From the NCBI GenBank assembly GCA_017399765.1, contig JAFQBH010000035.1:1-47886 (forward strand): a stretch of 47,886 nucleotides of DNA, written 5' to 3'. Shown piece after piece: positions 1 through 47,886 of this stretch (position 1 is the stretch's first letter; the number at the start of each line of letters is the position of its first letter). The stretch is from Oscillospiraceae bacterium. GTDB taxonomy: Bacteria; Bacillota; Clostridia; Oscillospirales; Ruminococcaceae. The position numbers were made by a program, and so were the translations under genes. The notes beneath the pieces were generated by a model that was not told the DNA's origin, searched no databases, and saw only the letters and a program-made list of their open reading frames with translations.

Positions 1-49
1 AGCACCCCGCAAAAAGAAAACCGAAGAAATCGATCCTTCCGTTGACTGA
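1..49 (+). CDS. tig: C-terminal tail of an upstream gene, probably trigger factor
   Basis: The frame starting at base 2 reads [15 protein letters not shown] and then stops at 47-49. A lysine-rich, acidic tail of this kind is common at the end of trigger factor, the ribosome-bound peptidyl-prolyl isomerase chaperone, and tig directly precedes clpP-clpX-lon in many Firmicutes. Only 15 codons are present, so the identity rests on gene order and a weak compositional match. It is the 3' end of a longer gene cut by the window edge. Confidence 0.5.
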
Positions 50-101
50 TTAAGCGGAACAGTTTCCAGAGAAACTGCACTATAAATATCTTTGTAGGGG
101 A

Positions 102-136
102 GGATCTCCGGAATTATATTCCGGAGGTCCTTTATA
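102..136 (+). terminator. Hairpin after the tig-like gene
   Basis: A 12-bp stem (102-113 with 119-130, one G-T pair) closes a 5-base loop and is followed by a short T-rich stretch. The T-tract is weak, so it may be a leaky terminator or a processing hairpin between tig and clpP. Confidence 0.55.
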
Positions 137-142
137 TCAATA

Positions 143-172
143 ATGACAAATTTTTACATGATTCGTTAAAAT
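143..172 (+). promoter_or_regulatory. Candidate sigma-A promoter of clpP
   Basis: ATGACA (143-148) and TAAAAT (167-172) are separated by 18 bases and lie just upstream of the clpP ribosome binding site. No CtsR tandem heptamer or CIRCE inverted repeat is visible around it. Confidence 0.5.
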
Positions 173-192
173 CCGAAAGGAGTGATACCACA

Positions 193-777
193 ATGAGTTT
201 GGTACCTATGGTCGTTGAACAGACCAACAGAGGCGAGCGTTCCTATGATATTTTTTCCCGCCTTCTCAATGACAGAATCATCATGCTTTGCGACGAAGTT
301 AACGACACCACGGCAAGCCTTGTTGTTGCCCAGCTTCTTTATCTTGAAGGACAGGATCCTGATAAGGATATCAGCCTTTATATCAACAGCCCCGGCGGTT
401 CCATAACCGCGGGAATGGCTATTTATGACACCATGAATTATATTAAATGCGATGTTTCCACCATTTGCGTGGGAATGGCCGCTTCCATGGGAGCTTTTCT
501 TCTCAGTTCCGGAGCAAAGGGAAAACGCTATGCTCTTCCGAACAGCGAAATTATGATCCACCAGCCTCTCGGCGGAATGCAGGGTCAGGCTTCCGATATC
601 AAAATTCACGCAGACAGAATCATCGCAATCAAGGAAAGACTTAACAAAATCCTTTCCGAACAGACCGGCCAGCCCCTTGAAGTTATCACCAAAGATACTG
701 ACAGAGATAATTTTATGACCGCACAGCAGGCTATGGAATATGGCCTTGTTGATAAAGTACTTGACCACAGAGAATAA
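193..777 (+). CDS. clpP: ATP-dependent Clp protease proteolytic subunit ClpP
   Basis: ClpP is the cytoplasmic serine peptidase that forms tetradecameric barrels fed by ClpX or ClpC. The 194-residue length is typical. The catalytic triad is visible as Ser98 in GMAASMGA, His123 in MIHQPLGG and Asp172 in DRDNFM, and the oxyanion-loop motif NSPGG is at 65-69. The ATG follows an AAAGGAG ribosome site. It sits between a tig-like tail and clpX, the classic order in which the chaperone, peptidase and unfoldase are coexpressed. Nothing unusual is seen in the protein. Confidence 0.98.
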
Positions 778-805
778 TTCAGCATAAATTCGGAGGCTTT
801 TAACT

Positions 806-2113
806 ATGCCCAATAAAGATGATCACAAAATGCGCTGTTCGTTTTGCGGAAAACCGCAGGACATGGTTTATAAACTTATAACCGGACCCGGTGTTTGCAT
901 TTGTGATGAATGCGTTGAACTTTGCAATTCTATTCTTTATGATGAAGATGAACTTGACCCGATTGAAAAGACAAAACGCAAAAAACAGGAAAAAAACAAA
1001 CCGGTAATCGATCCGAAAACTTTGCTCAAACCCGCGGAACTTAAAGCGGTTCTTGATAAATACGTTATCGGACAGGACGAAGCAAAAACTACCCTTTGCG
1101 TTGCCGTATATAACCATTATAAACGTATTTTGAGCAAGCTTGATACCGAAGACGTTGAACTCCAAAAGAGCAACGTTCTCCTTCTCGGACCGACCGGTAC
1201 CGGTAAAACTCTTCTTGCCCAAACTCTTGCAAGAGTTCTCGGTGTTCCGTTCGCAATTGCCGACGCAACAACCATTACCGAAGCGGGATATGTCGGTGAA
1301 GATGCGGAAAACGTTCTTCTTCGCCTTATCCAGGCGGCGGATTTTGACGTTGAAGCTGCGCAGCGCGGAATTATCTACGTTGATGAAATCGATAAGATAA
1401 CCAGAAAATCCGAGAATCCTTCCATAACAAGAGATGTAGGCGGCGAAGGCGTTCAGCAGGCTCTTCTCAAAATGCTTGAAGGAACAGTTTCCAACGTTCC
1501 TCCCCAGGGCGGCAGAAAACATCCTCAGCAGGAATTTATCCAGATTGATACTACCAATATTCTGTTTATCTGCGGCGGTTCTTTCGACGGAATTGAACCG
1601 ATTATCGAAAAACGCATCGCAAGTTCTGCAATGGGCTTCGGCGCTAACGTAATCAGCCAGAAATCAAAGGAAGCAAAAGACCTTCTTAAAAAGGTAACTC
1701 CTCATGACCTTGTAAAATTCGGAATTATTCCGGAAATGGTGGGCCGTCTTCCGGTTATTACTGCGCTTGAAAGCCTTGATAAACCTGCTTTGGTAAAAAT
1801 TCTTACCGAGCCGAAAAACAGCCTTGTAAAACAGTATCAGAAGCTTTTCAGCCTTGACGGCGTAAACCTTCAGTTTACCGAAGGCGCTCTTGAAGCCATT
1901 GCACAAAAAGCTATTGACAGAAAAACCGGCGCAAGAGGACTTCGTTCAATCATGGAAGAAACCCTCGGAAAGCTTATGTTCGAACTTCCTTCCGATGAAA
2001 CCGCCGAAGCGGTTGTTATCGGCGAAGCCTGCGTAACAGAAGGCGCGGATCCTGTTATTGAACGTAACCCGCTTAAAAAGAACGTGCCGCTTGAAATTGC
2101 GGCAAAAGCATAA
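806..2113 (+). CDS. clpX: ClpX, AAA+ unfoldase of the ClpXP protease
   Basis: ClpX recognises tagged substrates, unfolds them with ATP and threads them into ClpP. The N-terminal zinc-binding domain has Cys11, Cys14, Cys33 and Cys36. The AAA+ module follows with Walker A GPTGTGKT (near residue 128), the pore loop GYVG, Walker B IIYVDEID and the sensor/arginine-finger region [18 protein letters not shown]. The 435-residue length is normal for the family. A GGAGG site precedes the ATG, 28 bases after the clpP stop, so the two genes are probably cotranscribed. Confidence 0.98.
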
Positions 2114-2125
2114 AAAATTATAGAA

Positions 2126-2157
2126 AAGCGGCAGCCATTTGAAAAAGACTGCCGCTT
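2126..2157 (+). terminator. Intergenic hairpin between clpX and lon
   Basis: A perfect 9-bp stem, AAGCGGCAG (2126-2134) with CTGCCGCTT (2149-2157), lies 13 bases after the clpX stop. The T-run after it is poor, so it may attenuate rather than stop transcription into lon. It spans an upstream in-frame ATG (2139), which argues against that longer lon start. Confidence 0.5.
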
Positions 2158-2186
2158 CCGATATTTTTATACCGGAGGTGAAAAAT

Positions 2187-4610
2187 ATGCCTGAAAAGAA
2201 ACAGCCGGCGGAAATTATCACAATGCCGATGATCGCCATGAGAGGAATCGTCCTTTTTCCGAACATGATTCTTCATTTTGACGTTGGCAGAAAAAAATCA
2301 ATTGCCGCCCTTGATGAAGCGATGAAAGGCAACAGAGAAGTTTTTCTCGCTTCACAAATCAACATTGAAGAAGACGATATAAAACTCGATAACGTAAACA
2401 AGGTCGGCGTTGTTGCGGAAATCCGCCAGGTGCTTAAAAACAACGGCGGAACAACAAGAATTCTTGTTGAGGGAAAATACCGCGCAAAGCTTGTTGATAT
2501 AGTTGCGGAAGAACCTTTTCTTGTTGCGGATACCCAGGAATTTCCGCTTAAAAAACTCCGTCCGGAACGTTCGATTCTCTGCGATGCTCTTATGCGCACC
2601 GTAAAGGATCTTTTCAACGAATATACATATCTTGTTCCAAAAATGCCGAAGGAACTTGCAATAAAAGCTTTCGGAATGGAAGATCCGGCCCAGTTCGGAG
2701 AATTCCTTGCAGGAAATCTCAATATCGACATTGAGGACAAACAGCGAATCCTCGAGGAATCAAACTATGTAAAACGCCTTGAAATGCTTGCGGGTGTTCT
2801 CGAAAACGAAAACAACATTCTCGGTGTTGAAAAAGATATTTATGAAAAGGTAAAGGAGCAGGTTGACCAGAACCAGCGTGAATATTACCTTCGCGAACAG
2901 CTTAAGGCAATCACCGAGGAACTCGGCGAGGGCGAAAACGTTCAGGACGAAGCTGATGCGTATAAAAAGAAAATCGAAGCTCTCGGAGTTGAAGGCGAAG
3001 TTAAGGAAAAACTTCTTGAAGAAGTTGCAAGACTTTATAAAATGCCTTTCAACAGCCAGGAAGCAAGCGTTATCCGCGGATATCTTGATACCTGCATTGC
3101 GCTTCCCTGGAACGTAAAAACTGAAGAGAAGATAGATATTACCAAAGCAAAAAAACAGCTTGATAAAAATCACTACAGTCTTGAAAAAGTAAAGGAACGC
3201 ATTCTTGAACTTCTTGCCGTAAGGAAACTCCAGCCGGATATCAAAGGTCAGATTCTTTGCCTTGTGGGTCCTCCCGGCGTCGGAAAAACCTCAATTGCTA
3301 AAGATATCGCCGCGGCAATGGGCAGAAAATATACAAGAATTTCTCTTGGCGGAATGAAAGATGAATCCGATATCCGCGGCCACAGAAAAACCTATATCGG
3401 TGCAATGCCCGGACGTATTATGAACGCGGTTAAACTTGCCGGAAGCAAAAACTCCCTGATCCTTCTTGATGAGATCGATAAAATGGGAAGCGATTTCCGC
3501 GGTGACCCTGCTTCCGCAATGCTTGAAGTTCTTGACCCGGAACAGAACGTTGCTTTCCGCGACCATTATATCGAACTTCCTTTCGATCTTTCTGATATTC
3601 TTTTTATTACAACCGCAAATGACCCGAGCACAATTCCCGGTCCGCTTTATGACAGAATGGAAATAATCGAACTTGGTTCCTATACAAGAGAAGAGAAATT
3701 CCAAATCGCCAAAAAGCACCTTGTTAAAAAGGAAATGAAGCGCCACGGTCTTGATTCAAAAATGCTCAGAATTACCGATGATGCGATTTATGCAATAATA
3801 GATTCCTATACAAGAGAAGCTGGAGTCCGCAGTCTTGAAAGAACTATCGGCAGTCTTTGCAGAAAAGCGGCAAAGAAAATTGTCGGCGAAGAAGCATCTA
3901 AAGTTACAATTAACGAAGGGAACATAACCGATTTCCTCGGAGTTAAAAAATTCCGTCCGGAAACAATTGAAGAAAACGACGCCGTAGGTCTTGTAAACGG
4001 CCTTGCATGGACTTCTGTCGGAGGAGATATGCTCCAGGTTGAAGTTGCAATTCTTGAAGGAAGCGGCAAAATCGAGCTTACAGGCAATCTTGGCGACGTA
4101 ATGAAGGAATCCGCAAGAACGGCAATAAGCTATGTCCGTTCCTGCGCTGAAAAATACGGAATTGAAAAGGATTTTTATAAAACAAAGGATATCCACATTC
4201 ATGTTCCGGAAGGCGCAGTTCCTAAAGACGGTCCTTCCGCCGGCGTAACTCTTACAACTGCAATCGTTTCCGCACTTTCCGGAATTCCGGTAAGAAGGGA
4301 CGTTGCGATGACCGGCGAAGTAACTCTTCGCGGAAGAGTTCTTGCAATTGGTGGACTTCGCGAAAAAACAATGGCTGCATACAGAGCGGGAGTTAAAACA
4401 GTTCTTATTCCGGAAGAAAACCTTCCGGATCTTGAGGAAGTGGATCCTGTTGTAAAGAATGCAATTACCTTTGTTCCGGCAAAAGAAGTTGAAACCGTTC
4501 TTGAAACTGCGCTTGTAAGACCAGCCGAATCTGTAAAGGAAAACAGCTTTATAGAGGAGATTTCGATGCTTAAAATCGAGCATGAGCCAAAAACCGTTAA
4601 TATTCAGTAA
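2187..4610 (+). CDS. lon: Lon protease (LonA), ATP-dependent
   Basis: LonA is a single-chain AAA+ serine protease of the cytoplasm that degrades misfolded and regulatory proteins. The 807 residues show the N-terminal substrate domain (about 10-200), a helical region, Walker A GPPGVGKTS, Walker B LILLDEIDKM, and the C-terminal peptidase with the catalytic serine in KDGPSAGVT and lysine in REKTMAAYRAG. The start at 2187 follows CCGGAGGTG; an upstream in-frame ATG at 2139 lies in a hairpin and lacks a ribosome site. It ends 12 bases before ysxC, with which it probably forms an operon. Confidence 0.97.
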   Translation: MPEKKQPAEIITMPMIAMRGIVLFPNMILHFDVGRKKSIAALDEAMKGNREVFLASQINIEEDDIKLDNVNKVGVVAEIRQVLKNNGGTTRILVEGKYRAKLVDIVAEEPFLVADTQEFPLKKLRPERSILCDALMRTVKDLFNEYTYLVPKMPKELAIKAFGMEDPAQFGEFLAGNLNIDIEDKQRILEESNYVKRLEMLAGVLENENNILGVEKDIYEKVKEQVDQNQREYYLREQLKAITEELGEGENVQDEADAYKKKIEALGVEGEVKEKLLEEVARLYKMPFNSQEASVIRGYLDTCIALPWNVKTEEKIDITKAKKQLDKNHYSLEKVKERILELLAVRKLQPDIKGQILCLVGPPGVGKTSIAKDIAAAMGRKYTRISLGGMKDESDIRGHRKTYIGAMPGRIMNAVKLAGSKNSLILLDEIDKMGSDFRGDPASAMLEVLDPEQNVAFRDHYIELPFDLSDILFITTANDPSTIPGPLYDRMEIIELGSYTREEKFQIAKKHLVKKEMKRHGLDSKMLRITDDAIYAIIDSYTREAGVRSLERTIGSLCRKAAKKIVGEEASKVTINEGNITDFLGVKKFRPETIEENDAVGLVNGLAWTSVGGDMLQVEVAILEGSGKIELTGNLGDVMKESARTAISYVRSCAEKYGIEKDFYKTKDIHIHVPEGAVPKDGPSAGVTLTTAIVSALSGIPVRRDVAMTGEVTLRGRVLAIGGLREKTMAAYRAGVKTVLIPEENLPDLEEVDPVVKNAITFVPAKEVETVLETALVRPAESVKENSFIEEISMLKIEHEPKTVNIQ

Positions 4611-4622
4611 GCGAGGATAAAA

Positions 4623-5243
4623 ATGAATTATAATCACGCAGTATTTGAAGCCGCATACGGCACATCAAAACAGCTTCCGAAAGCTGAACATATCGAATTT
4701 GCCTTTGCCGGACATTCAAACGTCGGAAAATCTTCCCTTATGAATGCAATTTTCGGAAGAAAAGCTCTTGCAAGGGTTTCAAGCCAGCCGGGTAAAACCG
4801 TTACCGTAAACTTTTATGACGTCGACGGAATAAAATTTGTTGACCTTCCGGGTTACGGTTACGCAAAAGTTTCCCAAAGCGATAAAAAACGCTGGGCAGA
4901 TCTTGTTGAAGGTTATCTTATGAGCGACAGAGATATCCGTCTTATCGTTCAGCTTGTTGACAGCCGCCATGCTCCGACAAAAGATGACGTTCAGATGATC
5001 GATTTTATGATCGACAACGAAGTTCCGTTTATAATTGCTCTTACAAAATGCGATAAGCTTAATAAAACAGAACGCAAAAAAAGGGAAGAGGCTTTCCTTA
5101 CCGAAATCCCTTGTTTTGATCAGATAACTTCTGTTTGGACAAGCACAACGACTTTTGAAGGAATTAACGATCTTAAAGAGATTTTTGAAGAACTTTCTTC
5201 CGAAGATTATGAATTTGAGGAAGAAGAGGAATTCGAAGAATAA
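4623..5243 (+). CDS. ysxC: Ribosome biogenesis GTPase YsxC/EngB
   Basis: YsxC is an essential TrmE-Era-EngA-like GTPase that helps assemble the 50S subunit. The G motifs are clear: G1 GHSNVGKSS near residue 30, G3 DLPGYGYA, and G4 TKCDK. The 206-residue length fits the family. The C-terminus is a run of acidic residues (EEEEEFEE), an extra tail not needed for the fold. Its place directly after lon is the common Firmicutes order. An AGCGAGGAT ribosome site precedes the ATG and a strong terminator follows. Confidence 0.97.
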   Translation: MNYNHAVFEAAYGTSKQLPKAEHIEFAFAGHSNVGKSSLMNAIFGRKALARVSSQPGKTVTVNFYDVDGIKFVDLPGYGYAKVSQSDKKRWADLVEGYLMSDRDIRLIVQLVDSRHAPTKDDVQMIDFMIDNEVPFIIALTKCDKLNKTERKKREEAFLTEIPCFDQITSVWTSTTTFEGINDLKEIFEELSSEDYEFEEEEEFEE

Positions 5244-5248
5244 ACAGC

Positions 5249-5283
5249 AAAAAAAGGCGTTTCGGATAGAAACGCCTTTTTTA
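5249..5283 (+). terminator. Intrinsic terminator after ysxC
   Basis: GGCGTTT (5256-5262) pairs with AAACGCC (5270-5276) and is followed by a run of T. It closes the clp-lon-ysxC block. Confidence 0.9.
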
Positions 5284-5300
5284 ACAGTCGGGTGAATTTT

Positions 5301-5819
5301 ATGGATATTTCTTTTAAAAACGGAAACGAAAAATTCAATTATCGCGTTTGCGCAATTATGATTGATAGCGGCAGAATTCTTGCGATGAAAGACGAACGTT
5401 CGCCTTATTATTATCTTCCGGGAGGAAGAGTTAAAATCGGAGAAACGGCGGAATATGCCGTTTTGCGTGAATGTGAAGAAGAACTTGAGGCAAAACCGGA
5501 AATAATCCGTCCGCTTTGGTTCAATCAAGCTTTTTTTACAGAAGACGTCGAAAAAGTTCGTTTTCATGAAATTTGTGTTTATTTCCTTATGGATATTTCG
5601 AAAACCGATATTCTTTCAAGAGGAGATAAGTTTGTTTTATCTGAAAACGGGGAAAAACATAGGTTTGAATGGCTTCCTTTTGAAAAACTTGCGGAGGAGT
5701 ATTTTTATCCGGAATTTCTTAAAAAAGACATTTTTAACTTGCCGGAAGTTCTTACAATCAGAACGGAAATTGAAGAAAAAATCATTGATGAAGTTAAAGA
5801 ATGGATTTATTCATTATAA
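5301..5819 (+). CDS. NUDIX hydrolase
   Basis: This 172-residue protein carries the Nudix box from GGRVKIGE to RECEEEL, which matches G-x5-E-x7-R-E-x-x-E-E and binds Mg2+ for cleavage of nucleoside diphosphate-linked substrates. The last Gly of the consensus is replaced, so the substrate cannot be predicted. ATG 5301 is preferred because GGGTGA lies 6 bases upstream; a GTG nine bases earlier overlaps that site. It is a monocistronic gene between two terminators, so its neighbours do not help assign a role. Confidence 0.88.
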   Translation: MDISFKNGNEKFNYRVCAIMIDSGRILAMKDERSPYYYLPGGRVKIGETAEYAVLRECEEELEAKPEIIRPLWFNQAFFTEDVEKVRFHEICVYFLMDISKTDILSRGDKFVLSENGEKHRFEWLPFEKLAEEYFYPEFLKKDIFNLPEVLTIRTEIEEKIIDEVKEWIYSL

Positions 5820-5844
5820 AAGCCGCTTTTCAGCGGCTTTTCTT
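5818..5844 (+). terminator. Intrinsic terminator after the NUDIX gene
   Basis: AGCCGCT (5821-5827) pairs with AGCGGCT (5832-5838), with A-rich and T-rich flanks. Confidence 0.85.
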
Positions 5845-5873
5845 AATATTTTATTAAATTTATGCGTCTTTCA

Positions 5874-5901
5874 TTGTAAAGAAAATAAAAACCGTTATAA
5901 T
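5874..5901 (+). promoter_or_regulatory. Candidate promoter of the PstS-like gene
   Basis: TTGTAA (5874-5879) and TATAAT (5896-5901) are 16 bases apart and end 24 bases before the start codon at 5925. Confidence 0.55.
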
Positions 5902-5924
5902 TAAACTCAAAAGGAGATGAGTTT

Positions 5925-7076
5925 ATGGATAAATCCAAGGCGGTTAATCTGGTTTGTAAAATTGTTCTTACCGCGGTAATTTTGCCGCTCATATTTTTTG
6001 CTTCGCTTTTCATTGGACTTATAGTTTATGATGAGTTCATTGCTTATGCTTTAATAGCCGTTCTGGCAGCGTTTTTTGTTCCTATGATATGGTTCAAAAA
6101 CAGGAAAAAAGTGCTTGTTTACTGGGGAATTTTCTTTGCAGTAACTGCGGTTATCTGCGGAGTAAAGTACGGAATCGAAGCTTATGACAAAAGCATAACC
6201 GTAAACCCGACTCCGAACATCAATGTTCATGAATATCTTCCTTTTGAAGAAGATTCAAAAATTATAAAACTTGATCAGGAAGCAAGCCTTGAACTTTCCG
6301 GAAATCTTCCGAGAATTGACGGGGCGGCGGCTGTTTTTCCGGTTTATTCCGCTTTTGTAAATGCGGTTTATCCGGAAACCACAAAACTTTGGGACGGAGT
6401 TTTTGAATATAATAACACCGTCGGCGGATATAAACTGCTTGGAGAAAGACAAACGGACATTTTCTTCGGCGGATATCCTTCGGAAGAACAAATTGAGGAA
6501 GCAAAATATCACGGAACGGAATTTGTTTACACTCCAATTGCTCAGGAAGCCTTTGTTTTCTTTGTCCATAAAGATAACCCGATAGATAACCTTACTTCCG
6601 AACAGGTCAGGGCGATTTATGCAGGAGAAATAACGAATTGGAGCGAAGTTGGCGGCAAGAACGAAAAAATTGCAGCTTATCAGCGCAACGAAGGAAGCGG
6701 AAGCCAAAGTATGCTGAAACGCTTTATGGGTGATAAGGAAATTATGGAAGCGCCTACGGAACTGGTTAATGACCTTATGGTTGGAATTATTGAAAAAGTT
6801 TCGGATTACAGAAGCAAATCCAATTCCATAGGTTTTTCTTTCAGATATTATGTTGAGGGCATAATTCAGAATCCGGATATAAAACTTTTGAGCATAGATG
6901 GGGTTGCTCCGACTGTTGAAAATATAAAGAACGGAACATATCCCATAACCGGGCCGCTTTATGCAGTAACCTGGGAAGGAAACAGCAACGAAAACGTTGA
7001 AAAACTTCTTGAATGGATTCTTTCAGAAGAAGGACAGGAGATAATTGAAAAAACAGGATACGTTGGAATAAGCTGA
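5925..7076 (+). CDS. Membrane-anchored PstS-like substrate-binding protein
   Basis: The 383 residues divide into an N-terminal region with three hydrophobic segments (about 8-34, 38-56 and 63-81) and a C-terminal periplasmic-binding-protein domain from about residue 120. The latter has PstS features: RIDGAAAVFPVYSAF at its start, a QRNEGSGSQSML ligand-loop motif, and a final segment ILSEEGQEIIEKTGYV typical of phosphate-binding proteins. Classical PstS is a lipoprotein or secreted, and no lipobox is seen here; instead the domain seems tethered by several helices. No pst permease or ATPase genes are adjacent. It may bind phosphate or a similar oxyanion as a sensor, or supply a remote transporter. 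Confidence 0.75.
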   Translation: MDKSKAVNLVCKIVLTAVILPLIFFASLFIGLIVYDEFIAYALIAVLAAFFVPMIWFKNRKKVLVYWGIFFAVTAVICGVKYGIEAYDKSITVNPTPNINVHEYLPFEEDSKIIKLDQEASLELSGNLPRIDGAAAVFPVYSAFVNAVYPETTKLWDGVFEYNNTVGGYKLLGERQTDIFFGGYPSEEQIEEAKYHGTEFVYTPIAQEAFVFFVHKDNPIDNLTSEQVRAIYAGEITNWSEVGGKNEKIAAYQRNEGSGSQSMLKRFMGDKEIMEAPTELVNDLMVGIIEKVSDYRSKSNSIGFSFRYYVEGIIQNPDIKLLSIDGVAPTVENIKNGTYPITGPLYAVTWEGNSNENVEKLLEWILSEEGQEIIEKTGYVGIS

Positions 7077-7118
7077 AAAAATGAGCGAAAAGCTTTTGCT
7101 TTTCGCTCATTTCATTTT
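7077..7118 (+). terminator. Strong intrinsic terminator after the PstS-like gene
   Basis: A 13-bp stem (7081-7093 with 7098-7110) with a TTTT loop is followed by T-rich sequence. Bases 7119-7230 beyond it hold no gene, only three copies or near-copies of the TGAGCAC word. Confidence 0.9.
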
Positions 7119-7230
7119 AACAAACCATTTTTTATGCGGAAAAATCTTATGCAGAAATTTGAGCACGGAGAATAATTTTTGCTCTTTGATTTTGATGCTC
7201 AACAGCCCAATTTGCAGAGCAAAACGGTGC

Positions 7231-8118
7231 TCAAAGGATTTCATAGCTTTCAAGAATGTTACGGAGTTTTTCTTTTTTATCAAAATCCATTTCACAAAGA
7301 GGAAGCCGCAGAGGACCGAATCCTTTTCCGAGCATGTTGAGAGCTTCTTTGACGGAAATGGGATTTACGTCCGAAAAAAGCGCATCAACAAGCGGAATAA
7401 GCCCAATTTGTTTTTTTGCGGCTTCAATATATTTCCCTTCAAAATAGATGGAACAAAGTTCATGCATTTCTTTCGGAACAATATTCGCCGCAACTGAAAT
7501 AACGCCTTTTGCGCCGATGCTCAAAAGCGGAAGAGTCAGTTCATCGTTTCCGGAATATACGTCGATTTTATCACCGCAGAGAGAAATAATGCGTTCCGCT
7601 TTTGCAACATTTCCTGAAGCTTCCTTAACAGCGCAGATAAACGGATTTTCGGAAAGTTTTAGATACGTTTCGGGCTTAATGTCAACCCCTGTTCTTGAAG
7701 GAACGTTATAAACAATGGTCGGAAGCTGGCACCATTTTGTAATAAAATTATAATGTTCGACCAGGCCGTTTTCGTTTGCTTTATTATAATACGGTGTAAC
7801 GGAAAGAACGGCGTCCGCACCGGCATTTCTTGCGTTCAGGGCAAGTTTTGCGGCATGGTGGGTGTTGTTGCTTCCGGCACCCGCAATAAGCGGTACACGG
7901 CGTTTTATAACGTCTTTTGCACAGCAGATAATATTATATTGTTCCTCTTCGGAAAGAGTTGCGGATTCTCCGGTGGTTCCGTTGACAATAATTGCATCAA
8001 CGCCATTCTGAATAAGTTCATCAATAAATTCGGCGTATTTTTTCAAATCAACAGTTCCGTCCGGTCGCATTGGCGTAACAGTTGCAACTCCGCAGCCGGT
8101 AAAAATTGTATTTTTCAT
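7231..8118 (-). CDS. dapA: 4-hydroxy-tetrahydrodipicolinate synthase
   Basis: DapA condenses pyruvate with aspartate semialdehyde, the first committed step to diaminopimelate and lysine, and dipicolinate in spore formers also derives from this pathway. The 295 residues show Thr48-Thr49 in NGTTGES, Tyr137 in VYNVPSRTG and the Schiff-base Lys165 in CAVKEASGN. ATG at 8118 follows GGAGG at 9 bases; an upstream in-frame start adds 11 residues without a ribosome site. It lies downstream of asd, whose product supplies its substrate. The GGAGG lies in the 3' arm of a terminator-like hairpin. Confidence 0.97.
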   Translation of the reverse strand: MKNTIFTGCGVATVTPMRPDGTVDLKKYAEFIDELIQNGVDAIIVNGTTGESATLSEEEQYNIICCAKDVIKRRVPLIAGAGSNNTHHAAKLALNARNAGADAVLSVTPYYNKANENGLVEHYNFITKWCQLPTIVYNVPSRTGVDIKPETYLKLSENPFICAVKEASGNVAKAERIISLCGDKIDVYSGNDELTLPLLSIGAKGVISVAANIVPKEMHELCSIYFEGKYIEAAKKQIGLIPLVDALFSDVNPISVKEALNMLGKGFGPLRLPLCEMDFDKKEKLRNILESYEIL

Positions 8119-8121
8119 AAT

Positions 8122-8170
8122 AAAAAACCTCCGCAAATATGGATACACCAATTTATGCGGAGGATTTTTT
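8122..8170 (-). terminator. asd-dapA intergenic hairpin that contains the dapA ribosome site
   Basis: On the minus strand CCTCCGCA (8163-8156) pairs with TGCGGAGG (8135-8128), followed by six T. It is a credible terminator or attenuator for asd, and the GGAGG of dapA is the end of its 3' arm, so folding would also hide that site. Confidence 0.7.
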
Positions 8171-8181
8171 TATTATGATAT

Positions 8182-9261
8182 TCAGTCAAAATAGCCTTTT
8201 GCGGCATAAAGTTCCGCCATAAGAACGTTTCCGCCTGCGGCACCGCGAAGGGTGTTATGAGAAAGACTTACAAATTTATAGTCATATTGGCTGTCGGGAC
8301 GGAGTCTTCCGATAGAAACTCCCATTCCTTTTTCAAGGTTGCGGTCAAGTTTTGCCTGGGGTCTGTCGGGTTCTTCAAAATAGGTGAGGAAATGTTCCGG
8401 AGCGGAAGGAAGATTGAGAAGCTGTGGTTCTCCTTTGTATTCTGCCCAGCATTTTTTAATTTCTTCAACGGAAGGTTTGTTTTCAAAGCTTACGAAAACG
8501 GCGGCGGTATGACCGTCTGAAACAGGAACACGAAGACATTGAGTTGTGATAGCAGGGGAAACGGCGTTGATTATTTCGCCGTTTTCGACTTTTCCCCAGA
8601 TTTTAAGCGGTTCTTTTTCACTTTTTTCTTCTTCGCCGCCTATATACGGAATAAGGTTATCGACCATTTCGGGCCAGCGTTCAAAGTTTTTTCCTGCGCC
8701 GGAAATTGCCTGATAGGTGCAGGCAAGAACTTTGGTGATGCCAAATTTCATAAGAGGATGGAGCGCGGGAACATAACTTTGGATAGAGCAGTTGGATTTT
8801 GCGGAAATGAATCCGCGTTTTGTTCCAAGACGTTTTTTCTGCGCTGCAACGGCTTCGATATGTTCCGGGTTGATTTCCGGAATTATCATCGGAACATCGG
8901 AAACTCCGCGGTTTGCGCTGTTGTTGGACATTACCGGACATTCAAGCTTCGCATATTTTTCTTCAAGGGCCTTTGTTGCGGCTTTATCCATATTTACAGC
9001 GCAGAAAACAAAATCCACAACAGAAGTGATTCCTTCCGCATCTTTTTCCGCATCGAGAACGACCATTTCCCTTACGTTTTCGGGAATTTCGGTTTCCATT
9101 GCCCAACGGCCGGAAACGGCATTTTCATAGGTCTTTCCGGCGCTTTTTCCAGAAGCGGCAAGAACTTCGATATGGAACCACGGGTGGTTCGAAAGCAGCG
9201 TTACAAGGCGCTGGCCAACCATTCCTGTGGCGCCTATTACGCCTACTTTATAATTTTTCAT
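8182..9261 (-). CDS. asd: Aspartate-semialdehyde dehydrogenase
   Basis: Asd reduces aspartyl phosphate to aspartate semialdehyde with NADPH, feeding lysine, threonine and methionine synthesis. The Rossmann motif GATGMVGQ is at 10-17, the catalytic cysteine is Cys158 in SNCSIQ, and a conserved histidine lies in SDGHTAAVF. At 359 residues, with the NCSIQ context, it resembles the archaeal/fungal-like class more than the E. coli class; this class call is from memory. ATG 9261 follows AAGGAGG; an upstream in-frame start 38 codons earlier lies in the promoter and is rejected. It is the first gene of an asd-dapA unit. Confidence 0.96.
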   Translation of the reverse strand: MKNYKVGVIGATGMVGQRLVTLLSNHPWFHIEVLAASGKSAGKTYENAVSGRWAMETEIPENVREMVVLDAEKDAEGITSVVDFVFCAVNMDKAATKALEEKYAKLECPVMSNNSANRGVSDVPMIIPEINPEHIEAVAAQKKRLGTKRGFISAKSNCSIQSYVPALHPLMKFGITKVLACTYQAISGAGKNFERWPEMVDNLIPYIGGEEEKSEKEPLKIWGKVENGEIINAVSPAITTQCLRVPVSDGHTAAVFVSFENKPSVEEIKKCWAEYKGEPQLLNLPSAPEHFLTYFEEPDRPQAKLDRNLEKGMGVSIGRLRPDSQYDYKFVSLSHNTLRGAAGGNVLMAELYAAKGYFD

Positions 9262-9346
9262 GAACGGGGCCTCCTTAAAAAATAATTTGCTTGCAATAAA
9301 AGCGTTGTTGCAATATAATATATAAGTTATATTGAATATGTTTCTG

Positions 9347-9375
9347 ATTTTATCATTACATAATTTTTCTGTCAA
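9347..9375 (-). promoter_or_regulatory. Promoter of asd-dapA
   Basis: On the minus strand TTGACA (9375-9370) and TAAAAT (9352-9347) are 17 bases apart, a near-consensus sigma-A promoter about 85 bases upstream of asd. The short leader shows no lysine-riboswitch fold that I can recognise. Confidence 0.8.
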
Positions 9376-9409
9376 TATTTTTGTAAAATTTTAGATAAAC
9401 GGTGATTTG

Positions 9410-10435
9410 ATGAAAACAAGCGATTTTTATTTTGATCTTCCGGAGGAGCTTATTGCTCAGCATCCTGCGGATAAACGCGACCATTCCCGCCTTATGCATC
9501 TTAACAGAGAAACGGGCGAGGTTGAACACAAACATTTTTATGAAATAATCGATCTTCTTGAACCGGGGGATCTTCTTGTACTCAATAATTCAAGAGTTAT
9601 TCCGGCAAGACTTATCGGCGAAAGGGAAGACACCCATTCTCCAATCGAGTTTCTTCTTCTTAAACAAAAAGATCTTGACGTCTGGGAAATTCTTGTTCGT
9701 CCCGGAAAACACGCAAAAGTCGGAAAACGGTTTGTTTTCGGCGGCGGACTTCTTAAAGCGGAAGTTATCGATATTGTTGAAGACGGCAACCGAATTGTAA
9801 AATTTGAACATGAAGGCAACATCTATAATGTCCTTGATGAAATCGGCCAAATGCCCCTTCCGCCTTATATTACCGAAAAACTTGCTGATAAAGAGCGCTA
9901 CCAGACAGTTTATTCCGATCCAATCGGTTCTGCGGCTGCTCCCACTGCCGGACTTCATTTTACCGAAGAACTTCTTGATAAAATAAGAGCAAAAGGCGTA
10001 AACACCGCTTTTGTAACTCTTCATGTGGGTCTCGGAACTTTCCGCCCGGTAAAAGTTGAAGATTTTGAACACCATATAATGCATACCGAGCATTACATGC
10101 TTCCGGAAGAAACTGCAAAGCTTATAAATGAAACAAAAGCCGCAGGTCACCGCGTTATTGCGGTAGGAACAACTTCCTGCCGTACTCTTGAATCCGTTGC
10201 GGCAAAATATGGCGAAATTCGTCCCGATGACGATGATACCAGCATTTTTATTTATCCGGGATTTAAATTCAAGGTTCTTGATGGACTTATAACTAACTTC
10301 CATCTTCCGGAGAGCACTCTTATAATGCTTGTTTCAGCCTTTGCCGGGTACGAAAACGTTATGAACGCTTATCAGCAGGCGATTGACGAAAGATACAGAT
10401 TTTTCTCCTTTGGCGATTCTATGGCGATTATCTGA
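9410..10435 (+). CDS. queA: tRNA preQ1(34) S-adenosylmethionine ribosyltransferase-isomerase
   Basis: QueA transfers and isomerises the ribosyl group of SAM onto preQ1 at position 34 of tRNA, giving epoxyqueuosine. The 341 residues show the family's N-terminus ([17 protein letters not shown]), the [16 protein letters not shown] block and the C-terminal [21 protein letters not shown] at 9410 follows GGTGATTTG; a TTG codon three bases earlier is less likely. It lies near tgt, which acts one step earlier in the same pathway, though a minus-strand insertion separates them. Confidence 0.97.
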
Positions 10436-10441
10436 TTAAAC

Positions 10442-10472
10442 AAAAAAGCGACCGCGTTGCGGTCGCTTTTTT
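10442..10472 (+). terminator. Intrinsic terminator after queA
   Basis: A 14-bp stem starting AAAAAAGCGACCGC (10442-10455) with a GTT loop and its complement ending in six T. The symmetric A/T flanks may let it also end the minus-strand rubredoxin transcript. Confidence 0.92.
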
Positions 10473-10524
10473 AGCTTGGATTATTAATTTCCGAGATATT
10501 TTCTAACAGCTTGTTTTTTAATTT

Positions 10525-10698
10525 TTATCCCTGAACGTCCTGTGCGACGTTTCTGAATTTTTCTTTGGGCATTTTGCAAAGCGGGCAGCGGAAATCTGCG
10601 GGAAGATCTTCGAATTTGGTTCCGGGAGCAATTCCTTTTTCGGGAATGCCTTTTTCTTCGTCATAGGTGTAGCCACAAATCATGCAGGTATATTTCAT
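10525..10698 (-). CDS. Rubredoxin
   Basis: A 57-residue protein beginning MKYTCMICGYTYDEEKG and containing CPLC. Cys5, Cys8, Cys38 and Cys41 form the Fe(SCys)4 site, and the GYTYDEEKG and DLPADFRCP segments are standard rubredoxin. The usual Gly after the last Cys is replaced by Lys. It is a one-electron carrier in anaerobes, often serving rubrerythrin or superoxide reductase, but no such partner is in the window. An AAGGAGAT site precedes the ATG. With its neighbour on the same strand it interrupts the plus-strand queA-tgt pair. Confidence 0.95.
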   Translation of the reverse strand: MKYTCMICGYTYDEEKGIPEKGIAPGTKFEDLPADFRCPLCKMPKEKFRNVAQDVQG

Positions 10699-10729
10699 AA
10701 GATTATCTCCTTTTCATTTTAATTATTTT

Positions 10730-10748
10730 ATCAAAGTGTTTCTTTGAT
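10730..10748. repeat. Inverted repeat at the rubredoxin transcription start
   Basis: ATCAAAG and CTTTGAT flank a TGTTT spacer, immediately downstream of a TATAAT (minus strand, 10762-10757) that probably serves the rubredoxin gene. It could be an operator or a 5'-terminal mRNA hairpin. It does not match the PerR or Fur consensus as I know them. Confidence 0.5.
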
Positions 10749-10812
10749 TTGTCTGTATTATACACTAATATATTCCATTTTTCTGTAACTTAATCACATT
10801 ATTAAAAATATT

Positions 10813-11181
10813 TTAATCTTTTTTAAGATTTTTATAGTTTTCAAGTTCTTCGGCGGTCATGTGATCTTCGAGCACACCGAATATGATTTTTCTGTCGCGG
10901 GCATTCGCTCTTCCGAAAGCGCTGAGCATAAGAGATTCTTCCGTGCTCAAGGTTTTTATAGGGGCAGGGAAGCCGCTTATTCCCATTAAGTAATCTAACG
11001 AAACATCAAGAGCTTCTGCGATTTCGGCGGCAATATCTGCCTGGGGTTTTCTGCTGTTGTTTACATAGCGGGAAAGGGTTGCCTCGGTTGCTCCTATTTT
11101 TTGAGCAAGCCAGCTTTGGGTTATTCCGCGTTGTTTCATTATTTTCTTAACTTTTCTTCCAAAATCTTTGATTTCAGCCAT
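10813..11181 (-). CDS. XRE-family transcriptional regulator
   Basis: A 122-residue protein with an N-terminal helix-turn-helix of the Cro/CI type (about residues 8-62: GITQSWLAQKIGATEATLSRYVN), with the family's LDVSLDYLMG end. The C-terminal 60 residues (TEESLMLSAFGRANARDRKII) look like a short dimerisation region. ATG 11181 has GGAGAT six bases upstream; a start 10 codons earlier lacks one. It probably regulates itself or the adjacent rubredoxin, but no target is shown by sequence alone. It is the upstream member of a two-gene minus-strand insertion between queA and tgt. Confidence 0.88.
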   Translation of the reverse strand: MAEIKDFGRKVKKIMKQRGITQSWLAQKIGATEATLSRYVNNSRKPQADIAAEIAEALDVSLDYLMGISGFPAPIKTLSTEESLMLSAFGRANARDRKIIFGVLEDHMTAEELENYKNLKKD

Positions 11182-11222
11182 GTTTTTATCTCCAACAAAT
11201 TGTTTATACAAAAAGTATTATA

Positions 11223-11252
11223 AGTTTAGCATAAAAATTATACGATTGTCAA
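11223..11252 (-). promoter_or_regulatory. Candidate promoter of the XRE regulator
   Basis: TTGACA (11252-11247, minus strand) with TAAACT 18 bases downstream (11228-11223). A short inverted repeat, ATACAAAAAGTAT, lies at 11207-11219 between the promoter and the gene and could be an autoregulatory operator. Confidence 0.45.
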
Positions 11253-11306
11253 GATTTATTATACAAACGGAAACATTGTTGAAAAGCAATATTTTATAAA
11301 TTCCAC

Positions 11307-11335
11307 TTGAAAAGATTTGTTTATTAAGTTATACT
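11307..11335 (+). promoter_or_regulatory. Promoter of tgt
   Basis: TTGAAA (11307-11312) and TATACT (11330-11335) with a 17-base spacer, 39 bases upstream of the tgt start. Confidence 0.7.
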
Positions 11336-11374
11336 ATATTAGTTATATTATGCCTTATAAAAAGAGGAGATTTA

Positions 11375-12505
11375 ATGTTTACTGTTTTAAAAACTGAAGG
11401 AAAAGCCCGCAGGGCTGAATTTGAAACTGTTCACGGAACTGTTCAGACTCCGGCATTTATGAACGTTGCAACCTGCGGCGCGATAAAAGGCGGCGTTGCC
11501 GCAGAAGATCTTAAAGAGCTCCATTGCCAGGTTGCTCTTTGCAACACCTATCATCTTTCGCTCCGTCCCGGCGATTTGGTTGTAAAGGAACTCGGCGGTC
11601 TTCATAAATTTATGAACTGGGACAGACCGATTCTTACCGACAGCGGCGGTTTTCAGGTTTTCAGCCTTTCAAAACTCCGTAAAATAAAAGAAGAAGGTGT
11701 TTATTTCAGAAGCCACCTTGATGGACACAGAATTTTTATGGGTCCGGAAGAATCTATGCAGATTCAGTCCCATCTCGGAAGCACCATTGCAATGGCTTTT
11801 GATGAATGCGTTGAAAACCCTGCTCCGAAATCCTATGCGGCACAGTCTTGTGCGCGTACCGTAAGATGGCTTCATCGCTGCAAGGCGGAAATGGAAAGAC
11901 TTAATTCTCTTCCGGATACAATTAACCCGCACCAGATGCTTTTCGGAATCAACCAGGGATGCACTTTTGAGGACCTTCGCATTGAGCATATGAAAGAAAT
12001 TGCAAAACTCGATCTTGACGGTTACGCAATCGGCGGTCTTGCTGTTGGCGAACCCACCCTTGAAATGTATCGTATTATCGATGCTGTTGAACCTTATATG
12101 CCGAAAGACAAACCCCGTTATCTTATGGGCGTAGGAACTCCCGTAAATATTCTTGAAGCAGTTCACCGCGGTGTTGACCTTTTCGACTGCGTAATGCCAA
12201 GCCGTAACGCCCGCCACGGAACGCTTTTCACTTGGCAGGGAATACGCAACCTTAATAATGAAAAATATATCTATGACCAGGGACCGGTAGATCCTGAATG
12301 CAATTGCCCGACCTGCCGTCTTCACAGCAGAGCTTATGTTCGTCATCTTCTTCGCGCAAACGAACTTCTTGCACACAGGCTCACCGTTCAGCATAACCTT
12401 TATTTCTATAACACCCTTATGGAAAGAATCCGTGAAGCTCTTGATAACGGAACTTTTGAGGAGTTTTATCAGAAATACCGCGATATTCTCGGAAAGAGAA
12501 TTTAA
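11375..12505 (+). CDS. tgt: Queuine/preQ1 tRNA-guanine transglycosylase
   Basis: Tgt swaps guanine-34 for preQ1 in tRNAs with GUN anticodons. The 376 residues contain LTDSGGFQVFSL with an active-site aspartate near residue 90, GGLAVGEP, the second catalytic aspartate in the VDLFDCVMPSRNARHG block, and the zinc site CNCPTCRLHSRAYVRHL. An AGAGGAG site precedes the ATG. It shares the queuosine pathway with queA and is followed by yajC, an order widely kept in bacteria. Confidence 0.98.
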   Translation: MFTVLKTEGKARRAEFETVHGTVQTPAFMNVATCGAIKGGVAAEDLKELHCQVALCNTYHLSLRPGDLVVKELGGLHKFMNWDRPILTDSGGFQVFSLSKLRKIKEEGVYFRSHLDGHRIFMGPEESMQIQSHLGSTIAMAFDECVENPAPKSYAAQSCARTVRWLHRCKAEMERLNSLPDTINPHQMLFGINQGCTFEDLRIEHMKEIAKLDLDGYAIGGLAVGEPTLEMYRIIDAVEPYMPKDKPRYLMGVGTPVNILEAVHRGVDLFDCVMPSRNARHGTLFTWQGIRNLNNEKYIYDQGPVDPECNCPTCRLHSRAYVRHLLRANELLAHRLTVQHNLYFYNTLMERIREALDNGTFEEFYQKYRDILGKRI

Positions 12506-12554
12506 AGTTTTTTAAAAGTTTTTAATTATTTTATTATATTTTCGGAGGTACAAA

Positions 12555-12896
12555 ATGACCAATATGCATTATCTTCTTACCATGTCCGGCGCAGAAACTG
12601 AAGGATCCATTATGGATACCATCATCAGTTTTGCTCCGATTGTTATCGTTCTTGTCGTTTTCTATTTTCTTCTTATCCGTCCCCAGCAGAAAAAAGATAA
12701 AGAAGACAGAGCAATGAGAGAAAACCTTGAAATCGGCGATGAAATCGTAACCATCGGCGGAATTGTAGGTCTTGTTGTTTCTATTAAAGAAGACACTGTT
12801 GTTATCGAAACCGGAAGCGACAGAAGCAAGATCAGAATCCTTAAAAGCGCAGTTGCACAGAATATTTCCGCAAAAGAAAAAGCTTCTGAAAAATAA
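12555..12896 (+). CDS. yajC: Preprotein translocase accessory subunit YajC
   Basis: The 113-residue protein has one transmembrane segment (about 26-44, IVIVLVVFYFLLI) followed by the signature RPQQKK and a small cytoplasmic domain with LEIGDEIVTIGGIVG. YajC associates with SecDF at the Sec translocon. A CGGAGGT site fixes the start. Its N-terminal 20 residues ahead of the helix are longer than usual; a second Met at residue 4 or 10 is possible. It is downstream of tgt and upstream of a TIGR04086-like gene, as in Bacilli. Confidence 0.96.
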   Translation: MTNMHYLLTMSGAETEGSIMDTIISFAPIVIVLVVFYFLLIRPQQKKDKEDRAMRENLEIGDEIVTIGGIVGLVVSIKEDTVVIETGSDRSKIRILKSAVAQNISAKEKASEK

Positions 12897-12910
12897 TCGT
12901 TAACCGAATA

Positions 12911-12964
12911 AAAACGCTTCTTTTTGAATATTCTTTAAAAGGATATCAGAAAGGAGCGTTTTTT
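12911..12964 (+). terminator. Hairpin after yajC containing the next gene's ribosome site
   Basis: AACGCTTCTTT (12913-12923) pairs with AAAGGAGCGTT (12950-12960; one G-T pair) followed by T6. The AAGGAG that serves the gene at 12966 is inside the 3' arm, so termination and translation start are coupled to one structure. Confidence 0.7.
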
Positions 12965-12965
12965 A

Positions 12966-13352
12966 ATGCCGCAGAAGTTTTTTAAAAAATATTTTATAAG
13001 TACAGCTTTTGGTGCCGGAATAGGAGTTATTTCTTCTGCAGTTCTTGTGTTTTTAATGGCCGCAGCAATAGTGGTTGGAAATATTCCGGCAATGGTAATA
13101 TCACCGATAACAGTAATTTTTCTTGCTTTCGGTGGATTTGTCGGGGGATTTGCATCTGCAAGATTTGCCAAAGAAAAAGGATTTCTTTGCGGAGCTTTTT
13201 CCGGAATCATATTTTTTATAACGGTTTGGTGTTCGGGTGCATTTTTTGAAAATTTTGGTTTAGGAACAGCGGCTGTGTTTAAAGCACTTATGATAATTAT
13301 TGCAAGTTCACTTGGCGGAATAATCGGAGTTAACTATATTAAGAGAAAATAG
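12966..13352 (+). CDS. TIGR04086-like small membrane protein
   Basis: A 128-residue, strongly hydrophobic protein with four likely transmembrane helices (about 13-37, 42-62, 75-95 and 100-120) separated by short loops such as RFAKEKGF. Length, topology and position right after yajC match the TIGR04086/YrzE family known from Bacilli and Clostridia, whose function is not known. AAGGAG lies 9 bases before the ATG. Family assignment is by context and topology, not by a diagnostic motif. Confidence 0.7.
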   Translation: MPQKFFKKYFISTAFGAGIGVISSAVLVFLMAAAIVVGNIPAMVISPITVIFLAFGGFVGGFASARFAKEKGFLCGAFSGIIFFITVWCSGAFFENFGLGTAAVFKALMIIIASSLGGIIGVNYIKRK

Positions 13353-13381
13353 TTGCAACATCTGCAATAATGTGATATATT
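13353..13381 (+). promoter_or_regulatory. Promoter of the SCIFF peptide gene
   Basis: TTGCAA (13353-13358) and TATATT (13376-13381) with 17 bases between them, 39 bases upstream of the start. Confidence 0.6.
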
Positions 13382-13420
13382 ATTTACGTTAAAATATGTG
13401 TTTTTCAGGAGGACAATATA

Positions 13421-13579
13421 ATGGAACATATTAAAACTGTTAACAACGCAAATCTTAAAGAATCCTGTGCAAAAGGCGGCTGCGGCGAATGCCAGGCTTC
13501 CTGCCAGTCTGCATGCAAAACTTCCTGCACTGTTGCAAACCAGGAATGCGAAAACGAATCCCGCAAAGGCAACAAATAA
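13421..13579 (+). CDS. scfA: SCIFF precursor peptide (six cysteines in forty-five residues)
   Basis: A 52-residue peptide starting MEHIKTVNNANLKESCAKGG, with cysteines at 16, 21, 24, 28, 32, 36 and 43 in the pattern CGECQASCQSACKTSCTV. This is the nearly invariant SCIFF family of Clostridia, a ribosomally made peptide modified by the adjacent radical SAM enzyme. In the studied clostridial homologue a thioether links Cys32 to Thr37 (from memory); both residues are here at the same numbers. Seven cysteines are present, the last outside the tight core. A CAGGAGGAC site precedes the ATG. The natural role of SCIFF is not established. Confidence 0.97.
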   Translation: MEHIKTVNNANLKESCAKGGCGECQASCQSACKTSCTVANQECENESRKGNK

Positions 13580-13598
13580 TTTTTGATTATTGAAAATT

Positions 13599-13636
13599 GC
13601 AGGCGTGCCAATGCCAGGTACGCCTGCCGTTTTTTT
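13599..13636 (+). terminator. Terminator/attenuator between SCIFF peptide and its maturase
   Basis: GCAGGCGT (13599-13606) pairs with ACGCCTGC (13620-13627), followed by CG and seven T. Partial readthrough would give far more precursor peptide than enzyme. The maturase ribosome site GGAG begins directly after the T-run. Confidence 0.85.
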
Positions 13637-13648
13637 GGAGATTTTTAA

Positions 13649-15022
13649 ATGGTACATACTTTTTATCTTAACGGTTATTATATAGCTCTTGACGTAAACT
13701 CCGGTGCCGTTCATGTTCTTGATAAACTTTGTTTCGATCTTCTCAATAAATTTGAGGACAAGCTTCCGGAAGAATTTCCGAAAGAAATTCTTGATGAACT
13801 TTCCAAAGAATATTCCAGAGAAGAACTTCTTGAAGTTTATTCCGAACTTCTTGAACTCCAAAAAGCCGGACAGCTTTTCAGCGAAGATGATTATGAACGT
13901 TTTACTGATATGATGAAAGGCGCACCCATAAAATCCATGTGCCTTCACATTTCACATGACTGTAACCTTCGCTGTAAATATTGCTTTGCTTCAACCGGCG
14001 ACTTTGGGAAAGGCAGAAAACTCATGCCTGTTGAAACCGGCAAAAAAGCAATCGATTTCCTTCTCACTCATTCCGGAAACCGCCACAACCTTGAATTGGA
14101 TTTCTTCGGCGGCGAACCTCTTATGAACTGGGATGCGGTTAAAGAAATCGTTGACTATGCCAGAAGCAAGGAAGAAGAATATAACAAAAAATTCCGTTTT
14201 ACCGTAACCACCAACGGTGTTCTTCTTAACGATGATAACATTGATTACATCAATAAAGAGATGAAAAACGTTGTTCTTTCCCTCGACGGAAGAAAATGCG
14301 TAAACGATAATATGCGTCTTGCAATCAACGGAAAAGGAAGCTATGACGTAATTGTTCCAAAGTTCCAGAAACTTGTTGAAAAACGTATTGAAGGCGAAAA
14401 CAAGGAATATTATGCACGCGGAACTTTTACAAAAAATAATCTCGATTTTGCACAGGACGTTTATCATATTGCCGATGATCTTGGTTTTGATCAGCTCAGC
14501 GTTGAACCTGTAATTGCAGATCCGAGCGAACCTTATGCAATTACAGAAGAAGATCTTCCTACAATTTTTGCGGAATATGAAAAACTTGCAGTTGAAATGA
14601 TCCGCAGAAAAAAAGAGGGAAGATGCTTTAACTTCTTCCATTTCATGATCGACCTTGATCAGGGTCCCTGCGCAATAAAACGTCTCCGCGGATGTGGCTG
14701 CGGAAACGAATATGTTTCTGTAACTCCCGATGGTGATATTTATCCTTGTCACCAGTTTGTAGGTAACGATGAATGGAAAATGGGCAATCTTGACGATGGT
14801 ACACTCGATACCGAAATGAAGGATAAATTTGCCTGCTCCAATATCTATACCAAAGAAGGATGCAAGGATTGCTGGTGCAAATTCTATTGTTCCGGCGGCT
14901 GTAACGCAAACAACTACAGCTTCAATAAAGATATTAACAAACCCGTAAAGCTTTCCTGTGAAATGGAAAGAAAACGTGTTGAATGTGCAATTATGATAAA
15001 AGTTGCAATGGCGGATAAATAA
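13649..15022 (+). CDS. scfB: SCIFF maturase, radical SAM/SPASM thioether-forming enzyme
   Basis: The 457 residues begin with a peptide-recognition-like domain (1-90, VHVLDKLCFDLLNKF...), then the radical SAM motif CX3CX2C at Cys105, Cys109 and Cys112, the FFGGEPLMNW motif, and a C-terminal SPASM region with clustered cysteines (GCGCG, YPCHQF, GCKDCWCKFYCSGGC) for auxiliary 4Fe-4S clusters. Enzymes of this family form Cys-to-Thr thioether bonds in the SCIFF peptide encoded just upstream. GGAG precedes the ATG by 8 bases. The pair is a self-contained two-gene cassette; no transporter or protease gene follows. Confidence 0.97.
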   Translation: MVHTFYLNGYYIALDVNSGAVHVLDKLCFDLLNKFEDKLPEEFPKEILDELSKEYSREELLEVYSELLELQKAGQLFSEDDYERFTDMMKGAPIKSMCLHISHDCNLRCKYCFASTGDFGKGRKLMPVETGKKAIDFLLTHSGNRHNLELDFFGGEPLMNWDAVKEIVDYARSKEEEYNKKFRFTVTTNGVLLNDDNIDYINKEMKNVVLSLDGRKCVNDNMRLAINGKGSYDVIVPKFQKLVEKRIEGENKEYYARGTFTKNNLDFAQDVYHIADDLGFDQLSVEPVIADPSEPYAITEEDLPTIFAEYEKLAVEMIRRKKEGRCFNFFHFMIDLDQGPCAIKRLRGCGCGNEYVSVTPDGDIYPCHQFVGNDEWKMGNLDDGTLDTEMKDKFACSNIYTKEGCKDCWCKFYCSGGCNANNYSFNKDINKPVKLSCEMERKRVECAIMIKVAMADK

Positions 15023-15035
15023 TTTTAAAAAAATG

Positions 15036-15065
15036 AAAAGCTCCGGAATATCCGGAGCTTTTTTG
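15036..15065 (+). terminator. Intrinsic terminator after scfB
   Basis: AGCTCCGGA (15039-15047) pairs with TCCGGAGCT (15051-15059), then a T-run. Confidence 0.92.
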
Positions 15066-15111
15066 TTATATAAATGGTAGGGAAGTGGAAAAGGGAAGAA
15101 GGTATTAAAAA

Positions 15112-15696
15112 TTGGACAAAAAAGTAATATATGAAAACATTTATAAAAACAGATTTCTTATAATAAGCTGCGTTGTGCTCGTTTTCGGAACAATTTTCGG
15201 GACGAGCATGCTCAAAATTATTCCGGAAGAAATATGCGAAAATTTTTATGGTTTTGTATCAAAACAATCTTCGGATCTATTTAACGTTTTTATAAACAGA
15301 TTTTCTTTTCCTTTTATAATTCTTTTGTTTCTTTATTTTTCGGGAACAAGCCTTTTGGGAATGTTTTCCGCTTTGGCAGCGGTTTTTATAAGCGGTTTTT
15401 TCTTTGGATTTGAAAATTCTATCAATTATAAGTTTTCGGGTATGGATTATGTAATAAATTCTCTTGTGCTCTATTTTACATCGGCTGTTTTTATGAATTT
15501 TATGATTATTGTAATGGCTGAAAATTCAATTTTTTCATCAAAACAATTACATAATATCGTCAGCAACAAAAATCCGGAAAAATCGCATTATAATGCGAAA
15601 AATTTAAGTGTAAAGTTTCTGACATTTACAATATTTACAGCGCTGATTTCTTTAATTTCAGCCGGTTTTTCGCTTTTTATTCAGTCTGTTCTTTAG
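15112..15696 (+). CDS. spoIIM: Stage II sporulation protein M
   Basis: A 194-residue membrane protein with about five hydrophobic segments (18-38, 65-85, 86-105, 120-145 and 170-192). SpoIIM works with SpoIID and SpoIIP to thin septal peptidoglycan and drive engulfment of the forespore. The N-terminal NRFLIISCVVLVFGTIFG and the mid SGTSLLGMFSALAAVFISGF patterns fit the SpoIIM family, and adjacency to a Xer recombinase matches the B. subtilis neighbourhood. The start is TTG with AGAAGGT upstream. Its 3' end overlaps the convergent recombinase gene by 20 bases. Confidence 0.8.
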   Translation: MDKKVIYENIYKNRFLIISCVVLVFGTIFGTSMLKIIPEEICENFYGFVSKQSSDLFNVFINRFSFPFIILLFLYFSGTSLLGMFSALAAVFISGFFFGFENSINYKFSGMDYVINSLVLYFTSAVFMNFMIIVMAENSIFSSKQLHNIVSNKNPEKSHYNAKNLSVKFLTFTIFTALISLISAGFSLFIQSVL

Positions 15697-16684
15697 GTTT
15701 CTTCTTGGATTGTTTAACGTTTTTAAGGGGCGATTTGTTTGAAGCGTCTTCAATCTGCTTGTTGCTTACATGAGTATAAATTTCGGTTGTGGAAAGGCTT
15801 TCATGACCCAAAAGTTCTTTCAAAACCCTGATATCAACTCCTGCGTCCTGATAAAGCAGAGTTGCTGCGGTATGGCGGAGTTTATGCGGCGAAATTCCAA
15901 GTCCGTCAAGACCGGCCTCTTTCAGGCAATGTTCCACGATTTGTTCCACGCCGCGAGTACTGATTCTTTTGCCGAATCTGTTGAGAAAAAGAGCATTTTT
16001 ATCAACCCTTTTTATAATTTCGCCGGAATTGAGTACACGAAGATAATTTTCAATTGCGGTAAGGCAGGATCCGTTGAGATAAACAATTCGTTCTTTGTTG
16101 CCTTTACCGAGTAATTTAAGCTGGTTATCACGGATATCTTGAAGATTTATTCCGCAAAGTTCTGAAACACGCATTCCGCAGTTTAAAAACAGCGTAATTA
16201 TGCAAAAATCGCGTTCGGTAAAATTGGTTTCAACGTGTGTAAGAAGTTCAAGGGCTTGTTCAAGAGTAAGATATTTGGGAAGCGTTTTCCGAAGTTTCGG
16301 AGTTTCGAGATTAAGCATGGGGTTTTCTGAAAGTTTGCCGCTGGAAACCGTAAGATATTTATAAAAAGATCTTATTGCCGAAACTTTTCTTGAACGAGCT
16401 TTTGCTTCATTATCATGGTTTCGCTGGAATTCCGAAAGAAATCTCATTGCATCGGTTCTGGTTGCATTTTTAATTAAATCAAAACCTGCGTTGTGAATTT
16501 TGATTTCTTTATAATCAACATCATCGGAAACAAGACCGTTATCGATCATTAAAAATCTTATAAAAGATCTTAAATCAATATAATATCCGTCAACAGTCCT
16601 CGGAGAACGTCCTTTAATGGTTTCCATATAAAATAAGAAATCCTGGAGAAAATCAGGGCAATCGTTTAGATTATCTTTGTTCAT
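15677..16684 (-). CDS. xerD: Tyrosine recombinase, XerC/XerD type
   Basis: A 335-residue tyrosine recombinase with the SAM-like core-binding domain (about 8-115) and catalytic domain. The active-site set is complete: Arg172 in NCGMRVSEL, Lys194 in LGKGNKER, His267 and Arg270 in SPHKLRHTAA, His294 in LLGHESLS, and Tyr303 in TTEIYTH. Slightly long for XerD (about 295) because of the C-terminal basic tail (KQSKKKPKEQ). Neighbours are chromosomal and spoIIM adjacency is conserved, so dimer resolution at dif is more likely than a mobile integrase. XerC versus XerD is not settled by sequence. AAGGAGGAT precedes the ATG. Confidence 0.85.
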   Translation of the reverse strand: MNKDNLNDCPDFLQDFLFYMETIKGRSPRTVDGYYIDLRSFIRFLMIDNGLVSDDVDYKEIKIHNAGFDLIKNATRTDAMRFLSEFQRNHDNEAKARSRKVSAIRSFYKYLTVSSGKLSENPMLNLETPKLRKTLPKYLTLEQALELLTHVETNFTERDFCIITLFLNCGMRVSELCGINLQDIRDNQLKLLGKGNKERIVYLNGSCLTAIENYLRVLNSGEIIKRVDKNALFLNRFGKRISTRGVEQIVEHCLKEAGLDGLGISPHKLRHTAATLLYQDAGVDIRVLKELLGHESLSTTEIYTHVSNKQIEDASNKSPLKNVKQSKKKPKEQTE

Positions 16685-16712
16685 TATAAAATCCTCCTTT
16701 TTCGCTTCCCTT

Positions 16713-16742
16713 AACTTCGCTAAATTTCTATTTAGCGAAGTT
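16713..16742. repeat. 13-bp perfect palindrome in the xer leader
   Basis: AACTTCGCTAAAT (16713-16725) and ATTTAGCGAAGTT (16730-16742) flank a TTCT loop. It begins about a dozen bases after the -10 box, so it sits at the 5' end of the xer mRNA. It may be an operator or an RNA-stabilising hairpin. Confidence 0.8.
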
Positions 16743-16754
16743 GGCTCTATGGAA

Positions 16755-16784
16755 ATTATAGCACAAAAGGCCCTCTCCCGTCAA
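16755..16784 (-). promoter_or_regulatory. Promoter of the xer recombinase gene
   Basis: TTGACG (16784-16779, minus strand) and TATAAT (16760-16755) with an 18-base spacer. Confidence 0.8.
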
Positions 16785-16794
16785 CTATTTGTAA

Positions 16795-16824
16795 AGAAAA
16801 AAAGCCTGATTTTATCAGGCTTTT
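16795..16824 (-). terminator. Terminator of the cwlD-radA-pentein operon
   Basis: AGCCTGA (16803-16809) pairs with TCAGGCT (16815-16821); on the minus strand it is followed by a T-run. It lies 9 bases after the last gene's stop. Confidence 0.85.
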
Positions 16825-16832
16825 CCTTTGAT

Positions 16833-17582
16833 TTATTCTTCTTCGCAAAGCGGCAAAATTCCGCCGATATCACGCAAAGTTCTTCCTCCAAGATTTTCCG
16901 AATAAATATTTCTGTTACGAAGAAAATCTTTTATATTGTCATAATCCTTGAGCGATTTTAAGTTTCCGGAAGTTCCGAGGATTTTTTCTTCAACCATTCC
17001 CCCGCAGCCGCCTATAAATCCGGTATCGTAACCTTTGAGGTAAATTCCGCCTTCCTTTATTTTAAGAACTTCAATTTCCTTTTGCTGTAAAATTCTGGCA
17101 ATTCCCGGATCAGCTGTTATAACGGCATCTTCGGCAACGGCAAGAACCGAACATTTTGCATAGCCTTGTTTTACTCCGATTATGTTATAATTATTTTCTT
17201 CTGCAAACTCCAGCAGTTTTTTATCAATTATATCCGGATTTACAATGATGTTTCTGCCTATGATTTCTGCATTTATAAGACAATCGTCCGGATAACTGAA
17301 ATCAAGTTCATTTTCGGTATTTTTTATATCAAAACCGAGCATCTGAAGCATATATGTGCTCTTTTTTGAGCACGAAGCTGTGAGCACGGAATTTCCGCCA
17401 AGATGAAGAATCTGTAAATCGGCGTGAGATGCAATTCCGGTCGGAAGATTTTCATTAGGTTCAACAGAAACAACGGCTATTTTTGCAGATTGCAATGCAG
17501 AAATAACGTCTTCCGCTTCGGAAGAAACAGCCGCAACGGTTACGTTTCCGTCTGGAAAATTCGGATTCTTAACAAAATTCAT
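16833..17582 (-). CDS. Uncharacterised pentein (GME)-fold protein, DUF6873-like
   Basis: A 249-residue cytoplasmic protein that I do not recognise by function. It has repeated beta-rich units with HADLQILHLGG (about residue 55), FSYPDDCLINAEIIG, ITADPGIARILQ and YDTGFIGGCGGM, a pattern like the guanidino-modifying-enzyme/pentein fold and the clostridial DUF6873 family (family name from memory). Two cysteines, one in GGCGG, could be catalytic. Its start overlaps the radA stop by 4 bases (ATGA), so the two are translationally coupled. Two TGAGCACG words and one GTGCTC lie within 35 bases at 17356-17388. Confidence 0.55.
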   Translation of the reverse strand: MNFVKNPNFPDGNVTVAAVSSEAEDVISALQSAKIAVVSVEPNENLPTGIASHADLQILHLGGNSVLTASCSKKSTYMLQMLGFDIKNTENELDFSYPDDCLINAEIIGRNIIVNPDIIDKKLLEFAEENNYNIIGVKQGYAKCSVLAVAEDAVITADPGIARILQQKEIEVLKIKEGGIYLKGYDTGFIGGCGGMVEEKILGTSGNLKSLKDYDNIKDFLRNRNIYSENLGGRTLRDIGGILPLCEEE

Positions 17583-18976
17583 TCACTTTTACCTTCTTTT
17601 TTACGAATGGCAGAAAAAGCTTCTCCTACGTTTGTAACTCCGGTAAGTTTGATTTTATAATCCTCTTTACGGAGTTTTTTAAGGCATTGCATAGGCAGAA
17701 TGACTTCGGTAAAACCGAGTTTTTCGGCCTCTTTAATGCGGTTTTCTGCATTGGAAACGCTTCGGAGTTCTCCGCCAAGACCTATTTCGCCGAAAGCGAC
17801 GATGCTGCTGTCAACAACAGTATCGGTAAGACTTGAAATAAGCGCAATTGCAACCGGAAGATCTGCCGCAGGTTCGTCCAACTTAATACCGCCGATTACG
17901 TTGATATAAGTATCCATACTTCCGAAATAATAACCCGCTCTTTTTTCAAGAACAGCAATCAGCAAAGCGGTCCTGTTGAAATCGAAACCGGTGGAAGTTC
18001 TTCGCGGAACGCCGAAACCGGTTTTTGAAACAAGAGCCTGAACTTCCGCAAAAATCGGTCTTGTTCCCTCAATGATACAGCTTACACAGGTTCCGGAAAC
18101 GTTGGTAGGACGTTCGGAAAGAAGTGCAACTGAAGGGTTTTCCACTTCGTGGAGTCCGTTTTCGTTCATTTCAAAAATACCGATTTCGTTAGTGGAACCG
18201 AAGCGGTTTTTAATGGAACGAAGAATACGGTAGCTCATGGTACGTTCCCCTTCAAGATGAAGAACAGTGTCAACAATATGTTCCATAACTTTCGGTCCGG
18301 CAATGGCGCCGTCTTTATTGACGTGACCGACGATTATAACGGGTATGTCGGCCTTTTTTGCAACTTTTGTAAGGATCGAAGTACATTCTTTGACCTGGGT
18401 AACGCTTCCGGCGGAAGACGCAATTCCGGAAAAACTCATGGTCTGGATGGAATCCACCATTACCATATCGGGTTTTTCGCTGTTTATTGCGTTAACGACC
18501 TGGCCGATATCTGTGTAAGGCGCAATCAGCAGATTTTTGTTATCGACGCCGATTCTTCTTGCCCGGAGTTTAAGCTGGGATTTGCTTTCCTCTCCGGAAA
18601 TATAAAGAATTTTCATTTTTTCGGAAAGTTTTCCGCAGATTTGCAGAAGCATTGTGGATTTTCCGATTCCCGGATCGCCGCCGAGAAGTGTTACGGAACC
18701 TTTTACAATTCCGCCGCCGAGAACTCTGTCGAGTTCATCGATTCCGGTTACATATCGGAATTCATCGTTAACGTCAACGTCCGCAATGCTGGAAATAGTT
18801 TCGGCTTCCGGTTCTCCGATTATAAGACCGGCGGTTTTTTGCTTTGAATTTCCTTCTTCCGCGCGGACATCTTCAATAAAAGTGTTCCATTCGCCGCATT
18901 CGGGGCATTTTCCCATCCATTTCGGTGTTTCATATCCACATTCGGAGCAAACAAAAATTTTTTTAAGTTTTTCCAT
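17579..18976 (-). CDS. radA: DNA repair protein RadA (Sms)
   Basis: RadA is a RecA-like ATPase and branch-migration helicase that helps RecA process recombination intermediates and natural transformation. The 465 residues show the N-terminal C4 zinc finger (CSECG...CPECGEW), Walker A GGDPGIGKST near residue 97, the RadA-specific KNRFGS motif, and the inactive Lon-like C-terminal domain. The family order next to a cell-wall amidase and a pentein-like gene is clostridial. It starts at ATG 18976, six bases after the cwlD stop. Confidence 0.97.
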   Translation of the reverse strand: MEKLKKIFVCSECGYETPKWMGKCPECGEWNTFIEDVRAEEGNSKQKTAGLIIGEPEAETISSIADVDVNDEFRYVTGIDELDRVLGGGIVKGSVTLLGGDPGIGKSTMLLQICGKLSEKMKILYISGEESKSQLKLRARRIGVDNKNLLIAPYTDIGQVVNAINSEKPDMVMVDSIQTMSFSGIASSAGSVTQVKECTSILTKVAKKADIPVIIVGHVNKDGAIAGPKVMEHIVDTVLHLEGERTMSYRILRSIKNRFGSTNEIGIFEMNENGLHEVENPSVALLSERPTNVSGTCVSCIIEGTRPIFAEVQALVSKTGFGVPRRTSTGFDFNRTALLIAVLEKRAGYYFGSMDTYINVIGGIKLDEPAADLPVAIALISSLTDTVVDSSIVAFGEIGLGGELRSVSNAENRIKEAEKLGFTEVILPMQCLKKLRKEDYKIKLTGVTNVGEAFSAIRKKEGKSE

Positions 18977-18981
18977 TATTT

Positions 18982-19698
18982 TTAAACTTCCCTTTCGGTA
19001 AGATGTTTTACTGATGATAACGCGATGGCAAAAGCCATTTTGTTTTGGTATTTGTCATTGGTAAGCAAAGCAGCTTCTTCGTTGTTGGAAATAAAACCGC
19101 ATTCAACGAGAACAGAAGGTTTTTCGGAATGATAAAGTATATAAATATCTTTTCCCGCCTGCTTTATAACTCGTTTGTTTTCCGGTTGGAGCATTGAGGA
19201 TATTCCGCTTTGAATAGATTCCGCAAGCAATTTGCTTTCCGGGTTATTACCGCCATAAAAAACTTGTGCGCCAAGCGCATTTCCTCCGAAAATATTCTGG
19301 TGAATCGAAATTGAACAAAGGCAAGGCGAATTTTCAATTTGTTCAAGGCGGTTTTTTATATCGGAAACTTTCTTTTCGCGCTGCGTTTTAAGTCCTTCGT
19401 CGCAGGTCATTTTGTCTGTTTTTCGGGTGAATTCAACATCATATCCCAAAAATTCCAGAAATTCCGCAGTTTTAAGCGTTATAGAAAGATTTATATCTTT
19501 TTCAATTATTCCGCCAACGCCGATTGCGCCTCCGTCTTCGCCGCCGTGACCGGCGTCCAGAAGGATAATGTTGTTTTCCGTAATGTTTTGTGAAGAGGCG
19601 GAAACGATTTCGCCTTCCGGAAAATATAAAAACGGTGCCGCAATTATAAAAAAAGCAGAAACTGTCATTAAAAAAGCTTTTGCAAAGATATATTTCAA
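18982..19698 (-). CDS. cwlD: N-acetylmuramoyl-L-alanine amidase, CwlD-like
   Basis: A 238-residue amidase_3 protein with an N-terminal hydrophobic anchor or signal (about 5-27). Zinc ligands and catalytic residues are seen in DAGHGGEDGGA, the Glu of IEKDINLS, SIHQN and VECGFISN. CwlD removes the stem peptide during spore cortex synthesis so that muramic delta-lactam can form. The assignment to CwlD rests on the short single-domain form, the signal anchor and the sporulation setting. The start is TTG with GGGGAG 9 bases upstream. It is first in an operon with radA. Confidence 0.8.
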   Translation of the reverse strand: MKYIFAKAFLMTVSAFFIIAAPFLYFPEGEIVSASSQNITENNIILLDAGHGGEDGGAIGVGGIIEKDINLSITLKTAEFLEFLGYDVEFTRKTDKMTCDEGLKTQREKKVSDIKNRLEQIENSPCLCSISIHQNIFGGNALGAQVFYGGNNPESKLLAESIQSGISSMLQPENKRVIKQAGKDIYILYHSEKPSVLVECGFISNNEEAALLTNDKYQNKMAFAIALSSVKHLTEREV

Positions 19699-19725
19699 AA
19701 CAGAACACTCCCCTTTCGCTTTTTA

Positions 19726-19754
19726 ATAATACGCGAAAAAGTTTTGCTCTATAC
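19726..19754 (-). promoter_or_regulatory. Possible sporulation-sigma promoter of cwlD
   Basis: Minus strand GTATAGAG (19754-19747) and CGTATTAT (19733-19726) with a 13-base spacer give a partial match to the sigma-E pattern; a sigma-G reading of the same bases is also possible. B. subtilis cwlD is sporulation-controlled. Confidence 0.3.
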
Positions 19755-19846
19755 CGGATATTTTATCACAAAAACATTTGTTTGTATATCCAAAAATAAT
19801 AAACTAAATTTGTATAATAATTAATAAAATATTTTTATTTACATCA

Positions 19847-19875
19847 TTGACTTTCATATGCTAAAGTGTTAAAAT
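19847..19875 (+). promoter_or_regulatory. Promoter of the TrpR-like/methyltransferase pair
   Basis: TTGACT (19847-19852) and TAAAAT (19870-19875) with a 17-base spacer. The rest of 19699-19927 shows no gene, only divergent control regions. Confidence 0.7.
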
Positions 19876-19927
19876 TAAAAAGCTGGAAGATTTCAGCGTA
19901 TTAAAGTGTGAAGGAGAATTTATTTTT

Positions 19928-20230
19928 ATGAACAATCGTCTTAAAGATGAAAGTCTTGATGAACTGTTTGAAGCCATTCTCACTCTTGAAAATAAGGAAG
20001 AATGCTACAGCTTTTTCCGCGATCTTTGCACTGTTCCGGAACTTAAAACTCTTTCCCAGCGTTTCCACGTTGCAAAAATGCTTGTGGATAAAAGAGTTTA
20101 CAGCGATATTGTTGAAGAAACCGGTGCTTCCACCGCTACCATAAGCCGCGTTAACCGTTCCCTTTCCGAAGATTACGATTCCTGCGGAGGATATATCCTT
20201 GTATTCAATCGACTTGAGGAGAAAAAATGA
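19928..20230 (+). CDS. TrpR-related regulator, YerC/YecD family
   Basis: A 100-residue all-helical protein of the TrpR superfamily: LTLENKEECYSFFRDLCTVPEL forms the N-terminal helices, and YSDIVEETGASTATISRVNRSL is the helix-turn-helix that would contact DNA. Unlike true TrpR its ligand is unknown. AAGGAG lies upstream of the ATG. Its stop overlaps the methyltransferase start by 4 bases (ATGA), so both are made together. The target genes cannot be read from the sequence. Confidence 0.9.
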   Translation: MNNRLKDESLDELFEAILTLENKEECYSFFRDLCTVPELKTLSQRFHVAKMLVDKRVYSDIVEETGASTATISRVNRSLSEDYDSCGGYILVFNRLEEKK

Positions 20231-20976
20231 GCGATTACGGTGATTTTGCCAGGTTTTATGACAAGTTTACTTCAAACGTTGATTATCCCGCAAGGGCAAG
20301 ATATTTTGATGCTCTGATACAGAAATATAATCCGGATGCACAGCTTATGCTCGATTTGGCCTGCGGAACCGGTTCCCTCAGCTTTGAGCTTGAACCTTTC
20401 GGATATGATATCGTTGCGGTAGATAATTCCTACGAAATGCTTTCTGTTGCAATGGAGAAAAAGGAAATGCTTGAAAGCAACGTCCTTTTCCTTTGTCAGG
20501 AAATGAGCGAACTTGATCTTTTCGGAACCATTGATGCAACGGTATGCGCTTTGGACAGCATTAACCATATCATTGATGAAGAGGAAGTAAAAGATATTTT
20601 CAAAAAGGTTTCCCTTTTTTCAAACCGCGGAGCAGTTTTTGCTTTTGACGTGAACACCGTTTATAAACACAAAGAAGTTCTTGGAAACAACTGTTTTGTT
20701 TATGAAAACAATAATACTTTCTGCGCCTGGCAGAACAGCCTCGATAAAGACGGTGTTACTGTTGATATCTCCCTCGATTTCTTCGATAAAACCGAAAACG
20801 ATGGTCTTTATTGCCGTTATAGCAGCGATTTTTCCGAAAAGGCTTACGAAATCGACGATTTGAAAAATTGGCTTGATGAAGCCGGTTTTGAAGTAAAAGC
20901 CGTTTTTGATGAGGACAGTTTCCTCCCGCTCAGAAAAGACAGTCAGAGAGCTGTAATTGCAGCGGTAAAAAAATAA
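20227..20976 (+). CDS. Class I SAM-dependent methyltransferase
   Basis: The 249 residues show the Rossmann methyltransferase core: motif I DLACGTGSL near residue 43, the acidic residue binding SAM ribose in DIVAVDNSYEM, and an ALDSINHI post-II region. The N-terminus YGDFARFYDKFT is typical of the small-molecule methyltransferase group found in Firmicutes. Substrate unknown. Translational coupling to the TrpR-like gene suggests a shared role, but none is established. Confidence 0.88.
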   Translation: MSDYGDFARFYDKFTSNVDYPARARYFDALIQKYNPDAQLMLDLACGTGSLSFELEPFGYDIVAVDNSYEMLSVAMEKKEMLESNVLFLCQEMSELDLFGTIDATVCALDSINHIIDEEEVKDIFKKVSLFSNRGAVFAFDVNTVYKHKEVLGNNCFVYENNNTFCAWQNSLDKDGVTVDISLDFFDKTENDGLYCRYSSDFSEKAYEIDDLKNWLDEAGFEVKAVFDEDSFLPLRKDSQRAVIAAVKK

Positions 20977-21008
20977 TAAAAAATTTTGAAATTTTTTCAA
21001 AAAAAGAC

Positions 21009-21037
21009 TTGACTTTTTATTCTTACTGAGTTATAAT
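21009..21037 (+). promoter_or_regulatory. Promoter of tRNA-Val
   Basis: TTGACT (21009-21014) and TATAAT (21032-21037) with a 17-base spacer, 13 bases upstream of the mature tRNA 5' end. Confidence 0.85.
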
Positions 21038-21050
21038 AAACAAGTCGTTC

Positions 21051-21127
21051 GGGGGCATAGCTCAGCTGGTTAGAGCACCTGCCTTACAAGCAGGGGGTCA
21101 TAGGTTCGAGTCCTATTGTCCCCACCA
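21051..21127 (+). tRNA. tRNA-Val (anticodon TAC)
   Basis: The cloverleaf folds with acceptor GGGGGCA/TGTCCCC, D arm, anticodon stem CCTGC/GCAGG around CTTACAA, and T arm ATAGG/CCTAT around TTCGAGT. The anticodon TAC reads valine GUA codons (and other GUN by wobble). The 3' CCA is encoded. It is a single tRNA with its own promoter and terminator. Confidence 0.98.
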
Positions 21128-21132
21128 AACAA

Positions 21133-21162
21133 AACCGCAACTTTGGTTGCGGTTCTTTTTTT
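21133..21162 (+). terminator. Terminator of tRNA-Val
   Basis: AACCGCAAC (21133-21141) pairs with GTTGCGGTT (21146-21154), followed by C and seven T. Confidence 0.9.
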
Positions 21163-21259
21163 ATCTGAAAATCCGCTTCCCTGCCGTTTTTCTGTTTTTC
21201 AGCAAAAACGGCTCTTTTTATTATATTGATTTTATAGTATAATATCTTCGGGTGATTAT

Positions 21260-22228
21260 ATGAAACATATTGTAAATACAGTAAGCGAAAACTTTTGGCT
21301 TGAACAATATAAAGATAAGGCGGATATGAACAAGTTCATTTCAGATTGCCTTTGCGACGGCTGCGAAGTAATTCGCGGCGGCGAAGATACGACTGGAATT
21401 TACGATAAAGATAACGTAATCGGGGTTCATCTTTTCTTCTATCCCGCATGGCTGGATTTCTGGAACAACGATATTGAAAAACTTAAACTCCATTTCGGAA
21501 CACAGGAAATCTGGGAAGGTTATTATCGTGCGAAAAACCGTGAGGAATTTCTTCTTCCCTATCGTGCTGATATGGAATATGCAGAAGCAATCGGCGCGGA
21601 ATATGTTGTTTTCCATGTAAACGATGTTTCCAACGAAGAAGTTATAAGTTATAAATGGGAACATTCCGATGAAGAAGTTATCAGAGCTGTCGCAGAGATA
21701 GTAAACGAGCTTACAAGGGGCAAAAATTATCATTTCAAGCTCCTGTTCGAAAATCTTTTCACCCCCGGTATGATGCTCTTAAAACCCTCAGAAACGGCTC
21801 TTATGCTGGAGCTTACTGATTACGAAAACAAAGGTATTCTTATGGATACGGGCCATTTGATGTGCGCTCCGCAGAATATTACCGATGAGGAACAAGGAAT
21901 TGATTTTGTTCTTGAAACGGTAAGAAATCACGGCGAACTTTCGAAATATTTCAAGGCGCTTCACCTTCACAAATCAACCACCGGAGAATATATTCAAAAA
22001 CATAAAGCGACCTTTATTGAACCAAAAGAAGAGTTTTATGAGCGCTGGGCCCAGGGTTATGATATTATCCTTAATATTGATAAACATCAGCCTTTTGAAA
22101 ACCCGAGAGTTCGGGAAATTCTTGAACTTGTTGAACCGGAATATGTCACCCACGAAATTTCGGCAAAAACAAGGGAAGAAAAACTTGAAAAAGTGCTTGT
22201 TCAGATGAAGGCGCTTGGGAAAATTTAA
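21260..22228 (+). CDS. TIM-barrel protein of the sugar isomerase/epimerase type
   Basis: A 322-residue protein with the AP-endonuclease-2/xylose-isomerase-like pattern: GVHLFFYPAWLDFW (strand with His), GAEYVVFHVNDVS, LLFENLFTPG with a metal-binding Glu, LMDTGHLMC with Asp and His, KALHLHKSTTG, and a final VTHEISAK. These Glu/Asp/His ends of barrel strands usually hold a divalent metal. Substrate unknown. It is monocistronic with GGGTGA before the ATG and a terminator after. Confidence 0.75.
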   Translation: MKHIVNTVSENFWLEQYKDKADMNKFISDCLCDGCEVIRGGEDTTGIYDKDNVIGVHLFFYPAWLDFWNNDIEKLKLHFGTQEIWEGYYRAKNREEFLLPYRADMEYAEAIGAEYVVFHVNDVSNEEVISYKWEHSDEEVIRAVAEIVNELTRGKNYHFKLLFENLFTPGMMLLKPSETALMLELTDYENKGILMDTGHLMCAPQNITDEEQGIDFVLETVRNHGELSKYFKALHLHKSTTGEYIQKHKATFIEPKEEFYERWAQGYDIILNIDKHQPFENPRVREILELVEPEYVTHEISAKTREEKLEKVLVQMKALGKI

Positions 22229-22230
22229 AG

Positions 22231-22268
22231 AAAAAACCGGAAAGGACTTCCCTTTCCGGTTTTTTTGT
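22231..22268 (+). terminator. Terminator after the TIM-barrel gene
   Basis: AACCGGAAAGG (22235-22245) pairs with CCTTTCCGGTT (22251-22261), then a T-run. Confidence 0.92.
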
Positions 22269-22350
22269 TTTTTTATGCAAAATTTACTGAAAAAATGTTA
22301 CTATATAGTTGAAGGCCTTTAAAAATTTTTCAAAGGTGGTGACAATAATT

Positions 22351-22917
22351 TTGGAAGACGAAAAGATAATTGAACTTTATTTTGAAAGAAACGAATCGGC
22401 AATTTCGGAAACTGCCGAAAAATACGGTAATTATCTTTATAAAATCGCTTTCAATATTCTTTCGGATAACGAAGATTCGGAAGAAAGCGTAAACGATACA
22501 TATATGAGCGCCTGGAACACAATTCCGCCGGAAAAACCGAATATTTTTTCTGCTTTTCTCAGCAAAATTACAAGGTATATAAGTCTTAACAGATATAGAT
22601 CCGGAAAAGCGGAAGAACGCGGCGGCGGAGAAATTGATGCTGCTTTTGAGGAAATTGAAGAATGTGTTCCGGATAAAAGCGACATTTACGATGAAATCGA
22701 AGCAAAGGAACTTGCAAAAATGATTTCGGATTATCTGAAAAAACTTCCGGAAACTGAAAGAAAAATTTTTGTCTGCAGGTATTATTATCTGGATTCCCTT
22801 TCGGATATTTCAAAGCAGTTCGGTTTCAGCCAGAGCAAAGTTGCCTCGATGCTTCACAGAACAAGAAAAAAGATTTTGTCGCATCTTGAGAAAGAAGGTG
22901 TTCTTGGTGAACGGTGA
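22351..22917 (+). CDS. ECF-type RNA polymerase sigma factor
   Basis: A 188-residue extracytoplasmic-function sigma factor. Region 2 includes ISETAEKYGNYLYKIAFNIL, DSEESVNDTYMSAWNTIPP and the FSAFLSKITRYISLNRYRS -10 recognition area; region 4 is LPETERKIFVCRYYYLDSLSDISKQF followed by FSQSKVASMLHRTRKKI. The start is TTG 22351 with AAGGTGGTGA 8 bases upstream; an in-frame start 14 codons earlier lacks a site. It overlaps the next gene by 11 bases, typical of a sigma/anti-sigma pair. No clear self-promoter was recognised upstream. Confidence 0.92.
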   Translation: MEDEKIIELYFERNESAISETAEKYGNYLYKIAFNILSDNEDSEESVNDTYMSAWNTIPPEKPNIFSAFLSKITRYISLNRYRSGKAEERGGGEIDAAFEEIEECVPDKSDIYDEIEAKELAKMISDYLKKLPETERKIFVCRYYYLDSLSDISKQFGFSQSKVASMLHRTRKKILSHLEKEGVLGER

Positions 22918-23965
22918 TAAAATTATTGAAGCAATCGGAATGATTGACGATGAAATTATTGCGGAAGCAAAAAAGCCGGTAAAGAAGCGTTTTGGAGCAA
23001 AAAAGGTTCTTGCTTTGGTGGCGGCTTTGATTATAATTTTTGCTTTTGCAGTTACGTCCAATGCGGTAAAACCTTTTATCAGAAATCTCTTCAAGGATAC
23101 AAAACAGTTTGTGGAAATGCTTAAACCGGTAAATGTTTCCTGCATAAGTGAAGGAATTGAAATGAAAGTGGTTTCAGCAAACGTTGCTGGAAGCGAAGCT
23201 TATATCTATATTTCTATGCAGGACTTGGAAGGAAACCGAATTGATGATTCTTTTGATTTATATGATAGCTATAGTATAAGCAGAAGTTTTGACGGTTACG
23301 GAACTTGTGAAAAGGTGGATTTTGATAAAGAAACCGGAATTATAACTTTCCTTGTTACTGTTGGAAGCAATGACGGAAAAAACATCAAAAACGGTAAAAT
23401 AACATTTTCGGTAAAAGAATCTCTCGGCGGAAAAAAGAATTTTAACGATTATATTGATGAAATTGATTTGAAAAAATTTGTGCTTTCTTCCGAAACAAAA
23501 CAGATAACAAACCGAAGAGGCGCCGGCTATGACGGAACAGAAGAAATGAAAATATTCGTAGATAATCTTGAAAGTCTTGTTCCGCAAGGAGAATTGGCTT
23601 CGCCTTTTCCGGGAGTAACCATTACCGCAATCGGATATGTTGACGGAAAGCTTCATATACAGTCACTTTATGAAAACATCGGTGAAACGGATTGTCATGG
23701 TTCTGTCCGGCTGGTTAATAAGGAAGGTAAAAAAATCCGAAGTTTTTGTTCTGTTTCTTTTTGGAACGAAAACGGCAAATCTGAAATTCAGAAAAATCTT
23801 TTTGGAAAAGAATATATTCAATATTGTGACAATTATGAGGAACAGGTTTTTGAAATTTCTCCAGAAGAACTTAAAAATTGCCGGCTTTTCGGAGAATTCA
23901 GCAGTCATACGGAATATATTGAAGGAAACTGGTCCGTTACTTTTGATATTAAGAATATATACTAA
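22907..23965 (+). CDS. Probable membrane anti-sigma partner (DUF4179-like)
   Basis: A 352-residue type II membrane protein: about 26 charged cytoplasmic residues, one transmembrane helix (about 28-48, VLALVAALIIIFAFAV) and a large extracytoplasmic beta-rich domain. The arrangement, and overlap with the ECF sigma gene, fit a cognate anti-sigma or sensor, as in DUF4179 proteins (family name tentative). The cytoplasmic part is short and lacks the zinc motif HXXXCXXC of classical ZAS anti-sigmas. Start GTG 22907 with AAGGTG upstream; longer upstream readings run through the sigma gene in another frame and are rejected. Confidence 0.65.
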   Translation: MNGDKIIEAIGMIDDEIIAEAKKPVKKRFGAKKVLALVAALIIIFAFAVTSNAVKPFIRNLFKDTKQFVEMLKPVNVSCISEGIEMKVVSANVAGSEAYIYISMQDLEGNRIDDSFDLYDSYSISRSFDGYGTCEKVDFDKETGIITFLVTVGSNDGKNIKNGKITFSVKESLGGKKNFNDYIDEIDLKKFVLSSETKQITNRRGAGYDGTEEMKIFVDNLESLVPQGELASPFPGVTITAIGYVDGKLHIQSLYENIGETDCHGSVRLVNKEGKKIRSFCSVSFWNENGKSEIQKNLFGKEYIQYCDNYEEQVFEISPEELKNCRLFGEFSSHTEYIEGNWSVTFDIKNIY

Positions 23966-23993
23966 AAAAAGACCCGCAGAGCGGGTCTTTTTC
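23962..23993. terminator. Bidirectional terminator between the anti-sigma gene and the cob cluster
   Basis: GACCCGC (23971-23977) pairs with GCGGGTC (23981-23987), with A-run before and T-run after. It lies between convergent genes and can end both transcripts. Confidence 0.92.
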
Positions 23994-23996
23994 CGT

Positions 23997-24590
23997 TTAT
24001 TCAAGCGCTATTTTTTTATAGGAAACCGGTTTTAATTCATCGTCAAAATCGATTCTGTAGCCTTCGGAAGGCTTTGGCTGCCATGCATAAAAATGCTCGG
24101 CAGTTTCATCACCCGGGAACCATGTGAGCATCAAGCCGGCAATAACGCCGCCGTGGCAAACGATAATGCAGTCCTTACCGATGTAATCTTCCATTGCGGC
24201 GAGAGAACGCTCCAGCATTATTTCGCCGCTTTCGCCGTTTGGGCAAACGTTTCGCCAGTTATCCCCGGTTATCCAAGCCTGATAGTCTTCCCTGTCTTTA
24301 AGCTGTTCATAGCTTTTCATTTCAAAATCGCCGAAACTGAATTCCCTCATTCTTGGGTCGGTTTCGTGGGGAACTTCCCTTCCGTACATTTCAAAAAGGG
24401 TCTGTTCTGTGCGTTTCAAATCAGTTGTAATTACTTCAAAACCGCTTAAATCCGGATAAATTCCTGCTTTCCTGCGGGTTTTAATAGCTTCGATTCCCTC
24501 TTCGATTAAAGGAATATCGCTGCTTCCGTAATAAAGTCTGCGCTTGTTGCCTTCGGTAATTCCGTGGCGGAAAAGATATATGGTGCTCAT
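23997..24590 (-). CDS. cobC: Histidine phosphatase family protein, probably alpha-ribazole phosphatase
   Basis: A 197-residue phosphoglycerate-mutase-like enzyme with the phosphohistidine motif LFRHGITEGN, an Arg in TTDLKRTEQT, the acid REFSFGDFE and the second His in VCHGGV. Position at the end of a cobT-cobU-cobS cluster suggests CobC, which dephosphorylates alpha-ribazole phosphate in nucleotide-loop assembly. Family membership is sure; the substrate is inferred from context only. The ATGAGCACC start is one of the TGAGCAC words. Confidence 0.78.
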   Translation of the reverse strand: MSTIYLFRHGITEGNKRRLYYGSSDIPLIEEGIEAIKTRRKAGIYPDLSGFEVITTDLKRTEQTLFEMYGREVPHETDPRMREFSFGDFEMKSYEQLKDREDYQAWITGDNWRNVCPNGESGEIMLERSLAAMEDYIGKDCIIVCHGGVIAGLMLTWFPGDETAEHFYAWQPKPSEGYRIDFDDELKPVSYKKIALE

Positions 24591-24591
24591 T

Positions 24592-24969
24592 TTATTTCAA
24601 CCTCTGGGAAAGTCCGCAAAAAATTCTTGTAACGTGCTCGGCTTCTTTGGAAAGTTTTATGAGAAGCCTTCCGTTTGCTTCGCGCCAGGCTCTTTCGGTT
24701 TTATCGATAGGAACAACTCCGCAGGAAATATCGTCGGAAATTATGATTTTATCTTCAATATTTTTTGCGTGCTCAAAGAAATAATCAGCCGGTTCAAAAC
24801 CATGCTCAACACACCAGAAACTGAAGCGTTCGATATGGGTTATACATTTTTTATCAAATTCCGGAGCGGAATCTTTACCGCAAACAAAGATTTCTTCATC
24901 GGATATTCCAAAATTTTCTTTTGCAAAAGCGGTTTTACCCTGAAAAGCGCCGCCGATTATAAGTTCCAT
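24592..24969 (-). CDS. Short CobU-like P-loop protein
   Basis: A 125-residue relative of CobU (usually about 180). It keeps the P-loop GGAFQGKT (6-13) and the CobU C-terminal half: ISDDISCGVVPIDKTERAWREANGRL (84-87 is the GVVP loop) and a terminal IFCGLSQRLK. It lacks the middle region that holds the RHxxR segment and the guanylylated histidine. So it could be a kinase-only or GTP-binding partner. It lies between cobS and the phosphatase, with one base before the next start. Confidence 0.75.
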   Translation of the reverse strand: MELIIGGAFQGKTAFAKENFGISDEEIFVCGKDSAPEFDKKCITHIERFSFWCVEHGFEPADYFFEHAKNIEDKIIISDDISCGVVPIDKTERAWREANGRLLIKLSKEAEHVTRIFCGLSQRLK

Positions 24970-24979
24970 AAAATTCTCC

Positions 24980-25729
24980 TTACATAAGAGTTAAAGCAAA
25001 AACTCCGCAAAGTTCGGCAATAGTATGTCCGAATCCGGTAACGTCACCGGAAAAACCATCGAGATTTTTGAAAGCGTAAGCTGTGGAAATTACGTATCCC
25101 AAAATTGTTGCAAGAGAGATAATCGCTCCCCAAACACTGAAAAGATAAGCGGAAAGCGCAAACGATACAATAAGAATAGCGCAAAGAGCAATTACGTTTC
25201 CTTTGCTGATTCCCTGATGGAAGTTTCCGGCATATTCGCTGTGGCTCATGGGACGAAGAGTTGAAACGCCGATCGCACTGCATGCACGGGAAACGGTGCA
25301 GATTATTATAAGCGGCCATGCTTCTCCGGTTCTGCTTGCAAAGGAAGCGAAACTAAGCATAAAAAGCATCGCAAGAGCGATTACCGCAAAAGAACCGACG
25401 TGGGAATCCTTAAGAATCTCTCTTTTCTTTTCAAGAGGTCTGCGGGAAAAAATCGCGTCGCAGCAATCCATATATCCGTCAAGATGGATTCCGCCGGTAA
25501 GGAGATAAGGCAAAAGAGCAAGAATTGCCGCACCGAACATCTGCGGACAGTTTATTTTATCAAGTAAAAAAGCAGCAAGCGCCCAGATTCCGCCGATTAT
25601 TGTTCCGACAAAAGGAAAAACAACAAGCATAAGCGAGCGTACGGAATCTTCCCATACGTGGGAAAAAGGTGTCGGAATTGCACAGAACATGCTGAAACTC
25701 ATGCAAAACGCTTTAAGAAGTTTTTTCAA
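24980..25729 (-). CDS. cobS: Adenosylcobinamide-GDP ribazoletransferase
   Basis: CobS joins alpha-ribazole to adenosylcobinamide-GDP at the membrane, the last step in cobalamin assembly. The 249 residues are very hydrophobic (about six helices) and hold the signature LTGGIHLDGYMDCCDAIF followed by REILKDSHVGSF. The start is TTG overlapping the TGA stop of the upstream cobU-like gene, with AAAGGAG about 10 bases before. The enzyme's substrate comes from the CobU-type proteins that flank it on both sides. Confidence 0.96.
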   Translation of the reverse strand: MKKLLKAFCMSFSMFCAIPTPFSHVWEDSVRSLMLVVFPFVGTIIGGIWALAAFLLDKINCPQMFGAAILALLPYLLTGGIHLDGYMDCCDAIFSRRPLEKKREILKDSHVGSFAVIALAMLFMLSFASFASRTGEAWPLIIICTVSRACSAIGVSTLRPMSHSEYAGNFHQGISKGNVIALCAILIVSFALSAYLFSVWGAIISLATILGYVISTAYAFKNLDGFSGDVTGFGHTIAELCGVFALTLM

Positions 25730-26268
25730 ACAAGTTCAGCTCCTTTGTAAAAAATAATCTGATTACAGGAAAATTCCGCGACAACGTCGCATTTTTCCGC
25801 AACAGCGCGGTCAACTTTCGCAAGACCTTCTCTGTAAGAATCGGTCCATTCGTCATAAAAAGCCGCATCGCAGAAAATATTATCCGAAACGAAAACAACG
25901 TTTTCAACCGCATCTGAAAAAGCAAGAAGTTCATTCGCAACTTTTTCTGCGGCCGGTTTGTTGATTTCACCGCTCATTCCGCCGAACATTTCGTTGGATA
26001 AAAGCGCCGTTACGCTATCGACAAGGTATGTTCCTTTACAGTCGAATTCTTCGCTGTGCAATGCGATATTTCTGCCCCATTCGGCAGTTTTGAAGCCCCA
26101 GCCCGCTCTTTCTTTTCTATGGCGGAGAACTCTTGCATCGTCCTCGTTATCTCTCGGCTCCATTGTTGCAAGATACCAGAGATGACCTTCGGAAGAAAGT
26201 TTTTTTGCAATTTCCTGGGCAAACATGGATTTTCCGTTTTTTGCTCCGCCGGATATATAAATCTTCAT
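25726..26268 (-). CDS. cobU: CobU-type adenosylcobinamide kinase/guanylyltransferase
   Basis: A 180-residue protein with P-loop GGAKNGKS (7-14), LATMEPRDNEDDARVLRHRKER with the histidine (His50) that carries GMP in CobU, and YLVDSVTALLSNEMF. The region where CobU normally has NEVGxGIVP reads SDNIFCDAAF, so that loop is lost, while it is present in the short CobU-like protein two genes away. Function is probably adenosylcobinamide phosphorylation and GDP transfer, alone or with that partner. It overlaps cobT by 4 bases. Confidence 0.85.
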   Translation of the reverse strand: MKIYISGGAKNGKSMFAQEIAKKLSSEGHLWYLATMEPRDNEDDARVLRHRKERAGWGFKTAEWGRNIALHSEEFDCKGTYLVDSVTALLSNEMFGGMSGEINKPAAEKVANELLAFSDAVENVVFVSDNIFCDAAFYDEWTDSYREGLAKVDRAVAEKCDVVAEFSCNQIIFYKGAELV

Positions 26269-27362
26269 CTTTCCACCGTAAAATGATCGCCTTCGCGAAT
26301 TTCATCAAGATAGCTGTCGTCAATGCTCGCTTCATCAAAGGTTGCCATTTCGTTCATAATGGCATAAGCGGCATCGAGAACCCGGAACATAATCGGACAG
26401 CCGCTTCCCTCTCCAAGGCGCATTTTCATAAGAAGAGGCGCTTCAAGACTGAGTTCTTTCATTGCAAGAACGTAACCGGGTTCAAAGGAAGCATGGGAAG
26501 CTATAAGATAGTCTTTTACGTTCGGGCAAAGTCTTGCCGCGCAAAGAGCCGCGACGATCGAAATAAAACCGTCGATAACGACCGGAATTCTGTGTTCTGC
26601 GGCACCGAGGAAAACTCCGCACATTGCGGCAATATCAAGTCCGCCGACTTTTGAAATAACGTCGATGGGATCATTTATATCGGGTTTATGTTTTGCAATT
26701 GCTCCGTCGATAACTTCAATTTTATGAAGATATGCTTCATCAAGAAGTCCGCCGCCTTTTCCTGCGGTTATTTTTGCGGGTGTTCCGGTAAAAGCGGAAA
26801 GAATAGCGGAAGAAGTTGTTGTGTTTCCAATTCCCATTTCGCCGACTCCGATCGCGTCAACGCCGTCTTCGACACATTTATCCGCCATTTCGAGTCCGAC
26901 GCAGATTGCTTTTTCAGCCTCTTCCCTGGTCATTGCAGGTTCAAGATAAAGATTTTTTGTGCCGTAGGCAATTTTTCTGTTGATAACCGCGGGGCAATTA
27001 TAATCGGTCATAACGCCGACATCAACAACAACGATTTCATCGCCGAAATGTTTTGCAAGAGAGGAAGCACCGGTCATTCCCCTTGTGAGGTTGATCGTTT
27101 GTGCAAGGGTAACGGATTGCGGAGTGCAGGAAACGCCTTCATCACAAACGCCGTTATCGGCGCAAAGAACAACAATGCGGCATTTTTCCGCTTTATTATG
27201 GATTTTTCCGGTCATACCGGCAACGCGAATGGATAATTCTTCAAGAACACCGAGGCTTCCGGGAGGTTTTGCAAGCTGTGCCTGACGCTCCTTTGCTGCG
27301 GTCATAACTTCTTTGTCTGCGGGTTTAACGGAAGATATGGCTTTTTCGATTCTTTCGTTCAA
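26265..27362 (-). CDS. cobT: Nicotinate-nucleotide--dimethylbenzimidazole phosphoribosyltransferase
   Basis: CobT makes alpha-ribazole phosphate from the lower-ligand base. The 365 residues include PPGSLGVLEELS, CADNGVCDEGVS, the EMGIGNTTTSSAI motif with nearby active-site Glu, KVGGLDIAAMCG and SHASFEPGY, all standard. The start is TTG with GGAAGTGA upstream. It heads a minus-strand cobT-cobU-cobS-cobU'-cobC unit that builds the nucleotide loop only, so the cell either salvages cobinamide or keeps the corrin genes elsewhere. Confidence 0.97.
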   Translation of the reverse strand: MNERIEKAISSVKPADKEVMTAAKERQAQLAKPPGSLGVLEELSIRVAGMTGKIHNKAEKCRIVVLCADNGVCDEGVSCTPQSVTLAQTINLTRGMTGASSLAKHFGDEIVVVDVGVMTDYNCPAVINRKIAYGTKNLYLEPAMTREEAEKAICVGLEMADKCVEDGVDAIGVGEMGIGNTTTSSAILSAFTGTPAKITAGKGGGLLDEAYLHKIEVIDGAIAKHKPDINDPIDVISKVGGLDIAAMCGVFLGAAEHRIPVVIDGFISIVAALCAARLCPNVKDYLIASHASFEPGYVLAMKELSLEAPLLMKMRLGEGSGCPIMFRVLDAAYAIMNEMATFDEASIDDSYLDEIREGDHFTVER

Positions 27363-27428
27363 AAAAATTCACTTCCAATCAAAATTATTTTTTAAAAATA
27401 ATAAAAGAAATAAAAAATGATCAATGAC

Positions 27429-27457
27429 ATTGTATCATATTTCAAATATAATTTCCA
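27429..27457 (-). promoter_or_regulatory. Candidate promoter of the cob operon
   Basis: TGGAAA (27457-27452, minus strand) and TACAAT (27434-27429) with a 17-base spacer. The leader between it and cobT is about 60 bases and is too short for a cobalamin riboswitch. Confidence 0.5.
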
Positions 27458-27489
27458 CACAAAGATTTTTTCAGCAAATTCGGAACAAA

Positions 27490-27525
27490 AAAACAAAGGC
27501 GTGCTCAAATGAGCACGCCTTTTTG
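27490..27525 (-). terminator. tyrS terminator built from an inverted pair of TGAGCACG
   Basis: CGTGCTCA (27500-27507) and TGAGCACG (27510-27517) form the heart of a 13-bp stem (27495-27507 with 27510-27522), with GCC/GGC and A/T flanks. On the minus strand it ends in CCTTTG then seven T, a good terminator for tyrS. Confidence 0.9.
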
Positions 27526-27539
27526 AAACCATTATTCAA

Positions 27540-28760
27540 TTATTCGATAATAAGTTTTTTGAAGATTTTTTTGCCTTTTTTAAGAATAACTTCGCCGTCG
27601 AATGCGCTTCTGTCGATGGTTGCGAAAACGTCGGAGATTTTTTCATCGTTGACGGTGATTCCGCCCTGTTCGATAAGGCGTTTGCCTTCGCCTTTGGATT
27701 TTGCGATTTCCGCTCTGATAAGAGCTTCGGTTACGGAAAGTTTTCCGTCAGCAAAATCTGCTTCGGTGAAAGAAACGGTGGGCATATTTTCGCTGGAACC
27801 TTTTCCTGCAAAAATTGCTCTTGCTGCTTCAAGAGCTTTGTTTGCTTCTTCTTCGCCGTGAACGATTTTTGTTACTTCAAATGCAAGACGTTCTTTGCAG
27901 GCGTTGATATTTGCGCCTTCAAAAGTTTTTTCCATTTCTTCAATTTCTTCAACAGGAATAAAAGTGAGGAATTTAAGGCATTTGATAACGTCATCGTCAC
28001 CGACGTTTCTCCAATACTGGAAGAAATCATAAGGAGTGGTTTTAGTCGGGTTGAGCCAGACTGCGCCGCCTTCGGTTTTACCCATTTTCTTGCCCTCTTT
28101 GGTGGTGAGAAGCTGGAAGGTCATGCCCTGAACTTCTTTCTGTTCAAGACGGCGGACAAGTTCGATACCGCCGATTATGTTGGACCACTGGTCATCGCCG
28201 CCGAGTTCCATGGTGCAGTTATAATCACGGAAGAGTTTAAGGAAGTCATAGCTCTGCATAATCATGTAGTTGAATTCAAGGAAAGTGAGTCCGCGTTCAA
28301 AACGGCTTTTTACGCATTCTGCGGTGAGCATTTTGTTAACGGAGAAATGTGCGCCGACGTCGCGAAGAAGTTCAACATATCCGAGTTTAAGGAGCCAATC
28401 GCCGTTTCTTGCAACAATGCATTTGGAAACGTCAACGATCTGGTTCATCTGTTCAAGGAATCTGTCTGCATTGTAGTTGATCTCATCAACGGTGAGCATT
28501 TTTCTCATATCGGTTTTGCCGGTTGGGTCACCTACCATGGTGGTACCGGTTCCGAGAAGAAGAATCGGGGTGTGGCCGGCCTTGATCATTCTGTTGATGA
28601 CCATAAGCTGAAGGAAGTGTCCTACATGAAGGCTGTCTGCGGTAGCATCGAAGCCGATGTAGAAAACTACTTTTTCATTTTCAAGTTTTCTTTTGATTTC
28701 TTCCGGGTGAGTCATCTGGGCAATTAAGCCGCGGCGCTCAAGATCTTCATAAATTGTCAT
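27540..28760 (-). CDS. tyrS: Tyrosyl-tRNA synthetase
   Basis: A class I aminoacyl-tRNA synthetase of 406 residues. The HIGH-type motif is HVGHFLQL, the KMSKS-type loop is KKMGKTEGG, and the C-terminal S4 RNA-binding domain holds KRLIEQGGITVNDEKI. ATG 28760 follows ACGGAGGA; an upstream in-frame start 22 codons earlier lies in the leader. Expression is controlled by a tyrosine-specific T-box in the leader. Confidence 0.98.
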   Translation of the reverse strand: MTIYEDLERRGLIAQMTHPEEIKRKLENEKVVFYIGFDATADSLHVGHFLQLMVINRMIKAGHTPILLLGTGTTMVGDPTGKTDMRKMLTVDEINYNADRFLEQMNQIVDVSKCIVARNGDWLLKLGYVELLRDVGAHFSVNKMLTAECVKSRFERGLTFLEFNYMIMQSYDFLKLFRDYNCTMELGGDDQWSNIIGGIELVRRLEQKEVQGMTFQLLTTKEGKKMGKTEGGAVWLNPTKTTPYDFFQYWRNVGDDDVIKCLKFLTFIPVEEIEEMEKTFEGANINACKERLAFEVTKIVHGEEEANKALEAARAIFAGKGSSENMPTVSFTEADFADGKLSVTEALIRAEIAKSKGEGKRLIEQGGITVNDEKISDVFATIDRSAFDGEVILKKGKKIFKKLIIE

Positions 28761-28799
28761 TTTAATTTTCCTCCGTTTTATATAAATCTTATCTTTTGC

Positions 28800-29050
28800 A
28801 AAAAACAAAAAGCCCTCCGTCGGCAAAAACCGACAGAGGGCGAATTAGCGCGGTACCACCTCTGGTTCGTCAGAAAAAACTGACCTTTAAAGCGCTGTAA
28901 CCGGCGCACCGGATAAAACCTACTGTTATTTCGGAATTATGGCTCGGGAATGTATTCGCTCTTGTTCTGCCCGCTTTCTTACACCGACCGAAAGCTCTCT
29001 TTGCCGCATGGAACAAGGCTAATTTTTTCCTTCATAGCTTTTTGCAATAT
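28800..29050 (-). promoter_or_regulatory. Tyrosine T-box riboswitch (tyrS leader)
   Basis: The leader carries the T-box core AGAGGTGGTACCGCG (28863-28849 on the minus strand), a Stem I specifier loop GAATACA with tyrosine codon TAC at 28954-28952, and a terminator stem (28812-28823 with 28830-28841, one mismatch) ending in a T-run. Uncharged tRNA-Tyr would bind and favour the antiterminator. It fills the 327-base gap between tyrS and recN. Confidence 0.95.
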
Positions 29051-29056
29051 GTTTGG

Positions 29057-29085
29057 ATTATACCGCAACAAAGCGGCTTTGTCAA
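29057..29085 (-). promoter_or_regulatory. Promoter of the tyrS T-box transcript
   Basis: TTGACA (29085-29080, minus strand) and TATAAT (29062-29057) with a 17-base spacer, a consensus sigma-A promoter just after the recN stop. Confidence 0.92.
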
Positions 29086-29087
29086 CC

Positions 29088-30746
29088 TTATTTTGAAAGC
29101 TCCAAAAGTTCTTCGGCGCTCTTTTTAAGGGCATCGGTAAGGTTTCCGCCCATGATTCTTGCAAGTTCGTTAACCCTGCCCTCTTTTTCAAGACTTTCAA
29201 CGGAAGTGAAAGTTCTTCCGCCTTCGGTACTTTTTGAAATAAGAAGGTGGTTGTCTGCATATGCAGCAACCTGGGCAAGGTGAGTTACGCAGATTATCTG
29301 GCGGCCTTTTGAAACCTGTTTAAGTTTCTGACCGACTTTTTGCGCGGCAGAACCGGAAATACCGGTATCGACTTCGTCGAAAATAAGGGTATCAACATTA
29401 TCATTATCCGCAAGAACGTTCTTTATGCTGAGCATAATTCTTGAAAGTTCGCCGCCGGAAGCAATTTTTGTAAGGGGTTTAAGCGGTTCGCCTGCATTTG
29501 TTGCGATATAAAATTCAAGATTATCTTTTCCGGATTCGGTAAAATCCGTTTCCTCAAAATTAACTTTGAAGCGAACATTCGGCATATTAAGATAGGAAAG
29601 TTCTTCGGAAACAGCCCTTTCAAAAGCCTCAGCGGCTTCAGAACGTTTTTTGGTCAGAGCACCGGCAAGTTTTGCGGTTTCGGAAAAAAGCTGTTCACGC
29701 TCTTTTTTAAGCTTTTCAAGACGCTCTTCGGAAAATTCAATATTTTCGAGTTCCAAAACAGCTTTGTTATAATATTTAAACATTTCCTCAACGCTGCCGC
29801 CGTATTTCCGTTTAAGGCGGAAAATCTGATCAAGTCTATGTTCAGTTCTGTTCTGGAGAGCGGGATCAAAATCAAGTTCGTCCGCGTTATCTTTTACATC
29901 ATTTGCAAATTCCTCAAATTCATAATACATTTCCTTGAATTTTTCGGAAAGACCTTCGTACTGCGGGAAAAATTCAGCAAGTCTTGCGCAATTTTCAATT
30001 GCGGAAGAAAGTCCTTCAAGAGCGCCTTCGTTTTCGCCGTTTCCGTCAAGAGCAGAAACGGTTTCGGAAATAAGCTCCATTATGTTTTCAGCACTCTTTA
30101 TGCGTTTGCTGAGAGCAAGAAGCTCTTCTTCCTCGCCTTCTTCGATTGCGGCTGCTTCGATTTCACCGATCTGAAATTTTAGCATATCGATTCTGGCGGT
30201 TTTGTCGGAATCATCATTAATGATTTTTTTGATTTCGCGTTCGATAGTGCGAAGTTTTTTATAAGATTCACGGTATTCCAAAAGTTCATTTTCGGTATTT
30301 CCGAAGGAATCTATATAACCTATATGAAGATCAGGGTTTTGCAAAACGGCGCTGTCATGTTGACCATGAACGTCAATGAGCACATAAGAAAGTTGTTTGA
30401 GCACGCCGGCTGTCGCAGGACGCATATTTACCTTGCAGACGCTTTTTCCTTCCGTGGAAATTTCCCTGGAAATCATGAGTTCGTCTTCAATATCATATCC
30501 GAGTTCTTCAAGAAGTTTTTCCGCTTCTTTGGAAATATCGGTGAAAACAGCAGAAACAACTGCTTTTCCCTCTCCGGTTCTTACAAGATCACGGCTTGTT
30601 CTTCCGCCAAGAACAGCATTGATTGAATCAATAAGGATGGATTTACCTGCGCCGGTTTCACCTGTGAAAACGTTAAATCCGTTTTCAAAATCTATAGCGG
30701 CACTTTCAATAACCGCAACGTTTTTTATAAAAAGCTGAGAAAGCAT
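29088..30746 (-). CDS. recN: DNA repair protein RecN
   Basis: RecN is an SMC-like ATPase that gathers double-strand breaks. The 552 residues show Walker A GETGAGKSILIDSI near residue 30, a central coiled coil (about 160-370), the ABC signature ASGGELSRIML and Walker B DTLIFDEVDTGISG. It is the last gene of a long minus-strand series, 33 bases after argR, the conserved clostridial order. One TGAGCACG and one TGAGCAC word lie in it. Confidence 0.97.
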   Translation of the reverse strand: MLSQLFIKNVAVIESAAIDFENGFNVFTGETGAGKSILIDSINAVLGGRTSRDLVRTGEGKAVVSAVFTDISKEAEKLLEELGYDIEDELMISREISTEGKSVCKVNMRPATAGVLKQLSYVLIDVHGQHDSAVLQNPDLHIGYIDSFGNTENELLEYRESYKKLRTIEREIKKIINDDSDKTARIDMLKFQIGEIEAAAIEEGEEEELLALSKRIKSAENIMELISETVSALDGNGENEGALEGLSSAIENCARLAEFFPQYEGLSEKFKEMYYEFEEFANDVKDNADELDFDPALQNRTEHRLDQIFRLKRKYGGSVEEMFKYYNKAVLELENIEFSEERLEKLKKEREQLFSETAKLAGALTKKRSEAAEAFERAVSEELSYLNMPNVRFKVNFEETDFTESGKDNLEFYIATNAGEPLKPLTKIASGGELSRIMLSIKNVLADNDNVDTLIFDEVDTGISGSAAQKVGQKLKQVSKGRQIICVTHLAQVAAYADNHLLISKSTEGGRTFTSVESLEKEGRVNELARIMGGNLTDALKKSAEELLELSK

Positions 30747-30779
30747 CAGGCAGGTTCCCTCCTTTCAACTATAATCAAA

Positions 30780-31229
30780 TTATCCAATAAGTTTTTTTAT
30801 GTTTTCAACAAGGGCAACGGTAACTTTTTCGTCACGCATAAGGACAAAAATCGTGTCGTCGCCGGCAAGAGTTCCTACAACTCCTTCGTGGTTCATTGCA
30901 TCAAGAACAGCGCAGGCTGCATTTGCCATACCGGTATAGCATTTGATTACAATCATGTTGTTTGCATAGTCAACACTTTTTGCTGACTGATTGAAAACAG
31001 CATATTTTGTGCTTACATCGGAATTACTGTCAGAAGTTGCAGGAGAATAGCGGTATTTTCCGTCACTTACCATTGTTTTAACAAGGCGAAGTTCTTTTAT
31101 ATCGCGGGAAACGGTGGCCTGTGTAACATCAAAACCGCTTTTACGAAGATAAACAAGAAGATCTTCCTGGGTTGCAATGTCTTTTTCGGAAATAAGTTCA
31201 AGAATTTTGGAATGGCGTTTTGTTTTCAT
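30780..31229 (-). CDS. argR: Arginine repressor ArgR/AhrC
   Basis: A 149-residue arginine-sensing regulator. The winged-helix N-terminus has TQEDLLVYLRKSGFDVTQATVSRDIKELRLVK; the C-terminal oligomerisation and arginine-binding domain has the GTLAGDDTIFVL motif. It represses arginine synthesis and may activate catabolism as hexamers. Its position between nadK and recN is conserved in Firmicutes. No ARG box is searched here since arginine genes are absent from the window. Confidence 0.97.
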   Translation of the reverse strand: MKTKRHSKILELISEKDIATQEDLLVYLRKSGFDVTQATVSRDIKELRLVKTMVSDGKYRYSPATSDSNSDVSTKYAVFNQSAKSVDYANNMIVIKCYTGMANAACAVLDAMNHEGVVGTLAGDDTIFVLMRDEKVTVALVENIKKLIG

Positions 31230-31244
31230 TGTTCTGTCCCCTTT

Positions 31245-32126
31245 TTATCTTCTTTCTATAATTTTCTGGTTAAGGATTTCGTAAAATCCACGTCCTGACA
31301 AGTTAATAAACTTTACAGATTTTTCAGAGCATTTTACTGTAAGCTTTTCATCTTTATTAAGGGCAAAGACTCTTTCTCCGTCAACAACAACATCAAGTTC
31401 CTTTTCGCCGCAAACAAGAGAAGAACCGACGGTGATAATTTTTTCCGGGGAAAAAACAACCGAACAGGAAATCAAAGAATGCGGACAAACAGGTGTCATT
31501 ATTATTGCATTAAGGTTTGTATCAAGCACAGGACCGCCGGCAGACATGGAATATGCCGTTGAACCGTCAGGTGTGGAAAGAACGATTCCGTCGGCTCTGT
31601 AACGGCAAACTTCGTGTCCGTTGCATTCAACAAAAAGTTCGGCGATTTTTCCGGGAACGGATTTGCTTACAAAAACATCGTTTATTGCAAGTGTTTTGTT
31701 CTCTCCGTTTTCAATTTCAAGAACAGTTCTTTTTTCGACCGGGCATCCGGTTTTGAAAAGCTTTTCAATTTCGGAAAGACTTTCTGCTTCAATGTCAGAA
31801 AGGAAACCGAGTCTTCCGGCATTTATTCCGATTATAGGTTTATCGTATTTGATTGCGTGCTTGGCTGCACGAAGAATGGTTCCGTCACCGCCGACGATGA
31901 AAACGATATCAACATCCCGAAGCACATTTTCCGGATCGGAAAAATTTACGCCGGAAACAGAAATACATTCCTGTGCTTTCGGAACCATATAAGTTTCGAT
32001 TTTATTTTTCAAAAGCAATTCAACAAGCTTTTTGGCGCAGGGAAAAACGTTTTCTCTGGTAAGGTTTGCAAAAACAAATGCTTTTGATTTACCTTTCCGA
32101 AGCTTGATTTTTTCTTCTTTTTTCAA
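31245..32126 (-). CDS. nadK: NAD kinase
   Basis: NadK phosphorylates NAD to NADP in the cytoplasm. The 293 residues have the GGDGT motif in VGGDGTILRAAKH, GINAGRLGFLSDIE and the substrate loop STPDGSTAYSMSAGG. The start is TTG with AAAGGAGG 9 bases upstream. The first 15 residues (KKEEKIKLRKGKSK) are more basic than usual; an internal start is possible but no other ribosome site stands out. Confidence 0.96.
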   Translation of the reverse strand: MKKEEKIKLRKGKSKAFVFANLTRENVFPCAKKLVELLLKNKIETYMVPKAQECISVSGVNFSDPENVLRDVDIVFIVGGDGTILRAAKHAIKYDKPIIGINAGRLGFLSDIEAESLSEIEKLFKTGCPVEKRTVLEIENGENKTLAINDVFVSKSVPGKIAELFVECNGHEVCRYRADGIVLSTPDGSTAYSMSAGGPVLDTNLNAIIMTPVCPHSLISCSVVFSPEKIITVGSSLVCGEKELDVVVDGERVFALNKDEKLTVKCSEKSVKFINLSGRGFYEILNQKIIERR

Positions 32127-32147
32127 TCCGGAAAACCTCCTTTCGGT

Positions 32148-32954
32148 TTAATCGAGCTCGTTATGAGAAGATTCTACGAGAGCTTTTATTTCTTCGGAAG
32201 AAACGGAAAGTTCCGGTTCTTTTCTTGTCAGAACCATAAGATATTCTATGTTTCCCTGAGGTCCTTTGATAGGAGAAAACTCAAGACCTACAATGCCGAA
32301 ACCTGCGTTTTTTGCAAAACCGACGGCTCTTTCGAGAACTTCCATATGAGTTGCCGGGTCACGGACAACGCCGTGTTTTCCGACTTTGTCTTTTCCAGCT
32401 TCAAACTGAGGTTTTACAAGACAAACCATCATTGCTTCGTCGGAAAGGAACGGAACAAGAACAGGAATTACAAGTCCGAGAGAAATAAAAGAAACATCAA
32501 CGCTTACAAAATCAACGATATCTGGAACCTGTTCGTTTGTGATATAACGGACGTTAGTGCGTTCAAGGTTAACAACTCTTTCGTCCTGGCGGAGCTTCCA
32601 TGCAAGCTGACCGTAGCCGACGTCAATGGAATAAACTTTTGTTGCGCCTTTTTGGAGCATACAGTCGGTAAATCCGCCGGTGGAAGCGCCGACATCCATA
32701 CAGATTTTATTATCAAGTTTGAAACCGTAAAGTTCCATTGCTTTTTCAAGTTTAAGTCCGCCGCGGCTTACGTAAGCAAGTTTTTCGCCGCGAAATTCGA
32801 TTTTATCTTCAGATGTAACGGATTCACCTGCTTTATCGGCTTTCTGGTTGTTGACGTAAACCTGTCCTGCCATAATTGCCGCTTTGGCCTGTTCGCGGCT
32901 CTGAATTATTCCTCTTGCAACAAGTTCTGCGTCAAGACGCTGTTTTTCGCTCAT
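32148..32954 (-). CDS. tlyA: TlyA-family rRNA 2'-O-methyltransferase
   Basis: A 268-residue protein with an N-terminal S4 domain (RLDAELVARGIIQSREQAKA) and an FtsJ-like methyltransferase domain whose SAM loop is MDVGASTGGFTDC near residue 90. TlyA methylates ribose 2'-OH of cytidines in rRNA; older databases call it hemolysin A. It overlaps dxs by 4 bases and is 21 bases before nadK. No deviation is seen. Confidence 0.95.
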   Translation of the reverse strand: MSEKQRLDAELVARGIIQSREQAKAAIMAGQVYVNNQKADKAGESVTSEDKIEFRGEKLAYVSRGGLKLEKAMELYGFKLDNKICMDVGASTGGFTDCMLQKGATKVYSIDVGYGQLAWKLRQDERVVNLERTNVRYITNEQVPDIVDFVSVDVSFISLGLVIPVLVPFLSDEAMMVCLVKPQFEAGKDKVGKHGVVRDPATHMEVLERAVGFAKNAGFGIVGLEFSPIKGPQGNIEYLMVLTRKEPELSVSSEEIKALVESSHNELD

Positions 32955-34783
32955 TTCAAAGCCTCCTTAACGGCATTTATCATAGCTTCACGGTCAAGAC
33001 CATGAAGCTTCATTGCATTTTTAACTTCCATATGCGGAACAAATCCAGAGACACAGTGGATTTTGTAATTTCCATCATAACCGGATTTTAAAAGCAAATT
33101 TCCGAAATGTTCGGCAATGCTTCCGTTTTCAACAGATTCTTCGAAGAAGAAAACGTTTTTATATTTTTTTACGATTTCGATCATTTCATGCTCAAGAGGA
33201 AAGATCTTTCCGATTTTGAGCACGGAAGATTCGGTTTCTTCTGCGGCAAAAGATGCTTCGACAAAAAGTCTGCCGTATGCGATAATGATACAATCGTTTT
33301 TGCCTTCAAAAAAATCAAAATCTTCGTAATTTTTAAAGAACTTTTCAGGAATTGTTTTTTCAAAATCCCGAGGATACCTTACAGCCTGAACTCCTTTGGC
33401 AGAAAAAGCATTTTTCATATCTTTTTCGAGTTCTTTGTAATCTGCAGGTGAATAAATTGTAACTCCGGGGATTGTTGTAAGGATCGGAACATCGAAAGTT
33501 CCCTGATGTGTTTCACCGTCACCGCCGACAATTCCGGCACGGTCTATACCCAAAACAACATGTTTCGGTTCGATTGAAGCATCATGAAGAATCTGGTCAT
33601 AAGCGCGCTGAAGAAAAGTTGAATAGACCGAAAAAACCGGTTTCATTCCGCCCGCTGCAAGTCCGGCTGCAAAAGTCATTGCATGTTCTTCAGCAATTCC
33701 GACATCAAAAAAGCGTTCGGGATATTTTTTGGAAAACTCTTTTAAACCGGTTCCGTCGGTCATTGCTGCTGTAATTGCACAGATTTTGTCATCTTTTTCC
33801 GCAAGTTCGCAGAGTATATTGCCGAAAGCGGAAGAAAAAGAATATTTGCTTTCATTCTTCAGCTCACCGCTTTCTTTATAAAAAGGAGCGACACCATGGA
33901 ATTTTGAAGGATTTTTTTCCGCAGGATCATACCCCCTGCCCTTTACTGTATTTATGTGAACAAGAACAGGTTTTTTTATCTGTTTAGCGCGGCGGAAAGT
34001 TCTTATGAGCACGGCAATATCGTGTCCGTCTGCGGGACCCAGATATGTGAAACCAAAATGCTCAAAAGTGTTGCTGGAATAAAAAACATCTTTAAAAAAA
34101 GTTTTTATTGAGCGAAGGATTCCGAAAATACTTTTGCCGATGAAAGGAATTTTAAGCAAAGTATGTTCAAGAGCATCTTTAAAATGAAAATATCCTTCTC
34201 TTGAACGAATGTCTGCAAGATATTTTGCCATAGCTCCGACATTCGGAGAAATGCTCATTTCATTATCGTTGAGTACAACGACAAGGTTAGTCCTGCTTCT
34301 TCCGGCATTGTTCATTGCTTCAAAAATCATTCCGCCGGAACAGGCTCCGTCGCCGACTACCGCAACAACAGACTTTTCACTTCCGGAAATTTTTTTGGCT
34401 TCGGCAATACCCAAAGCGGCGGAAATTGAAGTGCTCGCGTGTCCCGCAACAAAAAGATCGTGTTCGCTTTCTGAAGATTTTGGAAATCCGGAAAGACCGC
34501 CTTCGGTGCGGATTCCTGTTATATCTCTTCCGGTAAGAATTTTGTGAGCATAGCACTGGTGTCCAACGTCCCAAATTATAGGTTCATCAGGAGAATCAAA
34601 AACATAGTGAAGCGCAACGGTGAGTTCAACGGCTCCGAGATTGGAAGCAAGATGTCCGCCGGTTTCGGAAACTTTTTCAATGATTTCATCACGAAGTTCA
34701 TCACAAAGTCCGCAAAGCTGTTCAATATTCAGTTTTTTGATATCGCTTACGCATTTGATTTTGTTAAGAATATCGTGTTCCAT
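32951..34783 (-). CDS. dxs: 1-deoxy-D-xylulose-5-phosphate synthase
   Basis: Dxs makes DXP from pyruvate and glyceraldehyde 3-phosphate, the entry to the MEP isoprenoid pathway. The 610 residues have the thiamine-diphosphate motif GDGACSGGMIFEAMNNAG...LNDNEMSI, the catalytic Glu in DVGIAEEHAMTFAAG, and DRAGIVGGDGETHQG. It follows ispA, which uses the pathway's products. Two TGAGCACG words fall in it, both read as Val-Leu codons. Confidence 0.97.
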   Translation of the reverse strand: MEHDILNKIKCVSDIKKLNIEQLCGLCDELRDEIIEKVSETGGHLASNLGAVELTVALHYVFDSPDEPIIWDVGHQCYAHKILTGRDITGIRTEGGLSGFPKSSESEHDLFVAGHASTSISAALGIAEAKKISGSEKSVVAVVGDGACSGGMIFEAMNNAGRSRTNLVVVLNDNEMSISPNVGAMAKYLADIRSREGYFHFKDALEHTLLKIPFIGKSIFGILRSIKTFFKDVFYSSNTFEHFGFTYLGPADGHDIAVLIRTFRRAKQIKKPVLVHINTVKGRGYDPAEKNPSKFHGVAPFYKESGELKNESKYSFSSAFGNILCELAEKDDKICAITAAMTDGTGLKEFSKKYPERFFDVGIAEEHAMTFAAGLAAGGMKPVFSVYSTFLQRAYDQILHDASIEPKHVVLGIDRAGIVGGDGETHQGTFDVPILTTIPGVTIYSPADYKELEKDMKNAFSAKGVQAVRYPRDFEKTIPEKFFKNYEDFDFFEGKNDCIIIAYGRLFVEASFAAEETESSVLKIGKIFPLEHEMIEIVKKYKNVFFFEESVENGSIAEHFGNLLLKSGYDGNYKIHCVSGFVPHMEVKNAMKLHGLDREAMINAVKEALK

Positions 34784-34796
34784 TAAAAATCTCCGC

Positions 34797-35651
34797 TTAT
34801 TTCATTCTCTTGATAAGAAAATCAAGAAGTTCGTTAAAGTTCGAGGTTTCAAAACCATTTTCGGAAAGTTCCAAAAGATTTTTATTTGCCGAATCGATGT
34901 AAACCATTGCGTCTTTTCTTGCTTTTTCAAGACCGTGAACTTTAACATAGGAATTGAGTTCACAGGTTTCATAATTTCCGTCAAAATCGAGGATATCGTC
35001 GATTATCTGGAAAGCAAAACCAAAGTTTTCGGCATAATTTTCTGCAAGTTCACAAAGTTTTTCATCTGCTCCCGAGGCAAAACATCCCATGAGCACGGCA
35101 GCTTTTATAAGAGCGACGGTTTTTAATTTATGGATAAGACCAAGGGTTTTTCCGTCAACTTCTTTTTCTGCGGCTTCAAGGTCAAGAACCTGTCCGCCGA
35201 CCATTCCGCGGAAACCGGCAAGATCAGAAAGGACATTTATCGCTTTTATAGCTCTTTCGGGGTGATTTTTTGCGGATGAGCTTTTGGAAATTGCACAGAA
35301 AGCATGGGTCAGAAGCGCATCTCCGGCAAGAAGCGCGTTTGCTTCGCCGAAAGCGATATGACAGGAAGGTTTTCCTCTTCTGATATCATCATCATCCATG
35401 CACGGAAGATCATCATGTATAAGCGAGTATGCCTGGATACATTCAACAGCAACGGCATATGGCATTGTTTCATCGAAATCGCATCCGAACATTTTTGCAA
35501 ATTCAAGGGTGAGAATTCCGCGAAGGCGTTTTCCGCCAAGAGCGGAATAACGCATGGCTTCGACTATCAATTTATAATCAGAAGATTCGGAAAAAAGTTC
35601 CGTGCTCATTGCGGAATCTATTAAATTTTTATCATCGATAAGAAAAGACAT
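34797..35651 (-). CDS. ispA: Polyprenyl (farnesyl/geranyl) diphosphate synthase
   Basis: A 284-residue short-chain prenyltransferase with the first Asp-rich motif LIHDDLPCMDDDDIRRG and the second DDILD. The GGKRLRGIL substrate motif is intact. ATG 35651 has GGAGGATATA just upstream; an in-frame start 29 codons earlier runs into xseB and is rejected. The gene lies between xseB and dxs, the usual clostridial arrangement. Product chain length (C10, C15 or C20) cannot be fixed by eye. Confidence 0.95.
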   Translation of the reverse strand: MSFLIDDKNLIDSAMSTELFSESSDYKLIVEAMRYSALGGKRLRGILTLEFAKMFGCDFDETMPYAVAVECIQAYSLIHDDLPCMDDDDIRRGKPSCHIAFGEANALLAGDALLTHAFCAISKSSSAKNHPERAIKAINVLSDLAGFRGMVGGQVLDLEAAEKEVDGKTLGLIHKLKTVALIKAAVLMGCFASGADEKLCELAENYAENFGFAFQIIDDILDFDGNYETCELNSYVKVHGLEKARKDAMVYIDSANKNLLELSENGFETSNFNELLDFLIKRMK

Positions 35652-35664
35652 TATATCCTCCGCT

Positions 35665-35853
35665 TCAGTCAATTTCAACTTTTTCAATCTCAAGTTTAGC
35701 TTCGTCAAGCTTTTTTTGACAAAGTTTACTGAGTTCAAGACCTTCCTTGAATAATTTTATTGAATCATCAAGAGAAATTTCTTTGGATTCAAGTTTTTCG
35801 TTGATTTCGGCAAGTCTTTCGAGAGCTTCTTCAAACTTAATTTCTTTTTTCAA
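35665..35853 (-). CDS. xseB: Exodeoxyribonuclease VII small subunit
   Basis: A 62-residue helical protein with the XseB pattern FEEALERLAEINEKLESKEISLDDSIKLF followed by ELSKLCQKKL. It binds XseA in a multi-subunit nuclease that degrades single-stranded DNA. It overlaps xseA by 4 bases and ends 13 bases before ispA. Confidence 0.96.
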   Translation of the reverse strand: MKKEIKFEEALERLAEINEKLESKEISLDDSIKLFKEGLELSKLCQKKLDEAKLEIEKVEID

Positions 35854-37070
35854 AACGAAGGTCCTCCTTCTTCTTTTTCAGTAACGGTTGCTTTGAGCAC
35901 GCCGTCGAGAAAATGGATTTTTAATGTGTCGCCGGTAAAAACTTCCGAAACAGAAGTAATCTGCTTATTATCTTTTTCAATTCGGCAACCAGATTTTGCA
36001 AGAATTTTTGCGGGATTATTGCAATCAAGTTTTGCAAGAGCAAGAGAAAATCTCGCTTCCTTGTTTAAAAGCAGATTTTTATATAAGAATTCTCTTTTTT
36101 CAGAGATAAAATCGAGCTTGTTTTGGTGTTTTGAAAGAAAATTATCTGTAAAGTTCTTTGACTTAACATTTGTGAATTTTGAGAGCAAATCCGCATATTT
36201 ATCACATTTTCTTTCGATATAATCACGCATCCATTCAATATTATCATCGAATGACTGCCGGAGCGCATTTATATCTGGACTTGAAAGTTCGGCAGCTGCT
36301 GAAGGAGTTGGCGCTCTTAAATCTGAAACAAAATCGCATATTGAAAAATCGGTTTCATGCCCGACTGCCGAAATTACAGGTGTTTTGCAGGCAAAAATTT
36401 CTCTTGCAAGGGTTTCATCGTTAAAAGCGGAAAGGTCTTCGGAACTTCCTCCTCCTCTTCCGATAATTATTACGTCGGGTTTTATAACTTTGTCCTGTTT
36501 AACGAGCGCGGAAATGAGCTGCTTTGGCGAATCTTCACCTTGGACCGAAACCGGAGTGAGCACGATTTTTGCAACGGGCCATCTTCTTGTGAGCACGTTT
36601 GTGATATCCTGAATTGCGGCGCCGCTTCCGGAAGTAATAACGCCGATTTTTTCAGGAAATTGAGGAATGTTTTTTTTATATTTTTCATCAAAAAGGCCTT
36701 CTGCTTCAAGTTTAGCTTTAAGCTGTTCAAAAGCAAGGTGTTTTGCTCCAAGACCTTCCGGCTGGATATCATAAACATAGAGCTGGCATGAGCACGCTTT
36801 TTGATAAACGGAAAGATCACAGCGTACAATAACGGACATTCCGTTTTCAGGCACAAAACGAATTCTTTCGGCATAACTGCGGAACATAACGCAGTTTATT
36901 TCTGCACCTGAATCTTTAAGAGAAAAATAATAGTGTCCGGAATAAAAGTTTGCTTTAAAATCGGTTATTTCACCTTTGATATATATTCCGGAAAGTTTTT
37001 TGTTTTCATCAATATATGATTTCAAATAGGCGGTTATCTGCGTTACGGTCAAAATATTGAATCCTGCCAC
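35850..37070 (-). CDS. xseA: Exodeoxyribonuclease VII large subunit
   Basis: The 406 residues start with an OB-fold domain (ILTVTQITAYLKSYIDEN) and contain the catalytic core with GVITSGSGAAIQDI, IIGRGGGSSEDLSAFNDE and AVGHETDFSICDFVSD, then a coiled coil and C-terminal segment. The start is GTG 37070, seven bases after GGAGG. An ATG at 37094 overlaps the upstream stop but has no ribosome site. Four TGAGCACG words are in this gene, in two codon frames. Confidence 0.95.
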   Translation of the reverse strand: MAGFNILTVTQITAYLKSYIDENKKLSGIYIKGEITDFKANFYSGHYYFSLKDSGAEINCVMFRSYAERIRFVPENGMSVIVRCDLSVYQKACSCQLYVYDIQPEGLGAKHLAFEQLKAKLEAEGLFDEKYKKNIPQFPEKIGVITSGSGAAIQDITNVLTRRWPVAKIVLTPVSVQGEDSPKQLISALVKQDKVIKPDVIIIGRGGGSSEDLSAFNDETLAREIFACKTPVISAVGHETDFSICDFVSDLRAPTPSAAAELSSPDINALRQSFDDNIEWMRDYIERKCDKYADLLSKFTNVKSKNFTDNFLSKHQNKLDFISEKREFLYKNLLLNKEARFSLALAKLDCNNPAKILAKSGCRIEKDNKQITSVSEVFTGDTLKIHFLDGVLKATVTEKEEGGPSF

Positions 37071-37090
37071 AGTACCACCTCCAATTAAAA

Positions 37091-38020
37091 TCATTTTTCT
37101 GCGGCAATAGAAGCAAGCACAGCTATTCCGGCCGCATTGTCGGAAGAAAACTCCGGCATCGCGAATATTCCGCCGTATTTTTCTTCGATTGTTTTTCGGA
37201 TTATTTTGTTTGACATAACTCCGCCGGCATAGATAAGCGGAAGTTTTCCGTATTCTGCAATCAAAGCATCGGTCATTCCGCAAAGAGCCGCTTCTATTGA
37301 TTTAAGGCAAAATAATGCGATATTTTCCCTTTTTTCACCGGAATCAAGCATTTTTCTGCATTTGTTTTCAATGCCGGAAAGACAGCATTCGTTACCTTTC
37401 ATAGTCGGCTTGATTTTAAAACTTGCAGTGCTCAAAAGAGCAAGTTCTTCAAGATATTTTCCTGCGGGAAAAGGAAGCCCGAGCATTACTCCTACTCGGT
37501 CAACGGCCTGTCCCGCTTTTAAATCGGCGGAACCGGCAACTTTTTCGCATTTTATTATGCGGTTTTCGTCCGGAGTTACCAAAAGCGCTTCGGTTGTTCC
37601 GCCGGAAAGATGGAACGCAATAAATTTTTCATTTATGAGGTCAAGTCTTCCTGCGGAAAAAAGCGCGGCGGCAATATGACCCTGCTGATGAGAAAATTCA
37701 TATCTCGGAGTTTTGAGCACAGAAGAAAGAGTTTTTGTAACCATATCGCCAACGAGGAAACAAGGCATATATGAACCCTCGATATCCCTTGGTCTTGTTG
37801 AAACTCCGATTGCTTCAATTTCATATCTGTTTCCGTCAATAAGGATTTCGACAATTTCTCCAAGCTGTTTTACATGGGCAAAAACCGCATCGGATTGGCG
37901 AAGACCCAATTCTCCTTCTCTTACCGGAAGAAGTTTTTTGCGTTGGATTATTTCATTTTTTTCGGGGTTATAAAGGGCCGCAGAAGTGGTGTAGTTGCTT
38001 GTGTCAATTCCAAGAAACAT
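37091..38020 (-). CDS. Kae1/TsaD-like protein (peptidase M22 family), divergent paralogue
   Basis: A 309-residue ASKHA-fold protein related to TsaD. It keeps the N-terminal GIDTSNYTTSAAL nucleotide loop, the metal-binding pair His111 and His115 in SHQQGHIAAAL, HLSGGTTEAL and the C-terminal YAGGVMSNKII. It differs from canonical TsaD in the region usually reading GPGLxGxL (here STRPRDIEGSYMPC) and is about 30 residues shorter. So it may not be the t6A synthase of this cell; another copy may exist elsewhere. Position between nusB and xseA is common in Clostridia. Start and nusB stop share a base (TAATG). Confidence 0.8.
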   Translation of the reverse strand: MFLGIDTSNYTTSAALYNPEKNEIIQRKKLLPVREGELGLRQSDAVFAHVKQLGEIVEILIDGNRYEIEAIGVSTRPRDIEGSYMPCFLVGDMVTKTLSSVLKTPRYEFSHQQGHIAAALFSAGRLDLINEKFIAFHLSGGTTEALLVTPDENRIIKCEKVAGSADLKAGQAVDRVGVMLGLPFPAGKYLEELALLSTASFKIKPTMKGNECCLSGIENKCRKMLDSGEKRENIALFCLKSIEAALCGMTDALIAEYGKLPLIYAGGVMSNKIIRKTIEEKYGGIFAMPEFSSDNAAGIAVLASIAAEK

Positions 38021-38439
38021 TATTCTTTTTCGCCTTCAACTTTGTTTTTATAAACGGCACCGAGAATTCCGTTTACAAAACCGGGGTCATCATCGCCGCA
38101 ATAAACTTTGGCAAGTTCAACCGCTTCGTTGATAGAAACGCTTGCGGGAACTTCTTCAGTAAAATAATAAATTTCGCAAACAGAAATTCTAAGAATGGCA
38201 AGAGTAGCTTTTGCCATTCTTCCCGGTTTCCAGTGGTTTGAGCATGAAGCAATAATCTGATCGATTTCATCGCGTTTTTCAATGGTGATTCTTGCAAGTT
38301 CCTTTGCGAACGAACCGTCCGGAAGAGAAAGATCTCTTCCCTCGGCAGCATTTTCAAGGATATAATCCAATCCTTCGCTGTGAAAACTGCTTTCAAAAAC
38401 AATTGCAAATGCGATTTCTCTGGCTTCTTTTCTGGTCAT
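38020..38439 (-). CDS. nusB: Transcription antitermination factor NusB
   Basis: NusB binds boxA RNA with S10 and helps rRNA antitermination. The 139-residue all-helical protein begins TRKEAREIAFAIVFES and ends with NEAVELAKVYCGDDDPGFVNGILGAV, as in the family. A TTGGAGGATT site precedes the ATG. The gene is the first of a long minus-strand unit and its leader contains a complete intrinsic terminator. The usual asp23 neighbour is missing. Confidence 0.96.
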   Translation of the reverse strand: MTRKEAREIAFAIVFESSFHSEGLDYILENAAEGRDLSLPDGSFAKELARITIEKRDEIDQIIASCSNHWKPGRMAKATLAILRISVCEIYYFTEEVPASVSINEAVELAKVYCGDDDPGFVNGILGAVYKNKVEGEKE

Positions 38440-38455
38440 TTTAACAATCCTCCAA

Positions 38456-38490
38456 TAAAAAACCTCCCCGATTTTTACCGAGGAGGGAAA
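38456..38490 (-). terminator. Intrinsic terminator in the nusB leader
   Basis: A 10-bp stem (38486-38477 with 38472-38463 on the minus strand, two G-T pairs) and a TTTT/AAAA loop are followed by TTTTTT. It stands between the promoter and the nusB ribosome site with no intervening gene, so it looks like an attenuator. Confidence 0.75.
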
Positions 38491-38530
38491 ACTCGCTTTA
38501 AATTTTCAAACAACATAAATTTATAAATTA

Positions 38531-38558
38531 ATTATACCACCATTTATTATATTTACAA
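38531..38558 (-). promoter_or_regulatory. Candidate promoter of the nusB operon
   Basis: TTGTAA (38558-38553, minus strand) and TATAAT (38536-38531), spacer 16. Confidence 0.65.
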
Positions 38559-38604
38559 TAGAAAACATGAAATTTATACAGAATTTTTATGAATATACAT
38601 TTTA

Positions 38605-38632
38605 AAAAGGACCGCACCGCGGTCCTTTTTGA
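38605..38632 (-). terminator. Terminator of the spoIIIA operon
   Basis: AAGGACCGC (38607-38615) pairs with GCGGTCCTT (38619-38627) with an A-rich side that becomes the T-run on the minus strand, seven bases after the spoIIIAH stop. Confidence 0.9.
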
Positions 38633-38638
38633 TCTATG

Positions 38639-39274
38639 TTATTGGGTTACTTCAACAATTGAAATATTTTCTACCGGAACAGAAGTTTCCTGAATAATTG
38701 CTTCTTTTATTACCGCGGCTTCTGTCGGAAGAAGGCCTTCGGTCTGAACCATTACATCTGCATAATCTCCTGAAATATAAACTATACAATCTTCAAATCC
38801 TTTAGCTTTTATAATTGTTTCAATTTTATTTTCAAGTTCCATGTTTTCGGCAATTTCGCCGGCCTTTTCAGCAAGAACCGAGACCTGTTCTGAATCGTCT
38901 TCTGCAACGCCATAAAGATTTTCAATTGTTGCAACAGCTTCATCTCTTGATTTTTGTCGTGAAACACGTGCTTCGCTGAAATATGCGGACACATCCGTTA
39001 TTTCTTCATTTGCATTTCCTTCAACAAGAATGGAATCACCGTAATTTTTTCCGGTATCAACAAAATCTTCTATATTGCCCGAGGCATAAAGATAATTGAT
39101 ATAAACAGCGCAGGAAAGCATCAATACCATTGAAGCAACGGCGATATGTTTCTTTTTAAGAGAAAAATTAAATTTTTTTGTTTTAAGATTTTTTATGAAA
39201 TCAAAAATTTTCTTTTTTTCTTTTTCCGGCTCAACCGGAAGTTCAACACTTTCATAATTGGTTATACTTGTCAT
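38639..39274 (-). CDS. spoIIIAH: Stage III sporulation protein AH
   Basis: A 211-residue protein with a cytoplasmic basic N-terminus, one transmembrane helix (about 45-65, IAVASMVLMLSCAVYINYL) and an extracytoplasmic YscJ/FliF-like domain that forms a ring with SpoIIQ between mother cell and forespore. The C-terminal VPVENISIVEVTQ and the EDCIVYISGDYADVMVQT segment fit the family. It is the last gene of the spoIIIA operon. Confidence 0.9.
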   Translation of the reverse strand: MTSITNYESVELPVEPEKEKKKIFDFIKNLKTKKFNFSLKKKHIAVASMVLMLSCAVYINYLYASGNIEDFVDTGKNYGDSILVEGNANEEITDVSAYFSEARVSRQKSRDEAVATIENLYGVAEDDSEQVSVLAEKAGEIAENMELENKIETIIKAKGFEDCIVYISGDYADVMVQTEGLLPTEAAVIKEAIIQETSVPVENISIVEVTQ

Positions 39275-39300
39275 TGCGGTTTATCCTCCTATAATATACA

Positions 39301-39837
39301 TTATGCCATTTCGGCAACGCTGACTTTGTTGGATGGTACATTTAACAGTGCACAAACAGCATCGATTATTTTTTCACAAACCAAAGGGTTGTTTCCGCCA
39401 TCGCAAACTATTAAAACTCCTCTTATTTTTGCTTTATATGTTTTTATCAAAAGCGGTTCTTCGCCGTTTTGACCTTCAATGATAACAAGTTCATATTCTG
39501 TATTTTCCTCGCTTTCATCATAATTTTCAGATGAGTTTTTTGCATAAAAATATTCATCCGAAGAATCTAAAGTTATTGTAACTTCGGTCCTTCCTGCTCC
39601 TTTTATTTGTGAAACAGCTTTTTCTATTCGTTTTTCAAGTTCATTTTCTTCATCAATGGTTTCGCTGACAGAATGATTTTTATAATAATGTTCTGCTTTG
39701 TTTTCCGGCAACAATTCAGACAGAAAAATCAGTAAAATACCGACACAGCCGCACACAAGAATAAGTTTTGATTTTTTGCTGTCATTTCCTCCAAAAAAAT
39801 TTTTTATTTTTAAATCAAGTTTTTTTATAATTTCCAT
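39301..39837 (-). CDS. spoIIIAG: Stage III sporulation protein AG
   Basis: A 178-residue membrane protein with one helix (about 25-43) and a C-terminal ring-building domain. GAGRTEVTITLDSSDEYFYA and IRGVLIVCDGGNNPLVCEKI are conserved in SpoIIIAG, which forms a large ring in the forespore engulfment complex. It starts one base after spoIIIAF ends. Confidence 0.95.
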   Translation of the reverse strand: MEIIKKLDLKIKNFFGGNDSKKSKLILVCGCVGILLIFLSELLPENKAEHYYKNHSVSETIDEENELEKRIEKAVSQIKGAGRTEVTITLDSSDEYFYAKNSSENYDESEENTEYELVIIEGQNGEEPLLIKTYKAKIRGVLIVCDGGNNPLVCEKIIDAVCALLNVPSNKVSVAEMA

Positions 39838-39838
39838 T

Positions 39839-40312
39839 TCAGTTATCCTCCGAAATTATAATTTCCGGTAATAAGCCAGTCTTTGCTTTTATAGTTTCTG
39901 CGAGTTTGTCGGCGTTTTCTGCGTGATTCAGTTTTAAAACGAATTTATCAATATCTATGCTTCCGTTCTCCAAAATATTAATTTTTATTAAAATATCTTT
40001 TATTTCAAGTCCTTCGTTTTTTATAATTTCTGTTGTATCTTCTTTGATTCTTTGCTCAATATACTCCAAAGAGTTTTTATTGAATTCGTTTTCTGAATCT
40101 TCTGTTATTAAATTATTATTTTTTATAAAATCAAAAATATTTTCCGTTAAATTATTTTCATAAATTGGTCCGGCAATAACACAAAGAAAAAACATACATA
40201 AAATCGTTTTGAATATTTTCTGGTTGCTTCCGGAAGGAAGCATCATGTTCAAAATACCGCCGATAACACTCGCAAAGCATAATGAAAAGGCCCATTCCCT
40301 GAAAAAATCCAT
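39839..40312 (-). CDS. spoIIIAF: Stage III sporulation protein AF
   Basis: A 157-residue protein with two N-terminal helices (about 8-26 and 33-48) and a soluble C-terminal domain with a ring-building-like fold. WAFSLCFASVIGGILNMMLP is the family start, and EYIEQRIKEDT and ILENGSIDIDKFVL are in the expected places. It belongs to the SpoIIIA-SpoIIQ channel apparatus. One base separates it from spoIIIAE. Confidence 0.9.
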   Translation of the reverse strand: MDFFREWAFSLCFASVIGGILNMMLPSGSNQKIFKTILCMFFLCVIAGPIYENNLTENIFDFIKNNNLITEDSENEFNKNSLEYIEQRIKEDTTEIIKNEGLEIKDILIKINILENGSIDIDKFVLKLNHAENADKLAETIKAKTGLLPEIIISEDN

Positions 40313-40313
40313 T

Positions 40314-41426
40314 TTAATTTCCTCCTCCGATCATAAGCATTATTGAAACAGCGAAAATAAACATTATTGCCGTTACTGTTACAAGCGCAAGAAGAATTCC
40401 TATAACAGAAGATACCGATGAAAGAAGTTTAGATAATGTTTTGTTTTCAAGAACGGAACCAATTCCACATGAAAATGAAAGACAGGTTTTCCATAATATA
40501 AGATTGATAATCGGCGGAACAAAAATTACGGCAATAACTATTATTGCATATATACCCAATATATTTTTTGTTACTGTTATACAGCTTTTTACGGTTGACA
40601 TGGCATCTGAAACGGTGCTTCCTACAATTGGTATTGTGCTTCCGATAAGAAACTTTGCGGTTTTGGATACGTTAACATCAACGGTTGAAGAAATAAGAGT
40701 TCCAAGTCCCATTATTCCGGAAAAAGCGGTCATCAAAACAGAAAGCAGCCAGACGGAAAAGTTTTTTACTGTTTTTGCGATTTCGTCAATATTAAAAGCT
40801 GAAACTGCTCCGGATATGCAAAGAGCAAGATAAATTGAAACAAGAGGAAGAATGATTTCTGCTGAAATTTCAGAAATTACTGTAACTGCCGCAAGCATAA
40901 GAGAACGGAAACCTGCGGCAGATGATATATATCCGGAAGCGGCGACGGATGATGAATATACAGGAATGAAAGAAAGCATAAAATCAGAACATTCGCTGAT
41001 AACATTTGCCGAATATGTAATAACCTCTTTTATAGGAACAAGAAATACCGAAGCTGAAATTAAAGTAATAACGGCGTTTGCAACCGTTCCGGTGTTTTGA
41101 TAATCATCAGAAAAGCTTTGAACTATCGAACAGACAAGAACTGAGGAAATTATCATAAGCATGGATTTAAACGGTTTTCTGAAATTATTTATAAAGCTTT
41201 CGTAAAGCAGATCAATAAAATCAGAAAAGGAAAGATTAAAAAGTGCATCAGAATCGATACCGTCTATTCCGGAAGAATTTAAAAATTTTTTCACTTCATC
41301 AGGGATATATTCTGTAAAACCGCTTTTTCCAGCCGATTCAAGTTGTTTTTCAAAAATCTGTTCGTATGATGATCCTGAAAGAAAAAATGAAAAGATAAGA
41401 ATTAATATAACAAATATTTTTTTCAT
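40314..41426 (-). CDS. spoIIIAE: Stage III sporulation protein AE
   Basis: A 370-residue protein with a cleavable-type signal (1-20) and about seven further membrane helices. PFKSMLMIISSVLVCSIVQSF, ISEISAEIILPLVSIYLAL, and FSGIMGLGTLISSTVDVN are typical. It is the large polytopic component of the channel. Its start overlaps spoIIIAD by 4 bases. Confidence 0.93.
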   Translation of the reverse strand: MKKIFVILILIFSFFLSGSSYEQIFEKQLESAGKSGFTEYIPDEVKKFLNSSGIDGIDSDALFNLSFSDFIDLLYESFINNFRKPFKSMLMIISSVLVCSIVQSFSDDYQNTGTVANAVITLISASVFLVPIKEVITYSANVISECSDFMLSFIPVYSSSVAASGYISSAAGFRSLMLAAVTVISEISAEIILPLVSIYLALCISGAVSAFNIDEIAKTVKNFSVWLLSVLMTAFSGIMGLGTLISSTVDVNVSKTAKFLIGSTIPIVGSTVSDAMSTVKSCITVTKNILGIYAIIVIAVIFVPPIINLILWKTCLSFSCGIGSVLENKTLSKLLSSVSSVIGILLALVTVTAIMFIFAVSIMLMIGGGN

Positions 41427-41815
41427 AATTCCATAAGTTCTTTTATTATTGTTATTATTTCGGAAAAAAGAGGCATTGCGGAAGTAAGAATTACCGCTTT
41501 TCCTGCAAGGTCTATTTTTGAAGCAACCGAATTTTCTCCGCAGTCTTTACATGTTTCCGAAGCAATTTTCGTTATCATGCAAATTCCAAGACATTTTATT
41601 AAAATTTTGTATTTTTCTTTTTCTGTTCCTGCAACAGATATCAGTTCATTGATATATTCGATTATTTCCGCAAAATTTAAAACAGAAAAAAACAAAAGGA
41701 TGGTTCCGGCCGCAAGGGTGGCTCCAAAAGCAAATTCCGGTTTGTATTGTTTTAAAACAATTACAAACCCCGTGGATATTATTCCTATTCCGGCAATTGT
41801 AAAAATTGTATTCAT
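41423..41815 (-). CDS. spoIIIAD: Stage III sporulation protein AD
   Basis: A 130-residue membrane protein with four helices: about 3-20, 28-48, 68-88 and 103-122. VLKQYKPEFAFGATLAAG and KCLGICMITKIASETCKDCGE are conserved landmarks. It overlaps spoIIIAC and spoIIIAE by 4 bases each, so expression is tightly coupled. Confidence 0.94.
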   Translation of the reverse strand: MNTIFTIAGIGIISTGFVIVLKQYKPEFAFGATLAAGTILLFFSVLNFAEIIEYINELISVAGTEKEKYKILIKCLGICMITKIASETCKDCGENSVASKIDLAGKAVILTSAMPLFSEIITIIKELMEL

Positions 41816-42006
41816 AATCCAAAAACCGATTTTACAGTTTCAAAAAGATTGCTTATTTCGCCAATCAACATCATGAGCACGACGATAAGTCCCGCAAGGG
41901 TTGTCATCATAGCTTGTTCTTCCCTTCCGGAACGTATGAGCACCTGGTTGAGCACGGAAACTATAATTCCAATCGCTGCAATTTTAAAAATCATATCTAC
42001 TTCCAT
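41812..42006 (-). CDS. spoIIIAC: Stage III sporulation protein AC
   Basis: A 64-residue, two-helix membrane protein (about 5-25 and 34-53). IFKIAAIGIIVSVLNQVLI and the loop RSGREEQAMM are typical. Three TGAGCAC words, two of them full TGAGCACG, occur in this 195-base gene, the highest density in the window. Confidence 0.95.
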   Translation of the reverse strand: MEVDMIFKIAAIGIIVSVLNQVLIRSGREEQAMMTTLAGLIVVLMMLIGEISNLFETVKSVFGL

Positions 42007-42021
42007 ATCATCCTCCGAAAT

Positions 42022-42507
42022 TCAAATAAAAATAATTGCCGCAAACATTCCGGCAAGAACACCTGAATATCTTAATAATTTGATTTTTTGTAAAAAGGGA
42101 GCTTCAATTTTTTGATAATATGTATTTATTTTATTTCTGCAAAAATTAATTTCTCTGATTTGTTCTGCAGCAGAATATTTTCCCAATACAAAAAACACTT
42201 CTTCAAGAATTGAATTGACTGTTCTGTCTTTGCAAAAATTTGTAATATATGCAACTTCAGATATGTTTTTAAAGTTTTCAGGAATTACAGAACTCAAAAA
42301 ATTTTTTGTTTTGTCATCACATGAATTTTCGGTAAAATCAAAAATTTCATTTATTGTCATATTTTCACTTTCAATTCCCAAAAGAATATTTTTAATAAAT
42401 GAATCCACTCTTTTAACGTCTTTAAGTAAAGAAACATAATTTTCAGAAACAAGAAATCCAAAGGAAGATACAGAAAAAAACAAGAGAATAATTCCGAGAA
42501 TTTTCAT
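42022..42507 (-). CDS. spoIIIAB: Stage III sporulation protein AB
   Basis: A 161-residue protein with an N-terminal helix (1-20), a helical cytoplasmic-facing middle (FIKNILLGIESENMTINEIF) and a C-terminal helix (about 143-161). The fold resembles GspF-like inner-membrane proteins of secretion systems, as known for SpoIIIAB. It overlaps spoIIIAA by 4 bases. Confidence 0.9.
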   Translation of the reverse strand: MKILGIILLFFSVSSFGFLVSENYVSLLKDVKRVDSFIKNILLGIESENMTINEIFDFTENSCDDKTKNFLSSVIPENFKNISEVAYITNFCKDRTVNSILEEVFFVLGKYSAAEQIREINFCRNKINTYYQKIEAPFLQKIKLLRYSGVLAGMFAAIIFI

Positions 42508-43370
42508 ATTGCAAGCTCCTTTGCAGTGACAATTTTATATATTTCATGTTTTTTGTTTATGAAAACAAAATTATTAAATATGCTATATTTTATGATCTCT
42601 TGGGTAAGCGGCTTTGTGACAAAGTCTTTTTCATTCAAAGCGTGCATGCTTGCGACAATTTCAGTTCCGCTTTTCATTGCGAATAACGCCGAAGATATGT
42701 CTTTTTCATCGCCGAATTCATCGCATATGATTATATCCGGAGCCATTGACCGAACGGCTATTTTAATTCCGTCTTTTTTAATGAATCCGTTTAATATAAC
42801 GCTTGACCCAATGTCAAAAGAAGGAATTCCGCGAAAGGTTCCTGCAATTTCCATACGCTCGTCCACAATGCAAACACGTTTTTTTAAACTTGCGTATTTT
42901 GAATAATCTCTTAAAAGAGTTGTTTTTCCGGAACACGGAGGTCCTATTATAAGAAAACTGCAGTTTGGATATTCCCAAAGTTTTTTTGAACAACCGTTTA
43001 TCTCATGCGGAATTCTTATATTCAAAGCAGAAATGTCTTTTATTCCTATTATTTTTTCATTTTCATAGACAGCTGTTCCGCAAATGCCTGTTCTAATTCC
43101 TCCTTCAGAAGTGACAAAACCTTCACATATTTCGTTTCTAAAGGCATGTACAGAAAATTCACATAAAGAAGCAAAAATGTTTTGAATTTCCTGCAGGGAA
43201 ACGCAACCTGTTTTTATTTCAAAAATTTTGTTGTCAGTAACGATAAACGGTTTTTTATTTACTGTTACTCTGATTTCACAAATTTTATTTAAATCTATTC
43301 CACTCGACAAAACGCCTCCAGAAATATTTTTTCCAAGGCATTTAAAAAGCTTTTCAAAACAATTTTGCAA
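42504..43370 (-). CDS. spoIIIAA: Stage III sporulation protein AA (ATPase)
   Basis: A 288-residue secretion-type ATPase with Walker A GPPCSGKTTLLRD and Walker B PDIIICDEFGDEKD. RNEICEGFVTSEGGIRTGICG and HALNEKDFVTKPL are family features. It powers the SpoIIIA complex in the mother cell. The start is TTG with AAGGTGA upstream. It heads the eight-gene operon spoIIIAA-AH. Confidence 0.95.
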   Translation of the reverse strand: MQNCFEKLFKCLGKNISGGVLSSGIDLNKICEIRVTVNKKPFIVTDNKIFEIKTGCVSLQEIQNIFASLCEFSVHAFRNEICEGFVTSEGGIRTGICGTAVYENEKIIGIKDISALNIRIPHEINGCSKKLWEYPNCSFLIIGPPCSGKTTLLRDYSKYASLKKRVCIVDERMEIAGTFRGIPSFDIGSSVILNGFIKKDGIKIAVRSMAPDIIICDEFGDEKDISSALFAMKSGTEIVASMHALNEKDFVTKPLTQEIIKYSIFNNFVFINKKHEIYKIVTAKELAI

Positions 43371-43391
43371 ATTTTCACCTTCTTTTAGGCA

Positions 43392-43420
43392 ATTCTATGA
43401 AAGCAAGTCCAGAAATATGC
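43392..43420 (-). promoter_or_regulatory. Sigma-E-type promoter of the spoIIIA operon
   Basis: Minus strand GCATATTT (43420-43413) and CATAGAAT (43399-43392) with a 13-base spacer match the sigma-E pattern GHATANNT / CATACAHT with one mismatch. The B. subtilis spoIIIA operon is sigma-E controlled. Confidence 0.75.
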
Positions 43421-43425
43421 AAAAT

Positions 43426-43455
43426 AAAAAAGCTTCGGTTTTCCGAAGCTTTTTA
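43426..43455. terminator. Terminator of ligA
   Basis: AGCTTCGG (43431-43438) pairs with CCGAAGCT (43443-43450) around TTTT, with A/T runs on both sides. It separates ligA from the spoIIIA promoter. Confidence 0.9.
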
Positions 43456-43467
43456 TTGAGGATTTAT

Positions 43468-45471
<2,004 letters not shown>

Positions 45472-45511
45472 TTATAAAAATATTATATCACTTTTTAGGT
45501 TATAAATAAAT

Positions 45512-45541
45512 AAAAAAGGCACGGAAAACCGTGCCTTTCGG
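45512..45541 (-). terminator. Terminator after the isochorismatase-family gene
   Basis: AAAGGCACGG (45515-45524) pairs with CCGTGCCTTT (45529-45538), followed by T-run on the minus strand. Confidence 0.92.
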
Positions 45542-45549
45542 TAAATATT

Positions 45550-46080
45550 TTATCTGTTGATAACGGTGAACTGCATGCTTTCAAGAACGTCGAGAGCTTT
45601 ATCGTTAAGAGTTTTGTCGTTGCTTCCGACACAGAGAGCATCAATTATGATTTCGGCTTCCGGCTGAGCAGTTTTAAGCAAAACAGCATTTGCCATAACG
45701 CAGATATTGGTAACAACGCCGCAGATTTCAATTTCATCATAGTTATAATCTTTGTGAAGAACAAGCATCGCAAGATCAAAGCTTCCAAAAGTGTGTTTTC
45801 CAATGGTCATTGCATCTTTGCAAACTTCACCGGTTTTTCCGTAAAGTTTCCAGCCTTCGGTGCCGTTCTGGCAATGAACGACCGGAAGTTTTTTTCCTTC
45901 CTGCATTTCAAGGTATGCAGGACCGTGGGTATCCATGGTATAGATTATATCGTGACCTTCGGCTCTGTAAGCTTCAACTTTTGCGGCAATACGCTCGTCA
46001 AGAAGTTCAGCGCCTTCAAAACCAAGGCTTCCGGAAACAAAATCGTTCTGATAGTCAACAACAACAAGAAGTTTTTTCAT
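45550..46080 (-). CDS. Cysteine hydrolase of the isochorismatase/nicotinamidase family
   Basis: A 176-residue enzyme with the family's catalytic triad: Asp9 in VVVDYQNDFV, Lys95 in TIGKHTFGS and Cys127 in GVVTNICVMA. The DTHG motif near residue 50 is a metal/substrate landmark of nicotinamidases. Nicotinamidase is possible, but its usual metal-binding His pair is not evident, so a general amidohydrolase is as likely. It follows an asparaginase gene on the same strand. Confidence 0.88.
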   Translation of the reverse strand: MKKLLVVVDYQNDFVSGSLGFEGAELLDERIAAKVEAYRAEGHDIIYTMDTHGPAYLEMQEGKKLPVVHCQNGTEGWKLYGKTGEVCKDAMTIGKHTFGSFDLAMLVLHKDYNYDEIEICGVVTNICVMANAVLLKTAQPEAEIIIDALCVGSNDKTLNDKALDVLESMQFTVINR

Positions 46081-46108
46081 AACAGTTCTCCTTTTTTATA
46101 TAAAAGTT

Positions 46109-47116
46109 TTATTCATCAAGTTCGCCGCAAAGGTCTTTTTCCATAAGCTCTTCAATTTTGTCTTTTGGGTAACCGCAGCTCAGGAGATAATAAAGCTTTG
46201 CAACGGCGGCTTCGGTGGTCATATTTTTTCCGCTTACTGCACCGGCTTTTTTAAGCGGACTGCTTGCGGCATAATGCCCAAGACTAACGGTTCCTGTCGG
46301 ACATTGGGAGCAAACAACAACAATGTTTCCGTGCTCATAGGCTTTTTTGATAATGCCGCTGAGTTCGGTGCAATAATTAGGAACGTTTCCGGCTCCGAAA
46401 GTTTCAAGGACAACGCCACGGAGTTTTTGGGTTATAATAGGTTCAAAAAGATCAATTCGAATTCCGGGAAAAATTTTGATTACGCCGATAGGTTCTTCAA
46501 CAAATTCCTGCATTTCAAAAGGTGCTTCGCTCTTTTTCATCAAAACATTATCGCGGTAACGGATTCCGATTCCGGCGTCCGCAAGTTTCGGATAATTAGG
46601 CGAATCAAAAGCGATAAGGCTGTCCGCAGACATTTTTATTGCCCTGTTTCCGCGAAGAAGCTTTCCGGCAAAGAAAATGCAGACTTCGAAAACTTTTCCG
46701 GAAGCGGCGATCATCATTGAAGCAAGAATGTTATCTTTTCCGTCGCTTCGGATTTCGCAAAGAGGAATCTGGGAACCGGTTATAATTACCGGTTTGGGAA
46801 GATTGCGGAGAATAAAGGAAAGTGCGGAAGCGGTGTATGCCATTGTATCTGTTCCGTGAAGAACAACAAAACCGTCATATTTATCCATATTATCGCGGAT
46901 TGTTCTTCCGATAAGGTTCCATTCGCTTACAGTGATGTCAGAAGAATCCAGAAGAGGAGAAAATTCGATTACATCATATTCCGGAAGTTCAGGCGAAGAA
47001 AAATCGCTTATTCTTGCCATTATATTTGAAAAAGGTTCTTTTCCGGGTTCATAACCGTTTTCACCGCGTTCCATACCAATGGTTCCGCCGGTATATATAA
47101 TACAAATGCGCTTCAT
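46109..47116 (-). CDS. ansA: Type I L-asparaginase
   Basis: A 335-residue asparaginase with both catalytic threonine motifs: YTGGTIGME near residue 10 and VLHGTDTMAYTASAL near residue 90. GSQIPLCEIRSDGKDN, AFGAGN-like ETFGAGNVPN and a short C-terminal domain fit the cytoplasmic type I group. The start ATG 47116 has CGGAGGA just upstream; an in-frame reading beginning 40 codons earlier overlaps the acetyltransferase gene and is rejected. Its product ammonia/aspartate could feed the lysine and other aspartate-family genes, but no operon link exists. Confidence 0.92.
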   Translation of the reverse strand: MKRICIIYTGGTIGMERGENGYEPGKEPFSNIMARISDFSSPELPEYDVIEFSPLLDSSDITVSEWNLIGRTIRDNMDKYDGFVVLHGTDTMAYTASALSFILRNLPKPVIITGSQIPLCEIRSDGKDNILASMMIAASGKVFEVCIFFAGKLLRGNRAIKMSADSLIAFDSPNYPKLADAGIGIRYRDNVLMKKSEAPFEMQEFVEEPIGVIKIFPGIRIDLFEPIITQKLRGVVLETFGAGNVPNYCTELSGIIKKAYEHGNIVVVCSQCPTGTVSLGHYAASSPLKKAGAVSGKNMTTEAAVAKLYYLLSCGYPKDKIEELMEKDLCGELDE

Positions 47117-47150
47117 TTTTTCCTCCGCAGATTTTGATACATTTATATTA

Positions 47151-47612
47151 TCACATATTTTTATTTTGGTAAACATATTTACGTTCAAAAATCCGTTTTT
47201 CACTGTTGTTTTTTGCTTGGTTTTCTGCAGGAACAAAGCCGCGTTTTTTGTAAAAATCTATAGCTTTTTTGTTGGAATCGAGAACGGTGATATATGGAGA
47301 AACACATTTTGAAAGAGCAAACTTGAGAAGTTTTGTTCCGACGCCTTTCCCCTGTTTTTCAGGAGAAACATAAAGCAGACAGATTTCTTCGTCGGATGGA
47401 TTTATTGCAACAATTCCCTCCGGGCCATTATCATAGCTTATAAAAATAAGATAACCGTTTTTTAATTTTTCAGAAAGGAAATCGATCATATAGTTCAAAT
47501 CGTGCTTTTCGATGAATTCCGAAGAACAGATATCTTTGTGAGATTCTTTCCAAGAATCCATATAAACATTTGCGGCATCGTTTATATTTTCTTTTGTAAC
47601 TTTTGTTATCAT
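47151..47612 (-). CDS. GNAT-family N-acetyltransferase
   Basis: A 153-residue acetyltransferase with the acetyl-CoA motif LYVSPEKQGKGVGTKLLKFA and the C-terminal NKKAIDFYKKRGF segment. It is located upstream of the asparaginase gene on the same strand. Substrate unknown. An AAGGGAATTGAT site precedes the ATG. Confidence 0.88.
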   Translation of the reverse strand: MITKVTKENINDAANVYMDSWKESHKDICSSEFIEKHDLNYMIDFLSEKLKNGYLIFISYDNGPEGIVAINPSDEEICLLYVSPEKQGKGVGTKLLKFALSKCVSPYITVLDSNKKAIDFYKKRGFVPAENQAKNNSEKRIFERKYVYQNKNM

Positions 47613-47636
47613 ATCAATTCCCTTTCTTTTTTATAA

Positions 47637-47677
47637 AAAGAAAAGCACCGTTTCTGAAAGAAGAAACAGTGCTTTTT
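47637..47677 (-). terminator. Terminator of the tRNA cluster
   Basis: A 15-bp stem (47639-47653 region with 47661-47675, one wobble) lies directly after tRNA-Cys on the minus strand; its minus-strand 3' flank is T-rich. Confidence 0.8.
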
Positions 47678-47752
<75 letters not shown>

Positions 47753-47757
47753 ATATA

Positions 47758-47790
47758 TTTTAAGCCCCACAAAAATTATGGGGCTTAAAA
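47758..47790 (-). terminator. Hairpin between tRNA-Gly and tRNA-Cys
   Basis: A 12-bp perfect stem (47758-47769 with 47779-47790). The short T-run suggests it is a processing hairpin or weak terminator in the tRNA transcript. Confidence 0.6.
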
Positions 47791-47792
47791 TC

Positions 47793-47868
47793 TGGAGCGG
47801 GTTACGAGGCTCGAACTCGCTACCTCGACCTTGGCAAGGTCGCGCTCTACCAGATGAGCTAAACCCGC
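47793..47868 (-). tRNA. tRNA-Gly (anticodon GCC)
   Basis: Minus strand acceptor GCGGGTT/AACCCGC, anticodon stem CGACC/GGTCG around TTGCCAA, and T arm GCGAG/CTCGT around TTCGAGC. The anticodon GCC reads glycine GGC/GGU. CCA is encoded. Confidence 0.98.
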
Positions 47869-47872
47869 AAAT

Positions 47873-47886
47873 GGTGCCTTCGGTCG
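47873..47886 (-). tRNA. Possible 3' end of a third tRNA, cut by the window edge
   Basis: Minus strand CGACCGAAGGCACCA-type sequence ends in CCA four bases upstream of tRNA-Gly. The spacing and encoded CCA suggest another tRNA, but too little is present to name it. Confidence 0.45.

Follow-up and report, generated by a model that had tools for sequence, protein, structure and literature searches.

A helically phased, genus-restricted DNA word in an Oscillospiraceae bacterium as a candidate site of a multivalent DNA-binding protein

The word at the locus

The window, which is the whole 47,886-nucleotide stretch of DNA that was analysed from this Oscillospiraceae gut bacterium, carries recN, dxs, spoIIIAC and genes for polyprenyl synthetase, exonuclease VII large subunit and asparaginase, among others, and copies of one short word lie in or beside them. 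Genes were called with a simple hexamer-based finder built for this analysis and not with a standard annotator; recN was named from a SMC_N/RecF/RecN match together with its position. The sites and arrays, with a strand where one was assigned, were as follows.

7160..7233: array of two strong sites and one weak site, the strong pair convergent, in a gap between convergent genes; the second strong site overlaps the end of the next gene by 3 bases
10869..10949: array of three sites, one of them strong (TGAGCACG, minus strand at 10942), in an HTH_3 regulator gene
17367..17388, plus strand: two strong sites 14 bp apart in a DUF6873 gene, mutually out of phase (coherence 0.51)
24583..24808: array of four sites, two of them strong, spanning the end of a histidine phosphatase gene and a CobU-like gene
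27500..27517: divergent pair (minus and plus), starts 9 bp apart, in an intrinsic-terminator-like hairpin stem downstream of the minus-strand tyrosyl-tRNA synthetase gene, T-rich past the stem on both strands
30377..30405, plus strand: two strong sites 21 bp (two turns) apart in recN
33188..33224: strong site at 33217 and a weak site, in dxs
34006..34551: array of five sites, one of them strong (34006), in dxs; coherence 0.61
35090..35097, plus strand: single strong site in the polyprenyl synthetase gene
35601..35608, minus strand: single strong site in the polyprenyl synthetase gene, retained in 10 of 15 aligned species
35894..35901, plus strand: strong site in the exonuclease VII large subunit gene, close to its 3' end
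36557..36796, plus strand: three strong sites (36557, 36590, 36789) forming an array of coherence 0.94 within the exonuclease VII large subunit gene
37428..37720: two separate 7-mer sites (minus at 37428, plus at 37714) in a TsaD-like gene
41874..41956, plus strand: array of three strong sites (41874, 41937, 41949) in the spoIIIAC gene, 64 codons long
46330..46337, minus strand: single strong site in the asparaginase gene

The word TGAGCACG/CGTGCTCA was present in 19 copies, against 0.65 expected from dinucleotide shuffles, and the 7-mer TGAGCAC/GTGCTCA in 25, against 2.57 expected; none of 100 shuffles reached either count. Both counts were exactly those of the original prediction, which had also given six copies extending as TGAGCACGGAA and 14 of the 19 copies in one orientation, as we found (the 14 on the plus strand). 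The positions it listed hold, except that one copy starts at 35601 and not at 35602, and the G+C content that it had assumed to be 42% was measured at 39.9%. Reading in several frames, with Val-Leu commonest, had been described as well and was borne out by the 7-mers: 21 lie wholly in genes (13 read as Val-Leu, 4 as Ser-Thr, 2 as xx-Cys-Ser and 2 as Glu-His) and 4 are not wholly in any gene. The 14:5 orientation bias accompanied the favoured Val-Leu frame in a mostly minus-strand region.

Selection on the word across the genus

A genome-wide count, Markov and codon-shuffled expectations, strand bias and conservation in relatives had been named as checks on the over-representation. The genome analysed here (G000), a 1.83 Mb draft with unordered contigs, held 415 copies of TGAGCACG, or about one per 4.4 kb, against none of the reversed word, and 14 other species of the genus held 207 to 695 copies each; the over-representation survived these checks and had been understated. 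The 14:5 strand bias of the window became 224:191 across the unordered contigs. Five sampled sister genera showed no clear enrichment of the word, nor did 72-80 kb of each yield a dialect word comparably strong in both genes and gaps. One candidate dialect word, TTTCCACC in G034, was rejected, as it was frequent in genes (24 against 2.8) but had only 1 intergenic copy.

Codon usage was exceeded as a source of copies. Genic copies in G000 numbered 82 against 4.7 after codon shuffling, the codon-shuffled expectation was exceeded in all eight species tested (G000 and seven others), and a genus species of 60% G+C had 55 copies where 10.5 were expected. Every stop-free reading frame of the word is in use, and intergenic copies exist too.

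The word was also kept across the genus. In comparisons between species, from which G011 was excluded, GTGCTCA in frame 0 was conserved in 582 of 993 cases, against 0.20-0.29 for the average 7-mer in the same comparisons and 4/130, 16/241 and 32/124 for the control words GTGCTTA, GTTCTTA and GTACTTA; other readings were less conserved (GTGCTCA frame 1, 30/98; TGAGCAC frame 2, 58/151). Where the amino acid was unchanged, again with G011 excluded, GTG was retained at 0.78 inside the motif and 0.24 outside it, GAG at 0.83 and 0.34, and CTC at 0.72 and 0.37. In recN, each of the two sites was retained in 11 of 14 aligned species, and 10 of 11 sampled spoIIIAC orthologues had two or three sites, with none in the remaining one. 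By these computations, the word is under DNA-level selection in the genus, and the earlier reading of a DNA-level signal and not a codon-pair effect is strongly supported by codon shuffling, intergenic copies and conservation.

Arrays and their location

Across 522 kb of G000 there were 124 arrays or single sites, 43 of them single, with up to ten sites per array. Genes contained 167 of the 209 sites; the 37 intergenic sites were distributed as 20 between convergent, 11 between co-oriented and 3 between divergent genes, with 3 at stretch ends. Among gaps of 15-600 bp, a site was held by 8 of 59 convergent gaps and 11 of 277 other gaps, and inverted site pairs are predicted, from sequence, to form terminator-like hairpins. 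Spacing of arrays along the genome was no more even than random (CV 0.94 vs 0.95), and short gaps were in excess. The portal family PF04860 had no match in any of the 15 genus genomes. A search for array pairs in viral contigs returned at least 120 matches each for the motif and for the reversed control.

Clustering and helical phasing

Clustering and helical phasing are the main result of this study and go beyond what the original prediction saw. Pairs of sites 7-30 bp apart were about 16 times as frequent as expected in G000. Intersite distances were phased with a period of 10.53 bp (95% 10.51-10.55) in both orientations and out to about 400 bp, pairs closer than 12 bp being omitted from the fits; G011 was kept in the accompanying binned distance table, and the dxs-region loci of 13 relatives were kept in the clustering, period-fit and strand-polarity counts. 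None of 1000 codon-lattice shuffles reached the observed phasing in G000 (172 pairs), in six further species pooled with six dxs-region loci omitted (199 pairs), or in 16 later-fetched loci of six other species analysed with parameters fixed beforehand (118 pairs).

Because the clustering, period-fit, strand-polarity, later-loci and shuffle tests count orthologous arrays repeatedly, and several later-fetched loci surround the same genes, orthologues were collapsed in the pair-class and gene-family tests. The mean cosine was then 0.53 (423 pairs, 14 species, G011 omitted) and 0.51 in 47 gene families outside the G000 sample (151 pairs), and it was positive in 106 of 124 gene families. Phasing was present in direct pairs, both those in different reading frames (R 0.60, n 21) and those between genes (R 0.52, n 19), and in opposite-orientation pairs in genes (R 0.53, n 50); it was weak in divergent pairs in genes (R 0.39, n 20) and not significant in convergent intergenic pairs (R 0.34, n 22). 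In G011, the most divergent species, the word was enriched and phasing was not significant (19 pairs; 104 of 1000 shuffles reached the value).

The weaker variants TGAGCAT, CGAGCAC and TGAGCAG kept the same phase, and AA/TT steps lay half a turn from the centres of genic sites (z -8.5). At non-motif Val-Leu anchors the AA/TT effect was ninefold smaller (z -2.2), and at 143 intergenic sites the signal was absent (z -0.4). The weak-site, decay and AA/TT analyses omitted G011 and the 13 relatives' dxs-region loci, and the partner-word and background analyses made the same omissions. Phased partner words yielded weak candidates only. Background AAA/TTT autocorrelation, unused in the analysis, was 9.15 bp at 30-130 bp and 10.70 bp at 100-300 bp.

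Periodicity of the protein alpha-helix was rejected as the cause of phasing, as Val-Leu dipeptides themselves gave R 0.06 (n 401) and pairs in different frames stayed phased. Two dipeptide controls were higher (Val-Leu followed by K/N/S/T/I/M/R, R 0.27, n 61; Glu-His, R 0.43, n 28); motif copies had been left in that control, which probably explains the difference. For thirteen control words with at least eight pairs (a word and its complement both among them), R was 0.05-0.39 and p was never below 0.14; pairs were too few for another two words. Similar or higher phasing scores occurred in small single samples for TCGGCAA (one G000 sample), CCGGTTC (G006) and GGCAGCA (G034).

A putative protein on one face of the helix

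The reading we prefer, at a probability of about 0.5, is that TGAGCAC[G>C], within TTTGAGCAC[G/C]G, is the high-affinity site of a putative sequence-specific dsDNA-binding protein, probably one that organises the chromosome. Neighbouring copies tend to face the same helix side, which points to a putative protein that grips the chromosome at several points. This protein or its assembly would contact several sites together, all from the same side of the helix, and may read GAGCA through the major groove; the DNA would bend towards it or wrap around it. Its role may be chromosome organisation by a sequence-specific, chromatin-like nucleoid protein that works as SeqA does on phased GATC pairs; this role is suggested because sites lie mostly in genes and at terminators, on both strands, with only 3 of 37 intergenic sites between divergent genes. 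We infer the nucleoid role with less certainty than the one-sided contact of several sites, and the results fit that role and other multivalent DNA-binding roles alike. In a literature survey with little coverage of subscription journals, none of the papers listed was recognised as describing this word as a signal across a genome, or helically phased arrays on that scale.

A more speculative extension, which we hold as possible but doubtful, is a bacterial "rotational code": several hundred anchor-site arrays in core genes, the sites of each array on one face, with AA/TT and GC steps bending the DNA concordantly. A putative sequence-specific assembly would use them to wrap or lay down the chromosome so that its rotational register stays fixed for hundreds of bp. 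Under such a code, phase coherence would be lost within a few hundred bp, at about the distance where thermal twist fluctuations blur the helical register. Rotational positioning signals of nucleosomes likewise have a ten-bp period, AA/TT steps being offset by half a turn from GC-rich ones. The arrays share these features, whereas their signal is bacterial and has a sequence-specific site as its anchor.

Alternative readings

Unlikely, though the rival that survives best, is a role in natural transformation: the word would mark DNA for uptake or self-recognition, and its arrays would hold linear DNA flat on several membrane receptors before ComEC imports a strand. The word is abundant, genus-restricted and on both strands, convergent gaps hold sites more often than others do, and same-face arrays would suit surface capture; the period found, 10.53 bp, is that of relaxed DNA. 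ComEC was present in all 15 genus genomes, and a ComEA-type helix-hairpin-helix match in 12, above the curated cut-off in 3; six such matches inspected by eye all had a hydrophobic N-terminal stretch. Against uptake, 12 of the 15 draft genomes (73-98% complete) had no pilus or pseudopilus ATPase among the candidates scored, at most 26 per genome, but only SpoIIIAA-like and other weak matches; a strong T2SSE match was found in G010 and G011, and a fragment in G009. The word is also at chromosomal density on three contigs with conjugation coupling genes, and the bending signal is unexpected under flat capture. The uptake-type function raised in the original prediction is partly supported: abundance, genus specificity and terminator-like inverted pairs favour it, and the lack of an ATPase match in those 12 drafts disfavours it.

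Known uptake sequences offer a close comparison. As the available portions of PMC1852404 describe them, the DUS of Neisseriaceae and the USS of Pasteurellaceae are, like the word here, short, asymmetric and clade-specific, with hundreds to thousands of copies that occupy both strands and lie in genes and, as inverted pairs, in terminators. The present host belongs to another phylum, most members had no detected pilus ATPase, and the sites form clustered, helically phased arrays with weak sites, which the accessible parts of four papers on uptake sequences do not describe (PMC1852404, PMC6370729, PMC7811141, PMC12616744). In H. influenzae, paired USS less than 100 bp apart brought no gain in uptake, whereas multiple copies mattered in one of two earlier Neisseria studies, according to the part of PMC7811141 that was available.

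Somewhat less probable still is that, in place of a constitutive nucleoid protein, a multivalent SeqA-type protein linked to replication or dependent on methylation reads the word, which would then be a methylation target. Separation by integral helical turns, as expected of SeqA-like same-face binding, was found in the genus except in G011. In the sections available of the sources, SeqA depends for efficient binding in vitro on GATC pairs that share a face and are spaced by integral turns (PMC5145175), and GATC clusters occur inside E. coli genes (PMC493266), so that one-face sites, integral turns and clusters in coding sequence are common to both systems. The word is, however, asymmetric, longer than GATC and genus-specifically selected, with coherence over hundreds of bp, and the GATC sites of oriC are themselves not phased in that way, as given in the same portion of PMC5145175.

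Operators of an ordinary transcription regulator are very improbable. The word is short and resembles a protein site with graded variants, but it has hundreds of copies, 167 of 209 sites are genic, 20 of 37 intergenic sites lie between convergent genes, and the promoter-region location expected of operators was not found, with 3 of 37 between divergent genes.

Even less credible is a Chi site for AddAB, which had also been suggested earlier. Like Chi of AddAB/RecBCD, the word is a genome-enriched octamer at about one per 4-5 kb (here 4.4 kb), and 14 of 15 genus genomes had an AddB match that covered most of the profile but scored below the curated cut-off. Recognition of Chi takes place on unwound DNA and is polar, and for that reason the phasing of direct, convergent and divergent pairs on a duplex face is unexpected and is the main argument against it; the sites are also clustered. 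By strand proxies on unordered contigs, no clear polarity was seen in G000, where 50 sites lay with and 67 against the majority gene strand, and 29 with and 31 against GC skew. The other 13 species leaned to one orientation, with 75 vs 183 by gene strand and 53 vs 79 by GC skew, counts confounded by the Val-Leu frame and repeated dxs-region loci, and 12 vs 7 for intergenic sites alone.

An origin of the word in codon usage, base composition or amphipathic protein helices can practically be set aside, since, although Val-Leu is its commonest reading, the codon-shuffled null was exceeded, intergenic copies exist, the 60% G+C species is enriched as well, synonymous positions are conserved, phasing persists across different frames, and Val-Leu dipeptides are themselves unphased.

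Implications for the genus

If the multivalent, one-face reading is true, a second message at the DNA level would be superimposed on the protein-coding genes of this genus. The helical pitch would fix its register, selection would act on it at synonymous sites, and the sequence by itself would suffice to read it. Such a message would represent a bacterial counterpart to rotational chromatin positioning or, alternatively, a self-recognition signal of a new kind for a Gram-positive lineage. The phasing of over-represented words provides a test for other genomes, one that should distinguish signals recognised on the duplex from signals recognised on a single strand.

Abundance and Distribution of the Word

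The original prediction had counted 19 copies of TGAGCACG and 25 of its core TGAGCAC in the window, and these counts and their coordinates were confirmed; dinucleotide shuffles predicted 0.65 and 2.57. The window is contig 35 of its draft genome (G000; 44 contigs, 88% complete), in which 224 + 191 copies of the octamer were found, and the reversed octamer was found 0 times. The closest named relative in the public genome set was an Oscillospiraceae MAG from sheep rectum (Dxs 81% identical).

The distribution was surveyed in 100 genomes, comprising 15 of the genus (the window's included), 46 of other genera of the family, and 39 others of the order. All 15 genus genomes carried 207-695 copies, with controls at 0-18 in these drafts; the family genomes of other genera carried 4-232 and the others of the order 7-194. 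As the reversed word is an imperfect control for composition, five sister genera were sampled against codon-shuffled genes, and enrichment in their genes was not clear (observed/expected 0/1.75, 0/0.15, 6/3.45, 2/1.3, and 3/2.6). In the sampled contigs of G000, 82 octamers lay in genes compared with 4.7 expected from synonymous-codon shuffling, and a further 22 lay in 70 kb between genes. The codon-shuffled expectation was exceeded in 8 of 8 species tested, including G011, a species of 60% G+C (55 vs 10.5). The claim that the word is read in multiple frames also held, with every stop-free frame in use. Loci of G011 had a G+C content of 60-63% (L140, L182-L191), compared with ~38-46% in other loci of the genus.

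Conservation among Orthologues

Conservation in related genomes, which the original prediction had named as a check, was determined in 18 orthologous genes from up to 14 species, with G011 excluded. TGAGCAC was retained in 828 of 1508 comparisons, all frames pooled. Read as Val-Leu, GTGCTCA was retained in 582 of 993 comparisons, while the comparison 7-mers GTGCTTA, GTTCTTA, and GTACTTA were retained in 4/130, 16/241, and 32/124 and retention of the average 7-mer was 0.20-0.29 (depending on frame). Where the amino acid was the same, codon retention in the motif and elsewhere was 0.78 vs 0.24 for GTG, 0.83 vs 0.34 for GAG, and 0.72 vs 0.37 for CTC, with little difference for CAC (0.62 vs 0.59).

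Clustering and Helical Phase

Site pairs 7-30 bp apart in G000 occurred at ca. 16 times expectation, an excess that dropped to 1.6 at 0.5-1 kb and to 0.6-0.9 farther out. With weak sites (variant copies of the word) counted, neighbouring sites were grouped into 124 arrays in 522 kb, holding 1 to 10 sites each, 43 of them single. Direct pairs in genes of G000 were phased with the helical repeat (n = 38, R 0.69). With orthologues collapsed, phasing was found for direct pairs whose members lay in different frames (n = 21, R 0.60), for direct intergenic pairs (n = 19, R 0.52), and for convergent pairs in genes (n = 32, R 0.53), and more weakly for divergent pairs in genes (n = 20, R 0.39); convergent intergenic pairs were not significant (n = 22, R 0.34). 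One model, in which the period was 10.55 and the site centre lay at position 4.75 of TGAGCAC, fitted direct, convergent, and divergent pairs together (159 pairs). The period in G000 was 10.53 (block bootstrap 95% 10.51-10.55). At the best period, the mean cosine was still 0.53 for the 95 pairs separated by 131-500 bp.

Comparable phasing was absent from thirteen control words and from Val-Leu dipeptides. When 7-mers were ranked by phase in small samples, the word came 8th in G011 and 1st to 3rd in four samples of G000 and G006 (another species of the genus). Its score was equalled by a few other words in single samples, and only words overlapping it recurred among the best five of each G000 and G006 list. 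As pairs within one array are not independent, shuffles, block bootstrap, and per-family counts were preferred over Rayleigh values.

With period and centre fixed beforehand, 20 loci fetched afterwards yielded a mean cosine of 0.54 (161 pairs), single species ranging from 0.23 to 0.86. When sites were shuffled on the codon lattice for 1000 rounds, 0/1000 shuffles reached the value observed in G000 (0.55, 172 pairs); the same held for 16 of the later loci, which represent six species (0.62, 118 pairs), and for another six species (0.51, 199 pairs). Conjugative contigs were borderline (0.44, 15 pairs; 14/1000), and G011 showed no significant phasing (0.20, 19 pairs; 104/1000). That species had the enriched word and a strong pilus ATPase match, yet little clustering. 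As the species share ancestry, orthologues were collapsed over 14 species, after which 423 pairs 12-400 bp apart had a mean cosine of 0.53, and the mean was positive in 106 of 124 gene families. Families missing from the G000 sample (151 pairs, 47 gene families, 12 species) gave 0.51, or 0.59 at 12-130 bp, 0.53 at 131-250 bp, and 0.35 at 251-400 bp.

Variants and Sequence Context

Within 428.6 kb of G000, 94 octamers extended to TTTGAGCAC[G>C]G. Enrichment of TGAGCACC was 12-fold, and other single changes that stood out were CGAGCACG (4.2-fold), TGAGCATG (4.7), and TGAGCACA (4.6), followed by TGAGGACG (3.4-fold) and TGACCACG (2.9-fold), most remaining single changes being near background. Variants near strong sites (exact copies) were scored for clustering within 8-200 bp and for phase. 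TGAGCAT (166 pairs vs 47 expected, cosine 0.45), CGAGCAC (72 vs 18, 0.53), and TGAGCAG (53 vs 19, 0.60) behaved as weak sites, and no variant changed inside GAGCA did so in this test. The palindrome TTCCGGAA and its relatives (TTCCGCCG) were also in large excess in genes of the G000 sample (536 vs 139 codon-shuffled, both strands counted), with 22 between genes; TTCCGGA, a 7-mer within it, was without phasing, and the excess is probably a codon-context effect.

Around sites in genes (n = 506, motif-like words masked), AA/TT steps were offset from the site centre by half a turn (z -8.5), and steps of GC type shared its phase (z 4.9). Around Val-Leu anchors without a nearby motif, the AA/TT effect had the same sign and was ninefold smaller (z -2.2). 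No AA/TT signal was present around the 143 intergenic sites (z -0.4). By analogy with nucleosomes, the pattern in genes suggests that the DNA may curve towards the factor reading the major groove at GAGCA.

Genomic Placement and Other Features of the Genus

Gene calls came from a simple finder applied to draft genomes. The 209 sites in 502 kb comprised 167 in genes, 37 intergenic, and 5 at gene edges; flanking genes of the intergenic sites were convergent for 20, co-oriented for 11, and divergent for 3. Inverted site pairs formed terminator-like hairpins, such as the following in the window:

27500-27517: terminator-like hairpin, an inverted pair with stem GGCGTGCTCA/TGAGCACGCC, then TTTTT

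Such terminator-like inverted pairs are already known for uptake sequences (PMC1852404). On three contigs that carry a coupling gene of type IV secretion, 24 sites were present at 0.48/kb, similar to the G000 sample (0.43/kb). These contigs (L481, L482, and L483, from G013, G004, and G005) had neighbouring genes in common, and 20 of their 24 sites were the full octamer. The comEC gene at L087 (9407-11548) held four strong sites in one array, whose coherence (agreement in helical phase) was 0.93, and adjoined a gene that appeared holA-like by eye.

A search for the phage portal family PF04860 gave 0 matches in 15/15 genus genomes. Of the 14 genus genomes with AddB, 13 had a best match beginning at profile position 28-36; of the 24 other genomes that were matched, 18 had one beginning at 1-6. 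In the genus, AddB may have a divergent N-terminus. The weak T2SSE match in G000, at window 42504-43370, shares a run of minus-strand genes with spoIIIAC. By position, this match is a putative ATPase of the spoIIIAA type in a spoIIIA operon; on this reading, the lineage may sporulate.

Selection on the Face of the Duplex

The data indicate selection on the duplex face that a site shows with respect to the sites around it; this holds for either orientation and extends across hundreds of base pairs. We infer that several sites would be bound together from one side, either by one putative protein or by several in a rigid assembly. The decay of coherence was fitted at 333-560 bp, varying with the assumed period. 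Thermal twisting of DNA would permit coherence near this range, and limited array size would also produce such decay. The nearest working model for same-face multivalent binding is SeqA, whose binding in vitro required GATC sites that share a face and are separated by whole helical turns (PMC5145175).

As a second choice, the word could be an uptake or self-recognition signal. ComEC was found in 15/15 genus genomes and a ComEA-type match in 12/15; however, a pilus ATPase was not found in 12/15 of these drafts, and in H. influenzae uptake was not raised by paired USS within 100 bp (PMC7811141). Our first choice for the putative same-face binder is that it organises the nucleoid.
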